In this document: positions 1-64,000 of the stretch, in pieces
How the letters are laid out: each line of letters starts with the position of its first letter
Position numbering within the stretch: the stretch's first letter is position 1
NCBI RefSeq assembly: GCF_000829055.1
Contig: NZ_AP012544.1
Coordinates: forward strand, 558,001-622,000
Direction: 5' to 3'
DNA: 64,000 nt
DNA from: Lacticaseibacillus casei DSM 20011 = JCM 1134 = ATCC 393
GTDB lineage: Bacteria > Bacillota > Bacilli > Lactobacillales > Lactobacillaceae
Translations under genes and position numbers: made by a program
The notes under the pieces: model-generated
The model's database searches: none
What the model saw: the letters and a program-made list of their open reading frames with translations, nothing else
Told to the model about the DNA's origin: nothing

Positions 1-1187
1 TGCGCCGTGTGTCCCAGCTCGTGAATCAGTGTGTACACTGCTGGCAGCGTGTTACTCCAGGTCATTTCAACATATGGATGGACACCGTAAGGCCCGGCCG
101 TGTACGCGCCTGAGTCTTTACCCTGATTGGCGGGAAAATCAATCCAGTGATCCGAAAATGCCTGCATCATCTGATCTTGATAATCTTTGCCCATCAACGC
201 CGTCGCGTTTTTGATCATTTCCTGAGCCTGTGCCAAGGTGATGGTCGGTGCATAGCTCGGGTCAATGTCGATTTGTAAGTCGGTATAACCGATGTGATCC
301 AGTCCCCAAAGCGTTTTGACGTGGGTCACATATTTGCGCATGACAGGTGCTAGGTCGTGCATAATCACATCGATTTGGCGGTTAAACATTTCCCGATTGA
401 TTTCCTGGTCAGCGAGCAGGTAATCGATGACGGAATCGTAACCGCGCATGGTTGCCGTAATTTTTTCGCGGGTGACTTGTGCTAAGTAGCCGGCAGCCAT
501 GGTGTTTTCATAGCGGCGCAACGTCTTGTTGAACTGAGCATAGGCGGCGCGGCGGATTTCGGTGTCGGGATGCTTTTGGTAATTCTCTTCGTACATCACG
601 AATGAAAGCGGATAGGTTTTACCGTGAGCCGTAAACGTGCCGAAGTCCATGTCGCCGAAAATCGTTTGGTCGCGAATGTTGCTGGGTGCCTGAAAAACCG
701 GGGACAATTCCGCTAACACCTTTTCGGCAGCAGGCGGCAAGGCGCCTTTCTTGGCCACTTTGATTTGGCGAATGAAGCCGGCATAATCGGGTGCTTTTTC
801 GACCACGGCGTCAAGCACGGTTTCGGATAATTGGGTGAGTTCGGCTTGAAAGAAGCTCAATTGACCGCCAATTTCGCCGCCCAGTGCGGTAACTTGTGCC
901 TGGCGTTCGCGCAATTTGGGGTCGGTGGTATCAGTCGAATACGGCATGAATCCCCAGTGGGCAATTTTGCTATCGAGGGCCACAATCGTGCCGTAGTCGG
1001 CCAACGCATCGACAATCACGGCCGGTTCCGTCAATTTTCCCTGATACATGCGGACAAAATCCTTGGTTAAGGCGCGGACCTGTTTGACCGCTTCATCGTA
1101 AGCAAAGTCGTCATGAAAAATCGGGGTTAGATCCCAAGTCAGCTTCGGATCAACCGCCTGGCGTTTAGGTAACTCGGTTTCGCTCAT
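1..1187 (-). CDS. pepF: Oligoendopeptidase F, M3 family (partial, C-terminus beyond window)
   Basis: Read on the minus strand this starts with MSETELPKRQAVDPKLTW and runs off the left edge, so about 395 N-terminal residues are visible of a protein usually near 600. The last codons seen encode HELGHTA, the HEXXH zinc site of M3 metallopeptidases, preceded by a GPYGVHPYVEMTWSN stretch typical of PepF. The enzyme is a cytoplasmic zinc peptidase that cuts short peptides internally. The start is fixed by AGGAGG seven bases upstream of the ATG at 1187. Family assignment is by motif and overall resemblance; the other catalytic residues lie outside. Confidence 0.93.
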   Translation of the reverse strand, partial: MSETELPKRQAVDPKLTWDLTPIFHDDFAYDEAVKQVRALTKDFVRMYQGKLTEPAVIVDALADYGTIVALDSKIAHWGFMPYSTDTTDPKLRERQAQVTALGGEIGGQLSFFQAELTQLSETVLDAVVEKAPDYAGFIRQIKVAKKGALPPAAEKVLAELSPVFQAPSNIRDQTIFGDMDFGTFTAHGKTYPLSFVMYEENYQKHPDTEIRRAAYAQFNKTLRRYENTMAAGYLAQVTREKITATMRGYDSVIDYLLADQEINREMFNRQIDVIMHDLAPVMRKYVTHVKTLWGLDHIGYTDLQIDIDPSYAPTITLAQAQEMIKNATALMGKDYQDQMMQAFSDHWIDFPANQGKDSGAYTAGPYGVHPYVEMTWSNTLPAVYTLIHELGHTA

Positions 1188-1322
1188 AAAAAAACCTCCT
1201 TCACATGGTGGCTAAAGTATAGCATTGATCGCGCTTAAGATGCGTGTCGGCCTCCTGTTGAACCGATTATTTCTTTCGGCTAACTGCTCATGGTAGAATT
1301 ATATAAAAAGGATGTGTTATGA

Positions 1323-1673
1323 ATGGGTATCGACAACAATCAGCTAGTGGCGCGCTACTTTGATCGAAAAGCCGACCATGCGGATTTTTTCAAAGCTTTA
1401 GAGACCTATCTTGACGATAAACTGGGACAATTATACGCGACTTTGGAAACGACCTTTGCCGACACAGTGGTATTGTCCGTTGACGACGCTATTGCCCAAG
1501 CGCATCAGGCCGGGGCAACGATTGATGATCCTGCTGCTGAAGAAATTGCTGCCGCGAATTACTTGTTCAAGGAATTGGCTTCGCGCGGCCTGTGGATCCA
1601 GTCGCCGGATCAGACGGAGCCGAATACGATTATTGCGAAGCTGAATTTTGGTAATCGGCGTACGTATTATTAA
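1323..1673 (+). CDS. Hypothetical protein, 116 aa
   Basis: I do not recognise this small protein. It is acidic in its first two thirds, predicted soluble, with no signal peptide, no transmembrane segment and no cysteine. The C-terminus is basic and aromatic (NRRTYY). A -10-like TAGAATTATATAA and an AAAGGA ribosome site precede the ATG, and a strong bidirectional terminator follows, so it looks like a single-gene transcript between pepF and ndk, which point the other way. An overlapping ATG four bases upstream is in another frame and was not chosen. The coding call rests on length, ribosome site and terminator placement. Confidence 0.7.
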   Translation: MGIDNNQLVARYFDRKADHADFFKALETYLDDKLGQLYATLETTFADTVVLSVDDAIAQAHQAGATIDDPAAEEIAAANYLFKELASRGLWIQSPDQTEPNTIIAKLNFGNRRTYY

Positions 1674-1700
1674 GCTTGCCTGCCGTCAACGTGTTGGCAT

Positions 1701-1749
1701 AAAAAAACCGCGGTGCGATCGTTACAAAGATCGTACTGCGGCTTTTTTC
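1701..1749. terminator. Bidirectional intrinsic terminator
   Basis: An A-run, a 13-bp stem (CCGCGGTGCGATC with GATCGTACTGCGG, two G-U pairs in RNA) and a T-run lie between two convergent genes. It can end the hypothetical gene on the plus strand and ndk on the minus strand. Confidence 0.9.
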
Positions 1750-1777
1750 GGTTATTAGTTATGTACCCGCCTGGTGG

Positions 1778-2218
1778 TTATGACTTAGGCGCGTATTGCT
1801 TGTTCGCAAACCAAATCGGAATTTCCCGCCGTGCGCTTTCCTCACTATCAGAGCTGTGAATCACGTTGCGGATGGTTTGGTCGGCCCATTCCCGGCCAAA
1901 ATCGCCGCGAATCGTGCCTGGCGCAGCGTCTGCCGGATTGGTCGCACCAGTCATTTTCCGCACGGCTTCAATCACATTAAAGCCGCTGACAATCATCGCC
2001 ACAAGCGGGCCGCTGGTCATAAAACGTTCAACTTTTGGGAAAAAAGGTTTGTCGACAAGTGCGGCGTAATGCTGGTGCAGTTGAGCAGTTGTTGTTTGAG
2101 TGACTTTTAAGGCTTCAATGGTGAAGCCACGCCGCTCAATACGGGTAATGACCTCACCAATGTGCCCGTTCGCGACGCCATCGGGTTTGACCAAAACTAA
2201 AGTTTGTTCCTCTGCCAT
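1778..2218 (-). CDS. ndk: Nucleoside diphosphate kinase
   Basis: The 146-residue product transfers the gamma phosphate of ATP to other nucleoside diphosphates through a phosphohistidine, keeping NTP and dNTP pools balanced. Visible family marks are LVLVKPDGV at the N-terminus, FMTSGPLVAMIVSG, the PGTIRGDF segment and the active-site motif NVIHSSDS with its catalytic histidine, followed by SARREI. I chose the start MAEEQT because GAGGC lies seven bases upstream; a frame extension to 2257 adds 13 residues without family resemblance. It shares a bidirectional terminator with the convergent upstream gene and lies downstream of the P-type ATPase gene with about 90 bases between them. Confidence 0.95.
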   Translation of the reverse strand: MAEEQTLVLVKPDGVANGHIGEVITRIERRGFTIEALKVTQTTTAQLHQHYAALVDKPFFPKVERFMTSGPLVAMIVSGFNVIEAVRKMTGATNPADAAPGTIRGDFGREWADQTIRNVIHSSDSEESARREIPIWFANKQYAPKS

Positions 2219-2306
2219 GCGTGTGCCTCGATTCCTAAATATTTTCAGAAAATTCATCCAAATTCAGTATACACGAGTCAAACCAAATGGCGGATGGAAT
2301 TTTTGT

Positions 2307-4655
2307 CTAGCGCCAATTGATTTTTGATAACACTCGCCGACCAAGGAATTCCTGGATGAGCAGATAAAACGGTACAGTCGAGACCATGAGAGGTACATAA
2401 ATCAATGCTAGCTGCCACTGCCACAGGCTGGCGTGCGAAAAGACATGGTTGAAAATAAAGAATACCAGGAATAACGCTGCGCTTAGACCAGCCAGCAAGC
2501 CGACCTTGAGCCGATTGAAGGGACGGGCAACGACCAGTAACACATTAAGGGAAATTGTGCCGATCAACATCGCGACCATTGTTGAGGTGGCATCGAAGCT
2601 GAGGTTCAGGAACGACTCCATCCAAGTTAGCAATAAGGTATATACGACCACGCTGATAGCGGCTGGCGCGGCAACCGTCATGACTTTTTGCATGAATTGC
2701 CCAGTGACGCGCTCAAAGTTAGGCTCTAGCGTCAGGAAGAAGGATGGGATGGCAACGCCGATGGCCGAGACCGGCGTAAGGTTAATCGGCACGATCGGGT
2801 AGTCGAGTGGCAGGAAAACGAAAATGGTGGCTAAGATGACTGAGTACATGGTTTTGACCAGATACATCGATGCCACCCGTTCGATGTTGTTGATAACGCG
2901 GCGGCCTTCGTTGAGCACACCAGTCATGGCATCGAAGTTAGAATCAAGTAAAACGAAATCCGCAATCGAGCTGGCGGCATCGGCACCGGAAGCCATGGCA
3001 ATGCTGCAGTCACTTTGGCGCAAAGCAAGGACGTCATTGACCCCATCACCGGTCATCGCAACGGTATGGCCTAATGCTTGGTAAGCCATAATGAGTTGCT
3101 TCTTTTGATCCGGGGTGACGCGGCCAAAAACGTTGTATTGCTTGACCAAAGCCTGAAAGTCGGCTTCAGTGGCATCCGCAGCGATTGTACTCATGTCGAC
3201 ACTGCGATCGGCGCCTTCAGTGTGTGCCTGTTTGGCAATATTGGCGACCGTGATCGGGTCATCACCGGAGATCACTTTTAATGCCACGCCTTGACTCTTG
3301 AAGAAATCAAAGGTGTTAATGGCAGTCGGGCGTAATTCGTCGGTGATCAAAATGAGCCCGAGCAACTCTGGGTTCACAAGCGGCTGAGCAAGTGTTTTGA
3401 CGGTCCCCACCGCTAGAACACGGTAGCCGTTTGCAGCGGCTTGTTTGATTTGGGTCGCGATATCGGTAGGCAGCTGTTCGCCAAAAGTAAACTGCGGGGC
3501 GCCCATAAATAAAGCACGTCCGTCAACCACGGCACCGGACCATTTGCGCGCAGATGAAAACGGCATAGTTTGCGTGACCTGCTGGTTGGCGTCAGCGTCG
3601 ATTGCGGCTTTGATGGCTAAGGCGGTTTCGTTATCATCATTGAGCGCATACACGATGGCTGCCGCAGCACTAGTGACATCTTCAGCGGTGTGGCCAGTTG
3701 CTGGCAATGTGTTAGCGACTTTAAGTTTTCCACTGGTGATGGTACCGGTTTTATCGAGGCAAATCGTATCGACACGCGCCAAGGCTTCGATGGCGGGTAA
3801 GGCCCGAACCAGCACGCGTTTGACAGCCAGGTTGCGGGCAGAAACAGCCAGCGCCACATTGGTCAGCAACACCAAACCTTCCGGAATCATCCCGATCATG
3901 GCCGCACTGGTGGTTAAAATAGCCCGATTATAATTGCCGCGACGAATCATGGAAACGGAAAAAAGAATGATACCGATCGGAATGAGCACATAGGTTAAAA
4001 CCCGAATGATGCGGTTAATCGTTGCCAGCAATTGACTTTGACTGGCTTTTTCGGCTTTGGCTTCCAAGGAAAGTTTAGCGGCAAAGGTATCTTTGCCGAC
4101 AGCAGTCACTTGCATGGTAGCTTGCCCGGAAACCACAAAAGAGCCGGAAAGCAACGGATCGCCCACTTTTTTAGTGATTGGCCGCGATTCACCGGTTAAC
4201 GGACTTTCATCGCTTTCAAGCCCGTTGGTGGCAACAACGGTACCGTCAACCGGAATCTGATCGCCGCGTTTGAGAAGCACCATATCATCCATGACCAGCT
4301 GCTCGAGATCGATTTTTTGTTGCTGGCCGTCACGAATGACGGTGGCATGAGCAGCGGCGAGGATGGACATTTTATCGATTTGCCGCTTAGCCTGAATTTC
4401 CTGAATGGTACCAATGGCAGTGTTAATGATGGCCACGCCAAGGAACAACAGGTTTTTGTAGCTGCCGGTGGTGATGATGAGCGCACCCAGAACAACATTG
4501 ACCAAATTAAATAAAGTAAACGTGTTGACTTGGATAATCTGGCCAATGGAACGGGTCAGCGGCTTAAGCGGAAGGTTGTGCTGACCGTTGTCAAACCGCT
4601 GCTGAACCTGTTGTGCCGATAAACCTTGATCAGGTGAAATGTTTTGCGCTGCCAT
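2307..4655 (-). CDS. Cation-translocating P-type ATPase (CtpE-like)
   Basis: A 782-residue integral membrane pump. In order: a short N-terminal soluble part, two membrane helices, an actuator domain with TGES (154-157), helices carrying MIPEGL (256-261), the phosphorylation site DKTGTIT with Asp301, a nucleotide domain, the hinge GDGVNDVLAL, and a run of C-terminal helices. PEGL in helix 4 points to the calcium/cation (type II) branch rather than heavy-metal pumps, and no N-terminal metal-binding domain is present. The nearest described relatives I can name are CtpE-like ATPases, for which calcium has been proposed; the ion moved here is not shown by the sequence. Single-gene unit reading away from pepI. 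Confidence 0.9.
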   Translation of the reverse strand: MAAQNISPDQGLSAQQVQQRFDNGQHNLPLKPLTRSIGQIIQVNTFTLFNLVNVVLGALIITTGSYKNLLFLGVAIINTAIGTIQEIQAKRQIDKMSILAAAHATVIRDGQQQKIDLEQLVMDDMVLLKRGDQIPVDGTVVATNGLESDESPLTGESRPITKKVGDPLLSGSFVVSGQATMQVTAVGKDTFAAKLSLEAKAEKASQSQLLATINRIIRVLTYVLIPIGIILFSVSMIRRGNYNRAILTTSAAMIGMIPEGLVLLTNVALAVSARNLAVKRVLVRALPAIEALARVDTICLDKTGTITSGKLKVANTLPATGHTAEDVTSAAAAIVYALNDDNETALAIKAAIDADANQQVTQTMPFSSARKWSGAVVDGRALFMGAPQFTFGEQLPTDIATQIKQAAANGYRVLAVGTVKTLAQPLVNPELLGLILITDELRPTAINTFDFFKSQGVALKVISGDDPITVANIAKQAHTEGADRSVDMSTIAADATEADFQALVKQYNVFGRVTPDQKKQLIMAYQALGHTVAMTGDGVNDVLALRQSDCSIAMASGADAASSIADFVLLDSNFDAMTGVLNEGRRVINNIERVASMYLVKTMYSVILATIFVFLPLDYPIVPINLTPVSAIGVAIPSFFLTLEPNFERVTGQFMQKVMTVAAPAAISVVVYTLLLTWMESFLNLSFDATSTMVAMLIGTISLNVLLVVARPFNRLKVGLLAGLSAALFLVFFIFNHVFSHASLWQWQLALIYVPLMVSTVPFYLLIQEFLGRRVLSKINWR

Positions 4656-4761
4656 CGCATGCCCTCCAATTCTTTTAATTTATTTTACCAATCTATGCAA
4701 CCAGATGCCGAATATCACACTTGTTTTTACGAATATTTGAAGTTCTGCTGGCCACATGCTA

Positions 4762-4790
4762 TTGTCTGAGCCCGCAGCAACCGTCATAAT
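4762..4790 (+). promoter_or_regulatory. Candidate sigma-A promoter of the peptidase gene
   Basis: TTGTCT (4762-4767) and CATAAT (4785-4790) are separated by 17 bases and stand 31 bases before the pepI start codon. No operator-like symmetry is seen around it. Confidence 0.6.
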
Positions 4791-4821
4791 AAGGGCTAAA
4801 TGACAGGAAAGAAGCGATCGC

Positions 4822-5745
4822 ATGGTAAAACTAAACCCGAACGGAACCCGCTTTGTAACGTTGCCAAACGGTTATCATCTATGGACCCAAACGCAAGGCC
4901 AAGGCCAGATTCGGCTGATGACCTTGCATGGCGGACCCGGCGGCACCAACGAAGTGTTTGAAAACTTTGCGCAAGAACTGGCGCCGTATGGTGTCCGCGT
5001 CACCCGTTACGACCAATTGGGTTCATTCTTTTCCGATCAACCCGTCTTTTCGGATCCGGCCAATCAAAAACGGTTCCTCAACATCGATTATTACGTCGAT
5101 GAGGTGGAAAATGTCCGGCAGCAGCTGGGGATTGATCACTTTTACCTGCTTGGTCAATCTTGGGGCGGCGTGTTGGCGATCGAGTATGCGTTGAAATATG
5201 GCGAACACCTTAAGGGACTGGTCCTAAGCTCGATGATTGATAATCTGGATGAATACCTAGTGAACATCAACAAAATTCGCGAAAAGATGTTTTCACCTGA
5301 AGACGTTGCGTATATGCAGCAAATCGAGGCCCGCCATGCGTTTGACGATGCTAAATACCAAGCATTAGTGAGCGAACTAGGTGAGCACTATCTACACCAT
5401 GCCGCCGATCCCCAGCCACGGCACTTAATTTCAACACTGGCAACGCCGGTCTATCACTATTTTCAAGGTGACAACGAATTCGTGATGGTCGGCGCGCTTA
5501 AAAATTGGGATCGCCGGGCCGATATGCACCGAATCACGGTGCCGACTTATTTGACATTTGGCGGCCATGAGACCATGCCATTGACCGCGGCGGAACGGAT
5601 GGCCCAAACGATCCCACATGCCACGTTGCATGTTACCCCAAACGCCGGGCACGGGCAGATGTTGGACAATCCGACCGATTATTTCAGCCATTTAGGCCAG
5701 TGGCTCACGCAAACCGACGCAAAAGCACCTTTAAGTGACAATTAA
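4822..5745 (+). CDS. pepI: Proline iminopeptidase (prolyl aminopeptidase), S33 family
   Basis: A 307-residue alpha/beta hydrolase that releases N-terminal proline from peptides, part of the peptide-nutrition set of lactic acid bacteria. HGGPGG (36-41) forms the oxyanion site, GQSWGG holds the nucleophile Ser113, and NAGHGQ near the C-terminus holds the catalytic histidine; FGGHE before it is the region of the acidic residue. Length and the HGGPGG plus GQSWGG combination match S33 iminopeptidases. There is no signal peptide, so it acts in the cytoplasm. Start ATG 4822 has AGGAAAG 12 bases upstream and its own promoter. Confidence 0.92.
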   Translation: MVKLNPNGTRFVTLPNGYHLWTQTQGQGQIRLMTLHGGPGGTNEVFENFAQELAPYGVRVTRYDQLGSFFSDQPVFSDPANQKRFLNIDYYVDEVENVRQQLGIDHFYLLGQSWGGVLAIEYALKYGEHLKGLVLSSMIDNLDEYLVNINKIREKMFSPEDVAYMQQIEARHAFDDAKYQALVSELGEHYLHHAADPQPRHLISTLATPVYHYFQGDNEFVMVGALKNWDRRADMHRITVPTYLTFGGHETMPLTAAERMAQTIPHATLHVTPNAGHGQMLDNPTDYFSHLGQWLTQTDAKAPLSDN

Positions 5746-5797
5746 CGTTATAATAAAAGTGGTAATTTAAAGTTGCTTAGGTAATGGAGGTGCTTTC

Positions 5798-6145
5798 ATG
5801 GCTAGCATTGATGAATTAAAAGATGATCTATTTGAACCGGTTCATGCGTTTGATAAGGCGATTGAGGAACAACCGGAATTAATGATCCCGATGGCCGTCG
5901 TGCATTTGATTCCAATTGCGTTGGCATTAGGCGGCGGCATCATGATCATTCGCGGTCACCAGAAACTGCGCATCGAAAAAGAGCGAACCAAACAGTTGAG
6001 TCTTAAGTTACAAATGCACAAGCATCATCACGGTCGCCACAACTGGCGGTTGGCGCCAGAACATCGCGGCGCCCATGACGTCTTTGCACCGGAGTATGAA
6101 GAGGTGCCTTTGAAAAAGAAGCATCATATGCATCACCGACATTAA
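5798..6145 (+). CDS. Small histidine-rich membrane protein, unknown function
   Basis: A 115-residue protein with an acidic N-terminal segment (1-30), one hydrophobic helix (about 31-51, with VVHLIPIALALGGGIMI), and a basic, histidine-rich tail that contains HKHHHGRHNW and ends KKKHHMHHRH, giving more than a dozen histidines. The positive-inside rule suggests the tail is cytoplasmic. It begins 52 bases after pepI with a strong GGAGGTG site and ends at a terminator. The tail could bind metal or nucleic acid; neither is shown. I do not recognise a family. Confidence 0.75.
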   Translation: MASIDELKDDLFEPVHAFDKAIEEQPELMIPMAVVHLIPIALALGGGIMIIRGHQKLRIEKERTKQLSLKLQMHKHHHGRHNWRLAPEHRGAHDVFAPEYEEVPLKKKHHMHHRH

Positions 6146-6166
6146 GATTGTTAGCATCGAAAATGA

Positions 6167-6197
6167 CCCTCGCAGTTTATTTTGCGGGGGCGTTTTT
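6167..6197 (+). terminator. Intrinsic terminator
   Basis: CCCTCGCA pairs with TGCGGGGG around an 8-base loop and is followed by CGTTTTT. It closes the unit containing the histidine-rich protein gene. Confidence 0.85.
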
Positions 6198-6302
6198 GTC
6201 ACTAAATTTGAGCAAGGGTCTTAACTTTTGACGGGCAGATTGAAACTTACGGTCAGATGCGGGAAAATAGGGCAATACAATTATTTTTTGGAGATGAAGC
6301 TG

Positions 6303-6827
6303 ATGTCAACCATTTTCATGCGCGCGGCGACGACCAATGATATTCCTGATATGATGCGGGTGATTGTGTCTGCTCGCAGGTTTCTAGGCGATCAGGGCAT
6401 TCCTCAATGGCAAGGCACTTATCCGGATCAGGCAGCCATTGAGCAGGACGTTGCCACCGGGATCGGCCGGGTGCTCGTGGTTGACGGGAAGGTGGCCGGA
6501 CTGGCGGCGCTGGTTGTGGGGCCGGACCCGCACTATCTACGGATCGACGGGGAAGGCTGGCTGGCCGATGTGCCATACCTGGCCGTCCATCGATTTGCGC
6601 TTGACGGCAGCATTCGCGGCAAGCAACTGAGTCGGGTTTTCTTCAGCAACATCATGAGTGAAGCCTATCGCCGCGGTTTTACCGACTTACGGGTCGATAC
6701 GCACGCACAAAACGTGATTATGCAACATGCGATTACCGGGATGGGCTTTGATTTTCGCGGGATTGTGTACATGGATGAGCCGGTGCCGGAACGGAATGCT
6801 TACGAGGTGCGGCTGACAACGGGTTGA
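6303..6827 (+). CDS. GNAT-family N-acetyltransferase
   Basis: A 174-residue protein with the GNAT layout: an N-terminal FMRAATTNDIPDMMRV motif, a central beta strand region VLVVDGKVAGLAALVV, the VPYLAVHRFALDGSIRGKQLSRVFF segment that corresponds to the acetyl-CoA pyrophosphate loop, and C-terminal VDTHAQNVIMQHAITGMGF. It should move an acetyl group from acetyl-CoA to an unknown amine. ATG 6303 was chosen because TTGGAG lies nine bases upstream; upstream in-frame starts lack a ribosome site. The next gene begins 24 bases later, so the two may be co-transcribed. Confidence 0.85.
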   Translation: MSTIFMRAATTNDIPDMMRVIVSARRFLGDQGIPQWQGTYPDQAAIEQDVATGIGRVLVVDGKVAGLAALVVGPDPHYLRIDGEGWLADVPYLAVHRFALDGSIRGKQLSRVFFSNIMSEAYRRGFTDLRVDTHAQNVIMQHAITGMGFDFRGIVYMDEPVPERNAYEVRLTTG

Positions 6828-6851
6828 CGATTTTCAAAATGGAGGAGAAAT

Positions 6852-8006
6852 ATGCAGGATATTGGCAACTTAGCACTCATCTTGGTAACAACATTGATAC
6901 TGGCGCATATCAGTCGCTTGCTGAAAATGCCAGCCGTGATCGGTGAGTTGTTAGCGGGAATTTTGATAGGACCGGCATTATTGGGTTGGCTGACGCCTAG
7001 CCATACGATTTCATTATTTGCCGAAATTGGCGTTATTATTTTGATGTTTTTGGCCGGGCTCGAAAGCGATTTGGATTTGCTGAAAAAATATTTCAAACCC
7101 GGCATGCTGGTAGCGGTGATTGGGGTGATCGTGCCTGTGGTCGTCGTGTTCGGCTTTGCTCACGTTTGGGGATTCAATTTGACCAGCAGCCTTTTTCTCG
7201 GCATCACTTTTGCAGCAACATCCGTCTCGATTTCCGTTGAGGTTTTAAAAGAACTGCATGCACTGGACGGCCGCAACGGGGCGACCATCTTGGGTGCGGC
7301 GGTGGTCGACGATATTCTGACCGTTTTGATTTTGAGTTTCACGGTTGCGGTGTTAGGGGAACAAAAGACAGCCAGCGTGCCGTTCTGGCTGCAAATTGTC
7401 GAACAGTTGCTGTACTTCATCGGGATTTATCTGGTGGTTCGCTGGGCGGCGCCGTACTTGATGGGGCTGGCGGAAAAACTGTTCCCGGCTTCGGCTATTA
7501 CCATTATGTCGCTGCTGATTTGCTTGGGGATGGCCTATGTGGCGGATCTTGTCGGGATGTCCGCGGTTATCGGCGCCTTTTTTGCCGGAGTCGCGGTTGG
7601 GCAGACCCATTATCGGCAGGAAGTTGACAGTAATCTGAGTGCGATTGGCTATGCGGTGTTCATTCCGGTTTTCTTTGTCAGCGTCGGCTTGAACATGCGC
7701 TTTGATACGTTTGGCAGGGATATCGGGTTTATCGTCATTTTGACCTTGCTGGCTTTGGTCACCAAGTGGGTCGGGTGCGGCCTTGGCGATCGCTTGGCTG
7801 GGGCCACTTGGTTGCAAAGTAACGTGGTCGGCGCCGGCATGGTGTCCCGCGGTGAGATGGCCTTGATCGTGGCTCAAATCGGTTTTGAGGCTAAGTTGAT
7901 GGATGCCGAGTATTATTCGGCGGTCATTGTGGTCATTGTCCTCACAACGTTAATTGCGCCGGTGATTCTAAAGGACGCCCTCCATCGGGAACAGGAACTT
8001 GTATAA
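6852..8006 (+). CDS. Cation:proton antiporter, CPA2 family (NapA/Kef type)
   Basis: A 384-residue membrane protein with about 12 hydrophobic helices. It opens with MQDIGNLALILVTTLILAH and contains the family segments MPAVIGELLAGILIGP, LFAEIGVIILMFLAGLESDL and GAAVVDDILTVLIL. The paired aspartates in VVDDI match electrogenic Na+/H+ exchangers of the NapA kind. No TrkA-N regulatory domain follows, so it is not a full Kef channel. It probably extrudes Na+ (or K+) in exchange for protons and helps pH and salt balance. GGAGG precedes the start by six bases. Confidence 0.88.
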   Translation: MQDIGNLALILVTTLILAHISRLLKMPAVIGELLAGILIGPALLGWLTPSHTISLFAEIGVIILMFLAGLESDLDLLKKYFKPGMLVAVIGVIVPVVVVFGFAHVWGFNLTSSLFLGITFAATSVSISVEVLKELHALDGRNGATILGAAVVDDILTVLILSFTVAVLGEQKTASVPFWLQIVEQLLYFIGIYLVVRWAAPYLMGLAEKLFPASAITIMSLLICLGMAYVADLVGMSAVIGAFFAGVAVGQTHYRQEVDSNLSAIGYAVFIPVFFVSVGLNMRFDTFGRDIGFIVILTLLALVTKWVGCGLGDRLAGATWLQSNVVGAGMVSRGEMALIVAQIGFEAKLMDAEYYSAVIVVIVLTTLIAPVILKDALHREQELV

Positions 8007-8029
8007 TGTAAGTGGTAAGCTCACCAAGA

Positions 8030-8062
8030 CATAAGCGATCATGACGGTTTGAGGCGCTTATG
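8030..8062. repeat. Inverted repeat between antiporter and HAD genes
   Basis: CATAAGCG (8030-8037) and CGCTTATG (8055-8062) form a perfect 8-bp inverted repeat with a 17-base loop, 26 bases before the next start codon. There is no T-run, so it is not a standard terminator. It may be an operator or a leader hairpin; that is only inference. Confidence 0.35.
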
Positions 8063-8088
8063 GGCGGTTGAAAATAAGGAGGATTTCA

Positions 8089-8760
8089 ATGGCAACTTTA
8101 TTTTTTGATTTTGATGGGACCGTGGCAGATTCGGAAGCCGGCATTGTCGCGGGATTAAAATATATGGTTCAGGATCGCGGCTTGCGGCCTTTGGATAATT
8201 CGGCGTATGTGCAATTTATTGGTCCGGCACTGGTGGACATGTTACCGAAAGTCTGGCCGGAATTGGATGATGTCGAAGTTAAACGAGCAATTGACGCTTT
8301 CCATCATTACTATGAGGAAGAAGGACTGTATCAGGCAAAGCTCTATCCTAAGTTTCTGGATACCATGGCTAACCTGAAGCAACAAGGCGATCAGCTTTAT
8401 ATTGCTTCGGCAAAACCAGAGACCATGTTGCATCGTTTGGTTAAGCATTTTTCACTGGATCAATATTTTGCCGGTGCTTACGGTGCCAGCGATGATGAGC
8501 AGACGCGAGTGACAAAGACCGATGTTTTGGCCTATGCGCTGAAGGCGACCCAAACGGATCCGGCTGTCAGTGTCATGATTGGTGATCGGGCAAACGACAT
8601 GACCGGTGGCTTGGATAATCATGTTCAGCTGCTGGGCGTTACCTATGGCTTTGGTTCAGCCAAGGAGTTGCAAGATGCCGGCGCCAAAGTCTTGGCCGAC
8701 AAGCCGGAAGCAATTCCGGAAGGCTTGAAAAAGGTTGCCAAACTTAGCGCCAAATCCTGA
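8089..8760 (+). CDS. HAD-superfamily hydrolase, phosphoglycolate-phosphatase-like
   Basis: A 223-residue soluble phosphatase. Motif I is FFDFDGTVADSEAG with the nucleophile and general-acid aspartates, motif II lies at IASAKPETM, motif III lysine is in the TKTDVLAYAL region, and motif IV is IGDRANDMTGG. The cap domain lies between motifs I and II, as in subfamily I (Gph/PpaX). The natural substrate is unknown. I chose ATG 8089 because AAGGAGG sits seven bases upstream. It ends at a strong bidirectional terminator shared with the convergent marR-type gene. Confidence 0.88.
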   Translation: MATLFFDFDGTVADSEAGIVAGLKYMVQDRGLRPLDNSAYVQFIGPALVDMLPKVWPELDDVEVKRAIDAFHHYYEEEGLYQAKLYPKFLDTMANLKQQGDQLYIASAKPETMLHRLVKHFSLDQYFAGAYGASDDEQTRVTKTDVLAYALKATQTDPAVSVMIGDRANDMTGGLDNHVQLLGVTYGFGSAKELQDAGAKVLADKPEAIPEGLKKVAKLSAKS

Positions 8761-8786
8761 ACGTGTGGTACATCCGCAGGTAACAA

Positions 8787-8829
8787 AACGACGCCAGAGT
8801 TCGGTGTTCCGAACTTTGACGTCGTTTTT
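8787..8829. terminator. Bidirectional intrinsic terminator
   Basis: AACGACG..AGAGTTCGG pairs with CCGAACTTTGACGTCGTT around a short TGTT loop, with A- and T-runs on the two sides. It separates the HAD gene from the MarR gene. Confidence 0.9.
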
Positions 8830-8848
8830 ATATCCAGACGGTGGCAGC

Positions 8849-9307
8849 CTACTGCTCTTTTTTTGCCGCTTGCCGGGGCTGGATGACTTTTGTGCCGATT
8901 TCATTTAAAAGTTTCACAAATTGCTTGGCTTTGCGTACGCCTAAAGCGTTCACCCATTCGTTGAAGCGCTCGCTGGCTTCTTTGGTAATCGCGGCTTCTA
9001 CCTGCTTACCAAGCGGTGTTAGCTGCAATGTATTACGCCGCCGATCAGCTTCGAACTTGGATTGCGTCACGTAATTCAAATTACGCAACACGCGTATTTG
9101 CCGCGCAACAGCCGGCTTGGTTACGCCGCGTTTGGCAACAATGGCAGTCAAGCTGATGGTGGGATCATTGGCAATGTCGGATAAAATCCGGTATTGCTCG
9201 AAACTCAAATGGTATTGGGCCATGGGCTCTGAGATCAGTTCGTTGATATTTTTGAATGTTGAAAAATAAGCATCCACATATGCCTCTAGTAAGGGTTTAT
9301 CAGTCAT
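8849..9307 (-). CDS. MarR-family transcriptional regulator
   Basis: A 152-residue winged-helix regulator. An N-terminal dimerisation helix (LLEAYVDAYFSTFKNINEL) is followed by the DNA-binding part ISLTAIVAKRGVTKPAVARQ and the wing YVTQSKFEADRRRNTLQLT, the DRRxxxxxLT signature of MarR proteins. The start ATG 9307 has GGAGG ten bases upstream; a longer frame to 9382 lacks support. It is divergent from the membrane-anchored hydrolase gene at 9431, which is the natural candidate target. Ligand unknown. Confidence 0.88.
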   Translation of the reverse strand: MTDKPLLEAYVDAYFSTFKNINELISEPMAQYHLSFEQYRILSDIANDPTISLTAIVAKRGVTKPAVARQIRVLRNLNYVTQSKFEADRRRNTLQLTPLGKQVEAAITKEASERFNEWVNALGVRKAKQFVKLLNEIGTKVIQPRQAAKKEQ

Positions 9308-9343
9308 TTTTCTTCCTCCAGACATTATCTTAACAAAACACAG

Positions 9344-9355
9344 GCTACATGTAAC
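9344..9355. promoter_or_regulatory. Possible operator in divergent intergenic space
   Basis: GCTACATGTAAC contains the palindrome TACATGTA and lies in the 123-base gap between the marR-type gene and the hydrolase gene. MarR proteins often bind such symmetric sites next to their own gene. The link is inference from position. Confidence 0.35.
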
Positions 9356-9430
9356 TTGAAATTCTGAAAAGTTGCGGTACACTTTTTTAGTTATGTAAAG
9401 GACTTGAACTACTTATGGAGGTTGTAGAAC

Positions 9431-10363
9431 GTGCGAAAACATAAAAAAGCGTGGTTGATCGGGCTACTATCAGTTGTTGGGGTTATTGTGGTGGGCTTGA
9501 TCGGTGCCAGTCTTTACTTTTACCAATATGCCTTCGTGCCCTCAAAGAAGTCTTTTTTGAGTGGCAAAGAGAGTCGCATCATTACGGACGGGAAGGCGTG
9601 GCTTAAATCCGTACATAAAGAAACTTGGACGCAGCAGGCGGTGGGCGACAAGCTTAAGCTGGTGGCGGATTATGTTCCGGCGGCTAAACCAACGACCAAA
9701 ACCGTTGTGGTGGCGCATGGCTATATGACGAACAAAGAATATATGGCGCCGCAAATCAAGATGTTTCATGATGCCGGCTTCAATGTTCTGGCTCCTGATG
9801 ATCGTGGCCAAGGCCAGTCGGAAGGCAATTATATCGGTTATGGGTGGCCAGACCGGCTAGATTACCTGAAATGGATTAATCAAATCATCAAAAAACAAGG
9901 CAAACAGAGTCAAATTGCCTTGTACGGTGTCTCGATGGGCGGCGCAACGGTGATGTATATCAGCGGCGAGAAGCTGCCGCCGCAGGTCAAGAGCATTGTC
10001 GAAGATTGCGGCTACATCAGCATTATTGACGAACTTGCTTATCAAGCCAAGTCGATGTTCAATTTGCCAAAATGGCCGCTGGTACCGGCAGTGGCACTGA
10101 CCGCAACGCTTAAAGCCGGTTACAACCTCTTTGATGCCAGTGCGATCACGGCTTTGCACAAGAATACACGGCCTATTCTTTTTATCCACGGAGCCAAAGA
10201 CACATTTGTCCCGACTAAAATGGTTTACCAGAATTATCGCGCAGCCACCAAGGCGAAAAAAGCGCTCTGGGTGGTTAAGGGTGCGGCTCATGCGCGGAGT
10301 TTTCCGGATCATCCCCAGGTTTACGCCAAACGCGTAGTCGGCTGGTTTAACGCCAACTGGTGA
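9431..10363 (+). CDS. Membrane-anchored alpha/beta hydrolase
   Basis: A 310-residue protein starting at GTG with TGGAGG seven bases upstream. A basic stretch and one hydrophobic helix (about 8-32) anchor it, leaving the hydrolase domain outside the membrane. VVVAHGYMTNK is the oxyanion strand, APDDRGQGQSEG the following turn, GVSMGGAT carries the nucleophile Ser168, HGAKDTFVP the acidic residue and AAHARSF the histidine. It belongs with the YqkD/FrsA-like exported hydrolases of Firmicutes; substrate unknown. It is divergent from a MarR regulator, which may control it. Confidence 0.85.
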   Translation: MRKHKKAWLIGLLSVVGVIVVGLIGASLYFYQYAFVPSKKSFLSGKESRIITDGKAWLKSVHKETWTQQAVGDKLKLVADYVPAAKPTTKTVVVAHGYMTNKEYMAPQIKMFHDAGFNVLAPDDRGQGQSEGNYIGYGWPDRLDYLKWINQIIKKQGKQSQIALYGVSMGGATVMYISGEKLPPQVKSIVEDCGYISIIDELAYQAKSMFNLPKWPLVPAVALTATLKAGYNLFDASAITALHKNTRPILFIHGAKDTFVPTKMVYQNYRAATKAKKALWVVKGAAHARSFPDHPQVYAKRVVGWFNANW

Positions 10364-10371
10364 GTGTGCGT

Positions 10372-10845
10372 TTAATGCTGCGCTTCATTGGCGGCAACGC
10401 GGGCGAGAATCGTGTAAATCTTTTGCGCATCGCTTGGTGTGCCGCGAAGTTCGTAGTCGGCTAAAAACGGGGCGTCGAATTCTTTAGCGTAGCGTTTGGC
10501 AGTGAGGCAGTATTGTTCATTAAAATTCCGATTGCCCGAACCGATGATGCCTAAGCAATACTCGGCATTTTCGCCTTCAGCAAGGTAGTCGCCCATCGCA
10601 TTGGTCATCAGTTCCTTGACACCATTGTCGATACCGTTGCCGCCGTCAAGATACGTGGGCACCATGACAAAAAATGGCTTGGTTTCTCCATCGCTCTGGG
10701 TGGCTTCAGAAATTTCTTTCAGCTGAATCGGTGGATTGTCGGGATTCTGCTGGTGCTGGGCATCGGCATAGTCAGCCAAGCGATGAGCAAAAGCGCGGGT
10801 GTTGCCGGAGATTGAAATGAATAAAACGCGAATAGGTTCAGTCAT
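10372..10845 (-). CDS. nrdI: NrdI, flavodoxin-like activator of class Ib ribonucleotide reductase
   Basis: A 157-residue flavoprotein. SISGNTRAFA binds the FMN phosphate, VPTYLDGGNGID is the 50s loop, and GSGNRNFNEQYCLTAKRYA is the characteristic NrdI motif around the flavin. In class Ib reductase it supplies the oxidant that builds the dimanganese-tyrosyl cofactor of NrdF. Here it stands alone, without nrdE, nrdF or nrdH next to it; those genes must be elsewhere if the pathway is present. It converges on the hydrolase gene with only eight bases between the stop codons and no visible terminator. Confidence 0.87.
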   Translation of the reverse strand: MTEPIRVLFISISGNTRAFAHRLADYADAQHQQNPDNPPIQLKEISEATQSDGETKPFFVMVPTYLDGGNGIDNGVKELMTNAMGDYLAEGENAEYCLGIIGSGNRNFNEQYCLTAKRYAKEFDAPFLADYELRGTPSDAQKIYTILARVAANEAQH

Positions 10846-10901
10846 GATGATTGCCTCTTTCGTTTAAAAGTAAAATTGCTGGTTAGTAGCCATAAAGCCA
10901 G

Positions 10902-10949
10902 AAAAAGGAGTTGCGGTGTCGTCTTTAGCGAAACGCTGCGACTCCTTTT
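10902..10949 (-). terminator. Intrinsic terminator for the aldo/keto reductase transcript
   Basis: AAAAAGGAGTTGCGGTG pairs with CGCTGCGACTCCTTTT. The longer T-run is on the minus strand, so it should end the leftward transcript of the reductase after it has passed through the palindromic repeat at 10951-11075. Confidence 0.7.
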
Positions 10950-10950
10950 G

Positions 10951-11075
10951 AGTGAGCGTGAGCCGGCGCGGTCAGAAACCGGAGTGTAAGGACCTTGGAC
11001 GTGATGGCCGGGTTTTGGCCATTGCGACCAAGGTCCTTACACGCAGGCTCCTGCGCCGGCGAACGCGTTATGGAA
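10951..11075 (+). repeat. Dispersed ~125-bp palindromic element, copy 1
   Basis: It starts AGTGAGCGTGAGCCGGCGCGG and ends GAACGCGTTATGGAAA. The core folds as a long hairpin: GTGTAAGGACCTTGG against CCAAGGTCCTTACAC and CCGGCGC against GCGCCGG. The inner GAAACCGG and GGCTCCT segments do not match each other here, so this copy looks like a hybrid of two variants. It lies between nrdI and the reductase gene and directly touches the terminator at 10902-10949. Confidence 0.9.
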
Positions 11076-11080
11076 ACAAA

Positions 11081-11905
11081 TTAAAACTCCTGATAAACAG
11101 CCGGATCCTGATCCCTTAAGCGGCCATCAGGCTTGCTCAACTGATCAATGGCTGTCATTTCTTCCTTTGTCAGGCTAAAATCAAAAATATCAAGATTAGT
11201 GCGCTGCCGGGAAAGATGAGCCGATTTTGGAATTGGCAAGACACGGTGTTGGAGATCCCAGCGCAGGATAACCTGCCCGACATTTTTACCATGTTCCGCA
11301 GCAATTTGCTTGATGACAGGTTCTTTTAAAACGGCACCGCGACCTAAGGGACTCCAGGCAACTGTTTGAATGTTATGGGCGTCATCATACTCACGTTGGG
11401 TTTGCTGGTTAAAGTAAGGATGTAGCTCCACTTGATTAACCGCTGGCGTGACGCCGGTTTCTTTAATCAACCGATCAATGTGCCCCGGCAAGAAGTTGGA
11501 AACACCAATTGAGCGAATTAAGCCGAACCGTTGTGCCTGAATCAGCGCCTGCCACGCTTCAACGTAAAGTCCTTCTTTCGGATTAGGCCAATGGATCAAA
11601 TAAAGGTCGTAATAATCCAGACCAGCGCGGTATAGACTTTCTTCGATGGTGTCAATGGCTTCCTGATAACGGTGATGACGGCCGGGTAACTTAGATGCAA
11701 CGATCAATTGGCTGCGGGGAATGCCACTTTGGCGAACCGCTTCGCCCACAGCACCTTCGTTTTCATAATTAAACGCTGCATCGAGCAGGCGATACCCTAA
11801 GTAAAGGGCACCGACCATGGCTCTGACGCCGTTCGTGCCATTTAATTTATATGTCCCAAACCCGACTGCCGGCAAGACGTTGCCGTCGTTTAACGTATAG
11901 TGCAT
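11081..11905 (-). CDS. Aldo/keto reductase (2,5-diketogluconate reductase-like)
   Basis: A 274-residue NADPH-dependent oxidoreductase of the AKR superfamily. The catalytic tetrad is visible as Asp42 and Tyr47 (LLDAAFNYENE), Lys72 (VASKLPG) and His105 (LYLIHWPNP). GVSNFLPGHIDRL, AVNQVELHPYF and the C-terminal IPKSAHLSRQRTNLDIFDF segment, which binds the cofactor phosphate, complete the family pattern. It reduces carbonyl compounds; the physiological substrate cannot be read from sequence. GGAGG lies just upstream of the ATG at 11905. Confidence 0.9.
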   Translation of the reverse strand: MHYTLNDGNVLPAVGFGTYKLNGTNGVRAMVGALYLGYRLLDAAFNYENEGAVGEAVRQSGIPRSQLIVASKLPGRHHRYQEAIDTIEESLYRAGLDYYDLYLIHWPNPKEGLYVEAWQALIQAQRFGLIRSIGVSNFLPGHIDRLIKETGVTPAVNQVELHPYFNQQTQREYDDAHNIQTVAWSPLGRGAVLKEPVIKQIAAEHGKNVGQVILRWDLQHRVLPIPKSAHLSRQRTNLDIFDFSLTKEEMTAIDQLSKPDGRLRDQDPAVYQEF

Positions 11906-12010
11906 GCAAACAACCTCCTTGTGAAATACGAAATCGCTGGTGGTTTATCGTGCAATAACAGGTGATGTCGTTGCCACTTCATTTAGTGTAGTCCAAATGT
12001 CAGGATGCGT

Positions 12011-12039
12011 ACAAGTCACGATGGTGCATCGTGTATAAT
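12011..12039 (+). promoter_or_regulatory. Promoter spacer with operator-like inverted repeat
   Basis: A consensus -10 TATAAT (12034-12039) is directly preceded by CACGATG-GTG-CATCGTG (12017-12033), a perfect 7-bp inverted repeat that fills the promoter spacer. The -35 position is weak (ACAAGT). A protein bound there would block RNA polymerase, so the gene at 12061 is probably repressed by an unknown factor. Confidence 0.55.
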
Positions 12040-12060
12040 GAATGCCATATAAGGAAGCAG

Positions 12061-12921
12061 GTGGTCAAAACGAGAACACAACAATGGCGAGCCATTTCCC
12101 GAAGTTGGTTTGCATTTTTCACCATGATTTTCTGGGTGCTTCTTTTTGTTGAAGCCTTCAGCACGGGAATGATGCTGACGGTTGGGACACCGGCACGTAC
12201 TGAACAGGTGATTGTTAAAAGTAAAGGGTTGGTGCAGATGACCCAATCCCTAAATAAAGAATTAATCGACACGGCGAACAAGAATGGCGCCACTTTGAAT
12301 CCGCAATCGACGCTGGTGACCATTGATGACACCCAACGATTGGCTTCAAAAATGGTGACTGCCAGTGCGGACAATCAAATGCGTGTGTCACTGGATACGA
12401 TTAAAGAGAGCATAGCAAGTCGCCTGCAGAAAGCTGCTGCCGATCAAGGGCAAAATTTTGATCAAAAGAAAGTGCTGACGAGCCTCACAGCCTTCCTTGA
12501 TCGCGAAATCAATCAGCTCGTGATGTCCGAAGGCTGGGGACGGGCTTATCCGTTACTGGTGCTCATGACGCAAACCGCGGTCATTGTGGCAGCGATCCTA
12601 ATGGTGATCGTTTTATTGATTATGCTAAAAACCGCCCACTCTTGGCGGCAATTTTTGGTGGTCACGGGTCGCTCCACTTACATTATGGGGTATATGGGCG
12701 GATTTATGGCAGTCTTAACAACCGCTAGCCCGTTTTTAGGTGCCATTAGTGCCCGAATGCCGGTCAATACTGAACTGGCGCGCGATTTGCTTCTTGCGTA
12801 TTCACCGTTGTGGCAGCGCGTGGCCGGTTGGACCATTGTCATTGGGTTGGTGATCGCGGCGCTGAGTCATTTTCTGCCAAGGCCGGCCGTCGATGAAAAT
12901 GAGTCGGTGAATGCGGCATGA
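12061..12921 (+). CDS. Membrane protein of unknown function, 286 aa
   Basis: I do not recognise the family. One N-terminal helix (about 17-40), an extracytoplasmic region of roughly 140 residues rich in Gln, Asn and Ser, then three hydrophobic helices near 170-195, 210-235 and 255-275. This layout resembles membrane sensors or YhgE-like exporters but no motif decides it. The GTG at 12061 was preferred because AAGGA lies five bases upstream; a longer frame from 12031 would start inside the promoter. The gene is followed by a palindromic repeat and then a second exported-hydrolase gene. Confidence 0.75.
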   Translation: MVKTRTQQWRAISRSWFAFFTMIFWVLLFVEAFSTGMMLTVGTPARTEQVIVKSKGLVQMTQSLNKELIDTANKNGATLNPQSTLVTIDDTQRLASKMVTASADNQMRVSLDTIKESIASRLQKAAADQGQNFDQKKVLTSLTAFLDREINQLVMSEGWGRAYPLLVLMTQTAVIVAAILMVIVLLIMLKTAHSWRQFLVVTGRSTYIMGYMGGFMAVLTTASPFLGAISARMPVNTELARDLLLAYSPLWQRVAGWTIVIGLVIAALSHFLPRPAVDENESVNAA

Positions 12922-12937
12922 CGGATTTATTGAATCG

Positions 12938-13061
12938 CATTAACGCGTTCGCCAGCCCAGAAACCTGCGTGTAAGGACCTCAGTCGCAATGGCCAAGGTC
13001 GGGCTATCACGCCTGAGGCCACTTACACGCCGGTTTCTAACCGGGCTGGCTCACGCTCACT
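12938..13061 (-). repeat. Dispersed palindromic element, copy 2
   Basis: Reverse orientation relative to copy 1. Arms GTGTAAGGACCTCAG / CTGAGGCCACTTACAC, GCCAGCCC / GGGCTGGC and AGAAACC / GGTTTCT are complementary, so the hairpin is intact with a different arm sequence. It lies between two plus-strand genes and ends 16 bases before the next start codon, overlapping the space used by that gene's ribosome site. Confidence 0.88.
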
Positions 13062-13076
13062 AGAAAGGGAGGTTTC

Positions 13077-13922
13077 ATGAAACGAGATAAGTGGCTTTGG
13101 TTGGCGTTATTGGTTGTGTTGCTTGTTGCCGGTGCCGGGTGGTATTGGTATAACAACCAGGCCGATACCCCGCCAACTAAAGAAGAAACCACGATTGGAC
13201 GCACGGCGACGCTTTATTTGCATGGCTATTCTGGCGGTGCCGGGTCGACGAATACACTGATTCGCCGGGCTGAGGGGACCGGTGCGACCAAAGTGCTGAC
13301 GGCAACGGTTGCTAAAAACGGCAAAGTTCAGTGGACCGGTGATCCGCATCGTGTCAGCAAGCCCATTGTTCAGGTGATCTTTCAAGACAACAAGAATCCT
13401 GACGTCGTGAAACTGGCAGATTGGTTGACGACGATTAATCGGCAGCTTTACCAGCGCTATGGTGTGCGCAATGTTAACTTTGTGGCACATTCAATGGGCA
13501 ACATGGCGGTGATGTTTTACGCGGTTCGCAATCAGGATCAAGGCAAACTGCCGAAAATGAAGCACTATGTTGCCATTGCTGGGCATTTTGACGGCATTAT
13601 TGGCATGGGGGATCAACCGCACCAGATTAAGCTGGCGGCTAACGGTTACCCGTCACCCATGGACGAAAATTACGGCGAATTGGCGCGTTTACGGGATCAT
13701 TTTCCTAAAGGCGTTAAGGTGTTGAATATTTACGGTGATATTCACGATGGCAGCGATTCGGATGGTCGCGTAGCCAATAACTCTTCGCGATCCTTGCGTT
13801 ATCTTGTCAGCCCCCGGGCAGCCACTTATCAAGAAAAGGAATACTTTGGCCGTGATGCTCAGCACAGCGCACTGCATGAGAATCCGCAAGTAGCCAAAGC
13901 TGTCGATTCGTTCATCTGGTAA
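13077..13922 (+). CDS. Exported alpha/beta hydrolase, DUF915 family
   Basis: A 281-residue protein with an N-terminal signal-anchor (basic MKRDK followed by a hydrophobic run to about residue 24) and a hydrolase domain outside the cell. LYLHGYSGG is the oxyanion region, VAHSMGN carries Ser139, IYGDIHDGSDSDG the acidic residue region and AQHSALHENPQV the histidine. This pattern is the DUF915 cell-surface hydrolase family common in lactobacilli; substrate unknown. GGGAGG lies six bases before the ATG. Stop and the convergent DUF421 gene are eight bases apart with no terminator between them. Confidence 0.87.
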   Translation: MKRDKWLWLALLVVLLVAGAGWYWYNNQADTPPTKEETTIGRTATLYLHGYSGGAGSTNTLIRRAEGTGATKVLTATVAKNGKVQWTGDPHRVSKPIVQVIFQDNKNPDVVKLADWLTTINRQLYQRYGVRNVNFVAHSMGNMAVMFYAVRNQDQGKLPKMKHYVAIAGHFDGIIGMGDQPHQIKLAANGYPSPMDENYGELARLRDHFPKGVKVLNIYGDIHDGSDSDGRVANNSSRSLRYLVSPRAATYQEKEYFGRDAQHSALHENPQVAKAVDSFIW

Positions 13923-13930
13923 ACTCGCGA

Positions 13931-14578
13931 CTAGTCACGGTCATAAGGCGCAATGACGACTTTACCACCCAGAAAACTTGCCATATACACGTCTTCTGGT
14001 TTATAGCCTTGTTCGGCAAGGCGGGCTTTGAGCCAGTCCTCATCGTGGTCAATCGCATCGAGTGCTGCCGGGTCAATCTGGCCGTCTAAAATAAGCGGAT
14101 ACTTGATGGTCTCATCGCCTTTGAAAATAACATTCAACTGTCCGTTCTGTTCAAGATAGGCTTGGCGAACATCGCGCAGATCTTTCACACCAGCGGTACG
14201 TAAGCGATAGGCGAGGTCGTTGGCTGACAAACCAACCTGCGTGGCGGTTTCGACGCGAATGTTCCCGTGTGAGACCACTAATAGCGGCTCGCCATCGATA
14301 GCCCGTTTGAGCCAGTGATTATGATTCGTCAGGTATTTCGAGCTGAAGACGATGAGTGTCCAGATTAGTAAGACGTTGACAAATTGCAAAATGCTGACGT
14401 CGGTATTATAAATGACACCCCCGATAATGCCGCCGAGGACATAGTTTTGCATCTGGTCAACAATCGTGGCCGGGGCAAGATTGCCTTTACCGGTGAGCTT
14501 AATCTGGACAACAAACACGATGAAGCCTAAAAGCAGCTTCATTGCGGTCACAAAATATAAATCCTGAAAAAGTGCCAT
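13931..14578 (-). CDS. DUF421 membrane protein
   Basis: A 215-residue protein with three N-terminal helices and a cytoplasmic C-terminal domain. The YVLGGIIGGVIYN turn and the LTNHNHWLKRAIDGEPLLVV strand are typical of DUF421 (YetF/YrbG/YdfS relatives). Function is not established; related proteins affect spore or envelope properties in Bacillus. It follows the DUF3290 gene by nine bases, a pairing often seen in lactobacilli, so the two probably work as one membrane unit. Confidence 0.87.
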   Translation of the reverse strand: MALFQDLYFVTAMKLLLGFIVFVVQIKLTGKGNLAPATIVDQMQNYVLGGIIGGVIYNTDVSILQFVNVLLIWTLIVFSSKYLTNHNHWLKRAIDGEPLLVVSHGNIRVETATQVGLSANDLAYRLRTAGVKDLRDVRQAYLEQNGQLNVIFKGDETIKYPLILDGQIDPAALDAIDHDEDWLKARLAEQGYKPEDVYMASFLGGKVVIAPYDRD

Positions 14579-14587
14579 GAGTGCCTC

Positions 14588-15049
14588 CTACTTAGTGACG
14601 AATTGGACTTGCGGGACAATTAAGGTTGTTTTGGTGAGCTGGTAACTATTGTTATCGGCGTTGATCGTGACGGTGTACATTTTTTTCGTGGACCGTCCAA
14701 TCGTCACCAGCATCCCCGTGTGAACCGTGCTACTGTTGGCATACAGCTGATTGACGGACACCTGTTTCTGCGTAGCGACACTGCGCAATAAAGTAGCGAC
14801 TGCCTGTGAATTAACGGTGGCAGTGCGGCTTGCCTGAAGATCGCGAATCTGAATGCCGATGGTCAACAACTCGATGAGAGCCACCAGGACTAAAAGGTCA
14901 CGATATTTGTTGCTGCGCTTGTGACGGAGAAAATAAACCAGGTAGGCAATGATCGCCACAGCTCCGATGATGATGATGCCGTAACGCAAGGTGTTTTGCC
15001 AATTGTCTTGATGAGTCAGCACTGAATACGCAAAAAAAGTTGTTCCCAT
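14588..15049 (-). CDS. DUF3290 membrane protein
   Basis: A 153-residue protein with two hydrophobic helices (about 20-43 and 53-68) followed by an extracytoplasmic domain of about 80 residues ending in QVQFVTK. The HRKRSNKYRDL-type loop between the helices is basic and so cytoplasmic. It is first of a two-gene unit with the DUF421 gene. Function unknown; the family is normally found next to DUF421. GAGGCG lies upstream of the ATG at 15049. Confidence 0.85.
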   Translation of the reverse strand: MGTTFFAYSVLTHQDNWQNTLRYGIIIIGAVAIIAYLVYFLRHKRSNKYRDLLVLVALIELLTIGIQIRDLQASRTATVNSQAVATLLRSVATQKQVSVNQLYANSSTVHTGMLVTIGRSTKKMYTVTINADNNSYQLTKTTLIVPQVQFVTK

Positions 15050-15115
15050 GAGACGCCTCCAAAAATAATAGTCTGGTCAAATCATAACAGAATGATAACC
15101 TGTTTGAAGTTATTC

Positions 15116-15143
15116 TTGACACGAAACATGACGGTGTTATGAT
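15116..15143 (+). promoter_or_regulatory. Promoter of the methionine-type T-box transcript
   Basis: A perfect -35 TTGACA (15116-15121) and TATGAT (15138-15143) are separated by 16 bases and lie just upstream of the T-box leader. Confidence 0.8.
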
Positions 15144-15149
15144 AATCGC

Positions 15150-15426
15150 AACTCAAAACAGACAACATTGCTTTGCGGAGAAGAGTATCTGAAGCGCGGA
15201 TCCCAAGCGAGCCTGGACAGTGGAAGCAGGCGATCGGTTAATCGGAGAAGATGAGCTCCAAATAGCTTTTCAGTGGTTCACGCCATTGAAACGGGTGCAT
15301 CCGTTACCATGCCAGGTATCGAATTTGGTACTGGTGAGGTGTTGGCACTATGCCGACACGAATAAGGGTGGTAACGCGCGTCAGGCGCCCCTTGATCTTT
15401 AAAAGGATCAAGGGGCGCTTTTTTTT
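15150..15426 (+). promoter_or_regulatory. T-box leader, probably methionine-specific
   Basis: The leader carries the T-box core AAGGGTGGTAACGCG (15364-15378), which pairs with the acceptor end of uncharged tRNA, followed by an intrinsic terminator GCGCCCCTTGATC / GGATCAAGGGGCGC with eight T (15385-15426). An AGCGAGCC..GGACAGTGGAAG region matches the conserved upstream stem I part. A candidate specifier codon ATG at 15251-15253 fits methionine and fits the MetE-like gene downstream. Specifier assignment is tentative because I did not fold stem I fully. Confidence 0.88.
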
Positions 15427-15460
15427 GAGCGTGAACTGACGCGCCAGAGAATGCGTTATC
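15427..15460 (+). repeat. Short deletion derivative of the palindromic element, copy 3
   Basis: GAGCGTGAACTGACGCG is followed directly by CCAGAGAATGCGTTATC, that is, both outer ends of the element without the hairpin core. It begins at the last T of the T-box terminator. Confidence 0.75.
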
Positions 15461-15538
15461 GCGATTGCCGCCTCTTTCGTTGCCGTGTGGTCAATGTTGT
15501 TTGAGGATCGTCATTTTCATAATACGGGAGGAATTCTC

Positions 15539-16672
15539 ATGACAGAAGAAGTTAAAATCAAAGCACCATTTCGCGCTGATTTAGTTGGCAGTTTGTTGCG
15601 TCCGGAACGATTGAAAGTGGCGCATCAGCAACTGGACATTGGCGAGATTCAGCAGGATCAGGAGCTGGCGATTCAGCACGAAGCGATTGATCACATTGTC
15701 AAAAAGCAGGTTGAATTAGGCTTTAATGCGGTCACGGATGGGGAGTTTTCCCGCCGGTACTGGCATCTGGATTTCTTCTGGGGCTTAAATGGCTATGAAA
15801 AAGATGATTCCTGGAAGTATGAACATGATTTTAAAGGCGGCATCAATGCGGCGGCGAACGTTCATTTGGCGGGAAAGGTCAGCTTTAACCCACAGCATCC
15901 ATTCTTTGCGGCATTTGAGTATCTTAAAAGTATCGTGCCGGAAGGGGTACTGCCAAAACAGACGATTCCCAGTCCAGCCTTGCTGTTTCGGGATCATCGT
16001 AGTGACAACTGGCCGAAGTATTATGACACCTTTGATGACTATTTAGCCGATATTGTCCAGGCTTATGTCGATACGATTCAGCACTTTTATGATTTAGGCG
16101 ATCGTTATCTTCAAATCGATGACACGAACTGGGCATATCTGATTCAGAACTTGAGGGACACCGAAAACGATCCGAAGAAACATGAACATTTTGTGGCATT
16201 AGCTAAGCTGGCCCACCGCGTGATTAAAGCGGTTTTGGTGAAATTGCCGGAAGATTTGACGGTCACCTCACATATCTGTCGCGGCAATTTCCAGTCGACG
16301 TTTTTGTTCTCCGGCGGCTATCAATATGTGGCTGATGATATTGGGGACTTGCCATACGACGGGCTGTTTCTTGAATATGACAGTCAACGGGCCGGGTCGT
16401 TTGAACCGTTGCCGCAACTTTGGAACGGGGATCCCAACAAACGAATTGTATTAGGTTTGATCACCTCGAAATTTCCGGAATTAGAAGATGAAGAAGCGGT
16501 GATCGAACGCATCAACGTCGCAACTGCTTACGTGCCGTTAGACAATCTGGCTTTGTCCACTCAATGCGGCTTTGCGTCGACCGAAGAAGGTAATAAGCTG
16601 ACAGAAGACGATCAATGGGCCAAGTTGGCGTTAGTTCAACGCATTGCCCATCGTGTTTGGGCTGATGCCTGA
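15539..16672 (+). CDS. MetE-like methyltransferase (YxjG/YxjH type)
   Basis: A 377-residue protein related to the C-terminal catalytic half of cobalamin-independent methionine synthase. Zinc-ligand candidates are the His and Cys of SHICRGNF, the Glu of LFLEYDS and the Cys of STQCGFAST; DGEFSRRYW and LQIDDTNWAYL are also typical. It lacks the N-terminal half of MetE, as in Bacillus YxjG/YxjH, and probably makes methionine from homocysteine or recycles a related thiol using an unidentified methyl donor. A T-box upstream makes expression depend on uncharged tRNA, likely tRNA-Met. luxS follows, which returns homocysteine to the same pathway. GGGAGG precedes ATG 15539. Confidence 0.9.
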   Translation: MTEEVKIKAPFRADLVGSLLRPERLKVAHQQLDIGEIQQDQELAIQHEAIDHIVKKQVELGFNAVTDGEFSRRYWHLDFFWGLNGYEKDDSWKYEHDFKGGINAAANVHLAGKVSFNPQHPFFAAFEYLKSIVPEGVLPKQTIPSPALLFRDHRSDNWPKYYDTFDDYLADIVQAYVDTIQHFYDLGDRYLQIDDTNWAYLIQNLRDTENDPKKHEHFVALAKLAHRVIKAVLVKLPEDLTVTSHICRGNFQSTFLFSGGYQYVADDIGDLPYDGLFLEYDSQRAGSFEPLPQLWNGDPNKRIVLGLITSKFPELEDEEAVIERINVATAYVPLDNLALSTQCGFASTEEGNKLTEDDQWAKLALVQRIAHRVWADA

Positions 16673-16715
16673 CTGACAAGTCCTTAGGGTGACACAAGCC
16701 GAAACGTGACAGATT

Positions 16716-16744
16716 TTTACGCACCATCGGCGATTGTGTTATAT
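16716..16744 (+). promoter_or_regulatory. Candidate promoter of luxS
   Basis: TTTACG (16716-16721) and TTATAT (16739-16744) with 17 bases between them, 40 bases before luxS. Confidence 0.5.
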
Positions 16745-16783
16745 GATGAATACGTAAACGATTGAGAAGGAGATCTTTGAGTT

Positions 16784-17257
16784 ATGGCAAAAGTCGAAAG
16801 CTTCACATTGGATCACACGGCAGTCAAGGCACCTTACGTACGTTTGATTACGACTGAAAAAGGTACCAAAGGCGATGAAATTTCGAATTATGATCTGCGG
16901 TTGGTTCAACCTAACACCGCAGCCATCGATACGGCTGGTTTGCACACGATCGAGCACTTGTTAGCATCGTTGTTGCGCGATCGGATGGATGGCGTCATCG
17001 ATTGTTCACCATTTGGCTGCCGAACCGGATTCCATCTGATTACCTGGGGCACGCACAGCACCACTGAAGTAGCCAAGGCTCTCAAGTCCAGCCTGGAAGC
17101 AATTGCCAATGATATTACCTGGGATGATGTACCGGGCGTTGATATCAAGAGTTGCGGCAATTACAAAGATCACAGTCTTTTTTCGGCCAAGGAATGGGCA
17201 AAGCTAATTCTGAGCCGCGGCATTTCCGACGACCCATATGTGTGTCAGGTTGTCTGA
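16784..17257 (+). CDS. luxS: S-ribosylhomocysteine lyase
   Basis: A 157-residue metalloenzyme that splits S-ribosylhomocysteine into homocysteine and DPD, the precursor of autoinducer-2. The metal ligands are His54 and His58 in HTIEHL and Cys124 in [20 protein letters not shown] contains the catalytic cysteine. It lies just after the MetE-like gene, so homocysteine release and methionine regeneration are encoded side by side. It has its own promoter candidate and ends at a strong terminator. Confidence 0.96.
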
Positions 17258-17300
17258 GTTTGTCAAAATGATCGACGAATGATTGAGCGTTCGTGTGCGC

Positions 17301-17350
17301 AAAAAAGGCGCTGTCCAAGTTTGTGAAGCGAACTTGGCAGCGCCATTTTT
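17301..17350. terminator. Bidirectional intrinsic terminator
   Basis: AAAAAAGGCGCTGTCCAAGTT and AACTTGGCAGCGCCATTTTT form a long stem between convergent luxS and the DedA-like gene. Confidence 0.92.
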
Positions 17351-17362
17351 ATGGCAACTAGT

Positions 17363-17962
17363 TTAACTGAATAAATCGATCAACCAGCGGCCACCGTAAA
17401 GAAGGCTCATACTGTAGGCGAAAATCGTAATGGGCTTTCCAAGGATGATAATCCAGAAGAATTTTGTGAACGTCATTTTGGTTAAACCAGCCAGCAGACA
17501 CAATACATCATCAGGTGCGACCGGTAACACAATCGCCAAGGTAAATAACCGGTCGAAACGCGTTTGATTTTTTGTATATCCGATGTATTTGTCGTAAGTT
17601 TTTTCCGATATCAAATAAGTCAGCAGCGGTTTACCATAGCGTCGCGCGAGGAAAAAGTTGATGAACGAGCCAATCGCAATGCCGACATAGTTGTAGAGAA
17701 AACCAAACCACGGGCCAAAAAGAATGACCCCGGCTGCTGTGCTAATGCCGCCGGGAATGATCGGAATGACAACCTGAATAACCTGAATGATGACAAAAAA
17801 CAGAACACCGGTCAGGCCGAGTTGAGCGATATAAGCTTGCAGGACCTTGACATCGGAGAGAATGCCGAGGTCATACCAGTAGATAGTCACAGCAATTAAA
17901 GCGATGACAACAGCAACGGTTGCCAGGTTAATCAAATGGCGGATATTTTTGGGAGTCATCAT
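17363..17962 (-). CDS. TVP38/TMEM64 (VTT/DedA superfamily) membrane protein
   Basis: A 199-residue protein with about five hydrophobic segments. The re-entrant loop motif VIIPGGISTAAGVILFGPWFGFLYNYVGIAIGS is split here as PIIPGGISTAAG and FGPWFGFLYNYVG, with FFLARRYGKP following, which is the VTT domain of DedA relatives. LPVAPDDVLCLLAG is the second conserved turn. Some DedA proteins carry undecaprenyl phosphate across the membrane; TVP38-type members are less well understood. It could start at either of two adjacent ATGs. Confidence 0.87.
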   Translation of the reverse strand: MMTPKNIRHLINLATVAVVIALIAVTIYWYDLGILSDVKVLQAYIAQLGLTGVLFFVIIQVIQVVIPIIPGGISTAAGVILFGPWFGFLYNYVGIAIGSFINFFLARRYGKPLLTYLISEKTYDKYIGYTKNQTRFDRLFTLAIVLPVAPDDVLCLLAGLTKMTFTKFFWIIILGKPITIFAYSMSLLYGGRWLIDLFS

Positions 17963-18048
17963 TAAGCCTCAAAACGATTTATCATCAAGAAAACATCTAT
18001 GCTACAATGAATCAAGCGTACCAAACATATGTACTGAATGGAGAGCTT

Positions 18049-18645
18049 ATGTACGAATACTTTGAAGGCACGATTCAGGCCATTACCCCTGCGTACATCG
18101 TGATTGATGTCAACGGTATCGGATTTCGCTTGCTAGTCGCCAACCCATATGACTTTGAAGCCGGTAAGCAGATGCGAATTTATGTGCAGCTGATTATCCG
18201 CGACAATGATCAAGCCTTGTATGGTTTTGAATCTGCCGCGGATAAGCGCACGTTTAACCAGTTGCTGACCGTCACCGGGATTGGCCCGAAATCGGCGCTG
18301 GCTATTTTGGCGAATGTCTCCAGCGGCGGCCTGGCAACTGCCATTGCTCAGAATGACGTTAAGTTCCTGACCAAGTTTCCGGGTATCGGCAAGAAAACCG
18401 CAGCTCAGATCATTCTCGATCTAAAAGGAAAAATTTCAGCGGATGCCCAGCCGTCGCCCGCTGCCATCACGCCGACAGCTAGTGACGTGGCACCGGCGCT
18501 GGCCGATGCATTGGCGGCTTTAGTCGCTTTAGGATACACCCAACGGGCAGTCGACGGTATCACAGATGCTTTGAAGGCATTTGATGCCACAACAACTGAT
18601 GCCTATTTGCGCGAAGGCTTGCGATTATTAAGCGGACGTGCGTAG
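18049..18645 (+). CDS. ruvA: Holliday junction branch migration protein RuvA
   Basis: A 198-residue protein that binds four-way junctions as a tetramer and loads RuvB. Domain I (MYEYFEGTIQAITPAYIVID) is the OB fold, domain II has two helix-hairpin-helix motifs (LLTVTGIGPKSALAIL and LTKFPGIGKKTAAQIILDLK), and a flexible linker leads to the C-terminal RuvB-binding domain ADALAALVALGYT. ATG 18049 has TGGAGAG upstream; extension to 18007 lacks conservation. It is followed at 80 bases by ruvB. Confidence 0.96.
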   Translation: MYEYFEGTIQAITPAYIVIDVNGIGFRLLVANPYDFEAGKQMRIYVQLIIRDNDQALYGFESAADKRTFNQLLTVTGIGPKSALAILANVSSGGLATAIAQNDVKFLTKFPGIGKKTAAQIILDLKGKISADAQPSPAAITPTASDVAPALADALAALVALGYTQRAVDGITDALKAFDATTTDAYLREGLRLLSGRA

Positions 18646-18724
18646 CATTGATTATACTGGAGCCATTCAATGCCGACAACATGAAGGCATTTATGAATGG
18701 TTTAAGAATAGGGGGTGAACCTTT

Positions 18725-19756
18725 TTGGCAGACGCAAACAAGGATCGGTTGGTATCAGGCGACATTGACGACCTGAACGAAGCGCAAATTGAAAAGAGCC
18801 TACGTCCACGGATGCTGGCGCAATACATTGGCCAGGATCGGGTTAAACATCAGCTGCAGGTCTATATCACCGCGGCTAAGCAACGCGAAGAGTCCTTGGA
18901 TCACGTGTTGCTTTACGGGCCGCCGGGATTGGGGAAAACCACGCTGGCATTAGTTATTGCCAATGAGCTAGGCGTCAACATTCGGACCACTTCCGGACCG
19001 GCCATTGAAAAGCCGGGCGACTTGGTGGCGCTGTTGAATGAGTTACGCCCTGGTGACGTGTTGTTTGTCGATGAAATTCACCGCTTACCCAAAATTGTTG
19101 AAGAAATGCTTTATTCAGCGATGGAGGACTTTTATATTGATATCGTGGTGGGTCAGGGACCGACAGCGCATCCGGTTCATTTTCCCTTACCGCCGTTTAC
19201 ACTAATCGGTGCCACGACGCGTGCAGGCATGCTGTCAGCGCCATTGCGGGATCGATTTGGCATCAGTGAACATATGGCGTATTATTCGCCTGACGACTTA
19301 AGTGAGATTGTTAAGCGGTCGGCAACGGTTTTTAACATGGCGATTGATGCTGAAGGCGCTCATGAAATTGCGCGGCGGTCGCGGGGCACACCGCGCGTTG
19401 CCAATCGTCTCCTGAAACGGGTGCGCGATTTTGCGGAAGTTGCCGGTAAAAGTCCGGTTGATTTGCAAATGGTCGATCATGCCTTGGATCAATTACAGGT
19501 TGATGCGCAAGGACTCGATCAAATTGATCGAAAACTATTGATGTTCATGATCCGCGACTACCAAGGCGGACCGGTCGGCTTATCCACGATCGCTGCGAAC
19601 ATTGGCGAAGAAATGGCCACCATTGAAGAAATGTACGAACCCTATTTGCTGCAGATTGGCTATTTAAAACGAACACCACGCGGCCGCATGGTGACGCCGG
19701 CCGGATTTGCGCATATGGGGATGACGGCGCCGGAGCCTGACAACCGGGCGCAGTAA
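18725..19756 (+). CDS. ruvB: Holliday junction helicase RuvB
   Basis: A 343-residue AAA+ motor that drives branch migration. Walker A is GPPGLGKTT, Walker B FVDEIHRL, sensor I IGATTRAG, the arginine finger region LRDRFG, and a C-terminal winged helix ([25 protein letters not shown] is its recognition region). The start is TTG 18725, supported by GGGGGTGA nine bases upstream. Second gene of ruvA-ruvB-queA. Confidence 0.96.
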
Positions 19757-19790
19757 GTCAAAACGATTAAAATGAATGGAAGCGAACAAG

Positions 19791-20861
19791 GTGCAAGACA
19801 AAAAACGTTATCGTCAAGTAGAAAATAAAAATTATCAACTTTCGGATTTCGATTATGATCTGCCACATGAATTAATTGCGCAGACACCGCTGAAGGAACG
19901 CGATGCCAGTCGGTTACTGGTACTGAATGCTGATACCGGTGCCATGCAAGATCGGCATTTTTATGATATTTTGGATTATTTTAAACCAGGAGACGCACTG
20001 GTCATGAATGACACTCGGGTGATGCCGGCGCGGCTTTATGGTGTTAAGCCGGAAACCGGCGCGCACATGGAAGTCTTGTTACTTAACAACACGTCCGGCG
20101 ATGACTGGGAAACTTTGATGAAGCCAGCGCGTAAGGCACCGGTTGGCACCGTGATTGACTTTGGTGACGGCTTGTTGAAGGCAACGGTCACCAAAGAACT
20201 GGATAATGGTGGTCGCATGATTCATTTTGATTACGATGGCATTTTCATGGAAATTCTGGACAAGCTTGGCGAAACGCCACTCCCGCCTTACATCAAAGAA
20301 AAACTTGACGATCCGGAGATGTACCAGACAGTTTATTCTAAGGAATTAGGATCCGCAGCAGCCCCAACAGCCGGGTTGCACTGGACCAAAGAATTGCTGA
20401 AAAAAGTGCAGGATAAAGGGGTCAAATTAGTTTATCTGACCCTGCATGTCGGCCTCGGCACGTTCCGGCCAGTGGTTGAGGAAAATATCGAATCCCATAA
20501 AATGCACAGCGAATTTTACCGCTTAACCCCTGAAGCAGCGGCAACCCTAAATGAGGTCCGCGACAACGGCGGCCGCATCATCGCAACCGGGACAACGTCA
20601 ATTCGGACGCTCGAAGCCATCGGCACCAAGTTCGACGGTGAAATCAAACCGGACTCTGGCTGGACCGACATCTTCATCAAGCCAGGCTACCAGTGGAAAG
20701 TCGTCGACGCCTTCATCACCAACTTTCATCTACCAAAATCAACCCTAGTCATGCTAGTAGCCGCCTTCACCGGCCGCGACACCATTCTGAATGCTTACAA
20801 GCATGCGATTGAAGAAAAATATCGGTTCTTTAGTTTTGGGGATGCCATGTTCATCTATTGA
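19791..20861 (+). CDS. queA: S-adenosylmethionine:tRNA ribosyltransferase-isomerase
   Basis: A 356-residue enzyme that adds the cyclopentene moiety of SAM to 7-aminomethyl-7-deazaguanine in tRNA, giving epoxyqueuosine. Typical segments are [54 protein letters not shown] and [19 protein letters not shown] prefer GTG 19791 because GGAAG lies eight bases upstream; an ATG at 19776 would add five residues without a ribosome site. tgt, acting earlier in the same pathway, lies 540 bases downstream. A palindromic repeat begins at the base after the stop codon. Confidence 0.95.
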
Positions 20862-20979
20862 TGAGCGCGAGCAGGAGCGCTTAGAAATCGGAGTGTAAGT
20901 GGCCCCAAACCTAAATGGCTGGTCTTTGGCCGGGGTCCTTACACGTAGATTTCTGCGACTGCGAGCGCGTTATGGAAAG
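20862..20979 (+). repeat. Dispersed palindromic element, copy 4
   Basis: It begins immediately after the queA stop codon with TGAGCGCGAGC and ends GCGAGCGCGTTATGGAAA. Arms GAAATCGGAGTGTAAG and TTACACGTAGATTTC pair (GAAATC against GATTTC), and the centre reads CCCCAAACC / GGCCGGGG. The arm sequence differs from other copies on both sides together. Confidence 0.88.
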
Positions 20980-21017
20980 CATCAGAGAGCATTTTTTCAA
21001 CACCCACCACACCACGC

Positions 21018-21050
21018 AAAAAGCCGGCTTGCCCAACGCAAGCCGGCTTT
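21018..21050 (-). terminator. Intrinsic terminator of the candidate RNA
   Basis: AAAGCCGGCTTG and CAAGCCGGCTTT form a 12-bp stem with an 8-base loop. The run of five T is on the minus strand, so it faces the candidate RNA rather than queA, though it may work both ways. Confidence 0.85.
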
Positions 21051-21205
21051 ATAACGGACGGGATCACATCAACACACACCTACAGACATGTCTCGATTTT
21101 TCTTTTAACGCATCGCTGCGTGGAACAACGTATTCATAGACGATCACAATGGCCAGGTCAAAACCCGGGAAGTGCGAAAACTACGGTAACGGTGATCCCG
21201 TCCTT
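21018..21205 (-). ncRNA. Candidate structured RNA, possibly 6S RNA
   Basis: On the minus strand an extended -10 TGTTAAAAT (21212-21220) is followed by a region whose ends form a perfect 12-bp stem: GGACGGGATCAC at the 5' side (plus-strand 21192-21203) and GTGATCCCGTCC at the 3' side (21056-21067). An intrinsic terminator with five T follows at once. The transcript would be about 188 nt with a long closing stem, an unpaired central region and an apical part, the size and plan of 6S RNA (ssrS). There is no open reading frame of note and no T-box or riboswitch core. RNA identity is inference; the stem, promoter and terminator are visible. The -35 (TTTTTT) is weak. Confidence 0.5.
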
Positions 21206-21284
21206 AGGTTTATTTTAACAGGAATCGCGATCCGAAAAAAGCAAACGGGCCTAAATCTGCCAAACTTTGAGTGGCGTTCGTTTT

Positions 21285-21318
21285 GTCATTTAAAACAGAT
21301 TCCTTTCTTTTAAATGAC
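21285..21318. repeat. AT-rich perfect inverted repeat upstream of tgt
   Basis: GTCATTTAAAA (21285-21295) and TTTTAAATGAC (21308-21318) are perfect 11-bp inverted arms around 12 bases, between the candidate RNA promoter and tgt. The stem lacks GC and has no T-run. It looks more like a protein-binding site than a terminator; the binding factor is unknown. Confidence 0.5.
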
Positions 21319-21384
21319 AAGTAACTCTGTTAAACTGGCATAACGAGAAAATGGATCAGTGGTGCTGCGAGGGCACTACGATGA

Positions 21385-22542
<1,158 letters not shown>

Positions 22543-22611
22543 TTTATTGGAGCACAACGCGAAATTCTGGTACACTATGCATTGACAAACTAAAAATAAG
22601 AGGTGCCTAAT

Positions 22612-23034
22612 TTGGGAAATGGTAATGTTTCAATGATCGTTCTGTTAGTTGCTTTTTTTGCCTTCATGTACTTTTTCATGATTCGTCCGCAAAAAAAGCA
22701 GCAGCAGAAGCGCCAGGAAATGCTGAATGGGTTAAAAAAAGGCGATCCGATTGTGACAATTGGCGGCCTGCACGGGGTTATCGACTCCATTGACCAGCAA
22801 GCAGGAACGGTTGTCATCGATTCTGACGGGATTTATCTGACGTTCAACTTAAACGCGGTTCGTGGCGTAGCTTCTCGTCCCGCAACACCGGCGCCAGCAG
22901 CCAAGTCAGAAGAAGCTGCCAATACGGATGAACAACGAGCAGCCAAAGCAGCTGACGACACAGAATCGGAAGCTGATAGCCAAGCAGCTGCCACAGACGA
23001 CACGACTTCGGAAGCAGACAACAAACAGAATTAA
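22612..23034 (+). CDS. yajC: Preprotein translocase accessory subunit YajC
   Basis: A 140-residue membrane protein that associates with SecDF-YidC. One N-terminal helix (IVLLVAFFAFMYFFMIRPQ) is followed by the family motif RPQKKQQQKRQEML and a small domain with GDPIVTIGGLHGVIDSID. The tail from residue 90 on is low-complexity, rich in Ala, Glu, Asp, Ser and Thr, and longer than in many YajC proteins. TTG 22612 is preferred because AGAGGTG lies just upstream; a GTG at 22603 is inside that ribosome site. Confidence 0.92.
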   Translation: MGNGNVSMIVLLVAFFAFMYFFMIRPQKKQQQKRQEMLNGLKKGDPIVTIGGLHGVIDSIDQQAGTVVIDSDGIYLTFNLNAVRGVASRPATPAPAAKSEEAANTDEQRAAKAADDTESEADSQAAATDDTTSEADNKQN

Positions 23035-23060
23035 TCGGCAATTCATTGCTGAATCAAACA

Positions 23061-23089
23061 AGAGCGGGCATTTGCTGGCTCTTTTTTTT
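23061..23089 (+). terminator. Weak intrinsic terminator after yajC
   Basis: AGAGC..GGCTCT with an eight-base T-run. The stem is short, so efficiency is uncertain. Confidence 0.55.
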
Positions 23090-23141
23090 GAGCAAGAAAG
23101 GAAGCGCTCACATAGGGTTTTCTGTGACTACGAGCACGTAA
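23090..23141 (+). repeat. Decayed copy of the palindromic element, copy 5
   Basis: TGAGCAAGAAAGGAAGCGC and TGACTACGAGCACGTAATTTC keep the outline of the two outer ends but the core is mostly lost. It starts directly at the T-run of the yajC terminator, as other copies do. Confidence 0.5.
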
Positions 23142-23202
23142 TTTCTGATCAAATTGTCGATTACTCGTAATTCCCGGCGACCAAGTTCAAAAAAATACAA
23201 AG

Positions 23203-23217
23203 TGAAAAGCGCTTTTA
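23203..23217. promoter_or_regulatory. Possible cre (CcpA) site upstream of adhE
   Basis: TGAAAAGCGCTTTTA has the palindromic AAAAGCGCTTTT core of catabolite-responsive elements and lies 65 bases before the adhE -35 box. Because ccpA is in this window, catabolite control of adhE is plausible but unproven. Confidence 0.45.
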
Positions 23218-23257
23218 ATCCTTGATATTCCGCTAATGTCAATGAGCAAGCAATTTT

Positions 23258-23332
23258 TTGTGAAAAAGTTCACCAAAGTTGTTTACAAATTCACATGAAT
23301 CGGTTATGATCTCCTTGTGAAATGGTTAACAA
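23258..23332 (+). promoter_or_regulatory. adhE promoter flanked by two Rex-like operators
   Basis: The promoter is TTTACA (23282-23287), 17 bases, TATGAT (23305-23310). TTGTGAAAAAGTTCACCAA at 23258-23276 and TTGTGAAATGGTTAACAA at 23315-23332 both match the Rex operator TTGTGAA-N4-TTCACAA, the first with one mismatch and the second with one mismatch. Rex senses NADH/NAD+ and represses fermentation genes such as adhE, so a high NADH level should release expression. Confidence 0.75.
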
Positions 23333-23362
23333 AAATTATGCGAAATGCTTGGAGGTAATCTC

Positions 23363-25969
23363 ATGCTTAAGAATACCGCGAAAACTGCTACTGAAGTTGA
23401 TGTGAAGCAAATGATCGACGAACTGGTTGCCAATGCGCACTCAGCTTTGAAGATTATGAAAACCTTTGATCAAGAAAAGATCGATCACATCGTTCATCGG
23501 ATGGCGATTGCTGGCTTGGATCATCATATGGAATTGGCAAAACTCGCCGTTGATGAAACCGGCCGTGGAGTTTGGGAAGATAAAGCCATCAAGAATATGT
23601 TTGCCACCGAAGAAATCTGGCATTCAATTAAGAACAATAAGACGGTTGGCGTGATCAATGAAGATAAGCAACGCGGCTTGGTGTCAATTGCCGAACCGAT
23701 CGGGGTTATTGCCGGGGTAACACCGGTGACCAATCCGACTTCTACCACAATCTTCAAATCCGAAATTTCAATCAAAACCCGTAATCCGATTATTTTCGCT
23801 TTCCATCCGGGTGCCCAAAAGTCTTCAGCGCGTGCGCTGGAAGTCATCCGTGAAGAAGCTGAAAAAGCCGGATTGCCAAAAGGCGCTTTACAGTATATTC
23901 CGGTACCAAGCATGGAAGCGACCAAGGCTCTGATGGATCATCCAGGCATTGCGACGATCCTGGCAACAGGTGGCCCGGGCATGGTTAAGTCCGCCTATTC
24001 TTCTGGCAAGCCTGCTTTAGGGGTTGGTGCAGGGAATGCCCCGGCATACATCGAAGCCAGTGCCAACATCAAACAGGCCGTCAATGACCTAGTACTTTCC
24101 AAGAGTTTTGACAATGGTATGATCTGTGCTTCCGAACAAGGAGCGATTGTTGATTCCAGCATTTACGATGCCGTGAAGAAAGAATTCGAAGCCCAAGGCG
24201 CTTATTTTGTTCAACCTAAGGACATGAAGAAGTTTGAAAGCACCGTGATCAATCTTGAAAAGCAAAGCGTCAATCCGCGCATTGTCGGTCAAAGTCCGAA
24301 GCAGATTGCTGAGTGGGCCGGTATTCAAATTCCGGAAGGTACCACGATTCTGATCGCTGAACTTAAAGGCGTGGGCGTGAAGTATCCACTTTCCCGCGAA
24401 AAGCTGAGCCCGGTTTTGGCCATGGTCAAAGCTGACGGGCATGAAGATGCCTTCAAGAAATGCGAAACTATGTTGGACATTGGCGGGTTAGGGCACACAG
24501 CGGTTATTCATACGGCAGATGAAGACTTGGCTTTGAAGTATGCCGATGCCATGCAGGCTTGCCGGATCTTGATCAACACGCCATCTTCTGTCGGCGGGAT
24601 CGGGGACCTTTATAACGAAATGATTCCTAGCCTGACGCTGGGCTGCGGCTCTTACGGCGGCAACTCGATTTCGCACAATGTGGGGACAGTTGACTTGCTG
24701 AATATCAAGACCATGGCAAAACGGCGCAACAATATGCAATGGATGAAATTGCCGCCAAAGATTTATTTTGAAAAAAACTCGGTTCGCTATCTGGAACACA
24801 TGGAAGGCATTAAGCGGGCGTTCATCGTTGCCGACCGCAGCATGGAAAAGCTGGGTTTCGTGAAGATCATTGAAGATGTACTGGCACGCCGGGAAAATCC
24901 GGTTCAGGTGCAGACCTTCGTTGATGTTGAACCTGATCCATCAACCGACACTGTCTTCAAAGGAACCGATATCATGCGGTCATTTGGTCCGGATACTGTC
25001 ATTGCTATCGGTGGCGGCTCGGTTATGGATGCTGCCAAGGGTATGTGCTTATTCAATGACGCCGGGGATGCCGACTTCTTCGGGGCTAAGCAAAAGTTTC
25101 TGGATATTCGTAAGCGGACTTACACCTTCCCGAAACTGAACAAGACCAAACTGGTTTGCATCCCGACGACTTCCGGTACCGGTTCTGAGGTTACCCCATT
25201 TGCGGTTATCACGGATTCGAAAGCAGGCATCAAGTATCCCTTAGCCGATTATGCGCTGACCCCGGATATCGCGATTGTGGACAGTCAATTCATTGAATCC
25301 GTACCGCCAGTGGTTGTTGCCGACTCCGGTCTCGATGTTCTCTGCCATGCAACTGAAAGCTATGTATCCACCATGGCAACCCACTATACTAAGGGCTTGA
25401 GCCTTGAAGCGATCAAGCTGGTATTTGAAAACCTTGAAAAGAGTTATCACGGCGACATCGCTGCGAAATCCAAGATGCATGATGCTTCAACGATTGCCGG
25501 GATGGCCTTTGCCAACGCACTGCTGGGAATTAACCACAGTATTGCCCACAAGTTGGGTCAGGCGTTCCATCTCCCTCATGGCCGTTGCATTGCGATCACC
25601 ATGCCACACGTGATCCGTTTCAATGCCAGTCAGCCGAAGAAGCGCGCTATCTGGGCTAAGTACAGTTACTTCCGCGCCAACGAAGATTATGCAGAAATTG
25701 CCCGTTATCTTGGCTTGCCAGGTAAAACCACCGATGAACTGGTAGAAAGCTACGTTCAGGCCTTCATCAAACTGGCACACAGCGTTGGCATCAAGTTGAG
25801 TCTGAAGGATCAAGGGGTTAAAAAAGCCGATCTGGACAAGCAGGTTGATCGACTTGCCGAACTTGCTTACGAAGACAACTGCACAGTCACCAATCCACAA
25901 GAACCATTAATCAGTGATTTGAAGCACATCATTCTCGATGAATACGAAGGCACGGAATCGACTTTCTAG
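23363..25969 (+). CDS. adhE: Bifunctional acetaldehyde-CoA/alcohol dehydrogenase
   Basis: An 868-residue two-domain enzyme that reduces acetyl-CoA to acetaldehyde and then to ethanol, regenerating two NAD+. The N-terminal aldehyde dehydrogenase half has the catalytic Cys255 in GMICASEQG. The C-terminal iron alcohol dehydrogenase half has GGGSVMDAAK for NAD and the iron ligands in the region SIAHKLGQAFHLPHGRC. Length matches AdhE (about 870). ATG 23363 has TGGAGG seven bases upstream; an ATG 18 bases earlier lacks one. It is a single-gene transcript with two Rex-like sites in its promoter. Confidence 0.96.
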   Translation: MLKNTAKTATEVDVKQMIDELVANAHSALKIMKTFDQEKIDHIVHRMAIAGLDHHMELAKLAVDETGRGVWEDKAIKNMFATEEIWHSIKNNKTVGVINEDKQRGLVSIAEPIGVIAGVTPVTNPTSTTIFKSEISIKTRNPIIFAFHPGAQKSSARALEVIREEAEKAGLPKGALQYIPVPSMEATKALMDHPGIATILATGGPGMVKSAYSSGKPALGVGAGNAPAYIEASANIKQAVNDLVLSKSFDNGMICASEQGAIVDSSIYDAVKKEFEAQGAYFVQPKDMKKFESTVINLEKQSVNPRIVGQSPKQIAEWAGIQIPEGTTILIAELKGVGVKYPLSREKLSPVLAMVKADGHEDAFKKCETMLDIGGLGHTAVIHTADEDLALKYADAMQACRILINTPSSVGGIGDLYNEMIPSLTLGCGSYGGNSISHNVGTVDLLNIKTMAKRRNNMQWMKLPPKIYFEKNSVRYLEHMEGIKRAFIVADRSMEKLGFVKIIEDVLARRENPVQVQTFVDVEPDPSTDTVFKGTDIMRSFGPDTVIAIGGGSVMDAAKGMCLFNDAGDADFFGAKQKFLDIRKRTYTFPKLNKTKLVCIPTTSGTGSEVTPFAVITDSKAGIKYPLADYALTPDIAIVDSQFIESVPPVVVADSGLDVLCHATESYVSTMATHYTKGLSLEAIKLVFENLEKSYHGDIAAKSKMHDASTIAGMAFANALLGINHSIAHKLGQAFHLPHGRCIAITMPHVIRFNASQPKKRAIWAKYSYFRANEDYAEIARYLGLPGKTTDELVESYVQAFIKLAHSVGIKLSLKDQGVKKADLDKQVDRLAELAYEDNCTVTNPQEPLISDLKHIILDEYEGTESTF

Positions 25970-25995
25970 GCGAGCATATGCTAATCATTTCACGA

Positions 25996-26073
25996 TGATC
26001 GGCGAAGGTTCATCAGATTAACCTTTTGCGCCGATCTGTCAAAACACGTCATGAAATTGACGTGTTTTTTTAT
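25996..26073 (+). terminator. Two adjacent hairpins after adhE
   Basis: The first, GATCGGCGAAGGTT / AACCTTTTGCGCCGATC (25996-26036), has a long stem but no T-run. The second, AAAACACGTCA / TGACGTGTTTTTTT (26041-26073), is a normal terminator. The first may protect the 3' end of the message. Confidence 0.8.
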
Positions 26074-26127
26074 GCAAGTCATGGCATAATGTAGTACGGT
26101 AACTGCAATTAAAAGTAAGGACGTAAA

Positions 26128-26772
26128 ATGACACCGAATAAAGAAGATTATCTTAAGTTGATTTTTGAGATCGGCGGTGACACCGAACTGGTCTCTAATA
26201 AGCAAATCGTTGCGGGGATGCATGTTTCTGCTGCCTCGGTCAGTGAGATGATCAATAAACTGGGTGAAGAAAAACTGGTCGCGCACACGCCTTACCAGGG
26301 CATCCAATTGACATCGGCAGGCCGGAAAAAAGCGGCTATTTTGGTGCGTAATCATCGTCTTTGGGAAGTGTTTTTAGTTAAATGCCTGAAGTATTCGCCG
26401 GATGCTGTTCATCAGGAGGCGGAAAAATTGGAACATGCCCTGACACCGGAGATGGCAAAACGGCTGTCTGCCATGTTGGGAAATCCCGAATACTGTCCGC
26501 ATGGTGGCGTGATTCCGGATGCGGAAGGCCACTATATCCAGCAGAGTCGCGTCACTTTGGGTACAATGGAAGTTGGTCAACGCGGTCATATCGAACGGGT
26601 AATTGATGAGGTTTCGTTAATTGATTACACCGTCAAAATCGATCTACGCCTTGATGATGCCTTCACGGTGACGGCTAAAACACTGGATGCAGTGATCATC
26701 AAATTGGATCGAACAGGAAAAGAATTGGCGGTCGATGCCGATCGTGCTGCGCATATATTTGTTGAATTGTAA
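26128..26772 (+). CDS. DtxR-family metal-dependent transcriptional regulator
   Basis: A 214-residue repressor with an N-terminal winged helix (KEDYLKLIFEI then KQIVAGMHVSAASVSEMINKLGEEKLV), a metal-binding dimerisation domain with LRNHRLWEVFLV-type (here VRNHRLWEVFLVKCL) and PHGGVIP, and a C-terminal FeoA/SH3-like domain (about 140-214). The three-domain length matches IdeR/SloR/ScaR rather than the shorter MntR. Mn2+ or Fe2+ is the likely co-repressor; targets are not visible next to it. AAGGACG precedes the ATG. Confidence 0.9.
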   Translation: MTPNKEDYLKLIFEIGGDTELVSNKQIVAGMHVSAASVSEMINKLGEEKLVAHTPYQGIQLTSAGRKKAAILVRNHRLWEVFLVKCLKYSPDAVHQEAEKLEHALTPEMAKRLSAMLGNPEYCPHGGVIPDAEGHYIQQSRVTLGTMEVGQRGHIERVIDEVSLIDYTVKIDLRLDDAFTVTAKTLDAVIIKLDRTGKELAVDADRAAHIFVEL

Positions 26773-26801
26773 TCAGGTTTTGGGAAAGCAGGGGCGTATA
26801 C

Positions 26802-28289
26802 ATGCCAGAAGAATCACGCGCTGTGATCATTATTTTTGGAGGATCAGGGGATCTAGCTTCGCGTAAACTATATCCCGCATTATTTAATCTTTATCGCCGC
26901 GGCGTGTTGGCTGAACATTTTGCCGTGATCGGGACTGCCCGACGACCATGGAGCGATGAACATTACCATGAGGTGGTTGAAACCGCGATTGCCGGGCTTA
27001 ACCCGGAGCCGGAGCAAGCACACGCGTTTGCCCAACATTTCTTTTATCAAAGCCATGATGTCACCGATGCGGATCATTACATCACGCTAAAAAATCTGGC
27101 GGCTAAGTTGGATGATCAGTTTGCGACGGGTGGCAATCGGGTCTTTTACATGGCGATGGCACCGGACTTCTTTGAAACCATTGCCAGCCATCTCAAGTCC
27201 GAACATTTGTTGACGGATGCCGGGTTTAATCGGCTCATTATCGAAAAACCGTTTGGCCATGACTACGCCAGCGCCAAAGAACTGAATGACTCGTTAACGG
27301 CAACGTTTGCCGATGATCAGATCTTCCGGATTGATCATTACTTAGGCAAAGAGATGATTCAGAATCTTTTGGCGTTTCGGTTTGACAATACGATTTTTGA
27401 AGGTATCTGGAATAAGAAGTATATCGACAACATTCAGATTACGTTGGCCGAAGCGGTCGGCGTTGAGGAGCGGGCCGGCTATTATGAAAAGGCTGGCGCA
27501 CTGCGGGACATGGTGCAAAACCACGTGATGCAGGTGCTGTCTTATCTCACCATGGACAAGCCGAAGTCCTTTACCACCAATGATATTTTGGCGGTAAAGG
27601 ATAAAGTGTTCGCGGCGTTGAAGCCCTATGATCTGGCAACAGCGAAAGCCAATTTTGTCCGCGCCCAGTACGTCGGCGCTGAAGTCGATGGGAAAGCCGT
27701 TCGCGGATACCGTGAGGAAGAAGGCGTGGCGGCTGATTCACAAACCGCGACATTTGTGGCCGGAAAAATTATGTTGGATATGCCGCAGTGGCAAGGCGTT
27801 CCGATTTATATTCGCACCGGCAAACGCCTGACGCGCAAATCGACGCAGCTGACACTGACCTTCAAGCCAGTCGCTGCGCCGTTGTTCGGCCAATCCGCCG
27901 ACAGCAAACCGGACACCTTGACCATTTATATCGAGCCAAGTGAAGGCTATTCACTACAGCTAAACGGCAAGGCGTTGGGAACTGGCCTCACCATTGAACC
28001 GGATGAATTGCGTTACCGCCATGACCCAGAGGCAGCGGCTGCAGCACCGGAGGCCTATGAACGGCTGATTAACAACGTGTTGGAAGGCGATCAGACCAAC
28101 TTTACCCATTGGTCCGAATTGTCGGCTTCGTGGCACTTCATTGATGCCATTCAGGCTGCCTGGTCACAAGAACCGAACATGCCAACGTATCCGGCCGCAA
28201 CTATGGGACCACAGGCAGCGTTTGATTTGTTGTCGCGTGACGGCCGCGAATGGTTCTGGCAACCGCACTGTGTTCAAATGGCTGATTAA
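26802..28289 (+). CDS. zwf: Glucose-6-phosphate 1-dehydrogenase
   Basis: A 495-residue enzyme that oxidises glucose-6-phosphate to 6-phosphogluconolactone with NADP+, the entry to the oxidative pentose phosphate route. IFGGSGDLASRKLYPALF is the dinucleotide-binding motif, EKPFGHD and the active-site RIDHYLGKE (catalytic His region) are intact, and IYIRTGKRL is the C-terminal substrate segment. It begins 29 bases after the DtxR-type gene, so co-transcription is possible. Confidence 0.96.
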   Translation: MPEESRAVIIIFGGSGDLASRKLYPALFNLYRRGVLAEHFAVIGTARRPWSDEHYHEVVETAIAGLNPEPEQAHAFAQHFFYQSHDVTDADHYITLKNLAAKLDDQFATGGNRVFYMAMAPDFFETIASHLKSEHLLTDAGFNRLIIEKPFGHDYASAKELNDSLTATFADDQIFRIDHYLGKEMIQNLLAFRFDNTIFEGIWNKKYIDNIQITLAEAVGVEERAGYYEKAGALRDMVQNHVMQVLSYLTMDKPKSFTTNDILAVKDKVFAALKPYDLATAKANFVRAQYVGAEVDGKAVRGYREEEGVAADSQTATFVAGKIMLDMPQWQGVPIYIRTGKRLTRKSTQLTLTFKPVAAPLFGQSADSKPDTLTIYIEPSEGYSLQLNGKALGTGLTIEPDELRYRHDPEAAAAAPEAYERLINNVLEGDQTNFTHWSELSASWHFIDAIQAAWSQEPNMPTYPAATMGPQAAFDLLSRDGREWFWQPHCVQMAD

Positions 28290-28308
28290 GACTAATATAC
28301 AGTGAGAA

Positions 28309-28342
28309 GGGACTGTGGCCGGAAAGGTTATGGTTCCTTTTT
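28309..28342 (+). terminator. Intrinsic terminator of zwf
   Basis: GGGACTGTGGCC pairs with GGTTATGGTTCC through several G-U pairs, followed by TTTTT. Confidence 0.75.
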
Positions 28343-28394
28343 GAGTGAGCGTGAGCCAGCCCAGTTTCTGGGCTGGCGAGCGCGTTATCGAAAG
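28343..28394 (+). repeat. Short deletion derivative of the palindromic element, copy 6
   Basis: GAGTGAGCGTGAG and CGAGCGCGTTATCGAAA flank a small hairpin CCAGCCCA-GTTTC-TGGGCTGG. The inner ~75 bases of full copies are missing. It begins directly at the T-run of the zwf terminator. Confidence 0.85.
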
Positions 28395-28495
28395 CGAAAT
28401 TCGGCCAGCCTTATTGCCCCACATAGAAAGCTTTGGATTTTTCAATCTTGGCCAAGTAAGCACAACCACTTTTCAATCACCGTAAGGAGGGGCAT

Positions 28496-29602
28496 ATGGC
28501 ACTGTTCGAATTACCTTTACAAAATGATACGTCCCGAAAGATTATCCATCTCGATATGGACGCTTTTTACGCCTCGATTGAAATGCGCGATGACCCGCGA
28601 CTGCGAAGCAAAGCCTTGGTGATTGCCCGCGATCCGCGAACGACCGGCGGAAAAGGCGTTGTGACGACGGCTAATTATGTGGCTCGGGGCTATGGCGTGC
28701 ACTCGGCTATGCCTGCTAATGAAGCCTTGCAACTGGTGCCGCGATCGGAACTGGTGTTTAAAACACCGGACTTTCCTAAATATAAAGCTGTCTCAGCCCA
28801 AATTCATGCCTTGTTTCATCGAGTCACTGATTTGATAGAACCAGTTGCGTTTGACGAGGCATATCTGGATGTGACGGCTAATCACGCTTTTCCCAGCACC
28901 ATTGCATTGGCCTTATGGTTGCAGGATCAAATCAGTCAGGCCACGCAACTGACCAGCTCCATCGGTATTTCTTACAACAAATTCATTGCCAAACAGGCGT
29001 CTGACTATAACAAACCCAACGGTCGGACCGTGGTGCTACCGGAACAGGCATTACTGTTTTTGGATCGCTTACCGATTAAACAGTTTCGCGGCGTCGGGAA
29101 AAAGACGCTGCCGAAATTAACGGATTTAGGCGTGACTGATGGCCAAACGTTGCGTGCGTTATCGCAGGATCAGCTACTGGGAATGTTTGGCAAAATGGGT
29201 TTTGTGCTGTACCAACATGCCCGTGGCGTCGATAATCGCCCGGTGGCTGTGCGGACGGCCAAGTCGATTGGTAAGGAACGAACGTATGGCACACCACTGA
29301 CTGACAGCACGAGTGTCCAGACCCAGCTGCGTAAATTGGCAGCGATGGTGGTGACATCCTTGAATCAAAAAGGCATGCATGGCAAGACCGTTGTCCTTAA
29401 AGTCCGGGATGTCGATTTTAGCACCCAGACAAAGCGCTTAACTCAAGATCATTATTTTGAAAATGAACAGGATATTTTTGCGGCTGCATGGCAACTTTGG
29501 CAAAGCGTCAAGTTACCGAAGTTAGCGATTCGCCTGCTGGGCATTACCGTGACCGGCCTCGATCCTAAACAGTATGAAAATATTGATTTGCCATTAGGAT
29601 GA
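28496..29602 (+). CDS. dinB: DNA polymerase IV (Y family)
   Basis: A 368-residue translesion polymerase. IHLDMDAFYASIEMRD and FDEAYLDVTAN carry the catalytic acidic residues, LVIARDPRTTGGKGVVTTANYVARGYGVHS is split here as family segments around the finger domain, FRGVGKKTLPKL is the helix-hairpin-helix thumb, and a little-finger domain follows. No clear beta-clamp motif was seen at the C-terminus. Start ATG 28496 has AAGGAGG seven bases upstream. No LexA box was recognised. Confidence 0.94.
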   Translation: MALFELPLQNDTSRKIIHLDMDAFYASIEMRDDPRLRSKALVIARDPRTTGGKGVVTTANYVARGYGVHSAMPANEALQLVPRSELVFKTPDFPKYKAVSAQIHALFHRVTDLIEPVAFDEAYLDVTANHAFPSTIALALWLQDQISQATQLTSSIGISYNKFIAKQASDYNKPNGRTVVLPEQALLFLDRLPIKQFRGVGKKTLPKLTDLGVTDGQTLRALSQDQLLGMFGKMGFVLYQHARGVDNRPVAVRTAKSIGKERTYGTPLTDSTSVQTQLRKLAAMVVTSLNQKGMHGKTVVLKVRDVDFSTQTKRLTQDHYFENEQDIFAAAWQLWQSVKLPKLAIRLLGITVTGLDPKQYENIDLPLG

Positions 29603-29718
29603 GGATTGGAACTGCTTTCATTGTCATGCCGCCTGTGGCCGAATGGTACTGTTCCCATACTGTCATAGTACAGCCAAAGCTATGGTATACTAACGATAGA
29701 TTGCAATGAGGTGATGGT

Positions 29719-31032
29719 ATGGCAACAAAGCATGAGCAGATTCTGGATTATATTGCGAATTTAGCGGTCGGCAAGAAAATCTCGGTTCGATCAATTGCTA
29801 AACATTTGAAGGTCAGTGAAGGTACTGCCTATCGGGCGATTAAGGAAGCCGAGAATACCGGTTTCGTTTCCACAATTGCCCGGGTCGGAACGATCCGAAT
29901 CGAGCAAAAACCGTTAAATCCAATTGAATCCGTCACGTTTAAGACGTTAGTTGATTTGATTGATGCTAACGTCTTAGGCGGTCATGCCGGCATGGATAAG
30001 AAGCTCGATAAATTCGTGATTGGTGCGATGACGCCGGCTGCCATGCGGCCATATATTACGCGTAATTCATTGCTGATTGTCGGAAATCGTGAAGACGTTC
30101 AGCGCCTGGCACTTGAAGACGGTGCCGCAGTGTTAATCACTGGGGGATTTGAAACCAGTCCGGCGATTATTGCTTTAGCAGATAATCAGCAGCTACCAGT
30201 GCTGCAGACCGCTTATGACACTTTTACCGTGGCGACAATGATTAATCGGGCTTTGTCCGATCAAGCGATTAAGCAGGATATTTTAACGGTTGCCGCGATT
30301 TATACGCCACTTTCCCAGATTGAAACAATCGGCGTCGAAGCAACAGTGGGCGATTATCTGGCCATGACGGATCCGCATTATCCGCTACCGGTTATCACCC
30401 GCAACGGTCGCCTGGTTGGATTGATGCGTCCGGCATTGGCAGCTGGCAAAAAGCCAACCGTGCCGATCGAGCGGTTAATGCAAAAAGATCCGCAAACCGT
30501 AAAACCGTATTTGAGTGTTACCACAGTCGGACACACGATGCAGGATAATGGCATGAATGCGATGCCGGTGGTCGATGACAGTTGGAATCTACTCGGAATC
30601 GTGACGCGCAATGCAGTCTTTTCCAGTTTGACCGGGATTGCGCATAGTCGGGAATTGTCCAATACCATTGCGGATCAAGTCAGTGCCCAATTGACGGCGA
30701 TCACGCCGCAAAAGCCGTACGGTGGTGGATTTGAACTCAAAACGGTGCCGGCGATGACCAATGCGTTGGGGACGATGAGTTTTGGGGTCCTTGCTGAAGC
30801 CATCAATAGCTGCACAACAAGGTATCTCCACGCTAGCGGGCGGCGAAATGTGTTGGTTGAAGGTGTGAATCTGACCACTTTCCGCCCTGTACAACTGGAA
30901 AGCATTGTGACCGTTTTGCTACGGGTACTTGAACTGACACGCCATGATGCCACAGTTGATGTCGATGTCCTCAGCGATGGGGTGCAGGTGGCCAAGGCGG
31001 TTGTGACCTGCCAGCTACTAGAAAGGAATTGA
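29719..31032 (+). CDS. HTH-DRTGG-CBS-hotdog regulator, YtoI-like
   Basis: A 437-residue multidomain protein. Residues 1-60 form a winged helix (VRSIAKHLKVSEGTAYRAI), about 70-185 a DRTGG domain (LLIVGNREDVQRLALEDGAAVLITGGFE), about 190-310 two CBS domains (TVGDYLAMTDPHYPLPVIT and MNAMPVVDDSWNLLGIV), and about 325-437 a hotdog fold of the MaoC/thioesterase type. This is the layout of Bacillus YtoI, which likewise precedes nrnA (ytqI). CBS domains suggest adenine-nucleotide sensing. Target genes are unknown. Six bases separate it from nrnA. Confidence 0.88.
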   Translation: MATKHEQILDYIANLAVGKKISVRSIAKHLKVSEGTAYRAIKEAENTGFVSTIARVGTIRIEQKPLNPIESVTFKTLVDLIDANVLGGHAGMDKKLDKFVIGAMTPAAMRPYITRNSLLIVGNREDVQRLALEDGAAVLITGGFETSPAIIALADNQQLPVLQTAYDTFTVATMINRALSDQAIKQDILTVAAIYTPLSQIETIGVEATVGDYLAMTDPHYPLPVITRNGRLVGLMRPALAAGKKPTVPIERLMQKDPQTVKPYLSVTTVGHTMQDNGMNAMPVVDDSWNLLGIVTRNAVFSSLTGIAHSRELSNTIADQVSAQLTAITPQKPYGGGFELKTVPAMTNALGTMSFGVLAEAINSCTTRYLHASGRRNVLVEGVNLTTFRPVQLESIVTVLLRVLELTRHDATVDVDVLSDGVQVAKAVVTCQLLERN

Positions 31033-31038
31033 TCAAAC

Positions 31039-31995
31039 ATGATTCAAACCGATATTATCAACGCCATTAAGGCCAATAATCCCATTATTATTCACCGGCA
31101 CGTGAACCCGGATCCGGATGCATTGGGGTCCCAGGTTGGCTTGGCCGAAGCCATTCGCGCGGGTTTTCCGGACAAGCAGGTTTATCAAGTCGGCAGCAAT
31201 ACCGGAAATTTAAGTTGGTTGGCGCAGGAACAAACCATCAGCGATGATGTTTATCAAGATGCACTGGTGATTGTGACCGATACAGCTGACACACCGCGGA
31301 TTTCGGATACGCGCTTTAATCAAGGGAAAATGCTGATTAAAATCGACCACCACCCTAATGATGATGCTTACGGCGATCTTACCTGGGTCGATAACGATGC
31401 TAGTTCGGCATCCGAGCTGATTTACGATCTTATTGCGGCCAGTGATGGCACGTTAAAATTATCGGATCAAGCGGCAAGGATGCTTTATGCCGGCATTGTC
31501 GGTGATACCGGCCGCTTTCTTTTTAACAACACGACGCCGCATACGTTGCAGGTAGCCGCCGAGCTTATTAAAAAAGATTTTGATCCGACTGCGATTAACA
31601 ATCGGATGAACACGGTCACGTTGGACCAAGCCCGACTGCAAGGGTATGTGATTGACCATTTGAAGATCAGTCCTGCCGGGGCAGCGAGCGTTACCGTGCC
31701 ACGTACTGCCATTGAGGATCTGAAATTAGCAGACGATCAGGTAAGTGCCGTGGTCGGAACACCTGGCCGACTCGACATTGTTGTCGCCTGGGCCGAATTT
31801 ATCGAACAGGCAGAAGGCGGGTACCGAGTTCATTTACGTTCTAAGGGGCCCATTATCAATACACTCGCAAAAGCGCACAATGGCGGAGGGCATCCCTTGG
31901 CCAGCGGTGCCAAAGCCGCTAATTTTGACGAAGTGATTCAAATCGAAACGCAACTTGATCAATTGGTCAAAGACTATTCAACTTCAGGAAAGTAG
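31039..31995 (+). CDS. nrnA: Bifunctional oligoribonuclease/PAP phosphatase NrnA
   Basis: A 318-residue DHH/DHHA1 phosphoesterase. RHVNPDPDALGSQ, VTDTADTPRISD and IDHHPND give the metal site, and NGGGHPLASGAK is the DHHA1 substrate loop. It degrades short RNA and 3'-phosphoadenosine 5'-phosphate, linking RNA decay and sulfur metabolism. The start follows the upstream stop by seven bases and GAAAGGA lies in between, so it is co-transcribed with the YtoI-like gene and the helicase gene. Confidence 0.92.
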   Translation: MIQTDIINAIKANNPIIIHRHVNPDPDALGSQVGLAEAIRAGFPDKQVYQVGSNTGNLSWLAQEQTISDDVYQDALVIVTDTADTPRISDTRFNQGKMLIKIDHHPNDDAYGDLTWVDNDASSASELIYDLIAASDGTLKLSDQAARMLYAGIVGDTGRFLFNNTTPHTLQVAAELIKKDFDPTAINNRMNTVTLDQARLQGYVIDHLKISPAGAASVTVPRTAIEDLKLADDQVSAVVGTPGRLDIVVAWAEFIEQAEGGYRVHLRSKGPIINTLAKAHNGGGHPLASGAKAANFDEVIQIETQLDQLVKDYSTSGK

Positions 31996-32000
31996 GCATT

Positions 32001-33347
32001 ATGGAGAATCAATTTAAACAATATCAAATCAAGCCGTTCGTGATCGCCGGCCTTGATGCTATGGGGATCACGCAACCGACGCCGATTCAAAAAAAGGTGA
32101 TTCCGGCCTTATTGCGCGGGGAGAATCTTGTGGGTCAGAGTCAGACAGGCAGCGGGAAAACCCACGCCTTTTTGGTACCGTTGCTTAGCATGGTCGATCC
32201 TGAACAGGATGCAACCCAAGTGGTCATCACGGCCCCTTCCCGCGAGCTCGCCAATCAGATTTATGCGGTCGCCCAACAATTGACCCAAACGGAACCGGCG
32301 ATTCGGATCAGTCGGTTAGTCGGCGGGATGGATAAGCAAAAGCAGATTGACAAACTGCAGCATCATCAGCCACATGTTGCCATTGGCACACCGGGGCGGA
32401 TCTTAGACATGATAAAACGTTATGATTTAGTGCCGGCTTCGGTTCGTCATTTTGTCGTCGATGAAGCCGATATGACGTTGGACATGGGTTTTCTGGAGAC
32501 TGTCGATGCGATTGCGTCTAGTTTTCCGGAGAATTTGCAGATGGCCGTTTTTTCTGCCACCATTCCGCAAAAGCTCGAACCGTTCCTGCGTAAATACATG
32601 CATCACCCCACAATGATTGAACTCAAACCACAGTCCGTCATCGCTGACACCGTTGAGAATATTCTGATTGCTGCTAAAGGACAGGATAAAAACGAACTGG
32701 TTTATCAGCTCGTCACGATGGGCCATCCGTTTTTGGTGTTGATTTTTGCCAATACCAAAACCAGCGTGGATGCGATTCATGATTACCTGAAACATCAAGG
32801 GTTGAAAGTTGCCAAGATTCATGGTGGCGTCCAACCGCGTGAACGCCGGCGCATCATGAAAGAAGTGGCTGATCTTAAATATCAATACGTGGTTGCGACT
32901 GATTTGGCTGCGCGTGGCATTGATATTAAAGGGGTTTCGATGGTGATTAATGCCGAGATTCCGCGAGACCTGGAGTTCTTTATTCATCGAGTAGGGCGGA
33001 CTGGACGAAACGGCTTGGCTGGTACGGCGATCACGCTTTATGAACCGGGACAAGAAGATCAGGTTGCCGAGTTAGAGCATATGGGCATCAAGTTTGCGCC
33101 TAAGACCCTTCACAAAGGCGAATTGGTCGACACGTATGATCGGAATCGGCGCGTTCACCGTAAGCCTAAGCAGGAAGAAACAAGTCTGGCGATGCGCGGC
33201 TTAGTCAAAAAAGCCAAGCAAAAGCATATGCCAAACTATCGTAAGAAAATTCGCACTGCTGCGTTATTGGAACGCAAACGGAATGCCAAAGTTGCCCGTC
33301 GCCAAGCCTTATTAGCCGAAAAACGTAAAAACCGCAAACGAGGATAA
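32001..33347 (+). CDS. cshB: DEAD-box RNA helicase, CshB-like
   Basis: A 448-residue ATP-dependent RNA helicase. Motifs in order: Q motif PTPIQKKVIP, I SQTGSGKTHAF, Ia APSREL, II VDEADM, III FSATIP, IV LIFANTK, V ATDLAARGIDI, VI HRVGRTGRNG. The C-terminus is strongly basic (RKKIRTAALLERKRNAKVARR) and should bind RNA. Resemblance and length fit CshB (Bacillus YqfR). It starts five bases after nrnA and ends four bases before the next gene, so it is part of one operon. Confidence 0.9.
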   Translation: MENQFKQYQIKPFVIAGLDAMGITQPTPIQKKVIPALLRGENLVGQSQTGSGKTHAFLVPLLSMVDPEQDATQVVITAPSRELANQIYAVAQQLTQTEPAIRISRLVGGMDKQKQIDKLQHHQPHVAIGTPGRILDMIKRYDLVPASVRHFVVDEADMTLDMGFLETVDAIASSFPENLQMAVFSATIPQKLEPFLRKYMHHPTMIELKPQSVIADTVENILIAAKGQDKNELVYQLVTMGHPFLVLIFANTKTSVDAIHDYLKHQGLKVAKIHGGVQPRERRRIMKEVADLKYQYVVATDLAARGIDIKGVSMVINAEIPRDLEFFIHRVGRTGRNGLAGTAITLYEPGQEDQVAELEHMGIKFAPKTLHKGELVDTYDRNRRVHRKPKQEETSLAMRGLVKKAKQKHMPNYRKKIRTAALLERKRNAKVARRQALLAEKRKNRKRG

Positions 33348-33351
33348 AAAT

Positions 33352-34287
33352 ATGGCCGTAAACGAGTTGACGCTGCCGACATGGAATACCCTGAATGAAA
33401 AACGGCAGCGCTTTATTTTTCAACAGCTGACTCGCTATTTCTTAAGTCCATTGCTGACAGTTGACGCAATTCGTCCGGTGACCGCCACGTTTTACGGTCA
33501 GACACTTCACACTTTTGAAGCGATGATCGGTGGCGAATGGGTGCGGTTGGTTCCGGGGATGACGAATGTCAGTCTGGGATTCGCTACGAATCATCAAGAA
33601 GAGTTGGCACCTTACCTGGCGCAAAGCGATTTGACTCTGGCTGACATTCAACAGCTGCTTTCACCGGTTAGAAAAACCGACATGCCTCCTATGTTGGTCG
33701 CAACCAGGGCAACGCCAGCCAATGAGGAGATTTTGGGACGGGTTAGTTTGACCACCCGAATTTTCAAGGGCAACCATATGGCATATGCGGCAATTCGCGC
33801 GCAGGTACTGGCGTTACTGGATCGCCATGGCAGCCTTGATCCATTTTCGCAAACTGGCTGGCCGGCTACCCTGACAAGCGGCAGCGTCAAATTGCGATTG
33901 GCCAGTGCGCATCATTATCAGGTCAGTATCGTTAAATCGTGGCGTAAAGCTGATCTGAGCAAGTCACTGAGCTATTTTGGCTTCCGTCTGCCGACTCAGG
34001 ATCAATATGAATACCTGCAAAGTGGCGGTAACCCCAGCCTGTTTCCATTCGGCAATACGCTACCACTGGAAATGCCGCGGTATTTGCCTAACCGCTTTGG
34101 CCTGACCATTCCGGTTAAACGAACCGGTAGTGAGCTGATTGTCGAAGACTTGCAAAAAAGCACGGCATTAACTGCTCAGCCGACAGCAAAAGAGGCATTG
34201 GCGTTATCGCCGTTTTATCAGGTTCCAGGTGAAGTAGATTTGTCATCTGCCGTGTATCGTCGGGTTGCGACAATTACGGTGAATTAG
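33352..34287 (+). CDS. Degenerate formylglycine-generating-enzyme-like protein
   Basis: A 311-residue protein with weak but ordered resemblance to the FGE/SUMF1 fold: GEWVRLVPGMTNVSLG (61-76) matches the FVxVPGGxFxMG strand, FGFRLPTQDQYEYLQSGG (209-226) matches the RLPTEAEWEYAARGG motif, FPFGN the YPWGN turn and PNRFGL the PNxFGLYDM segment. No cysteine occurs anywhere, so the copper or active-site cysteines of true FGE are absent and it cannot be that enzyme in its known form. It is translationally close to the helicase gene. Function unknown; a binding role is likely. Confidence 0.75.
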   Translation: MAVNELTLPTWNTLNEKRQRFIFQQLTRYFLSPLLTVDAIRPVTATFYGQTLHTFEAMIGGEWVRLVPGMTNVSLGFATNHQEELAPYLAQSDLTLADIQQLLSPVRKTDMPPMLVATRATPANEEILGRVSLTTRIFKGNHMAYAAIRAQVLALLDRHGSLDPFSQTGWPATLTSGSVKLRLASAHHYQVSIVKSWRKADLSKSLSYFGFRLPTQDQYEYLQSGGNPSLFPFGNTLPLEMPRYLPNRFGLTIPVKRTGSELIVEDLQKSTALTAQPTAKEALALSPFYQVPGEVDLSSAVYRRVATITVN

Positions 34288-34320
34288 TCGCCAAGCCTTC
34301 ATGCTCCTTAACAAAGTGAG

Positions 34321-34349
34321 TTGACCCCACTTTTCAGAAAAGCTATAAT
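34321..34349 (+). promoter_or_regulatory. alaS promoter
   Basis: TTGACC (34321-34326), 17 bases, TATAAT (34344-34349). It starts the T-box leader. Confidence 0.85.
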
Positions 34350-34355
34350 GAACAA

Positions 34356-34560
34356 CCGTTAGGACATGCGTCGACCCCTGTGTGAGACAGAAACAACCGC
34401 GTTAGTTGAGAACGGTTGCGCCAGGCTAAGATGTGCTCCCTGATATCAGTTGAACGAATATTAATGAAGTGGTAATGAGTCGCATCATTGCAACCAAGGT
34501 GGTACCGCGTGCAAGCGCCCTTGGCAGCAATGGTGCTTTTTGTGTTAACGTGCTTACCAG
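34356..34560 (+). promoter_or_regulatory. T-box leader of alaS
   Basis: The core AACCAAGGTGGTACCGCG (34492-34509) is the T-box and acceptor-end pairing site. AGCGCCCTTG and CAATGGTGCT plus TTTTT form the terminator. Uncharged tRNA-Ala should stabilise the antiterminator and raise alaS expression. A GCT triplet in the CAGGCTAAG segment near 34421 is a candidate alanine specifier, not verified by folding. Confidence 0.9.
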
Positions 34561-34581
34561 CCCAGAGGAGGAAGTGCCAAA

Positions 34582-37227
34582 GTGAAAAAGATGTCAAGTG
34601 GCGAAATTCGCCAAATGTTTCTGGATTTTTTTAAGAGTAAAGGTCATGCCGTTGAACCAAGTGCTTCGTTGATCCCGGTCGACGATCCGACTTTGTTATG
34701 GATCAATTCCGGTGTTGCGACGCTGAAGAAGTATTTTGATGGCTCGGTCGCACCGGACAATCCGCGGATCACCAATGCCCAAAAGTCGATTCGAACCAAC
34801 GATATTGAAAATGTCGGGAAAACTGCGCGCCATTTAACCTTTTTTGAAATGCTAGGCAACTTTTCCGTTGGTGATTATTTCAAAAAAGAAGTGATTCCGT
34901 GGGCGTGGGAGTTACTGACGAGCCCTAAATGGTTCGGATTTGATCCTAAGCGTCTGTACGTGACGGTTTATCCAAAAGATAAGGTAACTAAAGAACTATG
35001 GCGCAAGGTCGGGGTTCCTGACGATCACATCGTTGAAGCGGAAGATAATTTCTGGGACATTGGTGAAGGCCCATCCGGTCCGGATTCCGAAATTTTTTAT
35101 GACCGCGGCCAATCGTTCAACAATGTCGCTGAAGATGATCCGGAGAACTATCCCGGCGGTGAAAACTCGCGGTATGTTGAAATCTGGAATATTGTCTTTT
35201 CAGAACTGAATCATTTACCAGACGGGCGCTTTGTCGAGCAACCACATAAGAACATTGATACTGGCATGGGCTTGGAACGTTTGGTTGCCGTGATTCAAGG
35301 GACACCAACGATTTTTGAAACCGACCTGTTCATGCCGATTATCAAGGCGACCGAAAAGATGAGTGCTGGCAAAAAATACGGTGCCAATGCGCAGGATGAT
35401 GTTTCATTTAAAATCATTGCGGACCACGCGCGGACGGTGACATTTGCGATTGGCGATGGCGCCTTGCCAAGTAACGAAGGTCGCGGTTACGTGTTGCGGC
35501 GGCTGATCCGGCGTGCGGTTCTGAATGGCAAAAAGCTAGGCATCGATCACGATTTTCTGTATCAATTGGTACCGGTTGTCGGCGAAATCATGAAGAGCTA
35601 TTACCCACAGATTCTGGCTAACCAACCATTTATTCAAAAGGTGATCAAATCCGAGGAAACGCGATTCCGCCAGACATTGGATGCCGGTGTCAATCTGTTG
35701 AATCAGATCATTGCCGAATTGAAGAAAACCGGCAAGAAAGAAATTTCCGGCGCCGATGCCTTCAAGTTGTTTGACACATACGGGTTCCCGGTTGAAATGA
35801 CCAATGAGTATGCGCAGGACGAGGGTTTACAAGTCGATATGGTCGGCTTCAAAAAGAACATGGCCGCGCAACGTGATCGGGCCCGTAAAGCGCGCGGCGA
35901 TCGCCAGTCTATGGGCAGTCAGGATACGGTTTTAATGAACATCACAACGCCAAGTAAATTTACCGGTTGGACCGAATTGGATCATAAGCATGCGACCCTG
36001 CAGGACATTATTGTCGACGATCAGCTGCAGGATGATGTCAGTGACGGCACGGCGCAGTTGATTTTTAACGAGACCCCGTTTTATGCGGAAATGGGCGGCC
36101 AGGTCGCCGATCACGGGCAAATTAAGGCGCAAGACGGCACGGTATTGGCAGAAGTAACTGATGTGCAGCATGCACCCAATGGCCAGAATCTGCATACGGT
36201 GACCGTTAACGGTAAGTTGGAAAAAGGCCAAGCATACTGGCTGAGTGTTGATCGGCTGCGACGGAAGAAAGTTTCGCTTAACCATACGGCGACCCATTTG
36301 CTTGATCAAGCACTGCGCGATGTTTTAGGCGAGCATACTCACCAGGCAGGTTCATTAGTCGAACCGGATTACTTGCGGTTTGATTTTACGAACTTCGGAC
36401 AGGTAACCCCGAAACAGCTCCGCGAAGTCGAAACGATTGTTAATCAGAAAATCTGGGATGCTTTGCCGATTACCTGGAAAGAGATGCCAATCGAAGAGGC
36501 CAAGAAACTTGGCGCGATTGCTATGTTTGGGGACAAATATGGCGATGTCGTGCGGATTGTGTCGATTGGCGATTATAACAAGGAATTCGATGGCGGCACG
36601 CATCCAACCAACACCAATGCATTAGGATTATTCAAGATCACCAGCGAATCCGGTATCGGTGCCGGTATTCGCCGGGTTGAAGCTGTGACCTCTAAGGAAG
36701 CTTATGAATATCTGACGCAACAACAGGATTGGCTAAGAGAAACCGCAGATCATCTGAAAATTGATCAGGTGAAAAACGTGCCAAGCAAGGTAGCCCAACT
36801 GCAGGCTGATCTTAAAACCGAGCAGAAAACAGTGGATGGGTTGCAGGCAAAACTTGCTGCCCAAGCTGCAGCTGGTATTTTTGACCATGCCGAAACGGTT
36901 GGCGACTTCAAGATCATTACCAAACAGGTTCAAGTTGCCGGGATGAACGAGTTGCGACAATTGGCCGATGAATGGAAAACCAAGAACGCTTCGGATGTGC
37001 TGGTGCTGGGAACGGAAGCCAATGGCAAGGCAAACTTGCTGGTAGCAGCCAATGCAACCGCGAATAAAGCCGGCATCAAAGCAGGTGACCTGATCAAAGC
37101 CATCGCGCCAAAAGTTGGCGGTGGCGGCGGCGGTCGTCCGGACATGGCTCAGGCAGGCGGCAAGAATCCGGCCGGTATTGCAGCAGCCTTAAGCGAAGCC
37201 AAGCAGGTTATTGGCCAACAAGCTTAG
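34582..37227 (+). CDS. alaS: Alanyl-tRNA synthetase
   Basis: An 881-residue class II synthetase. Catalytic region: [27 protein letters not shown] (motif 1/2 area), [20 protein letters not shown], and GMGLERL (motif 3). The editing domain has [16 protein letters not shown] with two histidines, and a C-Ala domain ends the protein with [15 protein letters not shown]. Odd point: the normal C-GGTH zinc motif reads [14 protein letters not shown], with Asp670 in place of cysteine. Start GTG 34582 has GAGGAGG eight bases upstream. Control is by the T-box leader. Confidence 0.95.
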
Positions 37228-37311
37228 TAAACTGAAGCCGTTTTACTGGTAATCATGGTCAGCTTCAGTGCCTAAATTGATCCTCTTGAATGCCATTTAA
37301 ATAGTTGTACC

Positions 37312-37368
37312 GTGCGTCAGAATTCGCTAACAGTTATTTTGTTAGTCGAATCCTGACGCATTTTATTT
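37312..37368 (+). terminator. Terminator after alaS
   Basis: TGCGTCAG, CTAAC, GTTAG and CTGACGCA form a long stem with internal mismatch, followed by TTTTATTTTT. A smaller repeat CTGAAGC / GCTTCAG (about 37231-37268) lies just after the stop codon. Confidence 0.8.
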
Positions 37369-37433
37369 TTGGCGTTATGAGCGCGATGATTCATGGTAGA
37401 ATGAAGAAAACGATTCTATTGGGGGTGAGTAGC

Positions 37434-38525
37434 ATGAGAGCGTTGCGGTTGGCCTTAACCGATTTCTTGGGGACGCGGGAGGTTTATCAAGTCGTCTGTC
37501 GCGATAACCTGGTTAACATAGATTATATTGTTGATCCGACAACGCTGGAAGGAGCGGCCGAGAATGAATTGACAGGAGCGGATGCTGCGGCGTTTATTGC
37601 CAAACTATCCGCGCTCGACTTCAATGCCTGGCGCAAACCGTCAGCTGAAAAGTCACCGATGCTGGCTGACACGCGCTGGGAATTGACGATCACTGACGAT
37701 GGTGGTCAGAAGGATCGCTACGAAGGCGGTCAGCCACTTCCTGAAAATTTTGAAACCTTGCTTAGTTTATTGAAGTATGTCGTTACCGTTCCGGGCGGCC
37801 ACTTTTTGCCAGCCACAGCATGGCAGTTGGATTATGTCCGCTTTGGCACCATCCAGTTGCCGAAGTTCGATGGGCCGGGCCGCTTTTTAAATCGGCAATT
37901 ACGTTATCGGCGAACGTACCTGATTGATGCGTTGAATAATCAAGTGGTTCTGAAAACTGCCTACGCCGAGCCACTTTCCGATCATGATGTTGTCTATCAT
38001 GACCCTGAGCTGGTAGCATCCTTAGCTAAAAAGGTGACCGATGCTGTGGCTGGTTTAGGCGATTTAACCGCCATCACTGTCGATCCTGCTCAGCGGCCGC
38101 GAGCGATTCTGGTATTGACGGTAAAGTATCCGCACGGCGAGCCAACGCAACTTCAAGTGAATGCTGAAACCGACTTGAAGATGAAGAAGTTATGGCAGAC
38201 AGTCATTGCGGCCATTCAGAATTTTCGGCGGATCGGTGAACGACGTGATCTGCAGGAAGCTTATCAACTCGGTCCGCAGTTGATGCATTACATTAAAGTC
38301 AACTTCCGGCAAGGGTCCAAGGATTATTTGTATAAAACCGATTTGCCTGGACTGCAGGAAGGCGACGTGGTCATCGTTCCGGTGGGAAATGAAGGGCGTA
38401 CGCTGCATGGTGAGGTTGTCGATGCGCAGGTTATGCCGCCGATTCATTTTCCAGTGCATCCTGATAAGATTAAACAGGTGATCGGCTTGGCTGATTGGGA
38501 TGACGAGGATGATGATTGGGTGTAA
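37434..38525 (+). CDS. Conserved-looking protein of unknown function, 363 aa
   Basis: I do not recognise it. It starts MRALRLALTDFLG at ATG 37434 with GGGGGTGAG upstream; the frame continues to 37305 but lacks a start signal. It is soluble, with a middle WQLDYVRFGTIQLPKFDGPGRF segment, and a C-terminal domain with YLYKTDLPGLQEGDVVIVPVG, a small beta-barrel-like GD-V-VP motif seen in several nucleic-acid proteins. The last residues are very acidic (DWDDEDDDWV). It is a single gene between alaS and ireB. Confidence 0.8.
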   Translation: MRALRLALTDFLGTREVYQVVCRDNLVNIDYIVDPTTLEGAAENELTGADAAAFIAKLSALDFNAWRKPSAEKSPMLADTRWELTITDDGGQKDRYEGGQPLPENFETLLSLLKYVVTVPGGHFLPATAWQLDYVRFGTIQLPKFDGPGRFLNRQLRYRRTYLIDALNNQVVLKTAYAEPLSDHDVVYHDPELVASLAKKVTDAVAGLGDLTAITVDPAQRPRAILVLTVKYPHGEPTQLQVNAETDLKMKKLWQTVIAAIQNFRRIGERRDLQEAYQLGPQLMHYIKVNFRQGSKDYLYKTDLPGLQEGDVVIVPVGNEGRTLHGEVVDAQVMPPIHFPVHPDKIKQVIGLADWDDEDDDWV

Positions 38526-38566
38526 CAGACGCTTTCATTGACTTTTTACTTACTTTTGCTCAGGAA

Positions 38567-38596
38567 TTGTACATTTGCCTGGCTTTCAAATAAAAT
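38567..38596 (+). promoter_or_regulatory. Promoter of the ireB operon
   Basis: TTGTAC (38567-38572), 18 bases, TAAAAT (38591-38596). Confidence 0.6.
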
Positions 38597-38629
38597 GGTC
38601 TGTGAAGCGGATAGAATAGAGGTGTAAGA

Positions 38630-38890
38630 ATGAGCACATTAGATCAAACCGTTCACTTTGATTTTCGAGATAACAATCCGAAAAATGTTCACGAAACGTT
38701 GGAAACTGTGTATAAGGCGCTTGAGGAAAAAGGCTATAACCCGATCAACCAGATAGTGGGGTATCTGATTTCTGGGGATCCAGCCTATATTCCTCGGTAC
38801 AATGATGCGCGTAACCTGATCCGGAAACATGAGCGCGACGAGATCATTGAAGAGCTTGTTCGAAACTATCTTGGCAAGGAGCAAGCTTAA
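38630..38890 (+). CDS. ireB: IreB family regulatory phosphoprotein (DUF965)
   Basis: An 86-residue protein with the highly conserved DUF965 sequence, including [28 protein letters not shown] and [15 protein letters not shown]. In Enterococcus, IreB is phosphorylated by the Ser/Thr kinase IreK and modulates cephalosporin resistance. AGAGGTG precedes the ATG. Its last base overlaps the first base of ruvX, so it is the first gene of ireB-ruvX-DUF1292, an order conserved in Firmicutes. Confidence 0.93.
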
Positions 38891-39324
38891 TGCGCTTAAT
38901 GGGGTTGGACGTCGGTTCTCGGACTGTCGGGGTAGCGATCAGTGATCCTTTAGGCTGGACGGCACAAGGTCTGGAGATTATTCGGATCAATGAAGATAAA
39001 CAACAGTTTGGGATTACACGCCTCAAAGAGTTGGTCAAGCAATATGAGGTGACCGCCTTTGTTTTGGGTTTACCCAAAAATATGAACAATTCAATTGGAC
39101 CACGCGCAGAAAAGTCACAGGCTTATGGTGATTTACTTAAAGAGACGTTTGGTTTGCCAGTTGACTTTATTGATGAGCGGCTTACAACCGTTGAGGCTTC
39201 GCGGATGCTGATTGAAGAAGCAGACGCCAGCCGTAAGCGGCAAAAGCAGGTCATTGATAAAGTGGCTGCTCAGATGATTCTACAAAATTATCTGGATGCA
39301 AAAGGTCCCTTGACGAAGCAATAA
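38890..39324 (+). CDS. ruvX: Putative pre-16S rRNA nuclease / Holliday junction resolvase
   Basis: A 144-residue RNase-H-fold nuclease (YqgF family). [16 protein letters not shown] and [11 protein letters not shown] carry the conserved acidic residues, [16 protein letters not shown] the middle motif, and [13 protein letters not shown] the end. The family matures the 5' end of 16S rRNA in E. coli and has been proposed as a backup resolvase. Start overlaps ireB stop. Confidence 0.94.
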
Positions 39325-39373
39325 TCATGGCAGGTGGCAACACAGGTTCCGCCTGTATTTAAGGAGAAGCAAG

Positions 39374-39694
39374 ATGGCGAATAACGAACATGTAACGCCC
39401 GGCGATGACAATCAGCAGATTACGCTGATCGATGAAAAGGGCAACGAAGAGCTCTATCAGGTTTTATTCACGTTTGATTCCGAAGATTACGGCAAAAGCT
39501 ACGTGCTTTTATACCCTGCCAGCGAAAGCGATAATCAGGAAGTTGAAATCCAGGCTTTCTCATTCACGCCGGATGCAAACGGGGATGCCAGCTCGGGAGA
39601 TCTTTTTCCTATCGAAGACGATGAGGAATGGGATATGGTCGAAGAAGTCCTAAACACCTTCTTGGCCGATGACGATTCAAATCTACAAGATTAA
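39374..39694 (+). CDS. DUF1292 protein (YrzB family)
   Basis: A 106-residue, strongly acidic soluble protein. ITLIDEKGNEELYQVLFTFDSE and SYVLLYPA mark DUF1292. Function unknown. It is always or nearly always found after ireB and ruvX, as here (50-base gap, AAGGAG ribosome site). Confidence 0.92.
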   Translation: MANNEHVTPGDDNQQITLIDEKGNEELYQVLFTFDSEDYGKSYVLLYPASESDNQEVEIQAFSFTPDANGDASSGDLFPIEDDEEWDMVEEVLNTFLADDDSNLQD

Positions 39695-39709
39695 CCAAGT
39701 CATCCCCCT

Positions 39710-39741
39710 AGCAGGCCACCGGAATTGGTGGTCTGCTTTTT
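39710..39741 (+). terminator. Terminator of the ireB operon
   Basis: AGCAGGCCACC and GGTGGTCTGCT with a 6-base loop and TTTTT. Confidence 0.9.
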
Positions 39742-39742
39742 G

Positions 39743-39869
39743 TGTGAGCGTGAACTGGCGCGGTTAGGAGCCGGAGTGTAAGTGGCCTTGGGCGTGATGG
39801 CCCGGGCTTGGCCATTGCGACCGAGGTCCTTACATGCAGGCTCCTGCGCCAGTGAACGCGTTATGGCAA
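39743..39869 (+). repeat. Dispersed palindromic element, copy 7
   Basis: It starts GTGAGCGTGAACTGGCGCGG directly at the terminator T-run and ends GTGAACGCGTTATGGCAA. Arms CTGGCGC / GCGCCAG, GGAGCC / GGCTCC, GTGTAAG / CTTACAT and GGCCTTGGGCGTGATGGCC / GGCCATTGCGACCGAGG pair along about 50 bp. Confidence 0.92.
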
Positions 39870-39981
39870 CCGAGCACATTTCGAGCAGATAACTCCCAAT
39901 TTCAGTCGCATTTACCCGCACCTGCTCGCGACCGGTTAACTATGGTAAAATACACCTTAAAAGAGTGGAGGCATTCGCGTC

Positions 39982-40227
39982 ATGACTGAGGAGAAGCGCC
40001 GCTTTAAAGCCATTATTGGCGGTAAAGCGTATACGATTATCGGACCCGGATCCGAGCAACATTTTTTGACCGTGACGAAGCTGCTGAACGAACGGCTGGA
40101 TCAAGTTAAAACGCTTGCACCGGATATGACCGCCGAAGAGCAGGCCGTTTTAGTTGCCTTCAATGCTGTTTCTGATCAGGTTAAACTGTTAGCGGCCCAA
40201 CAGGATGAGCCGGATCAAAAGGCATAG
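39982..40227 (+). CDS. zapA: Cell division protein ZapA
   Basis: An 81-residue FtsZ-associated protein. The N-terminal KAIIGGKAYTIIGPGSEQHFLTV and the helix LLNERLDQVKTLAP are typical. It promotes bundling of FtsZ filaments at mid-cell. An extended -10 TGGTAAAAT lies upstream at about 39944-39952. The GGAGG site is 11 bases from the ATG, slightly long. zapA-cvpA-mutS2 is the usual order; its TAG stop overlaps a GTG used or usable by the next gene. Confidence 0.92.
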   Translation: MTEEKRRFKAIIGGKAYTIIGPGSEQHFLTVTKLLNERLDQVKTLAPDMTAEEQAVLVAFNAVSDQVKLLAAQQDEPDQKA

Positions 40228-40796
40228 TGGGGGAACGACTTGATTTCGATTGCGATTATTTTAGTGTTGGCATATTTTTATTACAGTGGGGCACGTCTTT
40301 TTATTACAGTGGGGCACGTCGCGGGGCTGTGTTGCAGTGGCTACACGTGGGCGGATATGCCCTGAGCTTTTTGGCAGCAACTGCCTTGGCCCAGCCATTA
40401 GGGGAACACTTCACGTTATTAATTCCTTATCCATCAGCGACTAATGCCGGTCAATTTGCGTTTTATTCCGATAAAATCGGTTTGACGTTAGATACCGCGT
40501 TTTATCGCGGCTTTGCTTTTTTACTGGTACTGACGATCGGCTGGTTAATGACTCGAATTATCTCGTTGTGGTTTCATGATTTGACTTATAAGGCAATGGG
40601 TCACCGCAAAAGTGCTGTCATTGGCGGCATCGCTAATTTGGTGATTGGGTATATTTTTTTGTTTCTCATTTTGGCGTTGCTGGCGTTGATTCCGATTGCC
40701 GGGATTCAACAGGGACTCGACCATTCAATTGTTGCCAAAGTCATGATTAAATATTCACCGGGGTTAACACAATTTGTGAATGCCCTTTGGTTGTGA
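40227..40796 (+). CDS. cvpA: CvpA family membrane protein, N-terminus altered by a 23-bp duplication
   Basis: The body (FYYSGARRGAVLQWLHVGGYALSFLA onward in pieces, then helices near 90-110 and 130-155) is CvpA-like. The expected start is TTG 40240 (GGGGG six bases upstream), which gives MISIAIILVLAYFYYSGAR, but a perfect 23-bp tandem duplication (40275-40320) throws that frame into a stop at about 40364. The only open frame to the C-terminus starts at GTG 40227, overlapping the zapA stop, and reads the first helix out of frame as MGERLDFDCDYFSVGIF. So the gene is either damaged or rescued by this other start. Confidence is high for the family, low for a working protein. Confidence 0.8.
   Translation: MGERLDFDCDYFSVGIFLLQWGTSFYYSGARRGAVLQWLHVGGYALSFLAATALAQPLGEHFTLLIPYPSATNAGQFAFYSDKIGLTLDTAFYRGFAFLLVLTIGWLMTRIISLWFHDLTYKAMGHRKSAVIGGIANLVIGYIFLFLILALLALIPIAGIQQGLDHSIVAKVMIKYSPGLTQFVNALWL
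40275..40320 (+). repeat. Perfect 23-bp tandem duplication inside cvpA
   Basis: The bases 40275-40297 are repeated exactly at 40298-40320 (each unit begins TTTTTATTACAG and ends GGCACGTC). Length 23 is not a multiple of three, so it shifts the frame. Removing one copy restores a normal CvpA N-terminus. Confidence 0.95.
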
Positions 40797-40861
40797 ACAC
40801 AGTGACGCTCAAGGACGGAGAACGGATGTCTTTGGGCGCTTCGTGGTTATAGGAGCAGAAC

Positions 40862-43222
40862 ATGAATAAAAAGATTTTAAAAACACTTGAATACGACAAG
40901 ATTCAGCAAGCACTGTTGCGTCAAGTCGTAACGGCGAAAGGACGGCAGCTGGTCCAGAATATGGTGCCGTTAACGGATCCGGTGGCCGTACAACGGGCGC
41001 TGGATGAAACCGCTGACGGAGCCTCAGCATTACGGCTCAAAGGTGGCATTCCGGTTCCCCAGCTGGAAAATATTGATCCGGCATTAAAGCGAGTCGATAT
41101 CGGGGCCGTTTTGAATGGCCAGGAGTTGGCCAGCATCAGTCGGGTGTTGCAAACAGTGAGTGCCATCGATAAATTTTTGACTGACTTACAGGATCAGATT
41201 GACTTTCGGCAGTTATATACGTTGCAAGAGGAACTGACAGCATTGCCGCAATTATCTCGGCGTTTGAAGACTGCCGTTGATCCAGATGGCACTTTAACTG
41301 ATGAAGCCAGTCCCGAGCTGCACGGGATTCGTGAGCAAATTAAACGTATTGAAAGCGATATTCGTAACAAAATGTCTGAATATACGCGTGGCGCCCAGTC
41401 AAAATATTTGAGTGATCCAATTGTAACGATTCGTGACGATCGCTATGTCATCCCGGTGAAAGCAGCGTATCGCAGCAAATTCGGTGGTGTTGTGCACGAT
41501 CAAAGTGCCACGGGGCAAACCCTTTTTGTTGAACCACAAGCTATCGTCGCGTTGAATAACCGTCTGCGTGAGGCTCAGATGGCAGAAACAGCCGAAATCA
41601 ATCGGGTGTTGGCTGAGCTATCAAATGAGTTGGCACCCTATACAGGGCAGATCAAAGCCAATGCGGCGGTTTTGGGCCATTTTGACTTTATTAACGCTAA
41701 AGCCAAGTTGGCTAAGGACCAAAAGGCAACCGAACCACTTGTTTCATCCGATAATGATGTCCTGTTGCGGCAGGCACGCCATCCGTTAATTGACCGGCAT
41801 CAGGTGGTTGGTAATGACATCCCACTGGGAGCAGATTATCAGGCAATGGTGATCACGGGCCCCAACACCGGTGGAAAAACGATCACCTTAAAAACGTTAG
41901 GGCTATTGCAGCTCATGGGTCAATCCGGCTTGTTTATTCCGGCTGACGATGAAAGCCGCATCGGCATTTTTGATGAGGTTTTTGCCGACATTGGCGATGA
42001 GCAGTCGATCGAGCAGAATCTGTCCACTTTTTCGGCCCATATGGATAATATCGTGCACATTCTTAAACAGCTTTCCCGCAATAGTCTGGTGCTGTTTGAT
42101 GAATTGGGAGCAGGCACGGATCCACAGGAAGGTGCGGCGCTGGCGATTGCAATTTTGGATGCGGTCGGCGAAATTGGCGCGTACGTGGTGGCGACGACCC
42201 ATTACCCGGAACTGAAATTGTATGGCTACAACACGCCAAAAACCATCAACGCGTCGATGGAGTTCGACAGCAAAACGCTGCAGCCAACCTATCGCCTGTT
42301 GGTCGGTGTTCCCGGTCGGTCAAACGCCTTCGATATTTCGATGCGATTAGGCCTACCGCAGTCGATTGTCGATCGGGCCAAGTCGATGATTAGTTCCGAC
42401 AGTCACGAACTCAACAACATGATCAGTGATTTGGAAAGACAACGTAAGGCAGCAGAAAATACCCGGGCAGCTGCGCAACGGCAATTGGCAGATGCCCAAG
42501 CGCTTCACGACGAATTGGCTGATGCGTATAAGACATTCACCACTGAACGGGACGCTCAGTTGCAACAGGCGAAGGAAAAAGCCAATGCCATGGTTGACAA
42601 GGCGCAGGCAAAAGCGGATAAAATTATTAAGCAGCTGCGGCAAATGCAACTGACCAATCCGGGATCCGTCAAAGAAAATCAATTGATTGCGGCCAAAACC
42701 GCCCTGAAGCATCTGCATCAAGACGAGCCACTGCAAAAAAATCGGGTGCTTCGGCGTGAACGGGAAAAGCAGGCCTTGCATGTCGGCGATGAGGTGAAGG
42801 TCGCCAGTTATGACCAGACTGGCACTTTATTGGAACAGTTCGACAAGGATCATTGGCAGGTTCAGATGGGCATTTTGAAAATGAAGGTGCCGACGTCAGA
42901 ACTGGAAAAAGTCAAACCAACCAAACAGGCCTCCGTCCAGCGGCCAGTGGTCAAAGTTAGTGGCGGTGGCATGAGCGGCCCGTCTACCACGCTGGATTTG
43001 CGTGGCGAGCGCTATGAGCAGGCAATGGCCGATTTGGATCAATATATTGATGCAGCATTGTTGGCGGGCTATCCGTCGGTGACGATCATTCATGGTTTGG
43101 GCACCGGCGCGATTCGCAATGGTGTGAACCAATATCTGAAGCGTCATCGGCAAGTGAAAAGCTTTGGGTTTGCCCCGCAGAATGCTGGTGGATCCGGGGC
43201 AACGATTGTTAATTTCAAGTAG
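40862..43222 (+). CDS. mutS2: Endonuclease MutS2
   Basis: A 786-residue MutS paralogue. The clamp and lever region occupies about 1-300, the ATPase has GPNTGGKTITLKTLG (Walker A), STFSAHMDNI and LFDELGAGTDP (Walker B), then a coiled coil (about 510-620) and a C-terminal Smr nuclease domain with LDLRGERYEQAM and IHGLGTGAIR. It suppresses homologous recombination, and in Firmicutes also rescues collided ribosomes. TAGGAG lies upstream of ATG 40862. Confidence 0.95.
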   Translation: MNKKILKTLEYDKIQQALLRQVVTAKGRQLVQNMVPLTDPVAVQRALDETADGASALRLKGGIPVPQLENIDPALKRVDIGAVLNGQELASISRVLQTVSAIDKFLTDLQDQIDFRQLYTLQEELTALPQLSRRLKTAVDPDGTLTDEASPELHGIREQIKRIESDIRNKMSEYTRGAQSKYLSDPIVTIRDDRYVIPVKAAYRSKFGGVVHDQSATGQTLFVEPQAIVALNNRLREAQMAETAEINRVLAELSNELAPYTGQIKANAAVLGHFDFINAKAKLAKDQKATEPLVSSDNDVLLRQARHPLIDRHQVVGNDIPLGADYQAMVITGPNTGGKTITLKTLGLLQLMGQSGLFIPADDESRIGIFDEVFADIGDEQSIEQNLSTFSAHMDNIVHILKQLSRNSLVLFDELGAGTDPQEGAALAIAILDAVGEIGAYVVATTHYPELKLYGYNTPKTINASMEFDSKTLQPTYRLLVGVPGRSNAFDISMRLGLPQSIVDRAKSMISSDSHELNNMISDLERQRKAAENTRAAAQRQLADAQALHDELADAYKTFTTERDAQLQQAKEKANAMVDKAQAKADKIIKQLRQMQLTNPGSVKENQLIAAKTALKHLHQDEPLQKNRVLRREREKQALHVGDEVKVASYDQTGTLLEQFDKDHWQVQMGILKMKVPTSELEKVKPTKQASVQRPVVKVSGGGMSGPSTTLDLRGERYEQAMADLDQYIDAALLAGYPSVTIIHGLGTGAIRNGVNQYLKRHRQVKSFGFAPQNAGGSGATIVNFK

Positions 43223-43288
43223 CTGGTAGTATTTTACCAGTGAATGTGCTATGATTTAGTTATAAAAAGTAAGAGGAGGAATCCGTTC

Positions 43289-43600
43289 ATGGTTCAAGCA
43301 GTCACAGATTCAAACTACAAGACGGAGACCGACACTGGCGTCACCCTAACCGATTTTTGGGCGACATGGTGCGGCCCTTGTCGTATGCAGAGCCCAGTGA
43401 TCGAAAAGTTAGCCGAAAGCCGCGATGACGTTAAGTTCGTCAAGATGGATGTCGACGCTAACCCGGAGACGCCAAAGTCCTTTGGCATTATGGCGATCCC
43501 AACGCTTGTTATCAAGAAAGATGGCAAGGTTGTCGAGAAGCTGGTTGGCTATCAAACCAAAGATCAGCTCGATGCAACACTGAACAAGTACACCGCTTAA
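43289..43600 (+). CDS. trxA: Thioredoxin
   Basis: A 103-residue protein-disulfide reductant with the active site WCGPC in FWATWCGPCRMQSPV. MAIPTLVIKKDGK contains the conserved cis-proline. GAGGAGGA lies eleven bases before the ATG; an upstream in-frame extension is not supported. It is 66 bases after mutS2, with a -10-like TATGATTTAGTTATAAA just before. Confidence 0.95.
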   Translation: MVQAVTDSNYKTETDTGVTLTDFWATWCGPCRMQSPVIEKLAESRDDVKFVKMDVDANPETPKSFGIMAIPTLVIKKDGKVVEKLVGYQTKDQLDATLNKYTA

Positions 43601-43630
43601 TTGAAGCAAAAGGACCAACATTCTGGTCGG

Positions 43631-43664
43631 AGGCTGCAGTCTGAATAAGGCTGTGGCCTTTTTT
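43631..43664 (+). terminator. Intrinsic terminator of trxA
   Basis: AGGCTGCAGTC pairs with GGCTGTGGCCT through G-U pairs, followed by six T. Confidence 0.75.
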
Positions 43665-43677
43665 AGAAGTGTCAAAT

Positions 43678-43738
43678 AAGACGCGTAACTTTTTAGCACA
43701 CAAGCAGGTTTGTGCGAAAGTTACGCGTCTTTTCTTTT
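43678..43738. terminator. Second, long hairpin after trxA
   Basis: AAGACGCGTAACTTT pairs with AAAGTTACGCGTCTT, with an inner stem GCACA / TGTGC, then TTTTCTTTTT. It is a strong terminator, perhaps a barrier in front of the dlt region. Confidence 0.85.
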
Positions 43739-44058
43739 TCATAACCAGATTGGTGAGACTCAAAAATTGGGGGTTAAAGCAAATACCGTTCACTGTGGAT
43801 ATAAAAAACATGATAAAAAGACGAATCTTAATCCAAACCGAGGAAAATCAGTGGGATTTTTCAGATGTAATCGCTATATTAGGGTTATTTCATCGTGGTG
43901 GTTTAGCCTGGGAAACGACCTGTATTGAACACGCATAAACGCGTCCGACGTTGGTATAACAGGAACTTTGAGATGTTAAACAATTGTTTGGGTTGAAGCC
44001 CGGCAGATAGTTGTCTGGTTCACATTACGAAACTGTTAGGTGATTGTTACGCTTTTCG
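43739..44058. other. Unassigned AT-richer spacer before the dlt operon
   Basis: About 320 bases with no recognisable gene. Two short overlapping frames (to about 43938) have no ribosome site or family resemblance. There is a 12-bp palindrome AAACAATTGTTT at 43978-43989 and a small hairpin CAGATAGTTGTCTG near 44008. Base composition looks lower in GC than the neighbours. It may be a remnant or a long regulatory region for dlt. Confidence 0.5.
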
Positions 44059-44088
44059 TTGGCGAGGCGTTTTCTGTAAAACTATAAT
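44059..44088 (+). promoter_or_regulatory. dlt operon promoter
   Basis: TTGGCG (44059-44064), 18 bases, TATAAT (44083-44088), 31 bases before dltX. Confidence 0.7.
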
Positions 44089-44119
44089 AGACGTGTAATT
44101 AAGAACGTGGGGTGACAAG

Positions 44120-44269
44120 ATGTTCGCAAAATTAAAAGCGGTGTGGGAGAATCCCACATTTCGGTTCATCTTTTGGACCGTCACGTATTTCGTGATTCTG
44201 CTGGTTCTGGTTTATCTATACGGATACAGTGGCATCAATAACAGTAAATTCATCTATAACGAGTTCTAA
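44120..44269 (+). CDS. dltX: Teichoic acid D-Ala incorporation-associated protein DltX
   Basis: A 49-residue membrane peptide, too short for many gene finders. It starts MFAKLKAVWENPTFRF, has one helix (FWTVTYFVILLVLVYLYGY) and ends NNSKFIYNEF, the conserved DltX tail whose final residues are thought to act in D-Ala transfer. GTGGGGTGA precedes the ATG. It is the first gene of dltXABCD, 17 bases before dltA. Confidence 0.93.
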   Translation: MFAKLKAVWENPTFRFIFWTVTYFVILLVLVYLYGYSGINNSKFIYNEF

Positions 44270-44286
44270 AAAGGGGGAAAACCGAG

Positions 44287-45807
44287 ATGATCGATAATGT
44301 CATCACAGCGATTGATCGGGTCGCCGCAGAGCATCCAACGCGCGTGGCTTATGATTATGAAGGTAAACAGTACACATACGCGCAGTTAAAAGACGGCAGT
44401 GATCGCTTGGCCGGTTTCTTTGCGGAAACCTTGCCAGATGGTCAGCCGATCATTGTGTATGGCGGACAAACCTTTGATATGGTCGAGGTTTTCCTTGGGC
44501 TTTCAAAATCAGGGCATGCCTACATTCCGATCGATACGCACAGTCCGAATGAACGGATCACGCAGGTCCAGGATGTTGCCCATGCACCGGCCGTCATTGA
44601 AGTCGCTCCGCTGCCGATTACGGTGCCAGACGTCCAGATTATTAAGGCGCCGGAACTACATGACGCCGAAAAGACGCATGAACCGATTCGCTCCTTGCAA
44701 CATGCCGTCGCCGGAGACGATAACTACTACATCATTTTCACGAGCGGCACAACCGGCAAACCAAAAGGCGTTCAGATCAGCCACGAAAATCTGTTGAGCT
44801 ATGTTAATTGGAATATCTCCGATTTTGGCCTCCAGGAAGGCGTCGTTTCGATGTCCCAACCGCCGTATTCGTTTGACTTAAGTGTCATGGATCTATATCC
44901 AACGTTGGTACTCGGCGGCACGTTAAAAGCTTTGCCAAAAGAAGTGACTGACAACTTCAAAGACTTATTTGCAACGCTGCCAAAACTCGGTCTGAATGAA
45001 TGGGTTTCAACCCCGTCATTTGTCGAAATTGCCTTGCTAGATCCGAACTTTAAACAGGAAAATTATCCGAACCTGACGCATTTTCTATTCTGTGGTGAGG
45101 AACTTGTCAATAAAACCGCACAGGAGCTGATTACCCGCTTTCCCAAAGCAACGGTCTATAACACTTATGGTCCGACAGAAGCAACGGTTGCCGTGACCGG
45201 TATGGCGATCACGCAAGAAATTGTCGATCAATATCCGCGGTTGCCAATTGGGTATGCCAAACCTGACACCGATATTTTCATTGTTGATGAGCAAGGCAAT
45301 CAAGTGCCGCCTGATACGGAAGGCGAGTTAATGATTGTCGGACCAAGTGTTTCTAAGGGTTATCTCAATAATCCGGATAAAACCGCAAAAGCTTTCTTTA
45401 AAGTTGGCAGTAAGCGGGGTTATCGGTCCGGTGACTTAGCAACAATGACGGCAGATGGCATGATCTTTTATCGTGGTCGTACCGATTTTCAAGTCAAACT
45501 GCACGGTTACCGCATTGAGCTGGAAGATGTTGACCATAACCTGAATCAGGTTTCGTATATCAAACAGGCGTCAACGGTGCCGCGCTACGATAAGGATCAT
45601 AAAGTAGCACAATTAATCGCCTTTGCGGTTGCCAAGCCTAACGACTTCGATAGTGATATGAAGTTAACGCAGGCGGTCAAAGCCGAACTGGGCAAGATGG
45701 TGATGGAATATATGATTCCGCAACGCATTATCTATCGGGATCAATTACCATTGACAGCGAATGGCAAGGTTGATCGCAAAGCACTGATTGCAGAGGTAAA
45801 TCATTAA
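44287..45807 (+). CDS. dltA: D-alanine--D-alanyl carrier protein ligase
   Basis: A 506-residue adenylate-forming enzyme that activates D-alanine with ATP and loads it onto DltC. IIFTSGTTGKPKGVQIS is the P-loop (A3), YNTYGPTEATVAVT the A5 motif, YRSGDLA and FYRGRTDFQVKLHGYRIEL the hinge, and ANGKVDRKAL the A10 lysine motif. Length fits DltA. Stop overlaps the dltB start. Confidence 0.96.
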   Translation: MIDNVITAIDRVAAEHPTRVAYDYEGKQYTYAQLKDGSDRLAGFFAETLPDGQPIIVYGGQTFDMVEVFLGLSKSGHAYIPIDTHSPNERITQVQDVAHAPAVIEVAPLPITVPDVQIIKAPELHDAEKTHEPIRSLQHAVAGDDNYYIIFTSGTTGKPKGVQISHENLLSYVNWNISDFGLQEGVVSMSQPPYSFDLSVMDLYPTLVLGGTLKALPKEVTDNFKDLFATLPKLGLNEWVSTPSFVEIALLDPNFKQENYPNLTHFLFCGEELVNKTAQELITRFPKATVYNTYGPTEATVAVTGMAITQEIVDQYPRLPIGYAKPDTDIFIVDEQGNQVPPDTEGELMIVGPSVSKGYLNNPDKTAKAFFKVGSKRGYRSGDLATMTADGMIFYRGRTDFQVKLHGYRIELEDVDHNLNQVSYIKQASTVPRYDKDHKVAQLIAFAVAKPNDFDSDMKLTQAVKAELGKMVMEYMIPQRIIYRDQLPLTANGKVDRKALIAEVNH

Positions 45808-47024
45808 TGCTGAATTTACAACCTTATGAAAATCCACAGTATTTTCTCTATTTGATCATCGCCTTGCTGCCGGTCATCATCGGGATGTTTAAGGGCTTCA
45901 GGATGCATTGGTATGAAAGTATCTTTTCACTAGTGTTCCTGGTTCTGATTTTTGACGCTGACAAGTGGCCACAGGGTAAGGCACTGTTGGGATATGTTGT
46001 CTTCAACCTGTTGCTGGTATATGCCTACTTCAAGTATCGCACGCGAGAAGGGTCGAAAAACTCGACGGCTGTGTTTTATCTCAGTGTTGCGTTAGGCATT
46101 GCCCAGCTAGCGGTTGTCAAGTTTACCCCGTTGTTCCAACATCACGGCTCGATTCTGGGTTTTCTGGGAATTAGTTATCTGACCTTCCGTGTCGTCGGAA
46201 CGATCATGGAAATCCGGGATGGCTCGATCAAAGACCTGAATATGTGGAAGTTTGTCCAATTTCTATTGTTCTTCCCAACGATCTCAAGCGGCCCGATTGA
46301 CCGTTATCGCCGCTTCGTTAAAGATTATGATCGGGTCCCTGATCCTGAACATTATGCCCAGCTCGTCACAAAAGCGATGCATTACTTGATGCTCGGGTTC
46401 CTTTATAAGTTCATTCTTGGCTATATTTTTGGGACTTTGTGGCTGCCTTCCGTCGAGCATATGGCGATGGCAAGCCGCGGTGGGGCATTCTTGGGACTCA
46501 GTTGGCCGATTGTCGGCGTCATGTACGCTTATTCCGGATATTTGTTCTTCGACTTTGCCGGTTACAGTTTGTTTGCGGTGGCCATTTCGTATTTGATGGG
46601 CATCGAGACGCCAATGAACTTCAACAAGCCGTGGATGTCTTATAACATTAAGGACTTCTGGAATCGTTGGCATATGAGTCTGAGCTTCTGGTTCCGTGAC
46701 TACATTTACATGCGGTTCGTGTTCTTCGTGATGAAACATAAGTGGCTGAAGTCACGCGTTTCGACGGCGTTTGTCGGTTATCTGGTGTTATTCCTGATCA
46801 TGGGTATTTGGCATGGTGAACACTGGTATTACATCGTTTACGGGTTATTCCACGCTATGCTCATCAATTTGACCGATGCTTGGCTGCGCTTTAAGAAGAA
46901 GCACAAAGACTTCTTCCCGCACAATAAGGCAACGCATTACTTTGCTATTTTCATGACAGCAAATGCAGTCTGCCTTTCGTTCTTGATTTTTTCCGGGTTC
47001 TTGGACACACTGTGGTTCCATTAA
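45807..47024 (+). CDS. dltB: D-alanyl transfer protein DltB (MBOAT family)
   Basis: A 405-residue membrane protein with about 11 helices. FLLFFPTISSGPIDRYRRF, DFWNRWHMSLSFWFRDYIYMR and the catalytic histidine in IMGIWHGEHWYY are MBOAT marks. It takes D-alanine from DltC and moves it toward the outer face for transfer to lipoteichoic acid. It begins at the last base of dltA. Confidence 0.95.
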   Translation: MLNLQPYENPQYFLYLIIALLPVIIGMFKGFRMHWYESIFSLVFLVLIFDADKWPQGKALLGYVVFNLLLVYAYFKYRTREGSKNSTAVFYLSVALGIAQLAVVKFTPLFQHHGSILGFLGISYLTFRVVGTIMEIRDGSIKDLNMWKFVQFLLFFPTISSGPIDRYRRFVKDYDRVPDPEHYAQLVTKAMHYLMLGFLYKFILGYIFGTLWLPSVEHMAMASRGGAFLGLSWPIVGVMYAYSGYLFFDFAGYSLFAVAISYLMGIETPMNFNKPWMSYNIKDFWNRWHMSLSFWFRDYIYMRFVFFVMKHKWLKSRVSTAFVGYLVLFLIMGIWHGEHWYYIVYGLFHAMLINLTDAWLRFKKKHKDFFPHNKATHYFAIFMTANAVCLSFLIFSGFLDTLWFH

Positions 47025-47091
47025 AAATGTTGTGGTAAATGGCCGGTCGTTCAATGACCGACTGGAGTTGAAAAGAAAGAGGTAGTTGATA

Positions 47092-47337
47092 ATGGCAGAC
47101 GAATCAATTAAAAATGGTGTTTTGGATATTTTGGCTGATTTAACCGGTTCTGACGATGTGAAAAAGGATTTGGATATGAACTTGTTTGAAACCGGGCTGT
47201 TGGATTCAATGGGAACCGTACAGCTGCTGTTGGAACTGCAAAGCCAGTATGGTGTGAACGCACCGGTATCCGAATTTGATCGTAAGGAGTGGGATACTCC
47301 TAATAAAATCATTGCAAAGGTCGAACAAGCACAATGA
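47092..47337 (+). CDS. dltC: D-alanyl carrier protein
   Basis: An 81-residue acyl-carrier-type protein. [10 protein letters not shown] carries Ser39, the site for 4'-phosphopantetheine. ATG 47092 is preferred to a TTG two codons upstream because GAGG lies nine bases before it. The stop codon overlaps the dltD start by four bases. Confidence 0.95.
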
Positions 47338-48605
47338 AAAAACCGATCGGGAAGATCCTTTGGCGCGGACTTGGCCCGCTGCTGATCGCTGTGATCCTGG
47401 TCGCCGCCTTGATGCTCGTGCCATTTAAGTTTGGCCGCAGCAGCCAAGCGACGATCAGGCAGGCAGCCAGTTCAATGTCGGCCAACGTGCTTAAAGGCGA
47501 AAATATTAAAAATGAAGCCATGGCCGAGAACTATGTCCCGTTCATTGGGTCATCCGAATTGTCGCGGATGGATGCTTTGCACCCTTCCGTATTGGCGCAA
47601 AAGTATCATCGCAGCTATCGTCCGTTTTTGATGGGGATGGCCGGCACCCAATCGCTGACACATTTCCTGTCGGTCAACGCGTTGACGCATGTGAATGGGA
47701 AAAAGGCTGTGATGGTGCTGTCGCCGCAATGGTTTGTTCCTGGCGGTGTGCGCAAGGCACAGTTTGACTTCTTCTTTTCTCCGGCGCAACTGACGACTTT
47801 CTTGTTGCATGCTAATCCGAATTCAGAAGCGGATCGCTATGCAGCGCGCCGATTGTTACAGTTTCCATCGACGAATTCGGATCGGATGTCCAATGGCGCG
47901 CTAAAAAATATCGCTGCCGGACAGAAGCTGTCGGATGCCCAGTATTGGTATTTGAAGCAAGTTAAAAGTCCGATGGCTGATCATCAGGATGCTTTGTTCT
48001 CGCAGTTGTTTTTAAATAATAATCAGCCGAAGTTGGACAAAGCGGCTAAACAGCTGCCTGCAAAGTATGATGCTGATGACTTAGACGGCGTGGCGACACA
48101 GATAGGCATGAAGGAAACAACGAACAATCCTTTTGGACTTAAGAATGACTTTTATTCGAAAAGAGTCAAAAAGAATTTGCCTAAGCTGGAGGGGTCACAG
48201 GCACACTGGAGTTATGTGAAATCGCCAGAGTATTCAGATCTGCAACTGGTATTGAATACATTTGCGAAGAAGCATATGGAAGTTTTGTTTGTCATTCCGC
48301 CAATCAATGCCAAGTGGGCAGCCTATACCGGCCTGGATCTTGGCATGATTCAAAATACCGTGACAAAGTTGAAATACCAGCTGAAAACGCAAGGCTTCAA
48401 CCACGTTTTGGATTTAAGCCAGGATGGTGGCCAACCATACTTCATGGAAGATACGATTCATATTGGTTGGCGCGGTTGGCTTAAAATGGACCAAACTGTC
48501 CGTCCGTTCCTTAAAACGAATAAGGCAGCAAGAATTCATTACAAACTTAACGACCAGTTTTATACGAAGAGTTGGCAGCAGCGGTCTGCTAATGGCTTAG
48601 ACTGA
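47334..48605 (+). CDS. dltD: D-alanyl-lipoteichoic acid biosynthesis protein DltD
   Basis: A 423-residue protein with one N-terminal membrane anchor (about 14-32) and an extracellular SGNH-like domain. [11 protein letters not shown] holds the nucleophile serine region and [10 protein letters not shown] the Asp/His pair near the C-terminus. It completes D-alanine transfer to teichoic acid. Last gene of the operon, followed by a strong terminator. Confidence 0.95.
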
Positions 48606-48643
48606 AGCTCTGAAAATAGCGGTAGTTAATGCTTGCGTCTGAC

Positions 48644-48689
48644 GAAAAGCGACCCCGAAGACAAATGGCGTCTTCGGGGTCGCTTTTGC
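48644..48689. terminator. Terminator of the dlt operon
   Basis: AAAAGCGACCCCGAAGAC and GTCTTCGGGGTCGCTTTT form a perfect 17-bp stem. It can also act on the minus strand for the convergent yslB. Confidence 0.95.
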
Positions 48690-48753
48690 GTGATTGCATT
48701 TATTTCAAGCTGTTTGGGCTTACCGACAAGCCAATGGCCCACCTGCATGAAGG

Positions 48754-49236
48754 CTATTGATCGTCGGGCGCCAGATCAATGAGATGATCGGCAGTAGGTT
48801 GCGAATCTTGATTGTCCATGACAACGGTTAGGACAACGTTTTGGTCACGCCGTTGAATCGCACTGCCGCCTTCAACGGCAAAGCCCAAGACCTGTTGCAA
48901 TGATTGGGCTAAAAACCCGGCTTCAAGTTGAAAGTCTGGGTCATCGTATGTACGAATACGGGTTGCCACGACGTCTCCAGCCAGCAAATATTGGCGCTCC
49001 TGGCGCATTTGTTTGAGCGGCGTTAATGTACCGAAACCAACCTGGGTAAAGAGTTGCGGTAAGGCGGTTTCATCGACTGGTAATTTGGTTGCCAAATCAC
49101 GCCCTGACCAATAGAGAATATGGTGCTGTTCTTCACCCAGCATGTTCGGCAACATTAGATCGCGCATTGCCGTTACCGCAAAGAATGAGACCGAGCCGGG
49201 AAGGTTCAGCAGGGTGGTATAATCAGATTTTGCCAT
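48754..49236 (-). CDS. YslB family protein (DUF2507)
   Basis: A 160-residue protein with the DUF2507 pattern: LRDLMLPNMLGEEQHHILYWSGRDLA in the N-terminal half and FQLEAGFLAQSLQQVLGFAVEGG in the C-terminal half, related to the V4R fold. Function unknown; in Bacillus the gene lies near uvrC and racE. Here it is divergent from the murI fusion. GGAGGC lies upstream of ATG 49236. Confidence 0.82.
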   Translation of the reverse strand: MAKSDYTTLLNLPGSVSFFAVTAMRDLMLPNMLGEEQHHILYWSGRDLATKLPVDETALPQLFTQVGFGTLTPLKQMRQERQYLLAGDVVATRIRTYDDPDFQLEAGFLAQSLQQVLGFAVEGGSAIQRRDQNVVLTVVMDNQDSQPTADHLIDLAPDDQ

Positions 49237-49497
49237 GTTGTGCCTCCTGTTTCTATTCGTCTAGTATAGCCGAAAAACGGGTTTAAAAACATGCTTTTCT
49301 GAACGCTTGCTTTTTTTAAGATTTAAACTCACAATGAAGTTTCAGAGTTTTATCGCGACAGATAAGTATCAGGGGCCGTCACGTGTTTTCAGTCGGGGGG
49401 TCACGCTAGATTTTTGCGATTTATTAACAGGCTAGCGTGGTAATCGATGTTAACCAACGGCGATACCTTGAATTGAAGTTTCAAAAGGAGATTCATC

Positions 49498-50955
49498 ATG
49501 ATGAACAAGCAACCAATCGGATTTATTGACTCAGGTGTCGGCGGCTTGACCGTTGTGAAAGAAGCCTTGCATCAGTTACCGGCCGAAAATACGGTTTATT
49601 TAGGTGACCAAGCGCGTCTGCCATATGGACCGCGACCCGCCGAACAGGTTCAGGCATTTACTTGGCAGATGGTCAATTTCCTGCTCACCAAGCACATCAA
49701 GATGCTGGTCATTGCGTGCAATACGGCGACAGCAGCAGCTTTGCCTTTGATTAAAGCCAAGCTATCGATCCCGGTGATCGGGGTCATCAAGCCAGGCAGT
49801 CGTGCGGCTTTAAAAGCAACGCGCACCGGCCATATCGGCATTATCGCGACAGAAGGAACGGTTAAAAGTGGTGCGTATACCCAGGCTTTGCGGATGAAGG
49901 CGCCTGACATTCGCCTAACCAGTTTAGCGGCACCCAAGTTCGTGTCATTGGTCGAAAGTAACGAGGCGCATTCGCCAATCGCCAAGCGGGTGGTGGCGGA
50001 TACTTTGCAGCCGCTTTTGCACACGGACATTGATACGTTGGTGCTCGGGTGCACGCATTACCCGATTTTACGGCCGATTATTCAAAACGTGATGGGTAGC
50101 GGCGTCACCTTAATTGACTCAGGCGCAGAAACCGTTAATGATGTTTCGATGCTGCTTGATTATTTTGATTTGGCCAATGACAGCCATGAAACGCCCACGC
50201 ACGATTATTATACGACAGGCGCCCCTTCCATGTTTGATGAGTTAGGTGAAGCATGGCTTGAATTGAAGGCTCCCATGCACGCCCAGCATGTTAATATTGA
50301 ATCAGAGCCGACCCACTTTGTTGACGCGGCAGATATGCCAACTGGTAAAACCATCGTGGTAGCCAGCAAAAATCCCGGTAAAGTAAAAGAATTTAAGGCG
50401 ATGTTTGAGCCTGCTGGCTACACGGTTAAAAGCCTGGCTGATTTTCCCAGCGTCCCGACTGTCGACGAGACTGGCACGACTTTTGAAGAAAATGCGCGGC
50501 AAAAAGCCGACCAGTACGCAAAAGATCTCCAGCTACCGGTGGTTGCCGATGATTCGGGTTTAATGGTTGATGCGCTGGATGGTCAACCGGGCATTCGTTC
50601 AGCCCGTTATGCCGGCGATGGGCATAACGATGCGGCGAATAATGCCAAACTTTTGGCGAATTTAGCCGATGTTCCTGACGATGCGCGAACCGCCACGTTC
50701 CATACAACCTTGGTGCTGGCAAAACCGGATCATCCGGAAGCCGATCTGGTGGTTCATGGTGATCTTTCTGGACAAATCACGGCCATCCCGCGCGGAACTG
50801 ACGGCTTTGGCTACGATCCATTTTTCTTGGTGCCGTCACTAGGTAAAACACTGGCAGAGCTGACTGCCGAAGAAAAAAATCAGATTAGTCATCGCGGTAA
50901 TGCCATGCGGTCACTGGAAAAGGTTTGGCAGGCATGGTTGGAGGAAAAGATATGA
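49498..50955 (+). CDS. murI-rdgB: Fused glutamate racemase / XTP-dITP diphosphatase
   Basis: A 485-residue two-domain protein. Residues 1 to about 268 are glutamate racemase (FIDSGVGGLTV, catalytic Cys in VIACNTATAA and LGCTHYPIL), which makes D-glutamate for peptidoglycan. Residues 280-485 are RdgB/HAM1 (VVASKNPGKVKEF, DETGTTFEENARQKA, VADDSGLMVDAL, ISHRGNAMRSL), which removes non-canonical purine triphosphates. In Bacillus racE-ysnA-ysnB are separate genes in this same order, so this looks like a gene fusion. No stop or frameshift occurs at the join; an internal ATG at 50335 has no ribosome site. AAGGAG precedes the start. Confidence 0.93.
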   Translation: MMNKQPIGFIDSGVGGLTVVKEALHQLPAENTVYLGDQARLPYGPRPAEQVQAFTWQMVNFLLTKHIKMLVIACNTATAAALPLIKAKLSIPVIGVIKPGSRAALKATRTGHIGIIATEGTVKSGAYTQALRMKAPDIRLTSLAAPKFVSLVESNEAHSPIAKRVVADTLQPLLHTDIDTLVLGCTHYPILRPIIQNVMGSGVTLIDSGAETVNDVSMLLDYFDLANDSHETPTHDYYTTGAPSMFDELGEAWLELKAPMHAQHVNIESEPTHFVDAADMPTGKTIVVASKNPGKVKEFKAMFEPAGYTVKSLADFPSVPTVDETGTTFEENARQKADQYAKDLQLPVVADDSGLMVDALDGQPGIRSARYAGDGHNDAANNAKLLANLADVPDDARTATFHTTLVLAKPDHPEADLVVHGDLSGQITAIPRGTDGFGYDPFFLVPSLGKTLAELTAEEKNQISHRGNAMRSLEKVWQAWLEEKI

Positions 50956-51470
50956 AAATTCTGGCAGTAAGCGATACGCACGGCGATCGTGCGATTCTCG
51001 AGACAATTTTGAAACAGCAGCCGGATCTGGATGGTTATTTCTATGCTGGCGATTCGGAGTTGCCAGCGGATGATTCGCTTTTTCAAACGTATCATGCGGT
51101 TGAAGGGAACATGGACTTTGATCCTAATTTCCCCATGAGTGTGACAACGACGGTGAAAGGCATCACGATTTTTATGACGCATGGCCATCGATTTGGCGTG
51201 AACTTTGGGTTGGATAAGCTCATGGCTGCCGGCGAAGCTGCCCACGCTCAGCTGGTTATTTTCGGGCATACCCATCAACTTGGCGTGGAAGAGCGCGCCG
51301 GTATGGTGATTTTGAATCCGGGCTCGATTAGTCAGCCCCGCGGTCAGTTCGCCAATTTAGGCAGTACTTACGCCACAGTTTCCTGGACAGAGGACAAAGT
51401 GCACGTTGACTTTTTGAAGCGGGACGGCAGCATCGTTGCGCCATTAAGCCGCGACTTTTTGCAGGCATGA
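50952..51470 (+). CDS. YfcE/MJ0936 family metallophosphodiesterase
   Basis: A 172-residue calcineurin-like phosphoesterase. ILAVSDTHGDR, YAGDSE, GNMD, THGHRFG and FGHTHQ give the dimetal site. It hydrolyses phosphodiesters; natural substrate unknown. The start overlaps the murI-rdgB stop by four bases and GAGGAAAAG lies before it, so the two are translationally linked, as ysnA-ysnB are in Bacillus. Confidence 0.92.
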   Translation: MKILAVSDTHGDRAILETILKQQPDLDGYFYAGDSELPADDSLFQTYHAVEGNMDFDPNFPMSVTTTVKGITIFMTHGHRFGVNFGLDKLMAAGEAAHAQLVIFGHTHQLGVEERAGMVILNPGSISQPRGQFANLGSTYATVSWTEDKVHVDFLKRDGSIVAPLSRDFLQA

Positions 51471-51490
51471 TCGGCATATTTGAGATAATT

Positions 51491-51530
51491 AAAAATCGGT
51501 TCTAGCGGCAATTGCTAGAGCCGATTTTTT
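51491..51530. terminator. Bidirectional intrinsic terminator
   Basis: AAAAATCGGTTCTAGC and GCTAGAGCCGATTTTTT, between the phosphodiesterase gene and convergent glpF. Confidence 0.92.
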
Positions 51531-51548
51531 ATGAGAATCAAACCGTTG

Positions 51549-52280
51549 TTACATGAAGAGCTGTTTGTAGGTGAAGACCGCGAGAATGGCTGCAACGATT
51601 GGCGCGATTACAGGCACCCAGGCGTATCCCCAGTCGGAACTGCCTTTGTGTTTTAATGGCAAAAGCGCGTGCAGAATTCGCGGGCCGAGGTCACGGGCCG
51701 GGTTTAACGCCGGTCCGGTTGGGCCACCCAGTGATGCCACTAATGTCGCCACAAGGAAGCCTAAGCCCATGTGTGCCGTTCCAAGATTGTCTTGGAAGAA
51801 CGGTGCTTTGGTAATACCAAGGGCGCCGATGAAAAGAATATACGAACCGATAAATTCGTTGACGAAACCGTTTAGTTTGCTCTTCGTCGCACTGATCGTA
51901 CTAAATGTCCCAAGAATGTGTTGGGTATTGGTCGTGAGATCATAATGCGGTTTGTAAGCTGCAACGACAAACAGCTGTCCGACCATGGCCCCGGCCATCT
52001 GGACCACAATATACGGTAACACTTCTGACCACGGGAACATGCCAGAAGCAGCTAAACCTAATGTAAATGCGGGATTAATGTGGTTACCGGAAATGGCGCC
52101 AAACATCATGGCGGGAATCATGACCCCGGCGCCGTAGCCGACCGCAATCAGCAGCCAGTCTGAGCCATTTCCCTTGGTACCCTTCAAGTCGACGTTGGCA
52201 ACGGAACCATTTCCTAACAAAACCATAATGGCAGTGCCAATAAATTCGGCGGCCAAACGCACGCCTAGATCATATGTCAT
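51549..52280 (-). CDS. glpF: Glycerol uptake facilitator (aquaglyceroporin)
   Basis: A 243-residue six-helix channel. The two NPA boxes are intact: HINPAFTLG and ALNPARDLGPR. The Asp in NPARD after the second NPA is typical of glycerol-conducting members. It lets glycerol, and perhaps other small solutes, cross the membrane. ATG 52280 has GGAGGGG nine bases upstream. The frame stays open to 52454, but that extension is made of palindromic repeat sequence. Confidence 0.92.
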   Translation of the reverse strand: MTYDLGVRLAAEFIGTAIMVLLGNGSVANVDLKGTKGNGSDWLLIAVGYGAGVMIPAMMFGAISGNHINPAFTLGLAASGMFPWSEVLPYIVVQMAGAMVGQLFVVAAYKPHYDLTTNTQHILGTFSTISATKSKLNGFVNEFIGSYILFIGALGITKAPFFQDNLGTAHMGLGFLVATLVASLGGPTGPALNPARDLGPRILHALLPLKHKGSSDWGYAWVPVIAPIVAAILAVFTYKQLFM

Positions 52281-52367
52281 TTTTACCCCTCCAAATGATT
52301 CGTTCATTGCTAGCATGTGCATGGTGCTTACTTTGATTTGCTTTGTTGCTTCGATAATGTGTTCTTC

Positions 52368-52395
52368 CGGCTCTAAGCGCTCCTGCTCACGCTCC
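52368..52395 (-). repeat. Partial palindromic element, copy 8
   Basis: Only the GAGCGTGAGCAGGAGCGCTTAGA end (reading the minus strand, in parts) is present, abutting the next full copy. Confidence 0.75.
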
Positions 52396-52516
52396 ACCAT
52401 AACGCGTTCGCAGTCGCAGAAATCTGCGTGTAAGGACCTCGGTCGCAATGGCAAAGAGCGCCATCACGCCCAAGGCCACTTACACTCCGATTTCTAAGCG
52501 CTCCTGCTCACGCTCA
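52396..52516 (-). repeat. Dispersed palindromic element, copy 9
   Basis: Full copy: ACCATAACGCGTTCGCAG at the left, GCTCCTGCTCACGCTCAC at the right, arms AGAAATCTGCGTGTAAG / CTTACACTCCGATTTCT complementary. The loop side is variable (GCAAAGAGCGCC). Confidence 0.92.
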
Positions 52517-52641
52517 CCCATAACGCGTTCGCCAGCCCAGAAGCCTGCGTGTAAGGACCTCGATCGCAATGGCCAAAGCCCGGCCATTACGCCCGAGGCC
52601 ACTTACACTCCGGCTTCTAAGCGGGCTGGCTCACGCTCACT
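52517..52641 (-). repeat. Dispersed palindromic element, copy 10
   Basis: Second full copy in tandem with copy 9. Arms GCCAGCCC / GGGCTGGC, AGAAGCC / GGCTTCT and GTGTAAGGACCTCG / CGAGGCCACTTACAC differ from copy 9 but pair with each other. The remaining spacer to 52840 holds only a short palindrome-free stretch and the promoter region of cbpB. Confidence 0.92.
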
Positions 52642-52840
52642 AAAAAGTTGTCGTATTTCTTATGAATAACGGCGATAGAAATTCCTTGATGTCATTCATG
52701 GTAAAATAACCATATGGTGTTTCCGCCTTTTGACGGATGGCACCGGCATGGATAAGCGGTAAACTGAACCAATAAAGTTAACTAATCTAACTTTTTGCTC
52801 GATGTGCTTAAACCAAGAATGTTAAAAAGGAGCTACCCAA

Positions 52841-53326
52841 ATGTTAAATCAAGCCATTGCCAATATGCTGATTGAAAATCGTCATCACTTTATGATTTCT
52901 GCAGATATGGTTGCAACGGTCTCCGAAGATAACCCATTAAGTCATGCGTTTCTTGTTCTTACCAAGGTGCGCTATGCGAAAATTCCGGTTTTGGATCACG
53001 ACTCGAAGTTTAAAGGGCTCATTTCACTGCCGATGATTACCGAAACGATGCTGGGTCTGGACCATATCAGTTTTCAGTCACTAGATACCATGACCGTCAA
53101 AGATGTCATGGAGACTGATGTGGCGACAATTAGTGACCCCTATGACTTGGAGAACGTTTTACATTTGCTTGTCGACAACCCGTTCATTCCGGTCGTTCAG
53201 GATGGATACTTCACTGGTATCGTGACCCGGCGTGAGGTGATGAAAGGCATCAACAATATTGGTCACAATATCGACAAGCATTTCCAGTTGGAACCTTTAG
53301 CGTCAGTCGTTGAAAAAGAATCTTAA
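52841..53326 (+). CDS. cbpB: CBS-pair protein, CbpB/DarB-like
   Basis: A 161-residue protein of two CBS domains (about 18-75 and 86-145). AYKIPVLD-type strands appear as AKIPVLDHDSKFKGLIS and NPFIPVVQDGYFTGIVTRREVM. It resembles the CbpB/DarB (YkuL) family, which binds cyclic di-AMP and controls the stringent-response enzyme or pyruvate carboxylase in relatives. That function is inferred by family. AAAGGAG precedes the ATG. Confidence 0.85.
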   Translation: MLNQAIANMLIENRHHFMISADMVATVSEDNPLSHAFLVLTKVRYAKIPVLDHDSKFKGLISLPMITETMLGLDHISFQSLDTMTVKDVMETDVATISDPYDLENVLHLLVDNPFIPVVQDGYFTGIVTRREVMKGINNIGHNIDKHFQLEPLASVVEKES

Positions 53327-53332
53327 CCCCTT

Positions 53333-53371
53333 AAAAACCGGCATACGGACAAACCTGTATGCTGGTTTTTT
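53333..53371 (+). terminator. Intrinsic terminator
   Basis: AAAAACCGGCATACGG and CCTGTATGCTGGTTTTTT after cbpB; it may also serve the convergent DUF368 gene. Confidence 0.9.
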
Positions 53372-53381
53372 GTTGGCCACA

Positions 53382-54287
53382 TTAGTTAGCGTCTGCGTTG
53401 GATTCCGGTTTATCTAGGAAAATGGTCGCTAAAACGCCGATGATGAGGCTAACCACAACCAAAAGTGCCGGAATAACCATGCCAGTAGCCGGCCAATAAG
53501 GCGCGATGCCAGTTTCGAGCAGAATGACCACTGCTGCGGCAACAATACCGCATACAGCATAATAAACCTGGGTTTCAAAATGTTCGAGCAAATACGCCAT
53601 CAATTTGGCCACCGCAATCAGACCGACAATGGCGCCAAGCATGAAAGGCAGCAGCAGCGCCACTGAGCCCATCGCCGCGTTAAAAGCCGACCAGTTGCCG
53701 GAAGCAAATGCTCGGGCCGCATCACCTAGCTGGCTGACAGCATTATAGACGGTTCCGTACTGATCAATAACCATCAGCATGACGGAGCCGGAAATACCAG
53801 GGATGGCCATTAACGATACCGCAAAGATGCCGGCAAAAGCCATCACACCGGCGTCACTAACACTGCTCAGGCGCTGAATGGCAATGAGGTTCTCCGGCTG
53901 GGTCCCGCCAATCTTGGCTAGTCCGTAAATACCCGCAAATCCTGCAGCCACTAGTAAGAGGTACCACCAAGTGAAGGGTTTGAGCACCAATTTGCGATAA
54001 ATAAACGGGCCGATGCCAAGTACTAACCCGATAAAGAAACCATAACTAGGTAGCGGCCAATGCGTGGTGACGACTAGGACGGCTTTAGTGGAAACCAAGA
54101 TACCAACGACAGCTCCTAAGCCAATCGGTGCCAAGAAACGCAAATTTTTCTTGGGATTGGCGCGGAAGTGATTCACTGCTTGTAAGAGGCGGTCATACAA
54201 CCCGACGACGACGGCAAAAATACTGCCGGAAAGACCGGAAATGACAAGTGCAATGCCGATGATGGCACCTTTGATGAAGTTGAGCAT
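53382..54287 (-). CDS. DUF368 polyprenyl-phosphate transporter (PopT family)
   Basis: A 301-residue membrane protein with about eight to nine helices and the two repeated DUF368 turns, seen as VISGLSGSIFAVVVGLYDRLL near the N-terminus (in pieces) and SLMAIPGISGSVMLMVI in the middle. The family has been shown to recycle undecaprenyl phosphate across the membrane in several bacteria, so it should support peptidoglycan and teichoic acid synthesis. GGAGATGCT precedes the ATG. Single-gene unit with mscS upstream on the same strand. Confidence 0.88.
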   Translation of the reverse strand: MLNFIKGAIIGIALVISGLSGSIFAVVVGLYDRLLQAVNHFRANPKKNLRFLAPIGLGAVVGILVSTKAVLVVTTHWPLPSYGFFIGLVLGIGPFIYRKLVLKPFTWWYLLLVAAGFAGIYGLAKIGGTQPENLIAIQRLSSVSDAGVMAFAGIFAVSLMAIPGISGSVMLMVIDQYGTVYNAVSQLGDAARAFASGNWSAFNAAMGSVALLLPFMLGAIVGLIAVAKLMAYLLEHFETQVYYAVCGIVAAAVVILLETGIAPYWPATGMVIPALLVVVSLIIGVLATIFLDKPESNADAN

Positions 54288-54341
54288 AGCATCTCCTTAT
54301 AAATGGATTTTGGTGTGAATATTGGTAAAACGCCAAACTCT

Positions 54342-55226
54342 TTATGAGCCAGACTGTAAATTGATCGGCGGCGTGATCACATGAATGCCGGCGGAGTTTA
54401 ATGCAGCAATGTAAGCAGCGAGAAATGTTCGCTGTAAACTGAGCTGCTCACCGTTTTCAGCGTAAAAAAGAACTTGGTAGGTAAACGTGCCATTTTTTTC
54501 CTCTGTCAGACCCAGAATATCCGGACCCTCAGTGATGGTCGTGAACTTTGGAACTAAGTCGTGATTGACGCGTTCAATAGTTTTGCGGACCAAATCGAGA
54601 TCAGCAGTCGGCTCAAGTGGCAACTTAATGAGTACCTGCATGTTGCTGCGGGAAAGGTTGCTGACGATTGTAATGTTGCGATTAGGGATGAAGTTAACCG
54701 TACCGTCATAACTCTTAACCACCGTGGTGCGTAAGCCAAGGCTAGTGACTGTTCCGGAAATCTTGCCTAATTGGACAACATCACCAACGTCAAACTGCGC
54801 CTCCAGTAGAATAAAGAAACCAGTCACAACGTCATTGACGAAGCCTTGAGCACCAAAGCCGATTGCCAAGCCGGCCACGCCCGCACCAGCAAGCAGTGTC
54901 CCCACCGGAACGCCCAACGTTGATAGGATCGCGTAAAAATAGAAGAAGAGCACAAAATAGAAAAATAGATTTCGCGAAAGGGTGTGGATGGTTTTGACGC
55001 GCGTGCCTGATAAATGCGCGCGACGCTGATAGCTTTTAAAAGCCCGATTGATGGCGAACTGACCTAAACGATAAAGTGCAAGAAATAAAATCGAAAAGAA
55101 TAGCAACGACAGAACCTTATCAATCAGGGTTCCGGCAATTTTATCCCAGTTGATGGTTTTAAAATACCGTAACCACACATTGGGTTGTTCAGTTACGGTC
55201 GTTGCCGTGAACATCATGCCTGTCAC
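54342..55226 (-). CDS. mscS: Small-conductance mechanosensitive channel, MscS family
   Basis: A 294-residue channel with three membrane helices. The pore helix is GTLLAGAGVAGLAIGFGAQGFVND, followed by the beta domain FDVGDVVQLGKISGTVTSLGLRTTVV and a C-terminal alpha/beta vestibule. It opens under membrane tension to release solutes after hypo-osmotic shock. GTG 55226 has AGGAGG seven bases upstream. The frame is open to 55535, but that part lies in spacer and repeat sequence and has no protein likeness. Confidence 0.92.
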   Translation of the reverse strand: MTGMMFTATTVTEQPNVWLRYFKTINWDKIAGTLIDKVLSLLFFSILFLALYRLGQFAINRAFKSYQRRAHLSGTRVKTIHTLSRNLFFYFVLFFYFYAILSTLGVPVGTLLAGAGVAGLAIGFGAQGFVNDVVTGFFILLEAQFDVGDVVQLGKISGTVTSLGLRTTVVKSYDGTVNFIPNRNITIVSNLSRSNMQVLIKLPLEPTADLDLVRKTIERVNHDLVPKFTTITEGPDILGLTEEKNGTFTYQVLFYAENGEQLSLQRTFLAAYIAALNSAGIHVITPPINLQSGS

Positions 55227-55416
55227 GTGACGACCTCCTCTTGGTGTTGGCTTTATTTTACCAGAACCGGGGCGGATCTGCTGGAGATTTGTCATGATGC
55301 GGATAAGTTTTAACTTTTGGTGGGAGAAGGGGTGGGTGCGATTGTGTGGCAGGGGGTAAGGGTGGTGAGGTAGTTCGATTTCGAATACGGTTACTGGGGT
55401 AGAGGTCGGCGTGAAA

Positions 55417-55548
55417 GGTCTCAGACCTAAAATGGCCCAAGCCCAGGTATTGGGGAGAAAGATAGATTTTGTGGGCAATCCGGTTCCGAAACGCGATCCC
55501 CGGCGCAGAAATCTGCGTGTAAGGACCTTGGGCACAATGGCAAAGGGG
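55417..55548 (-). repeat. Fragmented palindromic element, copy 11
   Basis: Pieces of the element in disorder: GACCTAAAATGGCCCAAGCC (55426-55445), then CCGAAACGCGATCCCCGGCG and TCTGCGTGTAAGGACC to about 55548, with the second half missing. The 20-odd bases ending CGGTTCCGAAACGCG recur before the next copy, so part of this region was duplicated with its flank. Confidence 0.75.
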
Positions 55549-55572
55549 ATAAGAATTGGAAGGCAATCCGGT

Positions 55573-55697
55573 TCCGAAACGCGCTCACAGGCCCAGAAAC
55601 CTACACATAAGGACCTCGAACCTAAATGGCCAAAGCCCAGCCATTTAGGTTCGAGGCCACTTATGCTCCGGTTTCTAACCGGGCCTGCTCACGCTCT
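55573..55697 (-). repeat. Dispersed palindromic element, copy 12
   Basis: Full copy with AGAAACC / GGTTTCT, CATAAGGACCTCGAACC / GGTTCGAGGCCACTTATG and AAATGGCC-AAAGCCCA-GCCATTT arms, ending GGGCCTGCTCACGCTC. The inner stem is almost perfect. Confidence 0.92.
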
Positions 55698-55770
55698 TAA
55701 ATCTTTTGCACCACTCTCCCCTCGATGTTATGATTGGTGTAATCAACTGGTTTGAAATGGAGGGTGTTGC

Positions 55771-56199
55771 ATGTCAGGTGGAGAGATTGCTTGGATCATT
55801 GCTGCGGTTGCTTTTTTGATTATTGCTTTGGCGATTGCCGTCATTGCGATTCGGGTTTCGGGTGTGACCAAGGAAATTAAGGAAACGGTTGCCGAGACGA
55901 ATAAGACGTTGAACACGGTCAACGGGGAGCTTGGCATTTTGACGAAGGAAGTCGAAGGCCTTCTTGCGAAGAGCAATACCCTTCTTGAAGATGTAAATGG
56001 CAAGGTGGCGGCGATTGATCCTGTCTTTACCGCAATTGGTGAGCTTGGTGAAAGCGTTTCTGATTTGAATCAGTCAACGCGCAATTTGACCGAACGCGTT
56101 GCCCATGGTGCTAAGAACGGGGCCAAGGCGACGGTTGCGACACGTATGGGTGCCAAAGCATTTTCAATGTTGACCAAAAAGAAACATCATAATGAATAG
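55771..56199 (+). CDS. DUF948 membrane protein (YtxG-like)
   Basis: A 142-residue protein with one N-terminal helix (WIIAAVAFLIIALAIAVIAI) and a long amphipathic or coiled-coil region with regular TKEIKETVAETNKTLNTVN-type heptads. DUF948 matches; function is unknown (general stress-linked in Bacillus). GGAGG precedes the ATG. It is followed 14 bases later by a YtxH-like gene, the usual partner. Confidence 0.88.
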   Translation: MSGGEIAWIIAAVAFLIIALAIAVIAIRVSGVTKEIKETVAETNKTLNTVNGELGILTKEVEGLLAKSNTLLEDVNGKVAAIDPVFTAIGELGESVSDLNQSTRNLTERVAHGAKNGAKATVATRMGAKAFSMLTKKKHHNE

Positions 56200-56213
56200 C
56201 AGGGGGAATCATC

Positions 56214-56721
56214 ATGGCTAAAAAAGGACATTTTTTGCTTGGATTTGTATTCGGAGCTGCCAGTGCCTTAGCAACGACTTATTTATTGACTCCGCAAACC
56301 AGTGACGAGTTAAAGCGACGGGTTAAGCATGCTTCCGCGAATTTAGCCGATCGTGCGGTTGATTACTATTGATTACGCCAAAGAGGCTAGTGCTGACTGG
56401 AAGCAAAGCGCGACGGATTTTGTCGATGACTTGAAGGCGCGTGGGAATGATGCCGATGGGTCAGAAGCGTTGGCTAATTATGATGCTGCGACCGAGCAAT
56501 TGCGCGACCAATTGAATACTGCAGCGGATACGGATACTTCAGCTGATTTTGATGACATTGTGCTGGACGGTAAGAGTGCGTTTGCCCAAGCCAAGGATGA
56601 CGATGAAGGCAGTGAAACCCGCACCGATGAAGTGCCGGAACCGACCGAACCAAAGCCAGTTAGTGGAGCCGCCGCATCTGAGGCCAAACCGGCAAGTTCT
56701 GAATCTGAAGCCACCGATTAA
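56214..56721 (+). pseudogene. YtxH-like membrane protein gene broken by a 10-bp insertion
   Basis: The first frame (56214-56372) encodes MAKKGHFLLGFVFGAASALA and TYLLTPQTSDELKRRVKHAS, the helix and motif of YtxH proteins, then stops after 52 residues. The second frame continues with DYAKEASADWKQSATDFVDD and an acidic, Ala/Ser/Pro-rich tail to 56721. At 56361-56376 GATTACTATTGATTAC shows a repeated GATTAC; removing 10 bases joins the two frames as ADRAVDYAKEASADW. AGGGGGA precedes the first ATG. The tail could only start separately at GTG 56353, without a ribosome site. A sequencing error is possible. Confidence 0.8.
56361..56376 (+). repeat. Short direct repeat at the ytxH frameshift
   Basis: GATTAC-TATT-GATTAC: two copies of GATTAC, the expected product of a slipped duplication of 10 bases. 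Confidence 0.85.
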
Positions 56722-56760
56722 TCAGCACTAGTAACTACAAGATTTTGAATATTAAAAATG

Positions 56761-56810
56761 GCGACAAACGAAAGACACCCCGACGTGAGCACCTTTCGTT
56801 TGTCGCTTTT
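56761..56810. terminator. Intrinsic terminator
   Basis: GCGACAAACGAAAG and CTTTCGTTTGTCGC form a perfect 14-bp stem with an 18-base loop, followed by TTTT. Confidence 0.92.
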
Positions 56811-56872
56811 AGCATCACAGCTGGTCTTAGCTGTGGAAAGACTTATCTTGATCGTGAACGAAGGAGGATCAT

Positions 56873-57394
56873 ATGCTAAATAGCGAACGTCAGGCACACA
56901 TCAAAGCCACTTTAAGTACTGCGGCCGAGCCGCTCAGTGCGTCGAGTTTTGCGCGGCGGTTTACTGTCAGTCGGCAGACCATTGTTGGCGATATTGCGCT
57001 TTTGCGGGCCCAAGGCGAACCGATCATTGCAACGCCGCGTGGTTATACGTTGTCACATCCAGCGGCTCATGAGTTTTTGATTCCTTGCAAACATACGCCG
57101 GAGCAAACGGTACAGGAGCTGCAGCTGATCCTCGACAACGGTGGCTGGATTGAAGATGTTTTGGTCGAGCATCCGTTATATGGTCAGTTACGCGGTCAGC
57201 TGAATATTCGCACCGTTGCCGATATGAAGCTGTTTTTGAGTCGTCTAGCGCGTTATCAAGGCCGCCACTTGTCCGAGTTAACCGGTGGCATTCATTTACA
57301 CACGATTAGCGTTAGAAATGAACGGAATATCGCCAAAATTAAAGAAGCACTGCGCAAGGCTGGCATTTTATATGAACAGTCGGAAGCAGACTAG
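56873..57394 (+). CDS. niaR: NiaR-type transcriptional repressor of NAD biosynthesis
   Basis: A 173-residue regulator with an N-terminal HTH (SASSFARRFTVSRQTIVGDIALLRAQG) and a C-terminal 3H domain carrying the conserved histidines in CKHTPEQ, VEHPLYG and GGIHLHTI. NiaR proteins bind nicotinic acid and repress niacin uptake or NAD synthesis genes. No such target lies next to it. GGAGG precedes the ATG. Confidence 0.9.
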   Translation: MLNSERQAHIKATLSTAAEPLSASSFARRFTVSRQTIVGDIALLRAQGEPIIATPRGYTLSHPAAHEFLIPCKHTPEQTVQELQLILDNGGWIEDVLVEHPLYGQLRGQLNIRTVADMKLFLSRLARYQGRHLSELTGGIHLHTISVRNERNIAKIKEALRKAGILYEQSEAD

Positions 57395-57438
57395 ACAATT
57401 TCGGTGGTAGAGGCAAAAACAGCAGCAGTCAACAACAT

Positions 57439-57486
57439 AAAAATGGTCCCGAGGAGACAGCGTCTACCTCTTTGGGACCATTTTTG
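57439..57486. terminator. Bidirectional intrinsic terminator
   Basis: AAAAATGGTCCCGAGGAGAC and GTCTACCTCTTTGGGACCATTTTT (the latter in two parts) between niaR and convergent pepQ. Confidence 0.9.
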
Positions 57487-57532
57487 ATATTAACGCCCTG
57501 TTCATCTTTTTCCGACGAGTAACTCGGCGTCA

Positions 57533-58636
57533 TCAGCCATTGATGACAGTGAATTCTTTTGATGTGTGGGTAAAAGGTCCGCAGCCGGTTTCCGTGACGT
57601 GGACACAGTCTTCAATCCGAACACCAGCGACACCAGGAACGTAAATACCAGGTTCGATCGAGAAGCACATGCCTGGCTGTAGAATCATATCGTTGCCTTC
57701 CATGATGGATGGGAATTCATGGGTGGACATGCCGATTCCGTGTCCCAAACGGTGATTAAAATATTCGCCGTAACCCGCTTTGGTAATAATGTCGCGGGCA
57801 ATCTTGTCGAGGTCGGATGCTTTTAATCCCGGCTTAACGGCATCCATAGCAGTCAGGTTCGCTTCTAGACAAATATCAAAAATTTCACGCGGCTTACCGG
57901 TGACCTGACCAAAAGCGACGGTGCGCGTGGCGTCAGACATGTAACCATGGTTGTCCGTACCAAGATCAAACAAGACCAGTTCATTTGGAGCGAGCTTTGT
58001 TCCCATCGGTTCGCCATGCGGATTGGCCGCATCTACGCCAGCTTGGACGATGGTGCCAAAACTCATGTGCATGACGCCTTCCTTCATCATCGCATAGTCA
58101 ATTTCAGCCGCAACTTCCTGTTCAGTGGCACCTGCCTTGATCGCCTTAAAACCTGCTTGGAACGCGCGGTCAGCCTGAGCCCCGGCAATTTCCATTTGTT
58201 TAATTTCGGCAGGTGTTTTGATTAACCGTTGCTTTTCAATGAAACGGGAAGCATCGATCGGAAAAGTCGCATCAGGAAACTGCTTCATGAGGGCTTCAAA
58301 TTTGAAGACTGCGAGGTTATCTTTTTCAATAGCCCACTTGGTCGGATTAGGGTTCACGTCCTTGATATGGGTTGCCATGACGGCAAACGGATCTTCGTGA
58401 TCAAGATAGCCAAATACCTGATAAGGCCAGCCAGCTTTTTTAACTTCCTCAATGGTTAGTTGCGGGGTGAACAGGAACGGATCCTTGTCCGGGGTGACGA
58501 TTAAGGCGGTGATCCGTTCTTCGGGATCCTGGAAGAAACCCGTGTAATAGTTGATATTGACCGGGTCACTGATATAAGCAAGGTCGAGGCCTTCTTCGCC
58601 AACCCAGGTTTGTAATGCTGCTAAATGCTCGTTCAT
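57533..58636 (-). CDS. pepQ: Xaa-Pro dipeptidase PepQ, M24B family
   Basis: A 367-residue cytoplasmic enzyme that splits dipeptides ending in proline. The dimetal ligands are in LFDLGTDNHGYMSDATRTV (two Asp), HRLGHGIGMSTHEFP (His), FSIEPGIYVPG (Glu) and VRIEDCVHVTETG (Glu). ATG 58636 has GAGGAGG six bases upstream; a longer frame lacks support. It is divergent from ccpA, an arrangement known from several lactobacilli, and the cre-like site between them may serve both. Confidence 0.95.
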   Translation of the reverse strand: MNEHLAALQTWVGEEGLDLAYISDPVNINYYTGFFQDPEERITALIVTPDKDPFLFTPQLTIEEVKKAGWPYQVFGYLDHEDPFAVMATHIKDVNPNPTKWAIEKDNLAVFKFEALMKQFPDATFPIDASRFIEKQRLIKTPAEIKQMEIAGAQADRAFQAGFKAIKAGATEQEVAAEIDYAMMKEGVMHMSFGTIVQAGVDAANPHGEPMGTKLAPNELVLFDLGTDNHGYMSDATRTVAFGQVTGKPREIFDICLEANLTAMDAVKPGLKASDLDKIARDIITKAGYGEYFNHRLGHGIGMSTHEFPSIMEGNDMILQPGMCFSIEPGIYVPGVAGVRIEDCVHVTETGCGPFTHTSKEFTVING

Positions 58637-58864
58637 CGTGGTCCTCCTCAAAAGGGCACAGCACAAAATATCATGCAAAACGAATCTTTTACCATATTTG
58701 TGCTGCACCGTGATATTAACGTGCCAAGTGCTCAGGCATCGAAAATGACTTGCAAGATAAGGTGCTAGTCGCGATGCCAAATGCAACTTTCTTTACCAGT
58801 ATATCACGAGCCATGAGGGACACTTTCTGAAAAGCCCGTTTGTGAAAATTTCATGGAAAATTCA

Positions 58865-58878
58865 GTAAAACGCTTGCA
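58865..58878. promoter_or_regulatory. cre-like site between pepQ and ccpA
   Basis: GTAAAACGCTTGCA matches the catabolite-responsive element core (consensus TGAAAACGCTTTCA-like) and overlaps the ccpA promoter candidate TTGCAT-17-TATTTT. Autoregulation of ccpA and control of pepQ through this site is established in related lactobacilli and inferred here. Confidence 0.65.
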
Positions 58879-58957
58879 TTGCCTTTCTCATTCTGCTATT
58901 TTGGAATGTAAATAGATGTTTCGTGATTTTCATACTCACGACTAAGGAGAAAATAAA

Positions 58958-59959
58958 GTGGAAAAACAAACAATAACAATTTATGATGTTGCCCGCGAGG
59001 CAAATGTATCGATGGCGACGGTGTCCCGAGTGGTTAATGGTAACCCGAATGTGAAGCCGGCTACCCGCAAGAAGGTTTTAGAGGTTATCGAACGCCTCGA
59101 CTACCGGCCGAATGCGGTAGCCCGTGGCCTGGCAAGCAAGAAAACGACAACCGTCGGCGTTATCATTCCCGACGTTACCAACATGTTCTTCTCAAGCTTG
59201 GCCCGTGGGATTGATGATGTTGCGACCATGTACAAATACAACATTATTTTGGCGAACTCGGATGAAAATAACCAAAAGGAAGTTTCCGTACTTAACACTT
59301 TGTTGGCCAAGCAGGTTGACGGGTTGATTTTCATGGGTCATGAACTGACCGATTCGATTCGCGCGGAATTTTCCCGAAGCAAAACGCCGGTTGTACTGGC
59401 AGGCTCGATTGATCCGGATGAACAGGTTGGCAGTGTCAACATTGACTACGTGGCTGCGGTTGAAGAAGCGACGCACCAATTACTGGAGAGCGGTAATAAG
59501 CGGGTGGCATTGGCGACCGGCTCGCTCACCCATCCGATTAACGGTCAGTTCCGCCTGAAGGGCTATAAACAAGCACTTGAAAAAGCCGGCGTTGCCTATG
59601 ACGAAAGCCTGATCTTTGAAAATGAGCCAAGTTATCAAGCGGGGTTGGCATTGTTTGGTAAGCTGCAGAAAGTCGGCGCAACGGCTGTCATTGCCGGCGA
59701 TGATGAACTGGCAGTCGGCATTTTGGATGGCGCACTGGACAAGGGCGTGAAGGTGCCGGATGATTTTGAAATTATTACCAGCAACAACACCAAGCTAACC
59801 GAAATGACCCGGCCACAACTGACATCAATTGATCAGCCGCTTTATGACATTGGCGCTGTGGCAATGCGGTTGCTGACAAAGATGATGAACAAAGAAGAGA
59901 TCGAAGAAAAAACCGTGATGTTAGGTTTCGATATTTTGAAACGCGGCTCAACCAAATAA
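58958..59959 (+). CDS. ccpA: Catabolite control protein A
   Basis: A 333-residue LacI-family regulator. IYDVAREANVSMATVSRVVN is the HTH, NVKPATRKKVLEVIERLDYRPNAVARGLAS (in parts) the hinge helix, and VGVIIPDVTNMFFSSLARGIDD starts the sugar-binding-protein core where HPr-Ser-P docks. With seryl-phosphorylated HPr it binds cre sites to repress or activate carbon genes. A cre-like site lies in its own promoter region. Confidence 0.96.
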   Translation: MEKQTITIYDVAREANVSMATVSRVVNGNPNVKPATRKKVLEVIERLDYRPNAVARGLASKKTTTVGVIIPDVTNMFFSSLARGIDDVATMYKYNIILANSDENNQKEVSVLNTLLAKQVDGLIFMGHELTDSIRAEFSRSKTPVVLAGSIDPDEQVGSVNIDYVAAVEEATHQLLESGNKRVALATGSLTHPINGQFRLKGYKQALEKAGVAYDESLIFENEPSYQAGLALFGKLQKVGATAVIAGDDELAVGILDGALDKGVKVPDDFEIITSNNTKLTEMTRPQLTSIDQPLYDIGAVAMRLLTKMMNKEEIEEKTVMLGFDILKRGSTK

Positions 59960-60000
59960 AGGTGTTGAGCGAAATCAGCTTTGGCACCTCGTGAGCAATA

Positions 60001-60050
60001 AAAAATCGGTTCTAAAGACAGATGATGTGTGTCTTTAGAACCGATTTTTG
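60001..60050. terminator. Bidirectional intrinsic terminator
   Basis: AAAAATCGGTTCTAAAGACA and TGTCTTTAGAACCGATTTTT between ccpA and the convergent penicillin-binding protein gene. The outer stem closely resembles the terminator at 51491. Confidence 0.95.
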
Positions 60051-60089
60051 CGTTACTGGATTGATTGGCCTTCAAGATGACGCATGAAC

Positions 60090-62840
60090 TTACTGACCGC
60101 TGCCAGTTGTAGCAGGTGTGGTTTGCTGATTATTGGTCGTTGTGCCACCAGTTGTGTTACCGCCAGTCGTTGTCGTGCCAGTGCCGGTTGTTTCGCCGCC
60201 AGTGCCAGTTGCACCGTTTGTCCCGCCAGTTCCCGTTGTTTGCGGTTCACTTGGCTGGTTTTCGGAGGTTCCTTGCTGGTTTTTCTGGCTGGAAGGCACC
60301 GTGACGCTAGGCGTTTGGCTGCTTTCAGTTGTGGCTGGTGCCGTGGTTTCAGGCGTGATCGGTGTTTCCTGATGCTCTTTTTTGGCTTCGGTCGAGCGAC
60401 CATTAGCGTCAGAAACCTGACCATAGCCATTGCTTTTACCGTTGAGATGGTCATAGAACAACTGATAATTGTCTTTGCTGCCGCCGATGCCAAATTCAGC
60501 TTTCGCAGTTGGCTGCCAGTCATTGTAGAGGCTGGTAACAGTTGATCCGCCTGTGTGATAAGTGCGCCCGTTAAAAGTAAGGGTGCCAGCCGGTTGCCCG
60601 GTTTGCTTATCGACAGTGACGGACTTGACGGTACTTGGTCGGGCTAATTTTTTATCAACTTTAAATTGCTTAGGGATGGTGTGATAAACCGCATTTGCCA
60701 ACTTCGACCAATAAGCTTCGTTGGTCATTGAACTGTTTTCATCAAGCGTGTAGTTGGTGCCGTTACTGTTGTCATAGCCCATCCAACTGGCAATGGTGAC
60801 ACCCGGCGTTGAACCGATAAACCAAATATCGCGGAAATCGTTGCTGGTACCGGTTTTCCCGATCAGGTTGTCCGTATTGAAGCGCAGCTGATAGTTCAGG
60901 CTCTCGGCAGTCCCTGATTCAACCACGTTTTTCAACATTTGATTCATGATGTAGTTCGTACCTTTGGAGAAAACCTTGGTCTTTTTAACCTGATGGCGGT
61001 AGACGGCATGGCCTGAAGGATCGACGATTTCAGAGATGACATAAGCTGGTACGTGTTCGCCTTGATTGGCAAAAGTGGAAAAAGCGCTGGCTTGTTCCTT
61101 GACGTCGACGCCATAATCGGTACCGCCCAAGGCTAGACCGAGCTGGCTGTAATCATTGTCAGTGAGGGTATTGATGCCCATTTTTTCCATGTAGCTTTTG
61201 ACATTGACGTTCGGCTTGATGTGTTTATACAGATTAACTGCCGGAATGTTGTAGGATTGGGCAAGCGCTTCGGTGGCAGGGATGAACCGATTTTGAATCT
61301 GGTCGCCGTAATCGGTCACACTGTAATTGTTGCCAAGGTTGGTTTTGAAGTCAGCCAAAGCCGTCTGCGAACCGATGACTTTTTGATCGATCGCTGGTGC
61401 ATACACCAAAAGCGGCTTAATCGTGGAGCCGGGAGAACGTAAGGTGTAAATGTGATTGAGTTCACCAGAGACCCCGCCGACAAATCCGAGAACGGCACCG
61501 GTTTGGTTGTCCAACACAACCGAGCCGTTTTGAACCGGATGTTTGACGGTTTCGGTTTCACCGGTTTTAGGATTGATCTGAGTACTGGTGTAGGTTTGAC
61601 CGAATGTATTTCGCGTGGCGCGCATCACAAATTGCATCCGATCGTACACGTCTTTGTTGATGGTACTTTTGATTTGGTAATTTTTGGAAGCGAAAAGATC
61701 GCCTGCTTGCCTCAAATAGTCGTTGTTTAAGGCGTTGTCTTTGGCAAGGTCGGCAGCAGAGTGACCATCATTTTGGGCTAATTTCTCAGCTAATAATGAT
61801 TTAGCTTCACTGAGCACCATGTTGTAGACATACCCATACTCATTGTCATCCTGTTCGGCATTTTCCGGCTTGAGGAACGCGCCTTTTAGATCGAATGACT
61901 TGGCTGCAACATACTGCTTGTGACTGATGACGCCAGCTCGATACATCCGAAACAGCACGGTCTGTTGCCGATTAATGCCGGATTTAAGGCTGGCTTTTAG
62001 TTGACCGTTGGCAGTATACGGCGTGTAAACAAACGGACTCTGCGGCAAGCCAGCAATAAAGGCGGCTTCCGGCAGGTTCACCTGACTGGCAGAGACGCCA
62101 AAAAGTCCTTGCGCAGCCGCTTCGACGCCGGCAATGTTTTGCCCCTTGTTGTTCCGACCCAGCGTGGCAACATTCAGATAAGTTTCCAGGATTTCGTTCT
62201 TGCTGAAGTGGTTGTTTAGGCGCCGCGCCAACATGATCTCCGCAGCTTTACGTTTGAAGGTTGTCTCTGAGTTCAAAAACATCATTTTGACAACCTGCTG
62301 CGTTAAAGTCGAGCCGCCAGTTTGGTTACCCATGCCGGTTAAGTCGGAAAAGAAAGCCCGAATCACCGCCTTAGGCACCACCCCGTCATGACGATAAAAG
62401 TCTTCGTCTTCAGTGGCAATGATCGCCTTGGTCAGCCACGGCGACATGTCACTAAGACTGACCTTTGTCGAATACAAATCGCTTTTGACATCGCTCAGCT
62501 TGACGTTATGTGCAAAATACATACTGGAAGTACGGCTGGTGTTAGATAGCGTTGCCTTCATCGCTGCTTCGGTCGGAATCGGCGTTGCATCGATGATCGA
62601 CACAAAATAACCGCCAAATAAGCCGAGGCCAAAAACAGCTGCAATGCCTAAAACGCCTAATAAGTAATAGACAATACTTTTGATGCTTTGAAGCGTGACA
62701 TTACCGTAAAAAACAACGGCAGTTTTACCCGTTAAATGTTTGGAATCAGCTTTGGAATCAGGACGCCGCGTCACGAATGCCGTGAACCAGCGGCGAAATC
62801 GAGTTCCAAGCGTCTTGACCCGATCGACGAACTTTTTCAA
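60090..62840 (-). CDS. Class A penicillin-binding protein (PBP2A-like)
   Basis: A 916-residue bifunctional peptidoglycan synthase. A short cytoplasmic part and one helix (about 58-80) are followed by a glycosyltransferase domain (ATEDEDFYRHDG, GGSTLTQQVVKM, RKAAEIMLARRL) and a transpeptidase domain with SPGSTIKPL (SxxK), QSYNIPAVN (SxN) and GKTGTSND (KTG). The last ~130 residues are a low-complexity Thr/Gly/Pro/Gln tail outside the cell, longer than usual. Start TTG 62840 has AAGGTGGG eight bases upstream. It lies convergent to ccpA. Confidence 0.93.
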   Translation of the reverse strand: MKKFVDRVKTLGTRFRRWFTAFVTRRPDSKADSKHLTGKTAVVFYGNVTLQSIKSIVYYLLGVLGIAAVFGLGLFGGYFVSIIDATPIPTEAAMKATLSNTSRTSSMYFAHNVKLSDVKSDLYSTKVSLSDMSPWLTKAIIATEDEDFYRHDGVVPKAVIRAFFSDLTGMGNQTGGSTLTQQVVKMMFLNSETTFKRKAAEIMLARRLNNHFSKNEILETYLNVATLGRNNKGQNIAGVEAAAQGLFGVSASQVNLPEAAFIAGLPQSPFVYTPYTANGQLKASLKSGINRQQTVLFRMYRAGVISHKQYVAAKSFDLKGAFLKPENAEQDDNEYGYVYNMVLSEAKSLLAEKLAQNDGHSAADLAKDNALNNDYLRQAGDLFASKNYQIKSTINKDVYDRMQFVMRATRNTFGQTYTSTQINPKTGETETVKHPVQNGSVVLDNQTGAVLGFVGGVSGELNHIYTLRSPGSTIKPLLVYAPAIDQKVIGSQTALADFKTNLGNNYSVTDYGDQIQNRFIPATEALAQSYNIPAVNLYKHIKPNVNVKSYMEKMGINTLTDNDYSQLGLALGGTDYGVDVKEQASAFSTFANQGEHVPAYVISEIVDPSGHAVYRHQVKKTKVFSKGTNYIMNQMLKNVVESGTAESLNYQLRFNTDNLIGKTGTSNDFRDIWFIGSTPGVTIASWMGYDNSNGTNYTLDENSSMTNEAYWSKLANAVYHTIPKQFKVDKKLARPSTVKSVTVDKQTGQPAGTLTFNGRTYHTGGSTVTSLYNDWQPTAKAEFGIGGSKDNYQLFYDHLNGKSNGYGQVSDANGRSTEAKKEHQETPITPETTAPATTESSQTPSVTVPSSQKNQQGTSENQPSEPQTTGTGGTNGATGTGGETTGTGTTTTGGNTTGGTTTNNQQTTPATTGSGQ

Positions 62841-62918
62841 GTGCTTGTCCCACCTTAAATTTTGGTCTAATATTCCTTAGTATACCGTAAAAATAAAGCG
62901 GATTCTAATACTGTTGGC

Positions 62919-63045
62919 AGAGCGTGAGCCGGCGCGGTTAGAAGTCGGAGTATAAGTGGCCTTGGGCGTGATGGCCCGGGCTTAGGCCATCGCGACCAAG
63001 GTCCTTATACACAGACTTCTGCGCCGGTGAACGCGTTTCGGAGAG
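62919..63045 (+). repeat. Dispersed palindromic element, copy 13
   Basis: CAGAGCGTGAGCCGGCGCGG to GTGAACGCGTTTCGG. Arms GAAGTCGGAGTATAAG / CTTATACACAGACTTC differ from other copies on both sides (GTATAAG / CTTATAC instead of GTGTAAG / CTTACAC), a clear compensated change. Confidence 0.92.
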
Positions 63046-63058
63046 CATCGGTAAACAG

Positions 63059-63129
63059 ACCGGTCTTTGACCATTGCGACCAAGGTTCTTATACGCAGAC
63101 TTCTGCGCCAGAGAATGCGTTTGTGGAAA
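63059..63129 (+). repeat. Half copy of the palindromic element, copy 14
   Basis: Only the right half is present: TTTGACCATTGCGACCAAGG, TTCTTATACGCAGACTTC and GCGCCAGAGAATGCG. It follows copy 13 and shares its TATAC variant, so it likely arose by local duplication. Confidence 0.8.
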
Positions 63130-63281
63130 GCGCCAGTTTCTGTTTGCGACAACGCACTTCAAAGCCAACTTACCTGTTTGCCCTCACCATTCATAGTTTC
63201 AAGCGGCTTCACTTGCGACCCGCGTTGTGTTGTGCAAGACTGATAACTATATAAATAAGCGTGCGAGAACAGGGGTTAAAC

Positions 63282-63965
63282 ATGTATCGAGTTATTTTGT
63301 TTGATGTAGACGACACTTTGTTGGATTTTAAAGCAGGGGAACTAAAAAGCCTGGCTAAGATGTTTGCCAGGCTTAAATTACCATATACGCCGCGGATTGA
63401 GGCGAGTTATTTGAAAATCAATGCTGATCTGTGGCGTGATTACGAAGCAGGCCGGATTACGCGGCCGGAACTGTTTGACGTGCGATTTGCCAAGCTGTTT
63501 CGCCATCACCATTTGAACGCTAATCCGCATTTAGCTGAACGGACGTATCATCATTTTTTGGATCAGGAAGCAATTTTGCTGCCGCGGGTGACGGAAACTC
63601 TGGATGCCTTAAAAGACTATCGGCTGTTTATCGTCAGTAACGGCATTGAGCCGGTCCAGCGTGAGCGTCTGGCAACCAGCGGTTTAATTGATTATTTTGA
63701 GGACATCTTTGTTTCCGATAGTGTCGGGAGCCCGAAGCCGACCGTGGCGTTTTTTGATTATGTTGCCAAACGCATTCCCCGATTCAATCGGCGCGAGACG
63801 CTGATTATGGGTGATTCATTGACCTCGGACATTCAAGGCGGCATCAACGGCAAGATTGATTCAATCTGGTTCAATCCGCATTTTCAGCCTAATCGCGAGC
63901 AGATAACGCCAACTTATCAGCTGAATGAATTCAGTGATTTGACGAAGTTACTGCTTGCCAACTAG
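63282..63965 (+). CDS. YjjG family noncanonical pyrimidine nucleotidase
   Basis: A 227-residue HAD hydrolase. LFDVDDTLLDF is motif I, LFIVSNGIEPVQRERL motif II, DSVGSPKPTVAFF motif III and IMGDSLTSDIQGG motif IV. FDVDDTLLDF with a helical cap matches YjjG/YfnB nucleotidases that dephosphorylate pyrimidine nucleotides. ATG 63282 is preferred over 63261 because AGGGG lies six bases upstream. No other gene follows before the window ends. Confidence 0.87.
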   Translation: MYRVILFDVDDTLLDFKAGELKSLAKMFARLKLPYTPRIEASYLKINADLWRDYEAGRITRPELFDVRFAKLFRHHHLNANPHLAERTYHHFLDQEAILLPRVTETLDALKDYRLFIVSNGIEPVQRERLATSGLIDYFEDIFVSDSVGSPKPTVAFFDYVAKRIPRFNRRETLIMGDSLTSDIQGGINGKIDSIWFNPHFQPNREQITPTYQLNEFSDLTKLLLAN

Positions 63966-64000
63966 ACGATGTGTGGCTTAATTGGCTAAGCGAATGGTGC

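Follow-up and report, generated by a model that had tools for sequence, protein, structure and literature searches.

The window analysed here, a stretch of 64,000 nucleotides at positions 558001-622000 of the 2.95 Mb Lacticaseibacillus casei genome (contig C1), contains a family of palindromic repeats, and it raises the question of what kind of element these hairpins are and how they came to be dispersed. Our analysis suggests that they are mobile DNA hairpins of a kind without a name, and not repeats that arose by chance.

The repeat family in the window and in the L. casei genome

A first, sequence-only reading had placed eight near-full copies in the window, and a covariance model recovered every one of them in its place. 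Copy 1 (10953..11073, + strand, 134.5 bits), of the T...A end class described below, lies directly 3' of a terminator-like hairpin with a T-tract and has two A.C mismatches in its second arm. In copy 2 (12938..13059, − strand, 137.3 bits), the GAGCG end neighbours the Shine-Dalgarno-like site that belongs to the ORF at 13077, and copy 3 (20862..20975, + strand), which is of the full type, starts directly after the stop codon of a queA-like gene and lacks 10 nt of one arm that are present in L. chiayiensis at the same site. Copy 4 (39745..39866, + strand) scores 141 bits. Copy 5 (52518..52639, − strand, 145.7 bits), which served as a query in other searches, stands in tandem with copy 6 (52397..52516, − strand, 124.8 bits), and a left-end piece (52372..52394, − strand) closes this array. 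Copy 7 (55574..55697, − strand, 117.6 bits), which has another loop type, and copy 8 (62919..63041, + strand, 137.5 bits) are both of the A...T class, and each shares an array with a right-half copy, at 55461..55544 (− strand) and 63045..63129 (+ strand), respectively. Two collapsed copies complete the set: one at 15426..15461 (+ strand, 19.9 bits), whose place in L. zeae (site B8) holds a full copy and a collapsed one in tandem, and one at 28346..28390 (+ strand, 35.9 bits), which retains both ends. The shortened copies, the occurrence in both orientations and the tandem pairs were thus described correctly, and the placement between genes also stands, with the qualification that program-made ORFs of 102-301 aa overlap some of the window copies.

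The repeat unit has 122 letters, and the genome holds about 150 near-full copies. The genome-wide collection that the sequence-only reading had proposed was made with a covariance model of 36 BLAST- or window-derived copies, which gave at least 150 matches (E 5e-37 to 5e-10) when the best 150 of 1546 candidates were scored; 149 of these span the full model and all 150 lie on C1. Since nhmmer, run over 449 kb that were read whole, returned 46 matches of which 35 were full, compared with 36 in the covariance-model list for the same sequence, the estimate of about 150 full copies is probably close to the actual total. Copy density is uneven: the first 195 kb, one fifteenth of the chromosome, hold 21 of the 150, and another fifteenth holds 2. 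Taken by themselves, the short end motifs occur in the window about as often as chance predicts (GAGCGTGAG with 1 mismatch, 13 observed and 10 expected; GCGTTATGGAAA with 2 mismatches, 7 observed and 8 expected); the signal comes from the element as a whole.

The sequence-only reading knew no name for the family, and we found none in the literature searched, where most subscription papers were missing. In the accessible text of two stem-loop surveys the Lactobacillus lines name L. johnsonii (PMC2267715, PMC1590033). Annotation software has reported the element as doubtful CRISPR arrays: the accessible part of the L. casei KACC92338 genome paper places, in Table 7A, a 55-letter piece of it among the CRISPR repeats with evidence level 1 (CRISPRCasFinder), a level that the authors disregarded (PMC11464305). 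We rejected a CRISPR array, as the copies are dispersed, lie on both strands and, among those listed, stand at most four full units side by side. No Rfam family matched the window above threshold. A microRNA model overlapping copy 5 (E 0.35, below threshold) was taken as chance, and two T-box leader matches on the + strand, at 15164-15395 (75.2 bits), where it precedes a methionine synthase-like gene (15485), and at 34270-34525 (35.5 bits), scored below the gathering score of 93. In 14 stretches with copies from other genera or variants, Rfam matched a SAM-III riboswitch alone, which lies outside the element but near a copy in a genome of another genus (L327, 1090-1195).

Structure, range and strand polarity of the hairpin

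Three observations go beyond the sequence-only reading: the element reaches several genera, its unpaired bases are its most conserved part and its paired bases vary (26 elements from five genera), and one of its strands folds better than the other. For 36 L. casei copies, RNAalifold and pair counting agreed on a hairpin of 42 pairs in which 97.3% of cells are paired. Changes were two-sided in 18 of the 42 pairs, and the covariation score was 0.195 compared with 0.113 for shuffled alignments, none of 500 of which scored as high; single pairs reached up to 55 two-sided changes among 137 copies (150 aligned, minus 13 hybrids, that is, copies with at least three non-standard pairs in arms 1 and 2). 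The earlier proposal that the hairpin itself is maintained therefore holds for the family as a whole. Compensation of the arms has exceptions, among them the 13 of 150 copies with mismatched arms, several of them in arrays, as well as copies 1 and 3 of the window, with their A.C mismatches and arm loss. Some of the mismatches in arm 1 consist of G facing A, found at two adjacent pair positions (GA in 16 copies, AG in 15).

The copies read from five casei-clade species have the same geometry and near-invariant unpaired bases, and the geometry is also common to the 26 elements read from five genera (g1 (G013), g3, g13, g20 and g24, with g18 left out): 4 bp, GA facing GA, 8 bp, a 4-nt bulge GNTT, 7 bp, GGA facing GCA, and a long stem. 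A script that chose the offset with the most pairs, then the most identity, placed these elements with 691 of 728 cells paired, a fraction that is inflated in that both the model that chose the elements and the script reward pairing. The left GA is conserved in 25 and 22 of the 26, and the right GA in 25 and 24. In the bulge, the first base is G in 25 elements, the second G in 17 or T in 8, and the third and fourth are each T in 23; GGA is conserved in 25, 23 and 22 elements, the facing GCA in 24, 18 and 24, and a bulged G in 24. An alignment of 22 of these elements with two window copies, four having been excluded because their loop register differed or they had a deletion, showed two-sided changes in 23 of 29 pairs (score 0.676 compared with 0.236 shuffled, 0 of 500 as high), and further pair types in these 24 sequences were not beyond shuffles (42 of 500 as high).

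BLAST found the element in six of 30 genomes of the genus, five of them with many copies; the single copy in the sixth (G025) looks recently acquired, because its flanks are those of a phosphotransferase system (PTS) operon found on plasmids. Fifteen plasmid records match, nine of them from Pediococcus, so that copies occur on Pediococcus and Lacticaseibacillus plasmids; a plasmid search with three copies from other genera gave no match. The phage collection held no match to the element, and three pattern matches in viral contigs were rejected by the model. Among 350 Lactobacillaceae genomes, BLAST matched weakly in two of another genus (g13), and in each of these the covariance model gave at least 150 matches (150 of 150 scored). 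Run over all 350 at E 1e-8, with stricter filters and the best 10 candidates per genome scored, the model matched in at least 80 genomes from at least 18 of 40 genera, and in 38 genomes of six genera at least five of the best 10 matched. Single weak matches may be unrelated hairpins. The fixed unpaired bases, together with the 270 genomes that gave no match, argue against a model that matches any hairpin.

That the GAGCG strand is the one read is suggested by three signs. The top strand, starting T/A-GAGCG, folds more stably than its complement in 147 of 150 casei copies, as it does in 26 of 26 copies from other genera or variants, with both RNA and DNA parameters. The facing G.A and fixed G.U pairs stand on this strand and appear as C.T and A.C on the opposite one, which accounts in part for its better folding energy. 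Finally, with the two fixed G.U pairs and the hybrids set aside (12 of 150 casei copies), G.U exceeds A.C in all five species (147:60, 61:18, 41:17, 7:2 and 6:4 cells), counts that treat related copies as independent; by column, a sign test is significant in one of the five (p 0.015), with p 0.136 in casei.

Ends, collapse and exchange of copies

Shared ends had been described for the family, and we find two end classes: among 144 copies with both ends located, 90 are T...A, 44 are A...T and 10 are other, and GCGTTATGGAAA is exact in only two places in the window. The outermost T and A also pair with each other: among 105 non-tandem copies, 92% have complementary bases (T-A or A-T) at this closing position, compared with 52% expected. 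The ends thus form imperfect terminal inverted repeats that run T-A or A-T, G.T, A-T, then GCGT with ACGC past one bulged G. Pairing of the flanks with each other beyond the closing pair was not above shuffled. The left flanks of T...A copies are T-rich (T 69-80% at −9 to −5), often where an intrinsic terminator ends or where the complement of a Shine-Dalgarno-like sequence lies, whereas A...T copies have no such bias. As many T...A copies stand 3' of the T-tract of another hairpin, we rejected the idea that the element is itself the intrinsic terminator at those sites. At most 15 T...A copies, two of them doubtful, carry an extra tail on the right (L041, L053, L102, L111 and similar loci) that consists of ATAGAAAGCG or similar, about 25 nt, TTGCC, and then AATAGAAC; the first part of the ATAGAAAGCG tail also occurs 3' of a collapsed stub in L270. 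When 1 mismatch is allowed, the motif TTTGCCNNNAATAGAAC matches at 12 places in the genome and its reversed control at 2. The right flanks of A...T copies (for example, window 55550-55573) contain dispersed common pieces such as GCAGCATCGGCCA and CGGAACCGGATTGCC.

We compared sites between species, for which the mutS2 gene of the window gives a scale: its identity is 95% in L. zeae DSM 20178, 89% in L. chiayiensis NCYUAS, and 80%, 78% and 68% in G019, G016 and G025, and the sites of G019 and G016 were too diverged for the placement of ends. In the compared stretches, a syntenic counterpart in the other species exists for 28 of the 31 clusters of casei and for 35 of the 44 of L. zeae; there, L. 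zeae holds element-sized sequence at 24 of 28 places and casei at 22 of 35, and the numbers of units in arrays differ. Among 15 differing sites that we inspected, four look empty (A5, A13, B9 and B42), and at least nine keep remnant ends. Within casei, copies with both ends retained form a series of 107, 86, 84, 78, 45 and 36 bases that finally reaches about 14. Stubs of about TGAGCGCGTTATRG behind T-tracts near C1 504738, 799412 and 1261189 (L265, L266 and L270) could be the end products of collapse or, less likely, the entry sites of new hairpins.

Plasmids with near-identical flanks show the same changes. In P. acidilactici, a full copy is set against one collapsed at a GGCG microhomology; in L. 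paracasei, three units are set against one full or one collapsed copy; and the PTS operon site, on plasmids of three genera, holds two arm variants and a stub (L287, L288, L289 and L320). At six orthologous single-copy sites of casei and L. zeae with flanks 93-98% identical, 2 to 34 of about 121 positions differ, and 11 of the changes are two-sided, 20 one-sided and 42 unpaired, most of them uncompensated. Elements that differ within near-identical flanks suggest that part of the compensated variation is probably the exchange of whole copies. Copies thus decay by collapse and change by recombination; many resident ones probably decay freely, and selection, if any, probably acts on the copies that spread.

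How the hairpin may spread

We consider it somewhat more probable than its negation that the element is a non-autonomous, strand-polar mobile hairpin, of one class with the BOX, REP or RUP repeats, that an enzyme reads through its unpaired features as a single strand and spreads without target-site duplication. The GAGCG-type strand folds into one long stem, in which the lengths of the helices are fixed and the unpaired bases nearly so. In such a mechanism an enzyme acting in trans would recognise GA/GA, the GNTT bulge, GGA/GCA and the bulged G in a single-stranded form, more likely DNA than RNA; and new copies would be placed without a duplication, those of the T...A class mainly 3' to sequence rich in pyrimidines, either the T-tract of a terminator or the complement of a Shine-Dalgarno site. 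The helix sequences could drift in a compensated way because it is the shape that would be read. After insertion, the palindrome collapses symmetrically at microhomologies, and recombination shuffles copies within and between arrays. The repeat would then be slow or dormant at present, and parasitic rather than useful, with the folded single strand as its spreading form. The hairpin structure, its covariation, conserved unpaired bases and polarity, its range over genera and plasmids, the lack of a detected duplication and the collapse are observations; movement by an enzyme, the single-stranded DNA form and the parasitic nature are inferences. Several results count against this explanation, including the column-wise G.U test, the further pair types of the cross-genus alignment, and the enzyme searches and the flanking repeat of site B42 given below. 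In addition, copies show no replichore bias (70 and 80, on the assumption that the origin is at 0 and the terminus at 1.462 Mb), although a link to the lagging strand, as a single-stranded DNA mechanism suggests, predicts one; fresh, clean insertions are scarce, the four apparently empty sites being all that the 15 inspected sites offer; and one-sided and unpaired changes form the majority at the orthologous copies of casei and L. zeae.

An RNA-level element is unlikely: the transcribed top strand would be a processing or stability signal kept by the host, or an independent small RNA. Tolerance of G.U, facing G.A pairs and conserved bulges are typical of structured RNA, the hairpin has all three, and a number of copies lie near start codons or just 3' of genes. 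However, gene direction is even, with 44 copies running with co-directional neighbouring genes and 55 against (41 lie between opposed genes and 10 are undecided, directions being taken from a simple ORF script), which weakens the role in message stability that the sequence-only reading had suggested. The G.U excess of the top strand keeps its sign where genes run with the element (46:8) and also where they run against it (49:20), though weaker there (Fisher p 0.08); the element lies below the threshold of every Rfam family, and its sites are often collapsed in sister species.

That the element is an ordinary MITE of a DDE insertion sequence, with its duplications decayed and its parent lost, is improbable. 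Its size, imperfect terminal inverted repeats, intergenic placement and plasmid copies would fit, and such parents are proposed for BOX and RUP in the accessible part of a study of pneumococcal repeats (PMC3049150). The target-site duplication that had been suggested as a check was not detected in the 70 isolated copies (35 T...A and 28 A...T), which are the 150 minus 6 whose ends were not located, 39 tandem ones and 35 with the end of another copy in the flank: the mean longest direct repeat is 2.70 compared with 2.84 in shuffled flanks, and 186 of 200 shuffles were as high. One site, B42, has a direct repeat of 5-9 bp in its flanks that could be a duplication. The one-sided internal bulges conserved over genera would be unexpected if only the ends mattered. 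A parent with matching ends was also sought: the right-end pattern has at least 139 genome matches compared with 19 for the reversed control, and no such insertion sequence was recognised in 20 stretches around lone end or tail matches (part of the 139, read at the sequence level), the ends there belonging to shortened copies or to chance. Of the features of the suggested MITE-like unit, the inverted repeats are present and the duplication was not detected.

There is a small chance that the copies spread through an RNA intermediate in a SINE-like manner, element transcripts being reverse-transcribed and inserted at T-rich sites. Strand polarity and the T-rich left flanks of the T...A class agree with this, as does the excess of 5'-shortened, right-half copies over left-only ones (5 against 2 for casei, 10 against 1 for the L. 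zeae stretches), but 13 of the 15 right-half copies lie inside arrays, which array recombination fits better, and a reverse transcriptase (PF00078) had no match in three of the five copy-rich genomes (L. casei, G016 and G019). It is very improbable that compensation is only apparent, one arm being copied onto the other by template switching or gene conversion in the absence of selection. In favour of this, whole copies have likely been exchanged at one site, as orthologous copies differ at up to 34 of 121 positions within flanks 96% identical, and one plasmid site holds two arm variants. Arm copying, however, would erase the one-sided bulge, GGA/GCA and the fixed G.U, which are among the most conserved features, and it predicts no excess of G.U over A.C.

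To return to the mobile hairpin read as a single strand, our searches for its mover concerned known enzymes. Y1 transposase (PF01797) had no match in L. casei, G016 and G019, three of the five copy-rich genomes; it matched in 13 of the 30 genus genomes, including L. chiayiensis NCYUAS (G005) and L. zeae DSM 20178 (G028), with no evident relation to copy number, and we rejected it as the mover. Of 27 stretches around Y1 genes, one (L237) had a copy, about 1 kb from the gene. Y2 (PF04986), likewise rejected, had no match in 10 of 11 genomes searched. A REP-like unit, the other mobile class that had been suggested, is best supported together with the MITE-like one, but the transposase expected of it is missing from the L. 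casei genome.

Known systems offer partial likenesses. ERIC elements, of about 127 bp, are found in enterobacteria; by description our element resembles them in its length, imperfect palindrome and intergenic position, but it belongs to another phylum. REP elements are hairpins with conserved mismatches and one functional strand that insert without duplication. The element likewise has a hairpin with conserved mismatches, a favoured strand and no detected duplication, but REPs measure 20-40 bp in the accessible part of their description (PMC3733652) compared with its 122, and Y1 is lacking as above. BOX, RUP and SPRITE of Streptococcus pneumoniae are described, in the accessible part of the same pneumococcal study, as short, interspersed, hairpin-forming repeats of slow turnover that are thought to be parasitic, BOX varying in its number of modules (PMC3049150). 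The likeness, again by description, is in size, dispersal, hairpin and slow turnover; unlike them, the element keeps one geometry with drifting helices over several genera, and we found no parent insertion sequence. It is also not a BOX, as it has no boxA-boxB-boxC modules: it is a single hairpin unit whose arrays repeat whole units or right halves.

The attC sites of integrons are recognised as folded single strands by their unpaired bases, and the sequence of their helices varies. This is the reading proposed here, although the right end of the element, GTTATGG or GTTTCGG, misfits the attC boxes GTTRRRY / RYYYAAC. We hold it as a tentative and rather doubtful extension that this is a shape-read element outside integrons, present across the Lactobacillaceae, whose mover belongs to an enzyme class new to short repeats.

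Short bacterial repeats are usually defined by their sequence in one species or genus. Here a geometry and unpaired bases are kept over genera while the helices change, which makes it possible to test cleanly which feature is read, be it the strand, the loop or the end. The series from intact hairpin to stub is useful for the study of palindrome loss, and the plasmid PTS operon site lends itself as a natural experiment on exchange at one locus. The element is present in food and probiotic lactobacilli and may be of use in strain typing. If an enzyme does read the folded strand, the principle of attC would extend beyond integrons.
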